Shown here piece after piece: positions 1-28,212 of a DNA stretch of 28,212 nt. The position numbers were made by a program, and so were the translations under genes. Source of the DNA: a virus. The stretch spans positions 1 to 28,212 of IMG/VR virus record IMGVR_UViG_3300030116_008157; one strand, written 5' to 3'. The notes below the pieces were generated by a model. The model searched no databases, was not told where the DNA came from, and worked only from the letters and a program-made list of their open reading frames with translations. Every line of letters begins with the position of its first letter. Position 1 is the first letter of the stretch.

Positions 1-43
1 TATCGTATACACAGGATATATGTTTTACATTTGTAAAGATTTG
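1..43. repeat. Left copy of 43-bp perfect inverted repeat
   Basis: The first 43 bases are the exact reverse complement of 11467-11509; identity stops at base 44. The repeat covers the last codons and stop of the minus-strand gene ending at 25 plus 24 bases beyond. The partner does the same for the plus-strand gene ending at 11485, so both proteins end in K-S-L-Q-M. The window begins exactly at the repeat, so what lies further left is unknown. It may be a recombination/inversion site, a duplicated gene end, or an assembly/amplification artefact. Confidence 0.95.
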
Positions 44-513
44 TACATCTTCGGAGATCCATCAAGTTCATATTCATCTTTATATGTTTGGTATTCTACT
101 TGTTTCCAAAGATCTTTCACAGTATCAAATGGCACCCATTTGACAACTTTGTTTGTTTTTGGATATCTTATATATGCAATACCTACTTCTACTTTTTTCT
201 TACTGTATTGGTTTACAGAAGTAGCTTTTTTATGCATTTCTTCTAATTTGTTATAATCTGATACTTTAATTTTATTTGTGCCTTTTACCTCAGCAAACAG
301 TATGATTCCGGTTTTTGCCCATACAATGTAATCAGGTAATAAAAGTATTGGAGATATGATCCAAAAGTCATCTAAGAAATCTTCTTTGGCATCAGGACCT
401 ATCTTACGATACTTTACGCCCTGGGCATCTAGTCTCTCTCTGAATCTAAGATCTGCAGAATCTACAGAGGTTTCAAAGTTTCTCTCTTCAAAAGAATTAG
501 TATGTTTGTCCAT
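25..513 (-). CDS. PD-(D/E)XK nuclease-like protein
   Basis: A 162-aa protein with a likely restriction-endonuclease fold. Asp61 follows a Leu-Leu-Leu-Pro run in a strand-like segment, and about 14 residues on comes Glu75-Val-Lys77 (F-A-E-V-K-G). This D-x(13)-E-x-K spacing is typical of phage PD-(D/E)XK and VRR-NUC-like nucleases. The ATG at 513 has only a weak AAGGG ribosome site, and a 42-aa zinc-type gene ends 9 bases upstream, so both are probably co-transcribed. The last five codons lie inside the 43-bp inverted repeat. The exact substrate (Holliday junction, flap or other) cannot be told from the sequence. Confidence 0.65.
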   Translation of the reverse strand: MDKHTNSFEERNFETSVDSADLRFRERLDAQGVKYRKIGPDAKEDFLDDFWIISPILLLPDYIVWAKTGIILFAEVKGTNKIKVSDYNKLEEMHKKATSVNQYSKKKVEVGIAYIRYPKTNKVVKWVPFDTVKDLWKQVEYQTYKDEYELDGSPKMYKSLQM

Positions 514-522
514 TAAATACCC

Positions 523-651
523 TTATGAACTACCATCTTCTGCTATGTCATAACAAGTATCACACATAGGTCTATTGCCTGTGCCTATGTATGGCTCGTT
601 CTCTGTAATTTCTATGTGTCCAACACCCCAACATCTAAATATATATATCAT
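523..651 (-). CDS. Small C-x2-C protein (42 aa)
   Basis: A 42-aa ORF with an excellent GGAGGAGAG ribosome site just before the ATG at 651. One C-D-T-C pair lies near the C-terminus and another Cys at position 7, so it may bind zinc, possibly as a dimer. It sits directly upstream of the nuclease-like gene ending at 25 and probably shares its transcript. I do not recognise the family. Support is the strong ribosome site, operon position and similarity in style to the other zinc-type miniproteins of this window. Confidence 0.6.
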   Translation of the reverse strand: MIYIFRCWGVGHIEITENEPYIGTGNRPMCDTCYDIAEDGSS

Positions 652-932
652 TCTCTCTCCTCCTAATTTATTGTAGTGGAAGGGGGCATTTTACCCCCTA
701 GCAACCTCTTAAATTTACAACTAGTTGAGTTATAATTGTGGTTGTCGCCCACCATTTTGCAAGGCTGTAGATATTTATTGTATAAGCTAGCTTACTTACG
801 ACCAAGCTCTTTACTTGATCTCTAAATATACCTTGCAAACTTAAGGGCTAAAGTCTTCTTTGTATCCCCATAAAATACATAGTCATCATTATCTAAATAA
901 TTTCTTTGCTTTTACTTAGACTTTAACCCTAG
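652..932. other. Gene-free stretch with leader hairpin
   Basis: About 280 bases with no convincing gene on either strand. On the minus strand a G5/C5 hairpin (681-699, stem AGGGGG/CCCCCT, 7-base loop) lies about 20 bases upstream of the ribosome site of the gene starting at 651. It has no following T-run, so it is a leader structure rather than a simple terminator. The rest shows only short interrupted frames. Confidence 0.5.
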
Positions 933-1010
933 TGGAGGTGGAGAGAATCGAACTCTCGTTCATTGAGTGAAATTAGGAAAAAAACCCTCAATGCTACTCC
1001 ATGCACCCCC
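933..1010 (-). tRNA. Degenerate tRNA- or tmRNA-like RNA
   Basis: Reading the minus strand from 1010: a 7-bp acceptor stem (GGGGGTG pairing with CACCTCC at 940-934, one G-U pair), then a perfect T-arm (GAGAG, loop TTCGATT, CTCTC; 957-941) and an A discriminator at 933. CCA is not encoded. Between these there is no D-stem. Instead a 7-bp helix CATTGAG/CTCAATG closes a 19-base loop with seven Ts. Acceptor + unpaired D region + single helix + T-arm resembles the tRNA-like domain of tmRNA more than a cloverleaf. The 5' end abuts the stop codon of the ParB-like gene, from which it could be processed. No canonical anticodon arm could be assigned. Confidence 0.45.
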
Positions 1011-1651
1011 TACAACCCCAATTGCTGCTTGATCCAATCAGTCAGCGCCTGGGGACTGTTTGATCCTAACTCTTTTATTTTTTCAGCCTCCCAATCATAA
1101 AAGTAGTCAGCATCAACACCAAACTTGTACCTACCTAACTTAAATCTAACAATAGTTTCATCATCAGGCTCTGCTATATCCTCTTCAATATAAATCTTGC
1201 CCTCTAAATCATCTAAAAGGTTTTCTATATCTTCAAGCTGATAACCTGTACCTGCCAGATCCTCTGTATTTACTGCTACATCTTGTAGTAAATCTACTAG
1301 CTCTTCATTTTTCCAACCACCTACTTCAGTTAGTCTGTTAGATGCAATTAAATAAGCTTTTGCCTCATCATCTGATTCAAAATGTATACCTGCAATAACA
1401 GGAATCAACCAATTGCCTTCTTCATCTAACTTGATATTTGTCGGTGGTTTAGTGATATCTTCGCCCTCTAAAACTTTAAGTGTTTCAATTCGACCATGAC
1501 CTGCTACTAATTTACCGGTAGTTTCGTTTCTTACAGGTGGCTCAGTAAATCCAAATCTTTTCATTGACATATAGATCTCTCCAATGTCGTGATCCTTAGG
1601 ATTTACATCTGCCTCCTCTATCTCGTGTAACTTAACATATTCTAATTTCAT
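1010..1651 (-). CDS. ParB-like nuclease-domain protein
   Basis: A 213-aa protein with an N-terminal ParB/Srx-type domain. It has the N-P-K-D loop near residue 17, a 'sMkrFGF..PPV' segment, then the diagnostic V-A-G-H-G-R at 49-54, and the later 'AKAYLIASNRL' helix. In phages such domains act as DNA-binding or nuclease modules, often near replication genes or methyltransferases. The C-terminal third is acidic and unassigned. It starts immediately after the SSB stop codon (TAA-ATG), so the two are translationally linked. Function beyond DNA interaction is inferred; it lacks the HTH expected of a plasmid-partition ParB. Confidence 0.75.
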   Translation of the reverse strand: MKLEYVKLHEIEEADVNPKDHDIGEIYMSMKRFGFTEPPVRNETTGKLVAGHGRIETLKVLEGEDITKPPTNIKLDEEGNWLIPVIAGIHFESDDEAKAYLIASNRLTEVGGWKNEELVDLLQDVAVNTEDLAGTGYQLEDIENLLDDLEGKIYIEEDIAEPDDETIVRFKLGRYKFGVDADYFYDWEAEKIKELGSNSPQALTDWIKQQLGL

Positions 1652-2074
1652 TTAGAATGGTGCCTCGCCCTCAGAGTAATCTGTTCTTGCAACAGGATCT
1701 GGTGTTGCTTGAACTGTATCAGATCCGGAATTAAGTGTTACAGGACCAAATACTACAGAAATAGCTGCCTCATCAATAATAATCTTGTAAGTCTTTACAG
1801 TCTTACCCTCTTGATTTTCATAGCTACCCTGTTCTAATTTACCTTTGAGTATTACAGGCAAACTCTTTGTGCCTGCAGTAAAACAGTCAGCTAAATTATC
1901 AGCTAATCTATTTCTTTCGTTATTAAATGCAATAACATCAAACCAACCTGCATCTTTTTCTTTACCTTGGTAAACCTTTAGTCCACCTGTAAGATAAAAG
2001 TTGCCGGACTGTGCTTGTTTCATTTCGACATTACAAAGAGTCCCACTAATTGTAATATCATTCGGAAAAGCCAC
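1652..2074 (-). CDS. ssb: Single-stranded DNA-binding protein
   Basis: A 140-aa OB-fold protein. An N-terminal 'I-S-G-T-L' strand, a W-F-D-V-I-A-F segment near residue 44, 'LKGKLEQGSYENQEGKTVKT' and a disordered tail ending in acidic E-G-E-A-P-F follow the SSB plan; the tail matches the acidic-tip-plus-Pro-Phe ending with which SSBs recruit partners. Length is within the usual phage range. Its start overlaps the upstream loader-like gene by 17 bases, and it is followed by the ParB-like gene. It would coat ssDNA at the phage fork and during recombination. Confidence 0.88.
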   Translation of the reverse strand: MAFPNDITISGTLCNVEMKQAQSGNFYLTGGLKVYQGKEKDAGWFDVIAFNNERNRLADNLADCFTAGTKSLPVILKGKLEQGSYENQEGKTVKTYKIIIDEAAISVVFGPVTLNSGSDTVQATPDPVARTDYSEGEAPF

Positions 2075-2549
2075 TTTCGACCTCCTTTTCTATCATTTGT
2101 GACAATTTGCTAGAGGCGTTTCCAAATCTTTCGAAATACGCCTCTTTGCCACCCTTACTCCACTCTTTTGAGTAATCAAAGTCCTCATAGACTTCGCTCT
2201 TACCCTCCAGAAATCTTTTTCTGCCTGATTCATACATAGCATGTGTAAAACTTTCATAGTTCATGCTTTGCAAATATTCTTGCATAGATATACCTCTCTC
2301 TTGTGGCAACTGTGGAACATCAGTAGATTCATATCTTTGAATTTCCATAGCAGTTGCATAAATATTACTTGGATTTGGTGGAAAGTCAGATCCACTTTTA
2401 AAAGACTGCTCTATTGCTCTCTCAACATAATATACATCTAAGGTCTTGAGTGAGTCGTATGCAGCAATTACTGTATCATTTTCCCAATTGAAATTAGGCC
2501 ATTTTAAGTTCATAACATGAACACAATTTGCCCATTGATCCTTTGTCAT
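2058..2549 (-). CDS. Putative helicase-loader-like replication protein
   Basis: A 163-aa protein. The first 65 residues (W-P-N-F near 17-20, 'AYDSLKTLDVYYVERAIEQ', then D-F-P-P-N-P-S-N-I) follow a short helical module common in phage replication proteins next to DnaD-like organisers. The F-P-P-x-P-x-x-I turn is the key signature. The rest is charged and helical. It lies between the organiser and ssb in one operon, supporting a role in loading a helicase, probably the host's since none is encoded here. Family assignment is from memory of the pattern. Confidence 0.55.
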   Translation of the reverse strand: MTKDQWANCVHVMNLKWPNFNWENDTVIAAYDSLKTLDVYYVERAIEQSFKSGSDFPPNPSNIYATAMEIQRYESTDVPQLPQERGISMQEYLQSMNYESFTHAMYESGRKRFLEGKSEVYEDFDYSKEWSKGGKEAYFERFGNASSKLSQMIEKEVESGFSE

Positions 2550-2557
2550 ATATCCTC

Positions 2558-3274
2558 CTAATCATCTGAATTTACCCATTGAGTCAATTCATAACTTCTG
2601 TGAGCAGAAGTCACTTGCTTTTTAGCTTGTTTACGATCTTTATCTGTTCTTGCTTGATCTAACTGTGGCCAATTGCCTGATAGTGCTTGTGGAGTTGGTC
2701 TGTCGCCATATGTAACAAAGTAATTAAAACCTCTGCGTTCAATTTCCTCCGGTGTAGCACCCTGTTGCGATAAAACTTTTACTGCTCTATTTATTCTGCT
2801 CCTGGCATCTGTTGTTATATCAGCTTTACATTCTGAATATGGTTTACCTAACCATACTTCTACAAGAGCTTGAAACAAAGCAGCTTTTTCTGCTTTTGTC
2901 TGAGGATTATTTTGTTCATCCTCTTTTACAGCTCTCTCTTTTCTTTTACGCTCTGTATTTTTATTTCTAGTTTCTAACAAAGCACCATGATACTCTTCCC
3001 AATCATGGATTTTTAAAGTTGTCTTTGTACGATCTAACCAACCACAATCAACTAGGTTGTCGATAAAAAAATCATTATCGCCATCATAATTACTTGCTTT
3101 GGCAATCATACTTTTATACCTTGTGAGATCTCCTGTGTCTGCATAAGATAAAGCCCACCACCATAAATAGTGTAAGTGACCTACTACTTGAGCAGGATGT
3201 AGACTAAGTTTCTCAGCTAAGAGATCAACTTTAGGATGTTGTGATAATGTTTCATCACTCTTGATCCAAGCCAT
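2558..3274 (-). CDS. DnaD-like replisome organiser
   Basis: A 238-aa protein. The N-terminus matches the winged-helix domain of phage replication-initiation/DnaD-like proteins: 'HPKVDLLAEKL', V-G-H-L-H-Y-L-W-W-W-A, 'DTGDLTRY', then K-I-H-D-W-E-E-Y near residue 95. A basic linker follows, and a C-terminal helical part with 'G-N-W-P-Q-L' resembles the C-terminal segment of actinophage initiators. Its start overlaps the upstream nuclease-like gene by 20 bases. It should bind the phage origin and recruit the loader/helicase; the origin is not obvious nearby (see 25.9-26.1 kb). Confidence 0.75.
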   Translation of the reverse strand: MAWIKSDETLSQHPKVDLLAEKLSLHPAQVVGHLHYLWWWALSYADTGDLTRYKSMIAKASNYDGDNDFFIDNLVDCGWLDRTKTTLKIHDWEEYHGALLETRNKNTERKRKERAVKEDEQNNPQTKAEKAALFQALVEVWLGKPYSECKADITTDARSRINRAVKVLSQQGATPEEIERRGFNYFVTYGDRPTPQALSGNWPQLDQARTDKDRKQAKKQVTSAHRSYELTQWVNSDD

Positions 3275-3629
3275 TTTGTTCTCTCTCCTTTTCCCAATTT
3301 TCTAAAAGACCGGCTACAATCTTTTCCAAATCTGTGATTCGTGCCATCAGGATTCCATCTCCTGTTCCTGCTGGCATACATATCATAGCAAATGGTTTAT
3401 CTTTTGTCGCCCCTTTAGTGTTATTTATTTTTGTAATAACTTCATTTTCGATTCTAAAAAAATGATTAGCAATTGAATTAATTTGCTTACCACTCTTTAC
3501 TTCAAACTGTATAGCGCTGTTCCAAAGTTCCTCATCTAGATTTGATGCACCAAACTCACGATCTGGAACTCTTAAAAGTTTTCTAGCTCTCTCTTGTAAC
3601 TTAAATCCTGATTGCTTTGCATCACTCAT
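3255..3629 (-). CDS. PD-(D/E)XK nuclease-like protein, paralogue A
   Basis: A 124-aa protein. The core 'Q-F-E-V-K-S-G-K-Q' (Glu43-Val-Lys45) resembles the E-x-K half of a PD-(D/E)XK active site. It is followed by a strand 'KPFAMICMP', then 'GDGILMARITDLE'. It aligns well with the product at 3868-4380 from 'ARK.LRVP' to the W-E near the C-terminus, so they are tandem paralogues separated by one 80-aa gene. Such proteins recur in actinophage replication modules as presumed resolvases/endonucleases. The start overlaps the previous stop (ATGA). Confidence 0.65.
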   Translation of the reverse strand: MSDAKQSGFKLQERARKLLRVPDREFGASNLDEELWNSAIQFEVKSGKQINSIANHFFRIENEVITKINNTKGATKDKPFAMICMPAGTGDGILMARITDLEKIVAGLLENWEKEREQNGLDQE

Positions 3630-3868
3630 AATATAAAAAACCCATCGTTGTTTTGTCTCTTCGGTGTGTCTTGTAATACATCTAAAAGTTTTTTAATGTC
3701 TAAAATCATTGTGTCATCAAAATCTTTTTGATTCTTAAGTTGATCATCATCTGTTACTAAATCTTCATCATCTACCCATGCAATACTACATTCAGTACCA
3801 TAAGCCCAATCCTTGTCAGATTGTAATAATGCCCTGTCGTGAAAAACTACTATAGGTATCACTGCCAT
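3626..3868 (-). CDS. Small acidic protein of unknown function (80 aa)
   Basis: Unrecognised. The ATG at 3868 overlaps the preceding stop as TAATG and has a GA-rich ribosome site in the end of the upstream gene; an upstream in-frame ATG at 3889 lacks this support. The protein starts with a hydrophobic strand (AVIPIVVFHD) and is Asp-rich in the middle. It lies between the two PD-(D/E)XK paralogues with 1- and 4-base overlaps, so it is co-translated with them. Confidence 0.6.
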   Translation of the reverse strand: MAVIPIVVFHDRALLQSDKDWAYGTECSIAWVDDEDLVTDDDQLKNQKDFDDTMILDIKKLLDVLQDTPKRQNNDGFFIL

Positions 3869-4380
3869 TATTCTTCGTACTCCTCCCAATTTATAACAAA
3901 GCCTGTAACCACATTTTCAATATCTGATATTCTGAACATCACTAAGCCATCAGAAGTTCCATCAGGTTTTAAAACTCCAACAAAAGGTTTTTTACCACTA
4001 CCAAATTCTGCTTGGTTTGCATTTGATTGTTCTTCCATTTTTAAAAATTTAGTCCATATAGTCTGTATTTGTTTACCTGCTTTTACTTCAAACCTTAATT
4101 CACCACGCCAATTCTCTTCATTACCCATATTGGAACGAAACCTGGCGTTAGGAACTCTTAATTGTTTACGAGCCTCGTTCTGTTTTCTCATACCTTTGTT
4201 TCGAGATCTACGACCACGCTTTTGTGCATCCGACCAATTACTTGTATCCTTTTTGTTCTTTTGCCCCATGCCAGATCCTTTACCCTCTTCTTCAGCTTTA
4301 CGCCTTTTCCAATCAGAGTAAGTTTCATCATCTCTAATATCAAACTCTCTGTTGTTGACCTTTTTTATTTGCCCTGCCAT
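3868..4380 (-). CDS. PD-(D/E)XK nuclease-like protein, paralogue B
   Basis: A 170-aa protein. An N-terminal very basic, probably disordered region (about residues 20-65) precedes the domain shared with the 124-aa paralogue: 'ARKQLRVPNARFRS', R-F-E-V-K-A-G-K-Q (Glu98-Val-Lys100), 'KPFVGVLKP', 'SDGLVMFRISDIE'. The family is common in phages as a presumed endonuclease or Holliday-junction-resolvase-like protein. The extra basic arm may add DNA binding. Its ATG is preceded by GAGGAGGAA embedded in the end of the upstream gene (TAATG overlap). Confidence 0.68.
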   Translation of the reverse strand: MAGQIKKVNNREFDIRDDETYSDWKRRKAEEEGKGSGMGQKNKKDTSNWSDAQKRGRRSRNKGMRKQNEARKQLRVPNARFRSNMGNEENWRGELRFEVKAGKQIQTIWTKFLKMEEQSNANQAEFGSGKKPFVGVLKPDGTSDGLVMFRISDIENVVTGFVINWEEYEE

Positions 4381-4838
4381 TATTCCTCCTCTTCGCTAGG
4401 TTTGTAATTCTTAAGAGCTTGTAAGAAACTTGCATAAGCTTTTGTCCCTTCAACTTTTGGACTACCCATTTCCAACCAAATCATGTAAGCCCACTGTTTT
4501 GAGGCAGGATGTGTTATGTATTCAATAACATCTGATGGTGTTTGAAAGAAATGTAAGTGATTTAATAATCTAACAAATTCGATAAAGTTAGGCCAATCTC
4601 TCATTACACTCTCTACTCGTTCAAGCAACATACGATCCATCCAATCAGCTTGTTTCTTTTCGTAGATCCACTCTGCTTGTTTTAACAATTCGATTGTAAT
4701 AATTCCTCTAAGTGGCTCCGGTAATCCTTTACCAAAATCTTCAAAGTTAGTAGGGCAGTCAGGTGCGCAATCTACAAATTCAGATGCTTTGCAGAATTCA
4801 CATTTATCCTCATCTGATCTTTGAAACTCTCTAGCCAT
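4380..4838 (-). CDS. Cys-cluster protein of unknown function
   Basis: A 152-aa protein from the ATG at 4838 (GAGGACATTG ribosome site; an upstream ATG at 4859 is less likely). An N-terminal cluster C-E-F-C ... D-C-A-P-D-C looks metal-binding. The rest is helical with many Trp residues, and the C-terminus is E-E-E-E because the next gene's ribosome site is encoded there. Family not recognised. It overlaps the previous gene by 8 bases. Confidence 0.65.
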   Translation of the reverse strand: MAREFQRSDEDKCEFCKASEFVDCAPDCPTNFEDFGKGLPEPLRGIITIELLKQAEWIYEKKQADWMDRMLLERVESVMRDWPNFIEFVRLLNHLHFFQTPSDVIEYITHPASKQWAYMIWLEMGSPKVEGTKAYASFLQALKNYKPSEEEE

Positions 4839-5253
4839 CAATGTCCTCAAACATATCATCTATTGTTTCAACTTTGTCTAAAACTTTTTCAAACCAACCA
4901 AATACATCTAATAATTTCATGTACTCTACTTCATCATCTTCATCATGTAAAAAACCAAACATAGCCATATAATCTGAGTGACTTTTACATTCTTTAGCTG
5001 CATCATAAATATGCTCATCTGAAAACTCTAAAAACTCAACTTCATGATTTTCATTAATAAATTTATCCTCACAAAATCTTTGATACCAATCTTGAGTGTC
5101 AAAATTGAAAACCATTTGACCTAATAATTTTTTAAGATCCTGAAACCTTTGTCTTGCAAAATCTACAACTAATTCATCATCAAATCTCATGTCATCATCC
5201 ATTGGATTGTATGACTCATCATCCTCATCAAAAGATTCCCAAGGATTGTACAT
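4831..5253 (-). CDS. Acidic protein of unknown function (140 aa)
   Basis: Very acidic (many Asp-Asp/Glu runs, e.g. D-E-D-D-E near the N-terminus). I place the start at 5253 rather than 5277: that ATG is preceded by GGAGGAGGAATA and overlaps the stop of the 41-aa gene upstream as TAATG. No catalytic motif seen. Strong negative charge could suit DNA mimicry or protein contacts, but that is speculation. Confidence 0.65.
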   Translation of the reverse strand: MYNPWESFDEDDESYNPMDDDMRFDDELVVDFARQRFQDLKKLLGQMVFNFDTQDWYQRFCEDKFINENHEVEFLEFSDEHIYDAAKECKSHSDYMAMFGFLHDEDDEVEYMKLLDVFGWFEKVLDKVETIDDMFEDIDG

Positions 5254-5378
5254 TATTCCTCCTCCATAGCAACCCATAAAGGCTGTCTTTTCTTTTCTCT
5301 ACTATAAACATACAGATCAATATAGAAATTAAAACGATCTGATAGTCCTTGTTTTACTTTTTTTAAAATTTTATTCAC
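5253..5378 (-). CDS. Small basic protein (41 aa), GTG start
   Basis: A 41-aa ORF from a GTG at 5378 that overlaps the stop of the upstream zinc-ribbon gene (GTGAATAA) and ends as TAATG on the next start. It is Lys/Arg-rich up to a C-terminal M-E-E-E encoded by the next gene's ribosome site. No family recognised. Its gap-filling overlaps on both sides are the main support. Confidence 0.5.
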   Translation of the reverse strand: MNKILKKVKQGLSDRFNFYIDLYVYSREKKRQPLWVAMEEE

Positions 5379-5541
5379 TTCTGTCTCTCCAACATTTATT
5401 ACACGCAACTGTTTCAGATGAGTCTAGCACTGTCCCACAAAATAAACATAGACTTTTAGTAGGTTTTTGACTGATTACCCCTTTATCAATCTTCTCTTGC
5501 CACCAAGCATCTGATCCGATTATTACTTTTCCGTAAGACAT
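5371..5541 (-). CDS. Zinc-ribbon miniprotein (56 aa)
   Basis: Two knuckles, C-L-F-C at 32-35 and C-N-K-C at 47-50, give a classic four-Cys zinc ribbon; the N-terminal half has paired Trp residues. The ATG at 5541 sits at the foot of a 7-bp hairpin (5542-5570) with no clear ribosome site, so translation may be controlled by folding or coupled to read-through from the lysozyme gene. Role unknown; one of a series of tiny zinc-ribbon genes in this window. Confidence 0.6.
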   Translation of the reverse strand: MSYGKVIIGSDAWWQEKIDKGVISQKPTKSLCLFCGTVLDSSETVACNKCWRDRSE

Positions 5542-5575
5542 AACCTAGTTTACCAAAATTACACTAGGTTTTTTT
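5542..5575. promoter_or_regulatory. Hairpin at gene start / plus-strand terminator shape
   Basis: AACCTAG (5542-5548) pairs with CTAGGTT (5564-5570); seven Ts follow on the plus strand, a Rho-independent shape in that direction although no plus-strand gene precedes it. On the minus strand the same stem touches the ATG at 5541 and could limit ribosome access. Confidence 0.4.
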
Positions 5576-5577
5576 CA

Positions 5578-6120
5578 TTACTTAGACTCTTTTTGCCACA
5601 GTCTTTGCCACTTATCTTCATCACCCCAACACCACTTACTACTGTTCCAATCACTCCACCGAGTTCTTCCATAAATGTCCTCGGCTAAAATTGATGCCAT
5701 CATTATGTTGTAGTATGCAGATAGCTGAACTTTGACTTGTGAAAAGCCCATACTTGATCTGGATACTTTTTCGGAAGTGTATGGTCTATCTTGATATAAG
5801 ATAATCCAATCATTCCACATAGGTAAGTCATATTCCTCTGCAACCCAATTCCAAGTCCATGACACAAATTGCATAACGCCACTGTCATAATTACCCTCGG
5901 CAGTTCTAACAGCGTTTTCTCTGCCCCTTGACTCACACCAACCAATTCTTACTGCTGTTGGTATGTTTTCTTTATCAAAGTGTTCTACATAAAACTCTGC
6001 ATATTGATGCATGGTCTTAGGAACATGATCATCACATTTCATGTATTGATCTATTATGTTTGACTCATCTACTCCCATGGGAAGTACACTTGCCAAAAAT
6101 ATCATGCATTCAGCTATCAC
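5578..6120 (-). CDS. Secreted lysozyme / transglycosylase-like endolysin
   Basis: A 180-aa protein. A short hydrophobic N-terminus (I-F-L-A-S-V-L-P) looks like a signal or anchor. Then 'VRIGWCESRG.ENA' (Glu63 the likely catalytic acid), 'DSGVMQFVSWTW' and a C-terminal 'YGRTRWSDWNSSKWCW' follow the SLT/Rpf-type lysozyme fold seen in actinobacteria and their phages. It would cut peptidoglycan for lysis or entry. It overlaps the Cys-rich gene upstream by 11 bases. No holin was identified in the window. Confidence 0.8.
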   Translation of the reverse strand: MIAECMIFLASVLPMGVDESNIIDQYMKCDDHVPKTMHQYAEFYVEHFDKENIPTAVRIGWCESRGRENAVRTAEGNYDSGVMQFVSWTWNWVAEEYDLPMWNDWIILYQDRPYTSEKVSRSSMGFSQVKVQLSAYYNIMMASILAEDIYGRTRWSDWNSSKWCWGDEDKWQRLWQKESK

Positions 6121-6391
6121 TTAGTAATCCATATCTGCATTGTCCTGCCTCGATACTAAGTATAGTGCAGTCTTCCGGAATCATACTGTCATCATGTTCA
6201 TCACAAACATATCCACCACAAAAGAAAATCCAATCATGATCTTCTCTATGTTGACAGTCTCCAGGTATTGCAGTTGGATCTAGATCCTCACAATATATTT
6301 GGTTAAAGTTAGCCCAATAGTAATGATTGGTATAGGTAGGATGAGTACCCCACCCAAAGTTCATTCCAAGTGCAATAATTACAGCCCACAT
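6110..6391 (-). CDS. Cys-rich putative secreted protein (93 aa)
   Basis: The N-terminus (M-W-A-V-I-I-A-L-G-M) is hydrophobic and signal-like. The remainder holds five Cys plus many Asp, His and Trp residues, suggesting an extracytoplasmic disulfide- or metal-stabilised domain. It starts as TAATG on the preceding stop and runs into the lysozyme gene, so it is probably expressed with it. It could be a lysis accessory or surface protein; I recognise no family. Confidence 0.6.
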   Translation of the reverse strand: MWAVIIALGMNFGWGTHPTYTNHYYWANFNQIYCEDLDPTAIPGDCQHREDHDWIFFCGGYVCDEHDDSMIPEDCTILSIEAGQCRYGLLSDS

Positions 6392-6912
6392 TATTGTCTT
6401 CTTTCGCCTTCAGCAAGATTAACTGCCCACTTTGGTGCAGTACTATTATTTGCATCTATCACTTGAAGTTTAGGATCTTTGTCCCATTCTTTAAATGTAA
6501 ATGTATCTCTTGCAAGTTGTTTGTCCATACCTTTTTTGTTTGCTACTGCATCTAGTCCTCTTAACTTAGGAACAAAGTTAGTTCCAACTATTGCAACTAA
6601 GTTATCTAATGATTCATCAGATAACTCTTTGTTAGTAGCCCAATGTAATAACATACGAACATCTTGTGTAGAAGTTTTATAACCTTTAGTAAAATTAAAA
6701 ACTTTACCACTTATCTTGATTGCTCCTTTTTCTTCGACATCATTAGCGATCTTGACATCGACAAATTTATTTATGTTACCGGTACTTGATTTAGCCTCAA
6801 GGGAAATGCCACGAGCAACAAAGAGTTCTGTAGGCTCTTCAATCGCTTGAAGTTCGGTATTGCTTAAGTCCTCTTCGCCACTCTTGGCAATCTCCCAAAT
6901 TAAATCTCTCAT
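6391..6912 (-). CDS. Conserved-looking protein of unknown function (173 aa)
   Basis: A soluble mixed alpha/beta protein without recognised motif. Residues around 65-85 (GAIKISGKVFNF) look like beta strands; the C-terminal half has helices with a Lys-rich patch. It overlaps the upstream gene's stop and is followed by the Cys-rich gene (TAATG). Start at 6912 fits a GAAAAGG-type site weakly. Confidence 0.6.
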   Translation of the reverse strand: MRDLIWEIAKSGEEDLSNTELQAIEEPTELFVARGISLEAKSSTGNINKFVDVKIANDVEEKGAIKISGKVFNFTKGYKTSTQDVRMLLHWATNKELSDESLDNLVAIVGTNFVPKLRGLDAVANKKGMDKQLARDTFTFKEWDKDPKLQVIDANNSTAPKWAVNLAEGERRQ

Positions 6913-7304
6913 ATTTTTACCTTGCCTTGTATATATGCATCCATCATTAATTTATCTATATCTTTCGAAATACTTGTTGGTAATTCTCCAAAGACTAATT
7001 TTGTTCTGAGCTTTTGCTCTATCTTAGTTTCAACTTGTTCTAGTTCTTTAACTCTTTTCCTAAGTTGTCTAACTTCCTCAGCCCATCTTTGTCTTTTATT
7101 AAATTCAACTTCATATTTGTATTTCAACCAAACATAATGACTTATTATGGTACTTCTGCCAACTGATCCTGTAATCCAACTCATAATAGTTTTATCTCCT
7201 ACAGGTGTTGCAGCTGTTTGCCTGCTATTAATTACAGACTTATGCTTTGGAAACCTGTGAATTGGATGTTTAGGCTCTTTAAATTTAAAAGCTCTAGGTT
7301 TCAT
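6909..7304 (-). CDS. Basic coiled-coil protein (131 aa)
   Basis: The first 40 residues are strongly basic, the middle has a Trp/Tyr-rich segment, and residues about 70-105 form a probable coiled coil (E-E-V-R-Q-L-R-K-R-V-K-E-L-E). No family recognised; basic arm plus coiled coil would suit a DNA-associated structural or regulatory protein. Start overlaps the upstream stop as ATGA. Confidence 0.6.
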   Translation of the reverse strand: MKPRAFKFKEPKHPIHRFPKHKSVINSRQTAATPVGDKTIMSWITGSVGRSTIISHYVWLKYKYEVEFNKRQRWAEEVRQLRKRVKELEQVETKIEQKLRTKLVFGELPTSISKDIDKLMMDAYIQGKVKI

Positions 7305-7468
7305 GATTGATCACTAAAGAGTTCATCTTCAACTTTTACATTTACAATTGTAAAATCATATTTGTAATGTAGTCCTTTTAAACTCTCCTCAGCATATTTT
7401 CTAGCTACCTTTTCATCCGGAGCTATGATCTGGATCTTACCCTCAAGTTCGAATATATATTTATTCAT
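7301..7468 (-). CDS. Small alpha/beta miniprotein (55 aa)
   Basis: A 55-aa ORF from ATG 7468, overlapping the preceding gene by 8 bases and the next by ATGA. The layout is strand (KYIFELEGKIQIIA), 'DEKVARKYAEES' helix, then strand (DFTIVNVKVE). The same strand / A-x-x-x-x-A-helix / strand plan recurs at 16505-16708, 26115-26300 and 26300-26473, as in many tiny phage proteins of unknown role. Confidence 0.65.
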   Translation of the reverse strand: MNKYIFELEGKIQIIAPDEKVARKYAEESLKGLHYKYDFTIVNVKVEDELFSDQS

Positions 7469-7658
7469 CAGAGTAATCCTTAGTCTTTACTGTATATTGA
7501 ATGTCAAAAGCTTTTACGCCATCTTTTTTCAATTTACGATCAATATGTTGTAAAGCCATTTTTCTGCCATCATGATCGTTATGTTCCCACTCTTCTGCAA
7601 ACTCCTCAATAATAATTGAGTCAGCAATAGTGAAATGAACAGTGTGTGTTCTTTGCAT
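7461..7658 (-). CDS. Small alpha/beta protein (65 aa), first gene of the left operon
   Basis: First gene downstream of the divergent promoter region at about 7.7 kb. It has N-terminal strands (THTVHFTIADS), a charged helix and a C-terminal strand (FDIQYTVKT). Ribosome site GAGAGGAC. The leader contains the ACAGACAA box shared with the accessory units further right. No family recognised; as the leader gene of the replication operon it could be regulatory. Confidence 0.62.
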   Translation of the reverse strand: MQRTHTVHFTIADSIIIEEFAEEWEHNDHDGRKMALQHIDRKLKKDGVKAFDIQYTVKTKDYSDE

Positions 7659-7683
7659 ATTTGTCCTCTCTTGTACTTCTTAA

Positions 7684-7704
7684 TTGTCTGTACATTAAAT
7701 TGTA
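7684..7704 (-). promoter_or_regulatory. Leftward promoter -10 and AGACAA leader box
   Basis: Minus strand: TACAAT (7704-7699) as -10 and ACAGACAA (7691-7684) in the leader of the left operon. The -35 region is poor, suggesting an activated or repressed promoter. Confidence 0.45.
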
Positions 7705-7712
7705 ATTGGAAG

Positions 7713-7741
7713 TTGCCAATCTCCCATAACATAACTATAGT
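7713..7741 (+). promoter_or_regulatory. Rightward promoter for the HTH/annealing operon
   Basis: TTGCCA (7713-7718), 17-bp spacer with a TCTCC element, TATAGT (7736-7741); the leader ACGCAAGA resembles the ACGCAAGACA leader at 21.3 kb. It overlaps the leftward promoter region, so one regulator could control both arms. Confidence 0.55.
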
Positions 7742-7777
7742 GGATAATACATATTACGCAAGAATAAAGGAGAGAAT

Positions 7778-7999
7778 ATGAAATCGAATCCTTGGTCAAT
7801 CGAGGAGTCACCGGTAGGTGTGCATGAAATTGCAGATCTACTTGGATGTTCACGACAATCAGTAAGTTCTTGGCAGGTGAGGAAACAATTTCCTGAGCCT
7901 GATGGAACTGTAGGTGGTGGCAAAGTTAGATTATGGAAAAGAGAAACTGTAATCAAATGGGCTAACGCTACAGGTCGTAACAAGAATGGAGCGATATAA
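7778..7999 (+). CDS. HTH DNA-binding regulator (AlpA/Xis-like)
   Basis: A 73-aa protein with a classic HTH: V-H-E-I-A-D-L-L-G-C-S-R-Q-S-V-S-S-W near residues 14-31, then F-P-E-P-D and a 'GGGKVRLWKRETVIKWA' wing, as in MerR/AlpA/excisionase-like small regulators. It has a good AAAGGAGAG ribosome site. Being first gene of the rightward operon at the divergent promoter region, it is the best visible candidate for a regulator of both arms, possibly also a ligand of the dispersed motifs further right (inference). Confidence 0.75.
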   Translation: MKSNPWSIEESPVGVHEIADLLGCSRQSVSSWQVRKQFPEPDGTVGGGKVRLWKRETVIKWANATGRNKNGAI

Positions 8000-8002
8000 A
8001 AA

Positions 8003-8911
8003 GTGTCAGTGCAAGATACTAATCTTGAATGGGCAGAAAACATGGATGTTGTCTTTGGCAAAAATGGTTGGAGACAAATTCCACATTATAAAATAGGAGA
8101 ATCGAGAGAGATGAAATCAGAACAAATAAATCCTGAGGATGTTGAAGTGGTTGTAGTCGATGAGCCAGATCTGGCTGAAATCGAAGTTGCACCGAGTGTG
8201 GAACTAGCAACAAATATCTTTGGAACTACAAATCCAAAAGACTTTGTAGCCAAATCACAAGAATATGCCTCAGCATTAGTAGAAGTAGTAGAGAATCAAA
8301 ATCTATTTGCTTTGATCCAAGGCAAGAAGTATGTAACTTTTGAAGGTTGGCAATTCTTAGGATCAATGTTACCTACTGCTATAACTCCACAAACAGAGTG
8401 GACTGTAGAAGTAAAAGATGAGAACACAGGAGAGGTATTAGGCTTTAAGACTCGTGTTGTTGCCAAAGATGTAAATGGTAATGAGCGTGGGGCAGCCGAA
8501 TCAGTCTGCATGTATTCCGAGAAAAATTGGAGAGGCAAAGATGCAAATCATCTTATGTCTATGGCGCAAACTCGTGCTAGCTCCAAAGCATTAAGAATGG
8601 CATTATCATCTATTGTTAAGTTGGCAGGATTTGAGCCAACACCAAAAGAGGAAATGGATGGTATCAATGCAGAAAACAGTTTCAATTCAAATAAAAAAGA
8701 ATTTAAGAAAACTATTCCAAATCCGGAGACAACTTCAGATACAGGCGAGAGACAAGCTACAGATAAGCAAGTCGCATTCCTAAAAAAATTAGTTATGCAA
8801 AAACCTGATCATGAAGTATCCCAGGATCCAAAAGTAATTGATGGATTGGCTAATGGTAATTTACCTTTTGAATTAGCAAAAGTTTCAATTGATCAGTTAT
8901 TGAACACTTAA
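8003..8911 (+). CDS. Single-strand-annealing-like recombination protein
   Basis: A 302-aa protein from a GTG at 8003 (GGAG 11 bases upstream); an ATG at 8111 behind AGGAGA is an alternative. The centre matches a family common in actinobacteria and their phages: 'KKYVTFEGWQFLGSML', 'ERGAAESVCM', then the signature M-A-Q-T-R-A-S-S-K-A-L-R-M-A-L with L-A-G-F-E-P-T-P. I associate it with Rad52/Sak-like annealing proteins. A C-terminal helical part after a Ser/Thr-rich linker ('DKQVAFLKKL') is also usual in the family. It fits an SSB-linked recombination role. Confidence 0.6.
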   Translation: MSVQDTNLEWAENMDVVFGKNGWRQIPHYKIGESREMKSEQINPEDVEVVVVDEPDLAEIEVAPSVELATNIFGTTNPKDFVAKSQEYASALVEVVENQNLFALIQGKKYVTFEGWQFLGSMLPTAITPQTEWTVEVKDENTGEVLGFKTRVVAKDVNGNERGAAESVCMYSEKNWRGKDANHLMSMAQTRASSKALRMALSSIVKLAGFEPTPKEEMDGINAENSFNSNKKEFKKTIPNPETTSDTGERQATDKQVAFLKKLVMQKPDHEVSQDPKVIDGLANGNLPFELAKVSIDQLLNT

Positions 8912-8928
8912 ATAGTAAACTACAGTAG

Positions 8929-9828
8929 ATGGCTTATATACCTGAACTTAAACTTGGGACAGAGGATACACTCGAAAGAGATAGAGATCTTAGAGTGCTT
9001 AGTTTAGGTGCAGGTGTACAGTCATCTACTGTTTTGTTTAAAATGTTACATGGCGAGATAGAGCCACCTGATGTAATAATATTTTCGGACACAGGCAACG
9101 AGCCTCAACAAGTGTACGAATGGTTAGATTATTTAAAAACACACATAGATAAATCCGGTATTCCTTTTCATATTGTCAGAAATGAACAAAACCTGGGCAA
9201 TATAGTCAAAGATTTTCAGGCTGAATCAGGTAGGCATTCACTATTACCTTTACATATAAGAAGAAATGATGATACCTTAGGTTTGGCTATGAGGACATGT
9301 ACCTCAGAATATAAAATAAAACCTTTACAAAAGTGGTTACGAGATTACTTTGATGTAACTTACTTGAGATCTAAACACATAGAAATGGTTATGGGCATAT
9401 CTTTTGATGAATTACAGAGAGTAAAGCAAGCACCAATAAAATGGCAAGTAAATTGTTATCCATTAGTAGAAAATGAAATAACAAGACAACAATGCAAAGA
9501 TTGGATGAAAGATCAAGGATATCCACCTCCACCAAGATCAGCTTGTATTATATGTCCTTTTCATGATGCTGAAGAGTGGCTACACATCAAAAATACAAGC
9601 CCTGAAGAATTTGAACAAGCAATTGAATTTGATGAGTGGTTAAGATCCCCAAATTCTACAAGTGTTGGTTTAGATAAATTTAAAGAAATTAATACAGAAT
9701 CTAATGCTTACCTTTATAGAGGTCGTGTACCTCTCAAATCTGTAGATCTGGAGGCAGCGGTAAAAGAAAAACACGATCATGCTTGGACACTTTTTGATGA
9801 TGAGTGCGAAGGCATGTGTGGTGTATGA
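8929..9828 (+). CDS. PP-loop ATPase, PAPS-reductase/DndC-like (paralogue 1)
   Basis: A 299-aa protein. PP-loop variant S-L-G-A-G-V-Q-S-S-T at 25-34, 'DTGNEP' after strand 2, then C124 in 'RTCTSEYKIKP', 'MGISFDE..R' and C206-x2-C209 (S-A-C-I-I-C-P-F). The Cys set could hold an Fe-S cluster. The superfamily activates substrates by adenylation for sulfur chemistry (PAPS reductase, DndC); the phage branch has no settled role. A second copy follows with a 4-base overlap and a DNA methyltransferase lies downstream, suggesting nucleic-acid modification. No clear ribosome site before the ATG. Confidence 0.8.
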   Translation: MAYIPELKLGTEDTLERDRDLRVLSLGAGVQSSTVLFKMLHGEIEPPDVIIFSDTGNEPQQVYEWLDYLKTHIDKSGIPFHIVRNEQNLGNIVKDFQAESGRHSLLPLHIRRNDDTLGLAMRTCTSEYKIKPLQKWLRDYFDVTYLRSKHIEMVMGISFDELQRVKQAPIKWQVNCYPLVENEITRQQCKDWMKDQGYPPPPRSACIICPFHDAEEWLHIKNTSPEEFEQAIEFDEWLRSPNSTSVGLDKFKEINTESNAYLYRGRVPLKSVDLEAAVKEKHDHAWTLFDDECEGMCGV

Positions 9829-10658
9829 GATTATCTCTTAAAGAAACAGATAGGGATTTAGATTTAAAAGTATTATCGCTTGGTGCAGGAGTTCAAAGCT
9901 CTACTGTTTTACTAAAAATGTTAAACGATGAAATACCTAAAGCAGATATAGCTATCTTTGCTGATACCGGTAATGAGCCAAAAGCAGTCTACGAATACTT
10001 GGAATATCTTAAGAAATTATCTATAAACAAAATTCCTATTTATACAGCACATAAATCAAATATTGTAAAAGATGCACTGTCAGAAGAATCTAAAGGAACA
10101 AACAAAGGATTCTTGACTATGCCTGTTTATGGAAGAAAACCTGATGGTAAAAAGACTATGGGAAGAAGACAATGCACAAGTGACTATAAAATTAGGCCAA
10201 TACATAAAAAAATTAGAGAAGTTATGGGCATAAAGAGTTTAAAAGGTAGAGTTATAGAAATATCTATGGGAATAAGCACAGATGAAATACAAAGAGCCAA
10301 ACGCCCAACATTTCAATGGGCAATAAATTATTATCCTTTACTTGAATTAGATATGAGCAGAGATGATTGTAAACAATATGTAAAACAAAATAAAACTAAA
10401 CAACCACCCAGATCAGCGTGTATAGTATGTCCTTATCATTCAAACGAAGAGTGGTCTGATATGAAAGAAAATTATCCTGAAGAATTTAATGAAGCAGTAG
10501 CCTTTGATCGTGCAATCAGAGATATTGACAGTAGTGGAGTTAAAAATTATTTACATAGTAGCTTAATACCTTTAGAAGATGTAAACTTTAAAGATAAGGT
10601 AGATATCTATAGTGGAAGTCTATTTGATGATGAATGTGAGGGAATGTGTGGTGTTTAA
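9825..10658 (+). CDS. PP-loop ATPase, PAPS-reductase/DndC-like (paralogue 2)
   Basis: A 277-aa protein. I use the ATG at 9825 (ATGA overlap) because an upstream frame from 9804 reads back into the first copy. It has the same motifs: S-L-G-A-G-V-Q-S-S-T at 18-27, 'DTGNEP', C117 in 'RQCTSDYKIRP', 'MGISTDEIQRAK', and C199-x2-C202. Both copies end in identical D-D-E-C-E-G-M-C-G-V, a 10-residue tail with two more Cys. Tandem duplication with divergence suggests two specificities or a heteromer acting in sulfur-type modification chemistry (inference). Confidence 0.8.
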   Translation: MRLSLKETDRDLDLKVLSLGAGVQSSTVLLKMLNDEIPKADIAIFADTGNEPKAVYEYLEYLKKLSINKIPIYTAHKSNIVKDALSEESKGTNKGFLTMPVYGRKPDGKKTMGRRQCTSDYKIRPIHKKIREVMGIKSLKGRVIEISMGISTDEIQRAKRPTFQWAINYYPLLELDMSRDDCKQYVKQNKTKQPPRSACIVCPYHSNEEWSDMKENYPEEFNEAVAFDRAIRDIDSSGVKNYLHSSLIPLEDVNFKDKVDIYSGSLFDDECEGMCGV

Positions 10659-10836
10659 AAGATTTTTAGAGTGGGAACAAAAAGTATTCTCTGCTCCCTA
10701 CAATTGGCTAATTAAAAAAGGCATTATCGCTGTTTTAGAAATTTCTGAAAAGATTTACTTAACTTTTGAAGACTTGTATGATTCTAAATACAATGAAGAA
10801 TACAGAGGCAATCCTAATTTTCCTGGAGATGACTAA
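10651..10836 (+). CDS. Small protein of unknown function (61 aa)
   Basis: Reads out of the end of the second PP-loop gene. I favour the GTG at 10651 (GAGGGA 7 bases upstream) over ATGs inside the upstream gene at 10612 and 10630. It has an aromatic, amphipathic N-terminal half and an acidic C-terminus. It ends as TAATG on a 15-aa ORF. No family recognised. Confidence 0.5.
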   Translation: MFKRFLEWEQKVFSAPYNWLIKKGIIAVLEISEKIYLTFEDLYDSKYNEEYRGNPNFPGDD

Positions 10837-10883
10837 TGTTTTGTGAAGATTATGGATGGGATGATTTAGATGAGGAGTTATGA
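10836..10883 (+). CDS. 15-residue ORF coupled to the methyltransferase
   Basis: TAATG start on the previous stop, ATGA stop on the methyltransferase start, 15 acidic residues (M-F-C-E-D-Y-G-W-D-D-L-D-E-E-L), with GGAG upstream. Its codons also carry the GAGGAG ribosome site of the next gene, so its likely function is translational coupling. Confidence 0.4.
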   Translation: MFCEDYGWDDLDEEL

Positions 10884-11485
10884 AAATACTTAATTTATAT
10901 GCAGGCATTGGGGGAAATAGAAAATATTGGGGATCTGAACACGAAATTACTGCTGTAGAACTTGATCCAAATATTGCAAAGATATATCAAGATTTATATC
11001 CACAAGATGAGATGGTAGTAGGAGATGCACATCAATATTTACTAGAAAACTTTAAAGATTATGATTTTATATGGAGCAGTCCTCCATGTCCAACACATAG
11101 TAGAATGGTTTTTTTGCTAAATCAAAAGGAAACATATCAACTTAAATATCCTGATATGAGTTTGTATCAAGAAATAATCATATTACAAAAGCTTTTTAAA
11201 GGTTTTTATGTAGTTGAGAATGTAATTAGCTATTATGATCCACTAATTGAGCCACAAAGGTCAGGGAATCATTATTTTTGGGCTAATTTTCTCATTCCTA
11301 TACTAGATGACACTGATCGGAAGAAGGTCAGGAACGATAAAGGCTACACACTTGCAAAAAAGATGGAAGATAAAGGTATTTTTATTGAAAATTTTTATGA
11401 TTACAAAGGAGATAAAAGGACTCTCCTGAATAATGCAATTGAGCCTGAATTAGGCGAATTGATCCTCAAATCTTTACAAATGTAA
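10880..11485 (+). CDS. Small phage C5-type DNA methyltransferase
   Basis: A 201-aa protein. 'ILNLYAGIGGNRKYWG' is the SAM-binding motif I. 'AVELDP' is motif II; 'DFIWSSPPCPTHSRM' carries the Pro-Cys motif IV (Cys70), and 'VVENVISYY' is motif VI-like. This short form is common in tailed phages and lacks a large target-recognition domain. It follows the two PP-loop genes in the operon, with GAGGAG before the ATG. It probably methylates cytosine to protect or mark phage DNA. Its last codons lie in the 43-bp inverted repeat. Confidence 0.8.
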   Translation: MKILNLYAGIGGNRKYWGSEHEITAVELDPNIAKIYQDLYPQDEMVVGDAHQYLLENFKDYDFIWSSPPCPTHSRMVFLLNQKETYQLKYPDMSLYQEIIILQKLFKGFYVVENVISYYDPLIEPQRSGNHYFWANFLIPILDDTDRKKVRNDKGYTLAKKMEDKGIFIENFYDYKGDKRTLLNNAIEPELGELILKSLQM

Positions 11486-11509
11486 AACATATATCCTGTG
11501 TATACGATA
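11467..11509. repeat. Right copy of 43-bp perfect inverted repeat
   Basis: Exact reverse complement of 1-43. It encodes the K-S-L-Q-M end of the methyltransferase and continues 24 bases past its stop, ending just before a perfect 20-bp terminator palindrome. Confidence 0.95.
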
Positions 11510-11512
11510 AGA

Positions 11513-11538
11513 AGCCCCCAGATCTGGGGGCTTTTTAT
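11513..11538 (+). terminator. Rho-independent terminator of the rightward operon
   Basis: A perfect 20-bp palindrome (AGCCCCC, central CCAGATCTGG overlap, GGGGGCT) followed by five Ts. It contains a BglII-type AGATCT core also found as a free palindrome elsewhere. Confidence 0.85.
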
Positions 11539-11594
11539 ATAATTTCAGTTGCTGCTGTTTGTCCGAGAGAGAACATTCATATATATCATAACAT

Positions 11595-11708
11595 GGGATT
11601 GAAAATGTCACTTAATGTTATAAAAAAAATATGGGATTGAAAATTTGCCTTAATATGGGATTGAAAATGAGTCATAAGGGAAAATGGGATTGAAAATGTC
11701 CTCTAATG
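11595..11708 (+). repeat. Four copies of the 23-bp intergenic motif
   Basis: GGGATTGAAAAT starts at 11595, 11633, 11657 and 11686, each followed by a variable pentamer and TTAATG/TAATG-like end. All are on the plus strand. Steps are 38, 24 and 29 bp, so this is not a regular array. Confidence 0.85.
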
Positions 11709-11754
11709 TCCAAAAAAATAAACCAGATCTGGAGTTTACCGGTGGCGATAGAAT

Positions 11755-11792
11755 AAAAAAAAGGCTCCAGGATCACCTAGAGCCTTTTTCCG
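11755..11792 (-). terminator. Bidirectional terminator
   Basis: AAGGCTC (11761-11767) pairs with GAGCCTT (11780-11786), with an A-run on the left and T-run on the right. It can end the leftward gene at 11806. Confidence 0.8.
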
Positions 11793-11805
11793 ACATGGAG
11801 GAAGT

Positions 11806-12129
11806 TCAAAACGCTTGAACTATCCAACCTTTAGGCACTACTGCCTTAGCCTCCAAATCGTAACCTTCAAAAGGTATTACAGAAGTCTGTTCTTGTAATT
11901 CTTCGATAGATTCCACGCTGTAATCATTTTTTAGATCCTCAAAATCGTTATATTCTGAGAAATCGCACCTGATCGCTATAGGATCCATCAATATATCTTG
12001 GCCTGATCCTTGGGAGATATCCTCCAGGTACCAATAAAGAGCGCTAGCGCCATCTCTACTAAAGCCATGATTTTCTTGTGCCATCGTATGCACAAAGCTT
12101 GATTCTTCTACAACATCAATAATTGCCAT
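11806..12129 (-). CDS. Conserved phage protein of unknown function (107 aa)
   Basis: I set the start at 12129, behind TTGGAGGAAAA; the longer frame to 12168 runs into promoter sequence. The pattern 'SRDGASALYWYLEDI', 'MDPIAIRCDFSEY', 'IEELQEQTSVI' and a C-terminal I-V-Q-A-F follows a widespread small phage/prophage family I know only as hypothetical. It stands alone as a transcription unit with its own promoter and terminator. Confidence 0.75.
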   Translation of the reverse strand: MAIIDVVEESSFVHTMAQENHGFSRDGASALYWYLEDISQGSGQDILMDPIAIRCDFSEYNDFEDLKNDYSVESIEELQEQTSVIPFEGYDLEAKAVVPKGWIVQAF

Positions 12130-12148
12130 TTTTTCCTCCAATTTTATA

Positions 12149-12191
12149 TTGTCTGTTATAACCATCATAACACTTTACCGGAGATATGCAA
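12149..12191 (-). promoter_or_regulatory. Accessory-zone promoter with CCGGTAAAG box
   Basis: Minus strand: TTGCAT (12191-12186), 4-bp gap, CCGGTAAAG (12181-12173), TATGAT (12169-12164; 16-bp spacer), ACAGACAA leader box (12156-12149), then GGAGG. Confidence 0.75.
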
Positions 12192-12222
12192 ACAAAATAA
12201 AATAATATCTTGGATCTAAACT

Positions 12223-12268
12223 CGGATTGAAAATGCATCATAATTGGGATTGAAAATGCGCCATAATG
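12223..12268 (+). repeat. Two head-to-tail copies of the 23-bp motif
   Basis: CGGATTGAAAAT at 12223 and GGGATTGAAAAT at 12246, exactly 23 bp apart. This abutting pair defines the unit length. Confidence 0.85.
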
Positions 12269-12291
12269 CACAAAAAAATAAATAAAAATAC

Positions 12292-12320
12292 AAAAATAAA
12301 AGGGAGCATAAGCTCCCTTC
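12292..12320 (-). terminator. Terminator for the Lys-rich microprotein unit
   Basis: AAGGGAGC (12300-12307), loop ATAA, GCTCCCTT (12312-12319); T-rich on the minus strand side. Confidence 0.8.
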
Positions 12321-12335
12321 TACTCGTTCCTTCCA

Positions 12336-12345
12336 GATCTGGAAG
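12336..12345. repeat. CCAGATCTGG-type palindrome
   Basis: The CCAGATCTGG palindrome extended to TTCCAGATCTGGAA lies just past the microprotein stop. The same decamer recurs at about 11518, 11724, 13752, 15308, 20490 and 22113. Confidence 0.6.
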
Positions 12346-12346
12346 G

Positions 12347-12442
12347 TTAACCCTTCTTTTTCTTTTTAGCCTTCTCCTTCTTGTTATGCTCGTAGGCTCT
12401 CATGTTCATCTCTAACAAGATCTCATTAATCACCCTAAACAT
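12347..12442 (-). CDS. Lys-rich microprotein (31 aa), family copy 1
   Basis: ATG at 12442 overlaps the end of the 139-aa gene. The product begins M-F-R-V-I-N-E-I-L-L and has N-M-R-A-Y-E-H-N-K before a basic tail with K-K-K-K-K. It aligns over its whole length with the 29-aa product at 20655-20744, which is the main evidence that this tiny frame is real. Amphipathic helix plus polybasic tail suggests nucleic-acid or membrane contact; function unknown. Confidence 0.65.
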   Translation of the reverse strand: MFRVINEILLEMNMRAYEHNKKEKAKKKKKG

Positions 12443-12854
12443 TAGACTTCACCTGGTCATATTCTTTTTCCGCTGCCAAAAAGGCCTCCACGATCTCCTG
12501 ATTTAGATCATCAGGATCCCAAAAGATATCATCATATAGACCAACCTGGACATACTTCTCATAGTATTCTTCTCCAACCGGTCTGATCTCATACCAATTA
12601 TTACTATATACTTCTAGATCCTCATGCTCATCGGCATGAACATAATCTGCATCAGTTTTGATCTCTGTGATCTCACTTAGACAGTAATATATAGCCCCTT
12701 GGTAACCGATCTTTACTTCTCCATAGGGAGAGATCTCCCATTGTCTACCCTGGTACTCTACGACCTTGAGTGGAGTCCACTCTGTTGATCTATAGAATAA
12801 AGAGTCACGCCTGTTAGCCTCTGTTCTATCGCTAACTACTTTGTAATCGCTCAT
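12435..12854 (-). CDS. Acidic protein of unknown function (139 aa)
   Basis: Mixed beta-rich and acidic protein; the middle segment 'GRQWEISPYGEVKIGYQGAIYY' looks like a small beta sheet and the C-terminus is helical. ATG at 12854 overlaps the stop of the zinc-ribbon gene upstream (TCATGA), with AAGGAG before it. No family recognised. Confidence 0.65.
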   Translation of the reverse strand: MSDYKVVSDRTEANRRDSLFYRSTEWTPLKVVEYQGRQWEISPYGEVKIGYQGAIYYCLSEITEIKTDADYVHADEHEDLEVYSNNWYEIRPVGEEYYEKYVQVGLYDDIFWDPDDLNQEIVEAFLAAEKEYDQVKSNV

Positions 12855-13012
12855 GAATCACTCCTTAATTTATTACTTCTTTTTCTTTTTACACCTCTCC
12901 AGGATCCTACCTTTTTAAATAGATTCCAACAAGAAGTGCATTTACCCTCGCCTATAAAATATGTGGAGAGATCGTTCTCATCTCCACATATCATACAACT
13001 GTAATCGATCAT
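12851..13012 (-). CDS. Zinc-ribbon miniprotein with basic tail (53 aa)
   Basis: C-M-I-C at 6-9 and C-T-S-C at 25-28 form a four-Cys zinc site, followed by a strongly basic tail (K-R-K-R-S-N-K-L-R). It starts by ATGA overlap on the upstream gene's stop at 13009 and ends on the next start. A zinc ribbon with a basic tail is suited to nucleic-acid binding, e.g. RNA polymerase or ribosome contact, but that is inference. Confidence 0.65.
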   Translation of the reverse strand: MIDYSCMICGDENDLSTYFIGEGKCTSCWNLFKKVGSWRGVKRKRSNKLRSDS

Positions 13013-13215
13013 AATAACTTCTCCAGGTTAGGAGAGTTAGTATTGATTGCGAGAATAAAATCTGCATACTGCGCTTCATTAAGCTTTTCCTTAATGAGTC
13101 GATCAAGTATTTGAATTTCTTTACCCACTCCCATCACAGCATCTGCAATAGTAGTATCACAGTCTAACTGTCGTGCTTTGATCCTAAGAACTCTTAGGAC
13201 TTCATCTCTTTCCAT
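13009..13215 (-). CDS. Helical protein of unknown function (68 aa)
   Basis: All-helical, no Trp, with heptad-like Leu/Ile spacing. It has a strong AGGAGG site before the ATG at 13215 and an accessory-zone promoter upstream. First gene of a four-gene unit ending in the Lys-rich microprotein. Family not recognised. Confidence 0.68.
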   Translation of the reverse strand: MERDEVLRVLRIKARQLDCDTTIADAVMGVGKEIQILDRLIKEKLNEAQYADFILAINTNSPNLEKLL

Positions 13216-13232
13216 TTATATCCTCCTATAAA

Positions 13233-13266
13233 TTGTCTGTCTAATTAGTTTACCGGAGATTTGCAG
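13233..13266 (-). promoter_or_regulatory. Leftward accessory promoter overlapping a rightward one
   Basis: Minus strand: CTGCAA (13266-13261), CCGGTAAAC (13256-13248), ACAGACAA (13240-13233). The -10 (around TAATTA) is poorly spaced. The TTGCA hexamer is shared back to back with the rightward promoter. Confidence 0.55.
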
Positions 13267-13303
13267 TAAATCAAATTTATAGTACAATATTTATATCAGA
13301 CAA
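13261..13303 (+). promoter_or_regulatory. Rightward accessory promoter
   Basis: TTGCAG (13261-13266), 16-bp spacer, TACAAT (13283-13288), CAGACAA box (13297-13303), then GAGGAGG before the ATG at 13317. It shares its -35 hexamer with the opposite promoter. Confidence 0.7.
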
Positions 13304-13316
13304 AGAGGAGGAAAAA

Positions 13317-13703
13317 ATGTCAGATAAAGAAAAGATTGTCCACGAGGAGGATAATCTAAAAATTACTGCAACTCGTGATCCGGAGTTGACTGCACACTAT
13401 AACACAGGATACTGTTCTATAGCGTGGCAACAACTTAAAGGGAGAACTATAAAAGACATTTATTATGAAAATGTTTATTTTAAGCGAGATGATAAGTGGG
13501 ACTTAGATAACACTAGTGTTGTGATCTCACTTGAGTCAGTAGATTACTCTCCGATTGAAACACTAATTGTTCAATCTGATCCGGAGGGAAATCCTGGAGG
13601 ATACCTTGCACAGATGACTTCTGAGGGATCTTACAGAAATAAAACTGAGGGAGATCGACACCTTAAAAATTTAGGTATGGATCCAAAAGAATACGCTATG
13701 TAG
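13317..13703 (+). CDS. Protein of unknown function (128 aa)
   Basis: One of only two plus-strand genes within the accessory zone. Strong GAGGAGG site, own promoter and terminator. It has alternating strands ('CSIAWQQLKGRTIKDIYYENVYF', 'TSVVISLESVDYSPIETLIVQ'), i.e. a probable small beta-rich domain, and charged ends. No known motif. Confidence 0.7.
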   Translation: MSDKEKIVHEEDNLKITATRDPELTAHYNTGYCSIAWQQLKGRTIKDIYYENVYFKRDDKWDLDNTSVVISLESVDYSPIETLIVQSDPEGNPGGYLAQMTSEGSYRNKTEGDRHLKNLGMDPKEYAM

Positions 13704-13721
13704 TTCTCGATCAGAATTAAA

Positions 13722-13750
13722 AAGAGGAGGCTTTGGCCTCCTTTTTTTTG
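13722..13750 (+). terminator. Terminator after the 128-aa gene
   Basis: AGGAGG-CTTTGG-CCTCCT (13725-13742) followed by eight Ts. Confidence 0.85.
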
Positions 13751-13758
13751 TCCAGATC

Positions 13759-13819
13759 TGGATTGAAAATTTGCAGTAATGAATTAAAGAAAAAAAGAGA
13801 TTGAAAATTTCACTTAATC
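13759..13819 (+). repeat. Two copies of the 23-bp motif between convergent terminators
   Basis: TGGATTGAAAAT at 13759 (directly abutting CCAGATCTGG) and GAGATTGAAAAT at 13797. Here no leftward promoter follows, so the motif is not simply a promoter element. Confidence 0.85.
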
Positions 13820-13826
13820 AAATAAA

Positions 13827-13858
13827 AAAAAAGATGGGATCCGGAGATCCCACCCTTT
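13827..13858 (-). terminator. Terminator of the leftward unit ending at 13877
   Basis: TGGGATC (13835-13841) pairs with GATCCCA (13846-13852); T-run on the minus strand from the adjoining A-run. Confidence 0.8.
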
Positions 13859-13876
13859 TCACATAGACACAGAGGA

Positions 13877-14314
13877 TTACATCTCTTGCATCTCGTTACC
13901 TTTATTTACTATGATTTTTTCTCCCATTGGTCGATCATGGTGGGACACCAAGATCTCGAATTGATCCGGTAGTCCGGACATTGTTAATTGAGAAGTTATA
14001 TCTGTATTATATGGAAAAATAAGATTCCTTAAATTTTCAGCATTAACTTCTTGTAGTGGATCCTTTAGTCCTCGAACTGAATTATCCCAACCACCTAACC
14101 ATGCCGGTATAAACATTGTCTCCCAACCATTCTCCTGGAGACTCCTGGAGATCCATTCAATTGTCTCTAAAATGATTTCCCATTCAAAAACAGAACAGTT
14201 CTCGCAGTAGTCCTCGATCTCAAGACATGCACTACATTCGATCTCATCTTTATATTCATGAAAATTAAAATCATGATTTGATAAATTGATCGGAACATCT
14301 TTTAAATGTATCAT
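13877..14314 (-). CDS. Cys-cluster protein of unknown function (145 aa)
   Basis: ATG at 14314, preceded by GGGAGGGG and overlapping the previous stop (ATGA); a longer frame from 14326 has no such support. A cluster E-C-S-A-C ... D-Y-C-E-N-C near residues 30-42 is a compact likely zinc site. The remainder is mixed alpha/beta with a Trp-Gly-Gly-Trp loop. No family recognised. Confidence 0.65.
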   Translation of the reverse strand: MIHLKDVPINLSNHDFNFHEYKDEIECSACLEIEDYCENCSVFEWEIILETIEWISRSLQENGWETMFIPAWLGGWDNSVRGLKDPLQEVNAENLRNLIFPYNTDITSQLTMSGLPDQFEILVSHHDRPMGEKIIVNKGNEMQEM

Positions 14315-14556
14315 TGCCCCTCCCAATAAAAGTAGTCTGCGATTTCCGGTGATTCTATCTTTTCACCTATTGTCGAATGTTCTGGATACCTACGCAAGTC
14401 CTTCATTATGTCGTATGATTCATCAACGAATCTCTCTACTGCATATTCTCTTAACTCATCTTTAGTCATTCCTCTAGCAGGAATACTAAAAACAAAATCA
14501 ACAAAATGGAACTTCTCTCCTTTTCTAGGTTTCATATCATCTAAAATATCACTCAT
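14311..14556 (-). CDS. Protein of unknown function (81 aa)
   Basis: Start at 14556 behind AAAGGAGGAATT (not 14574). A Lys-rich N-terminus is followed by a helical charged region ('GMTKDELREYAVERFVDESYDIMKDL'). Overlaps neighbours by ATGA/TTATGA. No family recognised. Confidence 0.62.
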   Translation of the reverse strand: MSDILDDMKPRKGEKFHFVDFVFSIPARGMTKDELREYAVERFVDESYDIMKDLRRYPEHSTIGEKIESPEIADYFYWEGQ

Positions 14557-14702
14557 AATTCCTCCTTTAACCAAGCACCCTCATCACTATTCATATATTC
14601 CTCCTTATCAATAGTCATTTTGCAATATAAACATTCCAATGCAGTCCATTGGAAATGTCCTACTTCTAACATTTTTAAACAATATGGACAATTAAATATC
14701 AT
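14553..14702 (-). CDS. Zinc-ribbon miniprotein (49 aa)
   Basis: C-P-Y-C at 5-8 and C-L-Y-C at 24-27 form a zinc ribbon. GAGGAGGAAAA before the ATG, itself part of the upstream gene's E-E-E-K end. A second in-frame ATG with its own GGAGG (M-N-S-D-E...) could make a 13-aa product. Coupled to both neighbours by 1-4 base overlaps. Confidence 0.65.
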   Translation of the reverse strand: MIFNCPYCLKMLEVGHFQWTALECLYCKMTIDKEEYMNSDEGAWLKEEL

Positions 14703-14848
14703 TTTTCCTCCTCAGAAATAATTTCTACCCATATATTGTTTCTAGCGCAGATTTCTAATAAGTCATCTATGACATTGTATTCATAGTTCAAGTTGGAGGT
14801 TTTTGTATTAATAACCTCCAACACTTCTCCATTTTCTCTAATCGCCAT
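14699..14848 (-). CDS. Small protein of unknown function (49 aa)
   Basis: I use the ATG at 14848 (GGAG upstream, overlapping the preceding gene's stop) rather than 14884. Acidic, helical, ending in S-E-E-E-K because the next ribosome site is encoded there. No family recognised. Confidence 0.55.
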   Translation of the reverse strand: MAIRENGEVLEVINTKTSNLNYEYNVIDDLLEICARNNIWVEIISEEEK

Positions 14849-15245
14849 AAGTATCTCCATGAACTTCAATAGATATATCGCCACTAAAGTTTAAGAACAG
14901 TCCTAAAGGATATTTCCCCTTAGAATAATCTGTTGGATCAAAGACTCCATAAACTCCATAGTATCCATCTCCATCATAAGTTCTACTAGCGAACAATAGT
15001 CCATCAGAGAGACTCCCATAAGGAGTTTCATCTAAAGTTCTCTCACAACATTTTGTGTAAAGGTTTTTTTCCTCTACTTCAAGTGTTGGATCATTTTTAG
15101 AGATGAATTCTCCCTTAGTAGTCTCATCATAATTCCATTTTCCATTACCAACAGAAAAGAAGTCCTCTCCTATATAGCATGGATCAACAATAGTAATTTG
15201 CCCACTATCAACTGCAAAATTACCTATATGTTTAACTTCATACAT
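14838..15245 (-). CDS. Conserved phage protein with DSGQ...DPCYI motif (135 aa)
   Basis: Start at 15245 behind TTGGAGGTAAA. The N-terminal signature 'AVDSGQITIVDPCYIG' and a later 'TYDGDGYYGVYG' match a beta-rich family found across phages and bacteria, which I know only as hypothetical. First gene of a five-gene unit with promoter at 15.3 kb. Cys is present in the DPCY motif; no enzymatic claim can be made. Confidence 0.72.
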   Translation of the reverse strand: MYEVKHIGNFAVDSGQITIVDPCYIGEDFFSVGNGKWNYDETTKGEFISKNDPTLEVEEKNLYTKCCERTLDETPYGSLSDGLLFASRTYDGDGYYGVYGVFDPTDYSKGKYPLGLFLNFSGDISIEVHGDTYGD

Positions 15246-15258
15246 TTTTACCTCCAAT

Positions 15259-15305
15259 TTGTCTTATGTATATAACCATATTAGTGCTTTACCGGAGATT
15301 TGCAA
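15259..15305 (-). promoter_or_regulatory. Accessory-zone promoter with CCGGTAAAG box
   Basis: Minus strand: TTGCAA (15305-15300), CCGGTAAAG (15295-15287), TAATAT (15283-15278; 16-bp spacer), ACATAAGACAA (15269-15259). CCAGATCTGG lies directly upstream. Confidence 0.78.
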
Positions 15306-15340
15306 GTCCAGATCTGGAACATTGAGGATCTAAAAAAAAC

Positions 15341-15363
15341 GAGATTGAAAATTTCCATTAATG
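15341..15363 (+). repeat. 23-bp intergenic motif
   Basis: GAGATTGAAAAT then TTCCATTAATG; between a leftward promoter and the terminator of the next unit. Confidence 0.85.
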
Positions 15364-15426
15364 TGCAAAAATAAAAACGATCTAACGACTCTCCAGGAAA
15401 ATCAACATGAAAAGCTTTTACCAAAC

Positions 15427-15456
15427 AAAAAAAAGAGAGGAGTCGAAACTCCTCTC
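15427..15456 (-). terminator. Terminator of the unit ending at 15477
   Basis: GAGAGGAGT-CGAA-ACTCCTCTC (15435-15456) plus a T-run on the minus strand. The preceding TTTTACCAAACAAAAAAAA is repeated near 19.1 kb. Confidence 0.85.
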
Positions 15457-15476
15457 TCTCTCGGTTGGTTAGTAAA

Positions 15477-16508
15477 TTATATATGACAATCTACCACTAC
15501 GCCTATGTGAGTATCCTCATACTTTTTGAGTATGTTAGATACTAGGGACTCTTGGTCTTGTTCTTGTTGTTCTCTCTCCTCATCACTCAACATGTCTAAA
15601 GATGAGATTCCAAACATACCCATTTCTCCTGCTTGTATCCAACCCTCCTCCTCAAATAAAAATGAGAATATAGGATTCTTATCTACCTGCACAGGTTTCA
15701 AGAGTTCCTCTTTTGTGTAGTATTCATCTACTATGCCTTTACCATTTTCATCAGTAATAGTTTCGCCATTGTCATCCTCAACAAATGATTTCACGATAGA
15801 ATTTTCTACTACATTTTTTTCTATGAACTCCTCATAGTTATCTGTAAATGGAGAATTGAGTTTGAAATATGGAAGTGTTTGAACAAAAGGAATCTCCTCT
15901 TTATCAAACAATTCTGATAATTCTATGAGTCCAGAATTCCCCATTTCTCTCCAACGCCCTCCGACTACATACCAATCATACATGGCATTTGGATTAGTCC
16001 AATAACGCTCCCAACAGTTTCCATTTACATCCCAACTCCAATCCATTTCATCATCATTGTCGCCAAACACCTGCCATGTCCAACGCATGTGATAGGAATT
16101 GTTTAGTGAGAATTTGAACTCTTGAACTTTGTCCATGATTTTAGTTAGCTCTCTACTTTTAACTTTTAGAGAATCTCCCTTATACCAACGCTCAAGTTTT
16201 TCATATTGACTGTTTAAGTGGGACATCAAATCTCCCATTTCAGTTCTATATGGTTTCCCACTATCTTTTAATTTCTTTACTTGCAAATACATCTTTAAAA
16301 AATCACTTGCAGATGAATTTAGGTATTCTTGCTTTTCTACTTCTAGTCCCTCGTAGTAAGGCTCCATTAATTCATCCAAGTTCTTTACGATATATCGTTC
16401 TTGATATTGAAGTTTCAAATCTCCCATATCATCATCTCCAACACCAAAGAGAGGATTTTGGACTACATCCTCTCTAGGCATTACTGCTAAACAAACAAAA
16501 TGACTCAT
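15477..16508 (-). CDS. Conserved phage protein with YDWYVVGGRW motif (343 aa)
   Basis: The largest gene of the accessory zone. It starts M-S-H-F-V-C-L-A-V and contains 'LDELMEPYYEG' near residue 45 and N-P-N-A-M-Y-D-W-Y-V-V-G-G-R-W near 175. These mark a family seen in many tailed phages, always as a hypothetical protein with an aromatic core. A helical middle (90-135) and an acidic C-terminal region follow. It overlaps the upstream 67-aa gene by ATGA with AGGAGGG. Enzymatic role unknown. Confidence 0.75.
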   Translation of the reverse strand: MSHFVCLAVMPREDVVQNPLFGVGDDDMGDLKLQYQERYIVKNLDELMEPYYEGLEVEKQEYLNSSASDFLKMYLQVKKLKDSGKPYRTEMGDLMSHLNSQYEKLERWYKGDSLKVKSRELTKIMDKVQEFKFSLNNSYHMRWTWQVFGDNDDEMDWSWDVNGNCWERYWTNPNAMYDWYVVGGRWREMGNSGLIELSELFDKEEIPFVQTLPYFKLNSPFTDNYEEFIEKNVVENSIVKSFVEDDNGETITDENGKGIVDEYYTKEELLKPVQVDKNPIFSFLFEEEGWIQAGEMGMFGISSLDMLSDEEREQQEQDQESLVSNILKKYEDTHIGVVVDCHI

Positions 16509-16708
16509 TTGCCCTCCTTTATTATTCTCTCTTGGTCTATGGTTTTAAAACCACTATCAGCTTGTTCTACTGTTGTGTCTATTACTTCTGTATCGTAGAA
16601 TTCATGTCCCTCGTTATTATCATCAAAGATTTCCAACGCATGTTCTTTTGAATCTGCCTCTACTAAATAGAAGTCATAAACTTTTTGAGTTATCCAGAAA
16701 TTCGGCAT
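16505..16708 (-). CDS. Small alpha/beta miniprotein (67 aa)
   Basis: Strand ('KVYDFYLVEA'), 'DSKEHALEIFDDN' helix, strand; the 'Y-x-V-x-A-x-S-x-E-x-A' plan of tiny phage proteins. TAATG overlap with the upstream gene and ATGA with the downstream one. Confidence 0.65.
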   Translation of the reverse strand: MPNFWITQKVYDFYLVEADSKEHALEIFDDNNEGHEFYDTEVIDTTVEQADSGFKTIDQERIIKEGK

Positions 16709-16860
16709 TACGAATTCCTATCCAACTCATATTGCTCAAAGATATCCCAACCTTGTCGTTCATATCCCTCTAGCAATAACAAGATACTATTCTTGTGTTT
16801 TCTGTGGACTGTTGAGTCCTCTAATATATTTCTGAATATATAAATGATATCCTCATCCAT
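16708..16860 (-). CDS. Small protein of unknown function (50 aa)
   Basis: A 50-aa ORF, ATG at 16860 behind GGAGGAGGAATA, TAATG overlap at both ends. Helical with a Leu run (S-I-L-L-L-L-E) and a basic patch. Not recognised. Confidence 0.6.
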   Translation of the reverse strand: MDEDIIYIFRNILEDSTVHRKHKNSILLLLEGYERQGWDIFEQYELDRNS

Positions 16861-17003
16861 TATTCCTCCTCCATTGTCTTAGTCGATTCGCAACACTCGG
16901 TGCAGTAAACTTCTCCTGCACCCTCAATTACAGAATCATCATTTAGATTTACCCATTGGTCTGTATAGACTTCAGAGGATTTACAATAGACACATACTTC
17001 CAT
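16860..17003 (-). CDS. Zinc-ribbon miniprotein (47 aa)
   Basis: C-V-Y-C at 4-7 and C-T-E-C-C at 34-38 give a zinc ribbon. It begins on the TAATG of the upstream gene with GGAGGAGGAATA and ends M-E-E-E. Function unknown. Confidence 0.65.
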   Translation of the reverse strand: MEVCVYCKSSEVYTDQWVNLNDDSVIEGAGEVYCTECCESTKTMEEE

Positions 17004-17332
17004 TATTCCTCCTCCGATTCATAACCCATGTCTTTGTCCCACTCTTGCAATTGCTCATCACTCAATAAGTCTAAAGCAACAGTAAGTCCATTTCGTAGAT
17101 ACTTGTATTCAGTTGAATCAACTTGCACATCAAATCTCAAATCTCCTAACCAACTGAGTATTTCGTTTTGTATGCTTTTTGTTAATTCATCATCAGTAGG
17201 TGTTATATAATAACCCTCCTCTGATTCTGAGTTAGACAACCAATCATCCTCATGGGCATGAGTAAACCCATTTCCTAACTGATTTTTATCTACGCTTATG
17301 CGAACTACAAATGTCTTTTCATAGTTTGCCAT
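17003..17332 (-). CDS. Protein of unknown function (109 aa)
   Basis: Start at 17332 behind GAGGAGGAAAT; the longer frame to 17479 translates the promoter. N-terminal strand ('KTFVVRISV'), a flexible acidic region, then helices; ends E-S-E-E-E. First gene of the 17.3-15.5 kb unit. No family recognised. Confidence 0.65.
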   Translation of the reverse strand: MANYEKTFVVRISVDKNQLGNGFTHAHEDDWLSNSESEEGYYITPTDDELTKSIQNEILSWLGDLRFDVQVDSTEYKYLRNGLTVALDLLSDEQLQEWDKDMGYESEEE

Positions 17333-17345
17333 ATTTCCTCCTCGT

Positions 17346-17388
17346 TTGTCTGTTAAGTATATTCTAACTACTTTACAGGATATTACAA
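17346..17388 (-). promoter_or_regulatory. Accessory-zone promoter (variant CCTGTAAAG box)
   Basis: Minus strand: TTGTAA (17388-17383), CCTGTAAAG (17379-17371), TAGAAT (17366-17361; 16-bp spacer), ACAGACAA (17353-17346). Confidence 0.7.
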
Positions 17389-17424
17389 TTATGAAATATG
17401 AAAATCCTGGAGTCGGCCAAAATC

Positions 17425-17447
17425 GAGATTGAAAATCAGCATTAATG
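17425..17447 (+). repeat. 23-bp intergenic motif
   Basis: GAGATTGAAAAT then CAGCATTAATG, followed by CACAAAAAAATAA as in several other copies. Confidence 0.85.
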
Positions 17448-17523
17448 CACAAAAAAATAAAAAAACTTACGAATTTCACAAAAACTCTTACAGTCTAATT
17501 TATATAAGCAACAAGGAGAAAAA

Positions 17524-17694
17524 ATGCCACCGAGAGAAACTGAACATACATGCAACAATTTTCATAACTGCTACATGTGTTCTGAACTAATACTCCCAAT
17601 GGAAAAACATTTTATGGTTTGGAGAATTTGGTTTGCGAGACATATGGAGTTTATTTGTGTCAGTTGTATTGGAGATGTAAAGGAGAGATCATGA
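17524..17694 (+). CDS. Cys-rich zinc-finger-like miniprotein (56 aa)
   Basis: Plus-strand ORF from ATG 17524 behind AAGGAGAAAA, with TATAAG as a possible -10 upstream. Cys at 10, 16, 19, 44 and 47 (C-Y-M-C and C-V-S-C pairs) plus nearby His suggest metal binding. The centre is rich in Trp/Phe/Met. It stands alone against the surrounding minus-strand genes. Function unknown. Confidence 0.6.
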   Translation: MPPRETEHTCNNFHNCYMCSELILPMEKHFMVWRIWFARHMEFICVSCIGDVKERS

Positions 17695-17703
17695 GCGATA
17701 GAT

Positions 17704-17735
17704 AAAAAAAGAGGGAGATTTAGATCTCCCTCTCT
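17704..17735 (-). terminator. Terminator between convergent small genes
   Basis: GAGGGAGAT-TTAG-ATCTCCCTC (17711-17732) with a minus-strand T-run; it ends the unit whose last gene stops at 17761. Confidence 0.8.
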
Positions 17736-17760
17736 CATTTCATAGTCTCAAGATCCTGAA

Positions 17761-17862
17761 TTAATCATCATCTCGATCAAGCAACGAGGACAACACATAA
17801 TATAAATGTGTCATCATTATGCCAAACATAAATACTATGACTAAGCCCTGCCAACTTAACAC
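17761..17862 (-). CDS. Single-TM micropeptide (33 aa), GTG start
   Basis: GTG at 17862 overlaps the stop of the zinc-ribbon gene, with GAGGAGGAGAA just upstream. Residues 5-20 (Q-G-L-V-I-V-F-M-F-G-I-M-M) form one membrane-spanning helix and the tail is D-R-D-D-D. Possible roles include a holin-like or membrane-regulator peptide; nothing in the sequence decides. Confidence 0.5.
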   Translation of the reverse strand: MLSWQGLVIVFMFGIMMTHLYYVLSSLLDRDDD

Positions 17863-18044
17863 TTCTCCTCCTCTTGTTCTATTATGTCAACCTTGATATC
17901 AAATCCACAGTCGCCACACCAATACTCATCTAAAAAGTCAGATCCATCTGACACGCAATCATCATTAAGATCAAACCACATAATTACTTTTTGTTGTACA
18001 AGTGTGGATCCACACTCACGACATTTATAAATTAATTGACTCAT
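17856..18044 (-). CDS. Zinc-ribbon protein (62 aa)
   Basis: C-R-E-C at 8-11 and C-G-D-C (about 43-46) form a zinc ribbon with W-F-D-L between. Start at 18044 behind GGGAGAA, ATGA overlap with the upstream gene. Ends E-E-E-K-C, another end shaped by the embedded ribosome site. Confidence 0.65.
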   Translation of the reverse strand: MSQLIYKCRECGSTLVQQKVIMWFDLNDDCVSDGSDFLDEYWCGDCGFDIKVDIIEQEEEKC

Positions 18045-18295
18045 CTTTGATTCTCCCACATTGAAACAAGTTCATGTAAGTATTCAAACCGGTGATGAAA
18101 ATACAAATAGACTTTACCTCTCCATGTATTACAAATCCAACAGGAGGGATCTCTCTCCTCATATTCTGTATAGATTTTGTCATCATCAACAGTAGTGATC
18201 CATGTCCCATAGATACCATGCCAACAAAAGTATGATTCAATTTTACAATGGATCGTTTCAACGATTCTGTAAATTAATTTTGGTTTGGTAATCAA
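18041..18295 (-). CDS. Protein of unknown function (84 aa), TTG start
   Basis: TTG at 18295 lies 4 bases after AGGAGGG and overlaps the previous stop. The product is aromatic-rich with Cys-Trp-Ile-Cys, and beta-like. A second long frame over the same DNA (18025-18261) lacks ribosome-site support and is a shadow. Confidence 0.58.
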   Translation of the reverse strand: MITKPKLIYRIVETIHCKIESYFCWHGIYGTWITTVDDDKIYTEYEERDPSCWICNTWRGKVYLYFHHRFEYLHELVSMWENQR

Positions 18296-18609
18296 TTCAC
18301 CCTCCTTATCATCATATTTTCTTTTACTGCATACAAGTGCATGTATGGATCAGAGTCCTGAAATTTTCTAATTACAGTAATTAGATTTGGTAGGTATTCA
18401 ATGAAACCATACTCTTTTAATTCGTTATCGTATCCATATAAACCCCAACTACCATTTTCCTCTAACCAATTAGCATCAAATTCTTCTAATTGATTAACGA
18501 GATCAAATTGATTTTTTAGTTCTGTATAGTTGTAAAGAGAAAATGTATCCTCCCACTTACAGAGGAATAGCTCCTCTGTTGGTTTAAATGATCTTGTGAA
18601 TTCACTCAT
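18292..18609 (-). CDS. Protein of unknown function (105 aa)
   Basis: TAATG overlap with the upstream gene. Acidic and aromatic; 'NGSWGLYGYDNELKEYGFIEYL' may be a beta hairpin. Ends in N-M-M-I-R-R-V-N. No family recognised. Confidence 0.62.
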   Translation of the reverse strand: MSEFTRSFKPTEELFLCKWEDTFSLYNYTELKNQFDLVNQLEEFDANWLEENGSWGLYGYDNELKEYGFIEYLPNLITVIRKFQDSDPYMHLYAVKENMMIRRVN

Positions 18610-18929
18610 TAATACATCTCCAAAGGATATTTCAAAGGTAGCATAATTAAGAATTCTACACCCTCCTCAAAGGTGGCATAGAATCCATACTGTGTATGTC
18701 CATTCCAATATCCAAAATAGCACTCTGTGTCTAATGTGTATTGGTCTAGTTTGTATTCAATTTCTGTATCAACTGCGTTAATCAAAACGCCTTCAATATT
18801 AAAGTGAACACAACCTCCACCGGAATAATAAATCCCCACACCTTTTTGGTCTGCGAATTTAAGGAACTTAGGATCAGCTTTTGACATATCAAAAACATCT
18901 CCTGTTAGTCTTATATTTTTTTCTTGCAC
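18609..18929 (-). CDS. Protein of unknown function (106 aa), GTG start
   Basis: GTG at 18929 behind GAGGAGGAATT. The segment 'GVGIYYSGGGCVHFNIEGVLI' looks like beta strands around a Gly-rich turn. First gene of the 18.9-17.8 kb unit. No family recognised. Confidence 0.62.
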   Translation of the reverse strand: MQEKNIRLTGDVFDMSKADPKFLKFADQKGVGIYYSGGGCVHFNIEGVLINAVDTEIEYKLDQYTLDTECYFGYWNGHTQYGFYATFEEGVEFLIMLPLKYPLEMY

Positions 18930-18941
18930 AATTCCTCCTCG

Positions 18942-18987
18942 TGTCTTGTGTATATATTAATTGTATCACTTTACTTCAGATTTGCAA
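18942..18987 (-). promoter_or_regulatory. Accessory-zone promoter
   Basis: Minus strand: TTGCAA (18987-18982), degenerate box GAAGTAAAG (18977-18969), TACAAT (18965-18960; 16-bp spacer), ACACAAGACA (18951-18942). Confidence 0.72.
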
Positions 18988-19012
18988 AACTTATATATGG
19001 ATCAATAAGAAC

Positions 19013-19035
19013 GAGATTGAAAATGTGCATTAATG
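19013..19035 (+). repeat. 23-bp intergenic motif
   Basis: GAGATTGAAAAT then GTGCATTAATG. Confidence 0.85.
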
Positions 19036-19039
19036 AATT

Positions 19040-19133
19040 AAAAAAAAGAGAGAGATCATGATCTCCAAGTTTCGAGATCTTGGCGAAAAAAAAAATTTTA
19101 CCAAACAAAAAAAAGAGGGGCATTTCTGCCCCT
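19040..19133 (-). terminator. Tandem terminators after the 109-aa gene
   Basis: Leftward, AGGGGCA-TTTC-TGCCCCT (19116-19133) with a T-run comes first; then a 14-bp perfect palindrome GAGATCATGATCTC (19052-19065) and a second T-run. Confidence 0.75.
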
Positions 19134-19158
19134 CCTCTTTATTAGCACACGCAGGGAG

Positions 19159-19488
19159 TTAAGAATTTAATTGACTCTCTCGCCAAACACCAACGCCACC
19201 GGTTAAATATTTTCTCGCAACTTCTACGCCAACGAGATTTATAAACGCAGTTTGGAACGCTCTCGGCTCAAATGTATCCTCTTTTGAAATCTGTGCCATG
19301 TCTCTTAATGTGCTTAAATGTTTTGCAGTCGTTTGACTCCAAACACTTTGGCAAATTAAAAATGTTTCGCTCAAATTGTGATACATTCCAATTACAGTAT
19401 CATAACTGTAAAAAATAATTGCTCCCCCCAAAATGTCTAAATCAACAATTTGTGAGAATGTGCCTGTGCTATTTAATTTAGTTTTCAA
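19159..19488 (-). CDS. Protein of unknown function (109 aa), TTG start
   Basis: TTG at 19488 behind TAGGAGGATAAA. Helical domain with 'SQTTAKHLSTLRDMAQIS' and a Gly-rich C-terminus. It is the only gene of its unit, with its own promoter, motif copy and terminator. No family recognised. Confidence 0.62.
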   Translation of the reverse strand: MKTKLNSTGTFSQIVDLDILGGAIIFYSYDTVIGMYHNLSETFLICQSVWSQTTAKHLSTLRDMAQISKEDTFEPRAFQTAFINLVGVEVARKYLTGGVGVWRESQLNS

Positions 19489-19505
19489 TTTATCCTCCTA
19501 GATAA

Positions 19506-19553
19506 TTGTCTTATGTATTAATTAATTATCTCATACATTTCAAAAGTTTGCAA
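19506..19553 (-). promoter_or_regulatory. Accessory-zone promoter
   Basis: Minus strand: TTGCAA (19553-19548), GATAAT (19530-19525; 17-bp spacer), ACATAAGACAA (19516-19506). A CCGG lies upstream of, rather than inside, the spacer. Confidence 0.6.
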
Positions 19554-19575
19554 ATGTCCGGTAATGTTTAAAATC

Positions 19576-19598
19576 GAGATTGAAAATTTGCGTTAATG
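19576..19598 (+). repeat. 23-bp intergenic motif
   Basis: GAGATTGAAAAT then TTGCGTTAATG and CAA, extending the right half towards a TTGC/GCAA palindrome. Confidence 0.85.
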
Positions 19599-19619
19599 CA
19601 ACAAAAAAAAAGAAAAAAT

Positions 19620-19769
19620 CTAAAAATCAAACTCCAGATCCTCGCTCCCACAATCCCAACAACGAGGGGAAATCTCATCAATGAGTTCCCCCCCATTAAG
19701 TTGTTCCGAGTTTGCAAAAACCCAAACTGCTTGGACAACATCTCTTGACTTGCACTTATTACAAGTCAT
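19620..19769 (-). CDS. Zinc-ribbon miniprotein (49 aa)
   Basis: C-N-K-C at 3-6 and C-W-D-C (about 37-40) form a zinc ribbon. ATG at 19769 overlaps the upstream gene with GTGAGGAC before it; the longer frame to 19847 lies in another gene. It ends D-L-E-F-D-F. Confidence 0.62.
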   Translation of the reverse strand: MTCNKCKSRDVVQAVWVFANSEQLNGGELIDEISPRCWDCGSEDLEFDF

Positions 19770-20145
19770 TGTCCTCACCACATACAATTTTATAATATTT
19801 GTTATCTTGAATATGAACAAAAGGTATTGCATGGCCTTTTGAGTCATAAAGGAAGTCTAATTCGCTACCCTCAGTCCACTCCGTATATGAACAAATATCC
19901 AATTGCCATTCATACTCATAAGAATTGTCATCTAACTTGTCCCAACTAGCTTGAAACTGTTTCCAGGTTAAACCAGATCCATTGTTATTCCAATCCTCTA
20001 AAGTAGTAAAGACTTTTTTTCTGCCCCAATACTTAGAGATACAATCATCACCACAAAAGTAATATTCTCCTCCATGCATGATATAACCTCTTGACATGCC
20101 ACCTTCACATGAATCACATTGTCTGTAATATACTAAAGTTGCCAT
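19759..20145 (-). CDS. Zinc-finger-type protein (128 aa)
   Basis: Start at 20145 behind CTGGAGGACTA. N-terminal C-D-S-C (10-13) and C-G-D-D-C (about 31-35) form a treble-clef/zinc-ribbon site with Tyr-Tyr-Phe before the second pair. The C-terminal two thirds are acidic and Trp-rich. TAATG overlap upstream. Function unknown. Confidence 0.65.
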   Translation of the reverse strand: MATLVYYRQCDSCEGGMSRGYIMHGGEYYFCGDDCISKYWGRKKVFTTLEDWNNNGSGLTWKQFQASWDKLDDNSYEYEWQLDICSYTEWTEGSELDFLYDSKGHAIPFVHIQDNKYYKIVCGEDNDL

Positions 20146-20375
20146 TAGTCCTCCAGATCCCAACCAATTAAAAAGATTTGACTAGCAACAGAAGTTGCCC
20201 CCAAATCTGCCTCAGCTAGTATTTCATAATATTTGCGTTCATTGTCTGAACACTTACTTAAAGCTTTTTTGATGTTCTCATCATCAATATCGCTTTCCTC
20301 AAAGAGTCCCAACTCAAACCAAACAGTTGCTAAATGTTCAGCTAAGTTTAGAATCTCCCTCACGCTTAAAGACAT
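20145..20375 (-). CDS. Helical acidic protein (76 aa)
   Basis: The second of two adjacent ATGs (20375) is better spaced from AAGGAGG. All-helical; 'NLAEHLATVWFELGLFEE' is a likely amphipathic helix. First gene of its unit. No family recognised. Confidence 0.62.
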   Translation of the reverse strand: MSLSVREILNLAEHLATVWFELGLFEESDIDDENIKKALSKCSDNERKYYEILAEADLGATSVASQIFLIGWDLED

Positions 20376-20393
20376 CATTCCTCCTTGTCCGTG

Positions 20394-20433
20394 TGTCTTA
20401 CTTTTATTATGATCTGGAATAAAATTTTTGCAA
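20394..20433 (-). promoter_or_regulatory. Accessory-zone promoter without CCGG box
   Basis: Minus strand: TTGCAA (20433-20428), CATAAT (20411-20406; 16-bp spacer), TAAGACA (20400-20394). Confidence 0.62.
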
Positions 20434-20527
20434 CTTAAATAAAAGATTTCTGTTTGGTAAAACGATTTTAGATCCTAGAAACTTTTTATCCAGATCTGGC
20501 GTTCCAGATCTACCAAACCAAAAAAAC

Positions 20528-20550
20528 GAGATTGAAAATTTGCACCAAAG
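20528..20550 (+). repeat. Degenerate 23-bp intergenic motif
   Basis: GAGATTGAAAATTTGCA is intact but the TTAATG end is replaced. It is the last, rightmost copy. CCAGATCTGG and a half-copy lie just left of it (about 20490-20515). Confidence 0.7.
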
Positions 20551-20611
20551 CAAGCGATTTGGAGCGAGCTTGAGAACATGCAAGGCGAGAACTGATGAGA
20601 ACTTTTGGACA

Positions 20612-20642
20612 TAAAAAAAAGAGGGAGGATAAATCCTCCCTC
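20612..20642 (-). terminator. Terminator after microprotein copy 2
   Basis: GAGGGAGGAT-AA-ATCCTCCCTC (20621-20642) with a T-run on the minus strand. Confidence 0.85.
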
Positions 20643-20654
20643 TCTTGTCTTTTG

Positions 20655-20744
20655 TTATCTTTTCTTTTTCTTTTTAGACTGTTTATTTTTTTCGTAAGCA
20701 ATCATATTTAAATCAAGAATAACTTTATTTAAAGCCGAGAACAT
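20655..20744 (-). CDS. Lys-rich microprotein (29 aa), family copy 2
   Basis: ATG at 20744 behind AAAGGAGTC. M-F-S-A-L-N-K-V-I-L-D-L-N-M-I-A-Y-E-K-N-K then K-K-K-K-K-R parallels the 31-aa product at 12347-12442, including M-F, N-M-x-A-Y-E-x-N-K and the polylysine end. It is the last gene of its unit, as copy 1 is. Conservation at the protein level argues that it is translated. Confidence 0.65.
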   Translation of the reverse strand: MFSALNKVILDLNMIAYEKNKQSKKKKKR

Positions 20745-20901
20745 TTTTGACTCCTTTAATTATCTTTTCTCCGAGTATCCAGGCACCCCACACATGAAGT
20801 GAAGTCCAAAGAATAAAAAGGAGAAGTGCGATTTCAAATCGCACTCCTGCCAAAAATAATTGTTCTATCTGAACTCCAAAATATGAATCTATGAAATCCA
20901 T
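20725..20901 (-). CDS. Single-TM small protein (58 aa)
   Basis: ATG at 20901, TAATG overlap, AGGTTAAATA upstream. Residues about 22-45 (F-E-I-A-L-L-L-F-I-L-W-T-S-L) form one transmembrane helix. The tail is basic and overlaps the microprotein start. A perfect 21-bp palindrome (20825-20845) lies in its coding sequence. Possibly a holin-like or membrane-regulatory protein; not recognised. Confidence 0.6.
   Translation of the reverse strand: MDFIDSYFGVQIEQLFLAGVRFEIALLLFILWTSLHVWGAWILGEKIIKGVKNVLGFK
20825..20845. repeat. Perfect palindrome inside a gene (10-bp arms)
   Basis: AGTGCGATTT, one central base, AAATCGCACT. It encodes part of the 58-aa membrane protein, so it is a coding hairpin or an operator-like site; no T-run follows. 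Confidence 0.7.
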
Positions 20902-21290
20902 TATTTAACCTCCAAAATTTCATTAGAGTTTAATCTCTCATAATCATATTCAGAATTGACTAGAACTTTTCCTACAACTTTTCCTGCTGAGTTTCCTCTT
21001 AGGAGTTGAGAACGAATCCATATATAGTCTTTAATATCTACATTTTTGTAGACATAGACTCCACCTTGTCTAATGCTTAAATCTTTTCTCATGCTTGAGT
21101 TAAAGATAACAACGACATCACAAAGTAATCTATCAAGATTATTTCTCATGACTCCTACATTTTGAATAGTTGTAGAATCTATTCTCTCTAATACCTCAAT
21201 AAAGGCAACATCATCTGTTGCTTTATAGACTTCGTTAAAAGTCTTTTTGATATTAGCTTTTACTTTTACTTTAGTTTTACCTCTTGACAT
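20901..21290 (-). CDS. Basic N-terminus protein, KTSC-like C-terminus (129 aa)
   Basis: Start at 21290 behind GAGGAGGAAAAA. The N-terminus is very basic (S-R-G-K-T-K-V-K-V-K-A). The second half, 'MRKDLSIRQGGVYVYKNVDIKDYIWIRSQLLRGNSAGKVV', is laid out like the KTSC domain (small beta domain found in phages, sometimes fused to nucleases and tRNA synthetases). That assignment is tentative. First gene of the rightmost leftward unit. Confidence 0.6.
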   Translation of the reverse strand: MSRGKTKVKVKANIKKTFNEVYKATDDVAFIEVLERIDSTTIQNVGVMRNNLDRLLCDVVVIFNSSMRKDLSIRQGGVYVYKNVDIKDYIWIRSQLLRGNSAGKVVGKVLVNSEYDYERLNSNEILEVK

Positions 21291-21306
21291 TTTTTCCTCC
21301 TCTAAA

Positions 21307-21358
21307 TGTCTTGCGTATACTAACCCCATTATATATAGACTTTACCGGATATGTGCAA
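21307..21358 (-). promoter_or_regulatory. Accessory-zone promoter with CCGGTAAAG box
   Basis: Minus strand: TTGCAC (21358-21353), CCGGTAAAG (21348-21340), TATATAAT (21335-21328), ACGCAAGACA (21316-21307), then GAGGAGG. Confidence 0.78.
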
Positions 21359-21390
21359 GAAAAATAAAATTCCTGGAATCATAAAAAATG

Positions 21391-21445
21391 ATTCACAATC
21401 TACATAGCTTGTGATAAATAATTCACAATGTCATGGCCTTGTGAA
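21391..21445. repeat. Two tandem TTCACAA-N10-TTGTGA dyads, 30 bp apart
   Basis: ATTCACAA at 21391 with TTGTGAT at 21409, and ATTCACAA at 21421 with TTGTGAA at 21439. Both half-sites keep the same 10-bp gap and the period is exactly 30 bp (about three helical turns), a typical array for a dimeric protein such as a terminase small subunit or repressor. Confidence 0.8.
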
Positions 21446-21573
21446 AAGCACAGGGGGGAGGGCAGGTAAAAAAATCGCTAGTCCAGATAACTTGATGCTA
21501 AAAATGCGCCCCTCGTGTTAATAATGGAAATCGAATGTAATGGCACATGTGCAACGATATTGCAACCTCCTTA

Positions 21574-21602
21574 TTGACAATCTTGGATCTACTCCCTACT
21601 AT
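21574..21602 (+). promoter_or_regulatory. Consensus-like promoter of small-RNA candidate
   Basis: TTGACA (21574-21579), 17-bp spacer, TACTAT (21597-21602). It has the most canonical -35 in the window. Confidence 0.65.
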
Positions 21603-21608
21603 TAGATC

Positions 21609-21693
21609 AATACTGTAAAGGTAGACCTGATTTACCTTTCAGTCACAGTTGCGAAAAAGGGATCTATGGTGGACACTTGGATCCCTTTTTTTT
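21609..21693 (+). ncRNA. Candidate small RNA before the small terminase gene
   Basis: About 85 nt from the predicted start to the T-run. First hairpin: AAAGGTA (21617-21623)/TACCTTT (21633-21639). Second, a terminator: AAGGGATC (21657-21664)/GATCCCTT (21680-21687) followed by Ts. The loop of the second contains ATGGTGGACACTTG. It could be a regulatory RNA or a short aborted leader of the terminase transcript. Confidence 0.55.
21657..21693 (+). terminator. Strong Rho-independent terminator
   Basis: Perfect 8-bp stem with 15-base loop and a run of eight or more Ts. Confidence 0.85.
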
Positions 21694-21732
21694 ATGCCTC
21701 CCCTAGTACAATGGTGTTATCTTGCGACCACA

Positions 21733-21775
21733 GGCTAGGCTTGGGGGTTTGGCCTCCTTTACCCCAGGTCTAGCC
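21733..21775. repeat. Large GC-rich hairpin
   Basis: GGCTAG (21733-21738) pairs with CTAGCC (21770-21775), and the inner CTTGGGG with CCCCAGG (one G-T). The loop is about 15 bases. No T-run, so not a simple terminator; possibly part of a packaging site. Confidence 0.7.
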
Positions 21776-21950
21776 ACCTTTTCGAACACATGTTCTACCC
21801 TTTACCAGCCAATAGGACTCCCATAAGTCCTTTTTCAAAAAAAAATTTTTTTTAGCCCCAAATAGCTATGCGAACAGCGTTCTTTTAATGAAATTTGAGA
21901 GTAATGGCAGATTACACAGAAAATCCAAGTTATTTGTTATGATGTACAGT

Positions 21951-22634
21951 ATGGATATGACAAATTATTGGAAAAGTCTCAATGAGAATCAGAACGATAG
22001 TGAGGATTCTCAGGAACAGCCGGTGGGGGAGCCGGAGGAGATCGAGGAAGAAGATCTAGTAATAGATGAAATAGATACAGAGTTTGAAGAAGTAGATCCA
22101 GGAAAAGATGATCCAGATCTGGATAGTGAAGAAGAAGTTATCGCCAACGATACAGTTCAGGAGAGTTCTGAGATTCAGGAAGTTGATGAAATGGAAGTAG
22201 AAGTTGTTGGAAATGCTCCTTTAGGTAGACCTAGTAAATTAGATGAAACCACACAAAAAAAGCTTAATACAGCTCTTCAGGTTGGATTATCACAGAAAAA
22301 AGCAGCAATTTATGCCGGAATAGGCGAAACTACCTTTTATAGGTGGCAAAAACGAGCAATTGAGATAGATGAGGAGTGTCAAGGCAATCCAGACAACATA
22401 AAAGATGTTGCAGATTTAGAATTGTGGGAGTTTTGGGAGTCTATAAAAAAAGCAAAAGTCGATGGTGAGATAAATCACCTAGGAAATATAACAAATGCAG
22501 CAAATAATGGCGTTTGGCAAGCATCTGCTTGGTTTTTAGAGCGATCTAACCCAAATGATTGGTCAAAACGAGAAAAAGATGATGAAAATGCAGGCAAAAA
22601 AGAGCCAATCGTAGTAAAAATAAAATTCGACTAG
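21951..22634 (+). CDS. Terminase small subunit-like HTH protein
   Basis: A 227-aa protein. An acidic N-terminal 80 residues precede G-R-P-S-K-L-D and an HTH 'GLSQKKAAIYAGIGETTFYRW', then a helical part with 'HLGNITNAANNGVWQASAWFLERSNPNDW'. HTH followed by W-F-L-E-R-x-x-P is common in phage small terminases. I choose ATG 21951 because TATGAT (21938-21943) ends 7 bases before it, a leaderless layout; an in-frame ATG at 21888 has no ribosome site either. No large subunit follows, so the packaging module may be split. It could instead be a general HTH regulator. Confidence 0.62.
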   Translation: MDMTNYWKSLNENQNDSEDSQEQPVGEPEEIEEEDLVIDEIDTEFEEVDPGKDDPDLDSEEEVIANDTVQESSEIQEVDEMEVEVVGNAPLGRPSKLDETTQKKLNTALQVGLSQKKAAIYAGIGETTFYRWQKRAIEIDEECQGNPDNIKDVADLELWEFWESIKKAKVDGEINHLGNITNAANNGVWQASAWFLERSNPNDWSKREKDDENAGKKEPIVVKIKFD

Positions 22635-22654
22635 CTCTTTTTACCTTTATCTAC

Positions 22655-23866
22655 TTAGAGTATTGATTTCTCTCTCGCTACATAACCTTGTTTTTCTGCC
22701 CAGGTGTTTACCCTGTCAAATAAATTAGTCCATGTAGAATCAGCATTAGCAAACTTACGAACTTCTTCGTGATCTGCACAACCCATGATTACTTTACCAA
22801 TAAGCTCATCACCTATTTCTTCCCAACATTTAAGGGCTGTATCAAGGTCAAATATGCTTTTTTCATCAACAAAATTTCTAAATGCGCTCATTAATGGATA
22901 TATAGCTCCATTATTTAACACAAATTTAGGATATGCACCACCAAATTCCTGATATTGGAATTGATTAGTTAGTGGAGTTTTACCCTTATTTTTAGTCAAA
23001 GCAAGAGGTTTTTCACCACCATCAACCTGCTTTTTAACTTTAGATATTTTCTCGATTGTAGAATCAACAGATGCCTGAATCTTATCCCTAAATTTCAAAA
23101 TATCAGGTAATGATCTGGATATCATTTGATATCTAGTTTCATTGTCAGCAAAGTCTTTTCTGATCAATTGTGCATTACCATACGCCATTTTTGGAATTGA
23201 AGGATTTAATTTATCAAAATCCTTATCGTTTGGCATCATAGCTTTTAGGATCTGAATAATTCCTAAAATAGTCTGAACACCTCCATCGTTTTGGAAGTAA
23301 GACACCATTTCATCATGATATGGTGTATTTTGTAGGTTTTGCTTGATAAAATCAAACTTACCTGCCATATTCATGTGAGAATCTTCATTCACCTCTACAT
23401 TGTTATTTAATCCGAAAACAATATCAAGTTTGGCCTGTTTGGTCAAACCTGTATAAATTGTTACAGGGACTCTTTTACTAGGAGCCAATGTACCTTCTTC
23501 ACTAGCCTCTTTGATTGCTGCCATGAGGTGTCCCCCATTTGCACAACCTTCCAATTTGGATTCTGTATCAGACATTTGGACTGTCATCTTACTACCCTCA
23601 ACATTCACATCATTAGCAAATAGATATATACCATTTGCTGCTAAATGGAATGTGTCAGGACTAGAACTATCTTCTAGTGATTCCAGGATCGAGGGATCTA
23701 AGTTTTTCTTAGGTTTTCTCGGATTTGCGTGATATTCTATTTTTCTCTCTCTAGCGAGTGAATCGCAGAATATGTTTGCTGTGTATGTTTTGATAGAGTT
23801 ATCAAAACGATCTGTGGTGGTCTTAACACCATTTTCTGTCTCCAATGAGACTGTGTAATTAGCCAT
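22655..23866 (-). CDS. AIPR-like protein (abortive-infection family)
   Basis: A 403-aa protein. The N-terminal third is beta-rich. 'GCANGGHLMAAIKEA' near 108-121, 'VPVTIYTGL' and 'DIVFGLNNNVEVNEDS' match the order of motifs in AIPR/DGQHR-type proteins, where a Gly-Gly/Gln-His loop is followed by an 'R/N-N' segment. AIPR proteins occur in abortive-infection and restriction-like operons, often with cytosine methyltransferases, and one lies divergent here. It is shorter than most AIPR proteins I recall. Start ATG 23866 behind AAGGAGA. Biochemical activity unknown. Confidence 0.65.
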   Translation of the reverse strand: MANYTVSLETENGVKTTTDRFDNSIKTYTANIFCDSLARERKIEYHANPRKPKKNLDPSILESLEDSSSPDTFHLAANGIYLFANDVNVEGSKMTVQMSDTESKLEGCANGGHLMAAIKEASEEGTLAPSKRVPVTIYTGLTKQAKLDIVFGLNNNVEVNEDSHMNMAGKFDFIKQNLQNTPYHDEMVSYFQNDGGVQTILGIIQILKAMMPNDKDFDKLNPSIPKMAYGNAQLIRKDFADNETRYQMISRSLPDILKFRDKIQASVDSTIEKISKVKKQVDGGEKPLALTKNKGKTPLTNQFQYQEFGGAYPKFVLNNGAIYPLMSAFRNFVDEKSIFDLDTALKCWEEIGDELIGKVIMGCADHEEVRKFANADSTWTNLFDRVNTWAEKQGYVAREKSIL

Positions 23867-23984
23867 GCTAATCTCCTTAAGTTACAGATGCCTTCGGCAC
23901 CTTCTATACGAAACATTCGTTCCGTGTAATAAATACTAAAGGATCTGGATTTTATTACAAGCTTTAACAAGGAAAAAAATGCGA

Positions 23985-24095
23985 CAAAAACAAAAGCCCT
24001 CCGGAGAGGGCTAGTGTTATACACAGACAATCAGAGGATGATCTGATGTGCTTACGCACAGTGAAGATCGAATCTGATCTGTATTAAATATATCA
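23985..24095 (-). ncRNA. Candidate small RNA between AIPR and methyltransferase
   Basis: Minus strand: TATATT-like -10 near 24100 with TTGCTT 16 bp upstream. Then a stem TGTGC-GTAA-GCACA (24060-24047) with a GNRA loop, and a terminator AGCCCTC-TCCG-GAGGGCT (24012-23995) followed by TTTGTTTTTG. No ORF of note. Transcription would end before the AIPR gene, so it could be an independent RNA or an attenuated leader. Confidence 0.5.
23988..24012 (-). terminator. Attenuator-like terminator upstream of the AIPR gene
   Basis: Perfect 7-bp stem, TCCG loop, T-rich tail on the minus strand, about 120 bases before the AIPR start. Confidence 0.75.
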
Positions 24096-24121
24096 TAACT
24101 TGGTTTTTAAGCAAAGAAATC

Positions 24122-24136
24122 TATACTGTTTATGTG
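24122..24136 (+). promoter_or_regulatory. Leaderless promoter/start of the methyltransferase
   Basis: TATACT (24122-24127) ends 6 bases before the GTG at 24134. Motif I of the protein begins at residue 2, so the start cannot lie much further down and no ribosome site exists. Confidence 0.65.
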
Positions 24137-25753
24137 ATAGCAGGAAGTTTGTTCTCCGGTATCGGAGGTTTAGAGTATGGCCTACATAGATCTGGCTTAG
24201 TTGATTCGACTGCATGGATGGTCGAGATGGATGAGTTTTGTTGTTCGATTCTAGAAAAAAATTTTCCTGACACAATGATCTTAAATAAAAAAGTTGAGGA
24301 TGTAAATCCAAAATATCTGCCTAAGGTAGATATACTAACGGCAGGGTTTCCTTGTCAGCCTGTATCAGTTGCAGGAGCAAGAAAAGGAGTAAATGATGAA
24401 AGATGGTTATGGGATGAAGTTTGGAGATTTATTGATGTTCTTCGACCACGATACTTCATCTTGGAAAATGTCCCAGGACTACTTACAGCAAACAAAGGGA
24501 AAGCCTTCGAAAGAGTTATCTCAGATATTTCCCAAAGCAGGCTGTATAGATTCGAGTGGCAAATTATATCAGCAAAATCAATTGGTGCGCCACACCTTAG
24601 AAAAAGATTCTTTGGAGTCGGTGAATTGGCCGACACCATCGACTCAAGACAACGAACACAAGAACTTAGAGATCAACGAAAAGGGCAGGAGAATAGCGAA
24701 GAATGGAGGAGAGGACAGATCCTTGAATCTAGCAGACAAAGTTCAAGTAGCGAATTGGGAAACTCCGAACACAATGGATCACCTTCCACCGAGGACAGGG
24801 GAGGCATTGGAGAATGTTCTGTACAGGGGGGACAAGGAGAGGAAGTCCAAGAGGAAGTCAACAGGGAACTTGAGGGAAAATCCACGATTAGGAGGCAAGA
24901 GGCTGAACTATGGATGGGTAACACGACTTATGGGTTTTCCGGATGGTTGGCTAGATTAGGCATAAGAAATGTTTGGTCGTTAACTCCTGATTCCTGGAGA
25001 ACTCCAACTACCTTTGATGATAAGGGAGAGCTTGCATATAGACATGCAGCTAAGTTTTTAAAAGGTGCTACTACAAGAGCATCAGGTCAACCAATACAAG
25101 TTGCTTTAGCAGATCAAGTTGCTATGGAAGATATAAAACAAAATCCACAACTTTTAGAAGTCTATGCAAATCACGACATTAAAAAAAGAGAAAAGCTACC
25201 TCCTCAAAAAGATTTTGTAGATTATTTAAGATCAGTAACATCTATAAAAGATCTAGTAAGTAAATTTGGAGATGAAATATCAAAATCTAAAATTGAACAT
25301 TGGTTTAGATATGATTCCTCAGGATTCAGCTATCCAAGTATTGAGCATTGGAACATTATAAAATCAGAATTAGATCCACTTAAGTTTGATGAAGAAATGA
25401 CTTTTACTGAAACTTACAATTGGGTAAACGAAAATGATTTTCCTACAGCATCAGCTAGGGATCATAAAGATACATATGGTACAGTTTTGACAGGATCTAA
25501 GACAGGTGACAGAAATACTTTACCTTTAAATATTTTTAGAAAATTAAGAGATGAAATAAAAGATTTTGCTATGTGGGAATATGGCATGCCCAGATCTATA
25601 GATGACTATCCAGATCGTGTAAATAAACTAAAAGCTCTAGGAAATGCAGTAGTTCCACAATGTGCAGAGTTAGTTGGGAGGTTGATTTTAAATTCTATCG
25701 GTAACGATAAACTTATATTTTGTGATTCTATTAAGGAAGATCATCCTCAGTAA
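24134..25753 (+). CDS. DNA (cytosine-5) methyltransferase
   Basis: A 539-aa protein with the full motif order: I 'AGSLFSGIGG' (3-12), IV G-F-P-C-Q (Cys74), VI E-N-V-P (111-114), VIII 'GAPHLRKRFF' (H-L-R-K-R) and, near the C-terminus, IX/X 'LKALGNAVVPQ'. Between VIII and IX lies a 330-residue target-recognition region. A Ser/Glu/Arg-rich, low-complexity part (about 165-265) overlaps another reading frame. An HTH-like part then contains 'EHWFRYD.SGFSYPSIEHW', and 'SWRTPTTF' and 'DFPTASARDHKDT' motifs follow. Translation starts at a leaderless GTG. The last 23 bases overlap an antisense small gene. It is probably an orphan protective methylase. Confidence 0.88.
   Translation: MIAGSLFSGIGGLEYGLHRSGLVDSTAWMVEMDEFCCSILEKNFPDTMILNKKVEDVNPKYLPKVDILTAGFPCQPVSVAGARKGVNDERWLWDEVWRFIDVLRPRYFILENVPGLLTANKGKAFERVISDISQSRLYRFEWQIISAKSIGAPHLRKRFFGVGELADTIDSRQRTQELRDQRKGQENSEEWRRGQILESSRQSSSSELGNSEHNGSPSTEDRGGIGECSVQGGQGEEVQEEVNRELEGKSTIRRQEAELWMGNTTYGFSGWLARLGIRNVWSLTPDSWRTPTTFDDKGELAYRHAAKFLKGATTRASGQPIQVALADQVAMEDIKQNPQLLEVYANHDIKKREKLPPQKDFVDYLRSVTSIKDLVSKFGDEISKSKIEHWFRYDSSGFSYPSIEHWNIIKSELDPLKFDEEMTFTETYNWVNENDFPTASARDHKDTYGTVLTGSKTGDRNTLPLNIFRKLRDEIKDFAMWEYGMPRSIDDYPDRVNKLKALGNAVVPQCAELVGRLILNSIGNDKLIFCDSIKEDHPQ
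24396..24959 (+). CDS. Overlapping +1-frame protein inside the methyltransferase gene
   Basis: A 187-aa frame fully inside the methyltransferase; AAGGAG (24384-24389) lies 6 bases before the ATG at 24396. 'HDTSSWKMSQDYLQ', 'FPKAGCIDSSGKLYQQ', 'VNWPTPSTQDNEHKNL', 'NGGEDRSLNLADKV', 'NWETPNTMDHLPPRTGEAL' and a terminal L-M-G-F-P-D-G-W follow the W-P-T-P / M-G-F-P-x-G-W pattern I associate with phage cytosine-methylase C-terminal regions. Such resemblance is not expected of a chance shadow frame. It could be a separate subunit, an overprinted gene, or part of the methylase reached by frameshifting. Confidence 0.5.
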   Translation: MKDGYGMKFGDLLMFFDHDTSSWKMSQDYLQQTKGKPSKELSQIFPKAGCIDSSGKLYQQNQLVRHTLEKDSLESVNWPTPSTQDNEHKNLEINEKGRRIAKNGGEDRSLNLADKVQVANWETPNTMDHLPPRTGEALENVLYRGDKERKSKRKSTGNLRENPRLGGKRLNYGWVTRLMGFPDGWLD

Positions 25754-25877
25754 GAGGCATAAAGATATTTTCATCATACACTAAACGATTTTGCCAATCC
25801 CATTCGCTTAATTTTTTTAGAAATGCAAAAGTTTCTTTGACAAAATATCCTAAAATAAATCCTACTAAATAATCCAT
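25731..25877 (-). CDS. Small membrane-associated protein (48 aa)
   Basis: ATG at 25877. N-terminal hydrophobic segment M-D-Y-L-V-G-F-I-L-G-Y-F-V-K, then an amphipathic helix with E-W-D-W-Q-N-R and a polar tail. No good ribosome site, so moderate support. It overlaps the 3' end of the methyltransferase in antisense by 23 bases. Confidence 0.5.
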   Translation of the reverse strand: MDYLVGFILGYFVKETFAFLKKLSEWDWQNRLVYDENIFMPLTEDDLP

Positions 25878-26006
25878 AGAGCAAAATTTTACTATAAAAA
25901 TTTTTTTTATATGTTTTATAAAGTTTCAAAAATGTTAAATTTTTCTTGGCGATAAAATTCAATTTTTCAGTAATTTTAGGCTTTTTCAAAGTTTTCAACA
26001 TTTTTT

Positions 26007-26044
26007 GTCACATGTGACATTTTGTGACATTTTGTGACTGTCAC
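26007..26044. repeat. 10-bp-phased TGTGAC repeats
   Basis: Three direct copies with period 10, flanked by inverted half-copies on both sides; the left half forms the 12-bp palindrome GTCACATGTGAC. Confidence 0.9.
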
Positions 26045-26048
26045 GCCC

Positions 26049-26093
26049 TAGAGTAGAGTAGAATAGAGTAGAGTAGACTAGAATAGAATAGAC
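26049..26093. repeat. Nine tandem TAGAN pentamers
   Basis: Units in order TAGAG, TAGAG, TAGAA, TAGAG, TAGAG, TAGAC, TAGAA, TAGAA, TAGAC, followed by TATATATAGGGAGG leading into the next gene. Confidence 0.92.
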
Positions 26094-26114
26094 TATATAT
26101 AGGGAGGATGATAT

Positions 26115-26300
26115 ATGAAAATAATGGTCAGTTACGAAGTAACAGAAGACTATATTGTTGATGCAGACACAGTAGAAGATGCTCTTAAAGAAGTAAATGA
26201 AATATTTGAATTTAAGCAAAGTTCTCAGTTAGATATGTTACTGCAAGCAAATATTCGCTATAGTGTTGATATAGTAAAAAAATATGAAGTAGAGGACTGA
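26115..26300 (+). CDS. Small alpha/beta miniprotein (61 aa)
   Basis: Ribosome site GGGAGGATGATAT before ATG 26115. 'KIMVSYEVTEDYIVDADTVEDALKEVNEIF' shows the strand / V-x-A-x-T-x-E-x-A-helix / strand plan of tiny phage proteins. First of three overlapping genes. Function unknown. Confidence 0.68.
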   Translation: MKIMVSYEVTEDYIVDADTVEDALKEVNEIFEFKQSSQLDMLLQANIRYSVDIVKKYEVED

Positions 26301-26473
26301 TGGAAGAACGAGATTTTGTAATCAAGTTTTATGTTACTGCTACTAGCAGTGATGAGGCTATGGATGTTTTCATAGATGGTATTCCACAAATAGAAAATAA
26401 CGATTGGCAACCTGAAGTCTCTATTGTTGAAGATCCTGATTTGTTTGGGATAAAACCGGAAGGAACGATGTAA
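26300..26473 (+). CDS. Small alpha/beta miniprotein (57 aa)
   Basis: ATG at 26300 overlaps the previous stop (TGATG) and it ends on the next start (TAATG). 'DFVIKFYVTATSSDEAMDVF' repeats the plan of the preceding gene, so the pair may have arisen by duplication. Acidic C-terminal half. Confidence 0.62.
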   Translation: MEERDFVIKFYVTATSSDEAMDVFIDGIPQIENNDWQPEVSIVEDPDLFGIKPEGTM

Positions 26474-26667
26474 TGTCAGATTTTAATTTTCCTCCAGGCA
26501 CTAAAAGAGAAGATGCTATTGATGAGTTGATTAGTGATGCTGATCTAAAAGAAGTAGTTTTGAAACAATTTAACTACATGCGTATCAAAGGTATCAATTT
26601 AGTGCAGGATGCAGATGATCTTGTAAATTTATATTTAAAGATTTGCAAAGCTTTTGATGAGAAGTAA
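26473..26667 (+). CDS. Small acidic helical protein (64 aa)
   Basis: TAATG overlap, GGAAGGAACG ribosome site. N-terminal F-N-F-P-P-G-T-K, then helices with an Asp-rich stretch. Last gene of the unit. Not recognised. Confidence 0.65.
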   Translation: MSDFNFPPGTKREDAIDELISDADLKEVVLKQFNYMRIKGINLVQDADDLVNLYLKICKAFDEK

Positions 26668-26679
26668 TATAGTATAGTA

Positions 26680-26778
26680 ATCGTTTATGGGGGCGAAAGC
26701 CGGCCATAGCAAGATGTTCATAGAAAATGCCTTTCGTGAACTACTGATGAAAAGCAGGTGCCAAGACACCTGCTTTTT
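26680..26778 (+). ncRNA. Structured small-RNA candidate
   Basis: Between the 64-aa gene and its terminator: GGC-GAAA-GCC (26692-26701, GNRA loop), then a hairpin GTTCA (26716-26720)/TGAAC (26737-26741) with inner GAAA/TTTC, then terminator GCAGGTG/CACCTGC and Ts. TATAGTA sequences at about 26671 could be a -10. It may be an independent RNA or a structured 3' UTR. Confidence 0.5.
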
Positions 26779-26780
26779 AT
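26754..26780 (+). terminator. Terminator of the small-gene unit
   Basis: GCAGGTG (26754-26760)/CACCTGC (26767-26773) followed by five Ts. Confidence 0.85.
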
Positions 26781-26826
26781 TTACCCTAAATCAAAATATG
26801 ATGTTGTATAGTGGATAGGTCGGCTA

Positions 26827-26994
26827 CTAAACCGACTTCCTCCCATCATCGGCTGATTCGAGAGAATCAGCCTTTTCTTTTTTAATTTTGTTTTTTTCTA
26901 ATTGCAGATCTGCACGAATTTTTTTTGCGAGTCTTCTTCTCTCTTTTCTGTTTAGATCTGGAGCGTACTGCTTGTTAACTGTTTTGATTTTCAT
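26827..26994 (-). CDS. Basic small protein (55 aa)
   Basis: ATG at 26994. 'QYAPDLNRKERRRLAKKIRADLQLEKNKIKK' is a long, highly basic helix typical of small phage DNA/RNA-associated proteins. No good ribosome site. Its last third coincides with a hairpin GGCTGATT/AATCAGCC (26851-26872) followed by Ts on the plus strand, so a short plus-strand RNA could compete with this reading. Confidence 0.5.
   Translation of the reverse strand: MKIKTVNKQYAPDLNRKERRRLAKKIRADLQLEKNKIKKEKADSLESADDGRKSV
26851..26884 (+). terminator. Plus-strand terminator within the basic gene
   Basis: GGCTGATT-CGAGAG-AATCAGCC followed by a T-rich run; a second hairpin GTCGG/CCGAC precedes it (26819-26835). Confidence 0.6.
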
Positions 26995-27053
26995 GAAAGT
27001 ATTCTATACAAAAGGTTTTGAAAATTTTTGTTTTGTGATATTGTTATTAGACT

Positions 27054-27371
27054 ATGATACGAAAAATTGACCAATCCGATTTCACAGACACAGTACTAAG
27101 AGACACAACTACAATTGTAAAGTTTGAGGCAGATTGGTGTCAACCATGCAAACAAATTACACCTGCAGTAGAAGAACTTGCAAAGGCTTGGAAAGACAAA
27201 AATTGTGAGTTTGTAGCATTAGATATAGATGCATCGCCAACTATAGCTAACCACTACAGCATACAAAGTGTTCCAACTTTTATTGCATTTAGTAAAGGAT
27301 TGCCTGTCTCTGAAGTTAGATCAAATATTAACATTGGTAATATTAAGTCAAGTTTTAGTAAATTAGTCTGA
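27054..27371 (+). CDS. Thioredoxin
   Basis: A 105-aa thioredoxin: 'IVKFEADWCQPCKQITPAVEELA' with redox pair Cys29-x-x-Cys32, 'VALDIDASPTIANHYSIQSVPTFIAF' with the cis-Pro after S-V. The active site is W-C-Q-P-C instead of W-C-G-P-C. It could supply electrons to a reductase (PAPS-reductase-like proteins and ribonucleotide reductase both use thioredoxin) or act as a polymerase processivity partner as in T7. No ribosome site is visible, so a leaderless start is possible. Confidence 0.9.
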   Translation: MIRKIDQSDFTDTVLRDTTTIVKFEADWCQPCKQITPAVEELAKAWKDKNCEFVALDIDASPTIANHYSIQSVPTFIAFSKGLPVSEVRSNINIGNIKSSFSKLV

Positions 27372-27376
27372 TATTT

Positions 27377-27430
27377 CTAGTAGCCTCTGCATCCCTGTTG
27401 TAAAAGCAGAGGCAGCTAGAATTTTTTTTT
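27377..27430 (+). terminator. Thioredoxin terminator
   Basis: GCCTCTGC (27383-27390) pairs with GCAGAGGC (27406-27413), extended by CTAG/CTAG, then a long T-run. Confidence 0.88.
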
Positions 27431-27531
27431 ATTTTTTTACACATATAACACCAAGTATGTAAAAATAGATATACATTTTGGTGACTTAACTTTAGTTGCA
27501 ACATTGGCCTACTTAACCAAAGGCATTAAAC

Positions 27532-27547
27532 ACTAGGTATACCTAGT
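27532..27547. promoter_or_regulatory. 16-bp perfect palindrome, operator-like
   Basis: ACTAGGTATACCTAGT, 44 bases upstream of the ATG at 27591; a second hairpin GGACT/AGTCC follows at about 27556-27575. It probably sits in the promoter or leader of the next gene. Confidence 0.6.
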
Positions 27548-27590
27548 TGAGTAGGACTGATAAAGTTTAGTCCGTTATTAGAAAGCAGAG

Positions 27591-27932
27591 ATGCAAATGA
27601 ATAATGATAAAAAACCAAAATACAATGTCGGAGATAAACTTGTTTATCTTCCTGCAAACGAAATGCAGAGAGGTAACCAGACTATCTTGCAAAAGAATAG
27701 TCATTGGGTAGCTCTGATGGGCAAACATGTCAATGACTATGTTTGTTTAGAAATCGCACCTAAGAGCGAAAAGTCTAAGTGGGATAGTAGAGTGAAGACT
27801 CTTAATAAGAGACATAAAGAACACTCTATGTTTTTCCAAACTAGACAGATTGATGACTTGATCTACTTCTTTGGGAAGATGGAAGAGTCAGTAGCGACTT
27901 GGGATCGTGATGGACAAGACACTTGGGAATAG
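27591..27932 (+). CDS. Protein of unknown function (113 aa)
   Basis: 'YNVGDKLVYLPANEMQRGNQTIL' at the N-terminus suggests a small SH3-like beta barrel (V-G-D-x-V pattern), followed by a basic helix and an acidic end. An in-frame ATG two codons further may be the real start; the ribosome site (AGCAGAG) is weak. Own terminator. Not recognised. Confidence 0.65.
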   Translation: MQMNNDKKPKYNVGDKLVYLPANEMQRGNQTILQKNSHWVALMGKHVNDYVCLEIAPKSEKSKWDSRVKTLNKRHKEHSMFFQTRQIDDLIYFFGKMEESVATWDRDGQDTWE

Positions 27933-27947
27933 TGTCAATCGAGAGAG

Positions 27948-27982
27948 AACTTGGGAGTGGCTGCCCAAGTTTTTTCTTTTTT
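27948..27982 (+). terminator. Terminator after the 113-aa gene
   Basis: AACTTGGG (27948-27955)/CCCAAGTT (27964-27971) followed by Ts. Confidence 0.88.
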
Positions 27983-28030
27983 TGTCACACCTAACAGGTA
28001 ATATAGTAAAATAATATTATGGGAGAGAAC

Positions 28031-28212
28031 ATGATAGAAAAATTTGAAAACAGACAATTCCTGCAATTTTCTGATGATACCACTTATGAACAGTGGTTAG
28101 AAATAGGTAACAACCTAATGCAAGCAACTCAAAATATTATGTGGTGGCTTGGTGATTGGTGGAACTTTGGAGAACATAAGTATGGAGAGTTGGCTGCACA
28201 AGCTTTATCTAT
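28031..28212 (+). CDS. Partial gene cut by the window end
   Basis: ATG 28031 behind GGGAGAG; 60 codons are visible and still open. 'MWWLGDWWNFGEHKYGELAAQAL' matches a G-D-W-x-N-Y-G-E-x-x-Y-G-E signature I associate with phage/actinobacterial DNA-interacting (ParB-like or regulatory) proteins; recognition is tentative. Confidence 0.7.
   Translation, partial: MIEKFENRQFLQFSDDTTYEQWLEIGNNLMQATQNIMWWLGDWWNFGEHKYGELAAQALS

Follow-up and report, generated by a model that had tools for sequence, protein, structure and literature searches.

A replicated promoter-leader layout with genome-specific letters in the small-gene units of related uncultured phages

In phiC31, conserved inverted repeats serve as distributed operators at many early promoters, with terminators between the units. 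The PeSL cassettes of T4-type phages were reportedly described by Arbiol in 2010 and Comeau in 2014. In the account of a citing paper, these consist of an early promoter and a stem-loop terminator that flank small variable genes and are tied to module shuffling (PMC4503421). In cluster K mycobacteriophages a short box (SAS, GGGATAGGAGCCC) that overlaps the SD immediately precedes the starts of many non-structural genes, and about half of these boxes have an upstream element (ESAS) in which imperfect inverted repeats accompany -35 and -10 hexamers spaced by 17-18 bp; the wording of the repeats varies by subcluster (PMC3203893, PMC11373665, PMC12699233). The literature still calls the role of this leader box unclear (PMC11373665). 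The stoperators of cluster A mycobacteriophages are many dispersed copies of a short asymmetric site served by one regulator; they are aligned with the direction of transcription and bound by a two-domain repressor, and elongation is stopped (PMC9283540).

The DNA analysed here ("the window") is the whole of IMG/VR record IMGVR_UViG_3300030116_008157 (28,212 bases), and was compared with five related IMG/VR phages (G010, G011, G012, G013 and G025). The first relatives, recruited with gene 22655-23866, cover only the right flank; a query with the small gene 11806-12126 brought up none, and megablast of the window against 50,697 phage records gave no match. The capsid is HK97-like and its matches are small siphovirus-type phages. 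The phage is marine and its host probably a tiny ocean actinobacterium, a host suggested by WhiB genes (present in four relatives), an actinophage-like HTH and base composition. A terminase search of bacterial genomes turned up no prophage from which the host might have been read directly.

The non-structural units share a predicted sigma-70-like promoter (several are weak), a short leader box and a strong SD, and most also carry an operator-like element over the -35 and spacer. All ten AGACA leader boxes listed in a first-pass annotation were found, on the minus strand at 7689-7685, 12154-12150, 13238-13234, 15264-15260, 17351-17347, 18946-18942, 19511-19507, 20398-20394 and 21311-21307 and on the plus strand at 13298-13302 (5' end first), as was the looser copy it placed near 7755 (CGCAAGAATAAAGGAG). 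AGACA by itself is not enriched in the window (74 against 71.8 expected); AGACA followed by an SD and start codon occurs 11 times against 0.51 in dinucleotide shuffles (maximum 3 in 200 shuffles), two of these cases (AGACA at 16879 and 17033) being coding sequence within an operon. An unbiased k-mer search of the window's leaders recovered AGACA, and the box is concentrated at unit heads relative to inner genes (Fisher p 0.010; for this and the other Fisher tests the box patterns were picked after the leaders had been read, and unit heads and -10 positions were picked by eye). The box is kept where adjacent bases vary. The window's leaders are about 20-35 nt long; folding found no conserved hairpin in them and a search against Rfam families gave no match. 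A start-codon hairpin, with AGACA pairing to the ATGTC start region, could form in only 3 of 10 leaders (13317, 20378 and 21293) and was dropped.

As had been claimed, exactly 4 bp separate the -35 from a spacer box, CCGGTAAAG (or -AC), at 12191, 13266, 15305 and 21358, and TTGCAA-N4-CCGGTAAAG occurs five times against 0.23 in shuffles. On the minus strand, unit 12126-11806 is preceded by TTGCAT-ATCTCCGGTAAAGTGT-TATGAT (12150-12191), unit 15245-13877 by TTGCAA-ATCTCCGGTAAAGCAC-TAATAT (15260-15305), and unit 21293-20725 by TTGCAC-ATAT-CCGGTAAAG with a long spacer before the -10, TATAAT/TATATA (21307-21358). The minus-strand leader of unit 13215-12435 (13234-13266) has CTGCAA-ATCT-CCGGTAAAC and a poor -10, TTAGAC; its element is used, flipped, by the divergent plus-strand promoter of unit 13317-13703 (TTTGCA-17-TACAAT, 13249-13302). 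In this promoter and in that of minus-strand unit 19488-19159 (TTGCAA-17-GATAAT, 19507-19565; flipped element TTGCAAATGTCCGGTAAT on the plus strand at 19548-19565) the reversed element lies upstream of the -35 and overlaps it. Degenerate copies are present in minus-strand units 18929-17856 (TTGCAA-16-TACAAT, 18942-18987; GAAGTAAAG at 18987) and 17332-15477 (TTGTAA-16-TAGAAT, 17347-17388; CCTGTAAAG). The promoters of boxes 20398 and 7689 lack the element: the former heads unit 20378-19620 (TTGCAA-16-CATAAT without the CCGG element, 20394-20433, minus strand), and the latter is the weak promoter, also with a poor -10 hexamer, of a leftward replication-type operon (first gene 7658-7461; leader 7685-7719, minus strand). 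On the plus strand, the looser leader copy follows a half element, TTGCCAATCTCC, and TATAGT in front of an HTH gene (7713-7777).

The description of most promoters as TTGCAA, a 16-bp spacer and TANAAT was overstated, since TTGCAA is exact at four (15305, 18987, 19553 and 20433), the spacer is 16 bp at five and TANAAT is exact at three, with all of these combined once only, at 18987. The replicated promoter-leader layout itself is supported, and a relaxed promoter joined to AGACA and an SD occurs seven times in the window against 0.01 in shuffled sequence, far from equal frequency. The window's element is asymmetric and is found in promoters only, in two orientations relative to the unit. In the window, 6-mers tested in the promoters alone gave no significant result, so the operator claim draws on the gapped patterns and on the relatives. 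An exact search for the element in IMG/VR returned coding-sequence matches only, which appear chance-like.

Terminator-like sites are also abundant in the window (27 against 7.9 in shuffles). The proposal of one terminator per unit holds for most units, with minus-strand hairpins at 11756-11791 (unit 12126-11806), 12294-12325 (13215-12435), 13827-13860 (15245-13877), 15429-15462 (17332-15477), 17707-17736 (18929-17856), 19109-19140 (19488-19159) and 20617-20646 (21293-20725), and fails for unit 19620-20378, where no hairpin was found. A 23-bp motif at unit borders, GATTGAAAATNNGNNTTAATG, is present in 13 copies between 11597 and 20550, all on the plus strand (11597, 11635, 11659, 11688, 12225, 12248, 13761, 13799, 15343, 17427, 19015, 19578 and 20530). 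Because the motif stays on this strand for units of either direction and is also found between convergent terminators, its earlier placing as part of the promoter is not supported.

The five relatives repeat this layout in other letters: the leader box reads AGTAAT or AAGTAT and typically begins 6-7 nt downstream of the -10, so that it would form the predicted 5' end of the mRNA; this box is locked in position, whereas the distance of AGACA from the -10 floats between 7 and 13 nt in the window. In all six phages the box begins with AG near +1/+2. Unbiased leader k-mer searches returned AGTAAT for G010 and G012 and AAGTAT for G011; G013 and G025, each taken alone, did not pass a 5-mer leader test. 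The box favours unit heads over inner genes in G010 (Fisher p 0.0014), G012 (0.00012), G011 (0.0037) and G013 (0.0041). Box identity is 0.74-0.92 within a genome and 0.40-0.67 between genomes, a difference of 0.24 against at most 0.06 in label permutations. The unit heads at 13317, 15245, 18929 and 21293 have AGACA in the window and AGTA/GTAT-type boxes at their homologues; homologous heads thus bear the box of their own genome, and the boxes change together within a phage.

At the site of the window's element, over the -35 and spacer, the relatives carry an imperfect palindrome, TGCA-N6-10-ATGC (searched as TGCA-N6-10-WTGC), in 13 of 44 promoters against 0.69 in shuffles (maximum 4) and in none of the window's ten. 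In G010 (5247-/5352+), and likewise in G012 (13052-/13152+), a pair of divergent unit heads has one palindrome in common. Such replacement of one element by another at the same place is operator-like behaviour, and supports the earlier reading of the spacer box as a putative operator. The leader box occurs whether or not a promoter has the DNA element, making operator and box separable. It is as if each phage had its own regulatory code, the layout being kept and the letters changed.

A candidate regulator, perhaps the protein that binds the element, is a 73-residue winged-helix protein (HTH_17/MerR-like fold) encoded at 7778-7999 on the plus strand and 60-73% conserved in the relatives. The window protein scores 19.7 of 27 bits against Pfam HTH_17, below the cut-off, and two homologues score above it; a fold search gave MerR-family chains (best E 0.0098). 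It was the sole protein found with the two HTH families tested in the relatives, and searches for an integrase and for HTH_3 gave no match. Comparison of the recognition helix with the element gave no clean signal of covariation, G025 having a window-like helix yet a palindromic element.

From these patterns we judge it somewhat probable that the cassettes are early sigma-70-type promoters, co-regulated in one phage regulon through an operator and a 5'-leader tag. Host RNA polymerase would read them early in infection, and a phage DNA-binding protein, perhaps the winged-helix protein, would bind the element and block or tune initiation at all units simultaneously. The leader box, as the first transcribed nucleotides, would mark the 5' end of the mRNA so that initiation or translation is efficient. 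Common borders and leaders could permit units to be exchanged or re-oriented by recombination, with recombination or selection maintaining the uniformity of letters within a genome. Uniform cassettes might also reflect a few units lately copied, with no common regulation, and unit borders do share short stretches (18942-19049 and 19507-19613 are 72% identical), but the downstream proteins are mutually unrelated within a genome, the homologues in relatives bear another box, and the box is retained while neighbouring bases are not, all of which makes recent duplication unlikely. The shared leader box and single terminator per unit had suggested a nut-like antitermination leader that lets polymerase read through unit terminators; this is not supported and seems very improbable, given that the SD comes directly after the box in leaders as short and as free of conserved hairpins and Rfam matches as these.

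The leader box is a real feature, specific to each genome and separable from the operator, and may have the post-transcriptional role first proposed for it; its place at the predicted transcription start in the relatives fits a role in transcription initiation equally well. An RNA-binding protein of phage or host, or a small RNA, might read the 5'-terminal box and so, for early mRNAs, favour or silence translation or decay; the DNA element would then be a separate matter. We hold this possibility tentatively: the separability of box and element agrees with it, as do the variable distances of the window's box to the -10 and the SD, more like an RNA signal than a promoter part, and the presumed action of cluster K SAS boxes in translation initiation (PMC11373665), but conserved structure is absent, no candidate RNA-binding protein was found, and the relatives' box is promoter-locked at the predicted +1. 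That locking, and the AG with which every phage's box begins near +1/+2, would be expected if the box were only initially transcribed sequence, preferred by host RNA polymerase in start-site choice and promoter escape and read by no dedicated factor. Such an explanation is held just as tentatively, as the remainder of the box is uniform inside a phage and different across phages, a wording that polymerase preference does not need unless the hosts differ, and AGACA stands at a variable distance from the predicted start in the window. Decidedly speculative is the further idea that the box is a phage-specific code at the 5' end of early mRNAs which a dedicated phage factor reads, with box and operator code switched together regulon-wide between related phages, so that phages sharing a host would each have a private channel for their early genes.

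Distributed promoter-leader cassettes were earlier known chiefly from cultured mycobacteriophages; a similar layout is now seen in uncultured marine phages of a separate group, whose boxes and operators evolve in step genome-wide. The natural occurrence of both box types and both operator types on homologous units offers a ready-made experiment on leader-box function, and the cassettes mark promoters and gene starts, an aid in annotating these phages' many unknown small genes.

Like cluster K phages with SAS/ESAS, these predicted actinobacterial phages have a short conserved box just 5' of many non-structural starts. There is no sequence similarity: the box here is AGACA or AGTA-type and lies near the transcription start, the leaders consist of the box and a purine-rich SD, and direct reading of the sequence upstream of starts found the SAS consensus, allowing up to two mismatches, in the leaders of none of the six phages. 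The relatives' palindrome is shorter than the ESAS inverted repeat (15-17 bp around SigA-like -35 and -10), and, unlike in cluster K, the units are accompanied by terminators and a one-strand border motif. The element resembles stoperators as a short asymmetric site in multiple copies, but it is confined to promoters, its orientation does not follow transcription, and no such repressor was found. A lambda-type nut boxB-like hairpin, sought in the leaders and against Rfam, was likewise absent. Distributed operators, putative here, and inter-unit terminators are shared with phiC31 as outlined above. T4 PeSL cassettes belong to a probably different phage type and similarly place a promoter, predicted to be early here, and a stem-loop terminator at the borders of small variable genes; to our knowledge, a genome-specific leader box and a spacer operator are not among their features. 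Judged by sequence, the cassettes are a member of neither system, but in layout they resemble both SAS/ESAS and T4 PeSL.

The window, which is the entire IMG/VR record, comprises 28,212 bases of 35% GC. A leftward replication-type block on the minus strand (about 7.6 to 1.0 kb; ParB-like, SSB and replication initiation) is followed by a rightward block on the plus strand (7.8 to 11.5 kb; HTH, PAPS-reductase-like and DNA methyltransferase), by units of small unknown genes, mostly minus-strand and with few family matches (11.8-21.3 kb), and by a right flank containing the terminase small subunit. No tRNA genes were found in the window, and megablast against 50,697 phage records found no DNA-level similarity. 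Bases 1-43 repeat 11467-11509 without mismatch in inverted orientation, possibly a contig-end assembly artefact or a genuine repeat. The tandem genes at 8929-9828 and 9825-10658 share 65% DNA identity across 257 bases, and the former matches a phage PAPS-reductase family.

Relatives were found with the gene at 22655-23866 as query (three, covering the right flank), by pattern search with a 23-bp motif (G010), by terminase small subunit alignment (the long records G011, G012 and G013) and with the gene at 8111-8911 (G025). The 22655-23866 product is an AIPR-family protein (abortive-infection related), 83-89% conserved in three relatives; its gene adjoins that of the terminase small subunit. Flank proteins are about 50-90% identical among the window phage and relatives and small-unit proteins 27-35% identical or unmatched, so that variability is concentrated in the small-gene region. 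A pentamer-like (TAGAG/TAGAA)n tract at 26049-26110, upstream of the gene at 26115, is kept in L027 (about 756-830), G012, G011 and the relative G003, and is possibly a late-side promoter or regulatory tract.

All ten AGACA boxes listed in the first-pass annotation are present. The pentamer by itself is not enriched in the window; followed by SD and start it occurs 11 times, against 0.51 in shuffles. The promoter proposed with it exists in exact form just once, but a relaxed form with AGACA and SD is enriched (7 against 0.01 in 200 dinucleotide shuffles), and the placement of CCGGTAAAG 4 bp from the -35 was borne out (5 matches with the element, a flipped copy at 19548 among them, against 0.23 expected). 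The copy of this operator-like element at 13249-13266 is common to two divergent units. Leader folding of the ten units allowed AGACA to pair with an ATGTC start region at three (13317, 20378 and 21293); this pairing is not conserved at the remainder.

The box served as anchor for aligning the unit-head leaders of all six phages; it reads AGTAAT in G010 and G012, AAGTAT in G011 and GTAT-type in G013 and G025. In the relatives it typically begins 6-7 nt past the -10, where transcription is predicted to start. Unbiased counting of k-mers returned AGACA for the window, AGTAAT for G010 and G012 and AAGTAT for G011; G013 and G025 each fail this leader test alone at 5 letters. Box identity is higher within genomes than between them (difference 0.24, against at most 0.06 in label shuffles). 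The palindrome TGCA-N6-10-WTGC spans -35 and spacer in 13 of 44 relatives' promoters (0.69 in shuffles) and in none of the ten window promoters; many promoters carry a box without an element. The layout is established, as are its enrichment and its conservation under changed letters.

Homologues of four unit heads (13317, 15245, 18929 and 21293) occur in relatives; the box is AGACA in the window and AGTA/GTAT-type there. Homologues of 13317 and 18929 adjoin divergently in G010 and G012, whereas in the window these units lie 5 kb apart, each paired with different units. Such rearrangement with local boxes fits modular movement under a genome-wide regulatory wording. The window leader at 21311 (AGTATACGCAAGACA) and the G012 HTH-gene leader have AGTATACGCAAGA in common, a hint that AGACA may derive from an older leader.

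The 23-bp motif, GATTGAAAATNNGNNTTAATG, had been grouped with the regulatory cassette. Its 13 window copies (0.37 expected) are all on the plus strand, G010 has 14, likewise on one strand, and it also sits between convergent terminators (window 13761-13819; G010 6735-6815), which makes it a unit-border mark and no promoter part. Sites of the 21-23 bp motif (window 11597-20550; L026 3774-13088; also G012, G011, G013 and G025) are almost exclusively one-stranded regardless of unit direction and often paired at constant spacing; in G010 and G012 this is mostly 54 bp, and 38 bp is frequent in the window and G025. The motif may be a replication, recombination or packaging signal.

As to mechanism, the host polymerase would use the cassette promoters early, a phage protein would repress or tune at the element, and the box would act at the mRNA 5' end. 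Antitermination, also suggested for the leaders, is unlikely because these are short and unstructured, with SD directly after and no Rfam family match. The candidate regulator is a 73-aa protein (7778-7999), a predicted winged helix with weak MerR-family similarity, 60-73% conserved in four relatives; it or its homologue is the sole HTH_17 match in each record having one. A half element (TTGCCAATCTCC) in its own promoter would fit autoregulation; across phages its helix shows no clean covariation with the element. HTH_3 and integrase families had no match in the records searched, which may be incomplete, so no classical lysogeny switch is visible in them.

WhiB, an actinobacterial regulator, was found in G003, G011, G012 and G013. 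The nearest matches to the HTH protein are from phages of Gordonia, Brevibacterium and Rhodococcus. A plausible host is Candidatus Actinomarinales, whose GC content is about 32.5% and whose WhiB-bearing phages have 33.6-36.5% GC (PMC7771536).

Among described systems, the SAS/ESAS elements of cluster K mycobacteriophages (PMC3203893, PMC11373665, PMC12699233) and the PeSLs of T4-type phages (as cited in PMC4503421) come closest. The window cassette appears to work like the SAS/ESAS pair, but the cluster K SAS sequence is absent from it and it is therefore not classed as a member.
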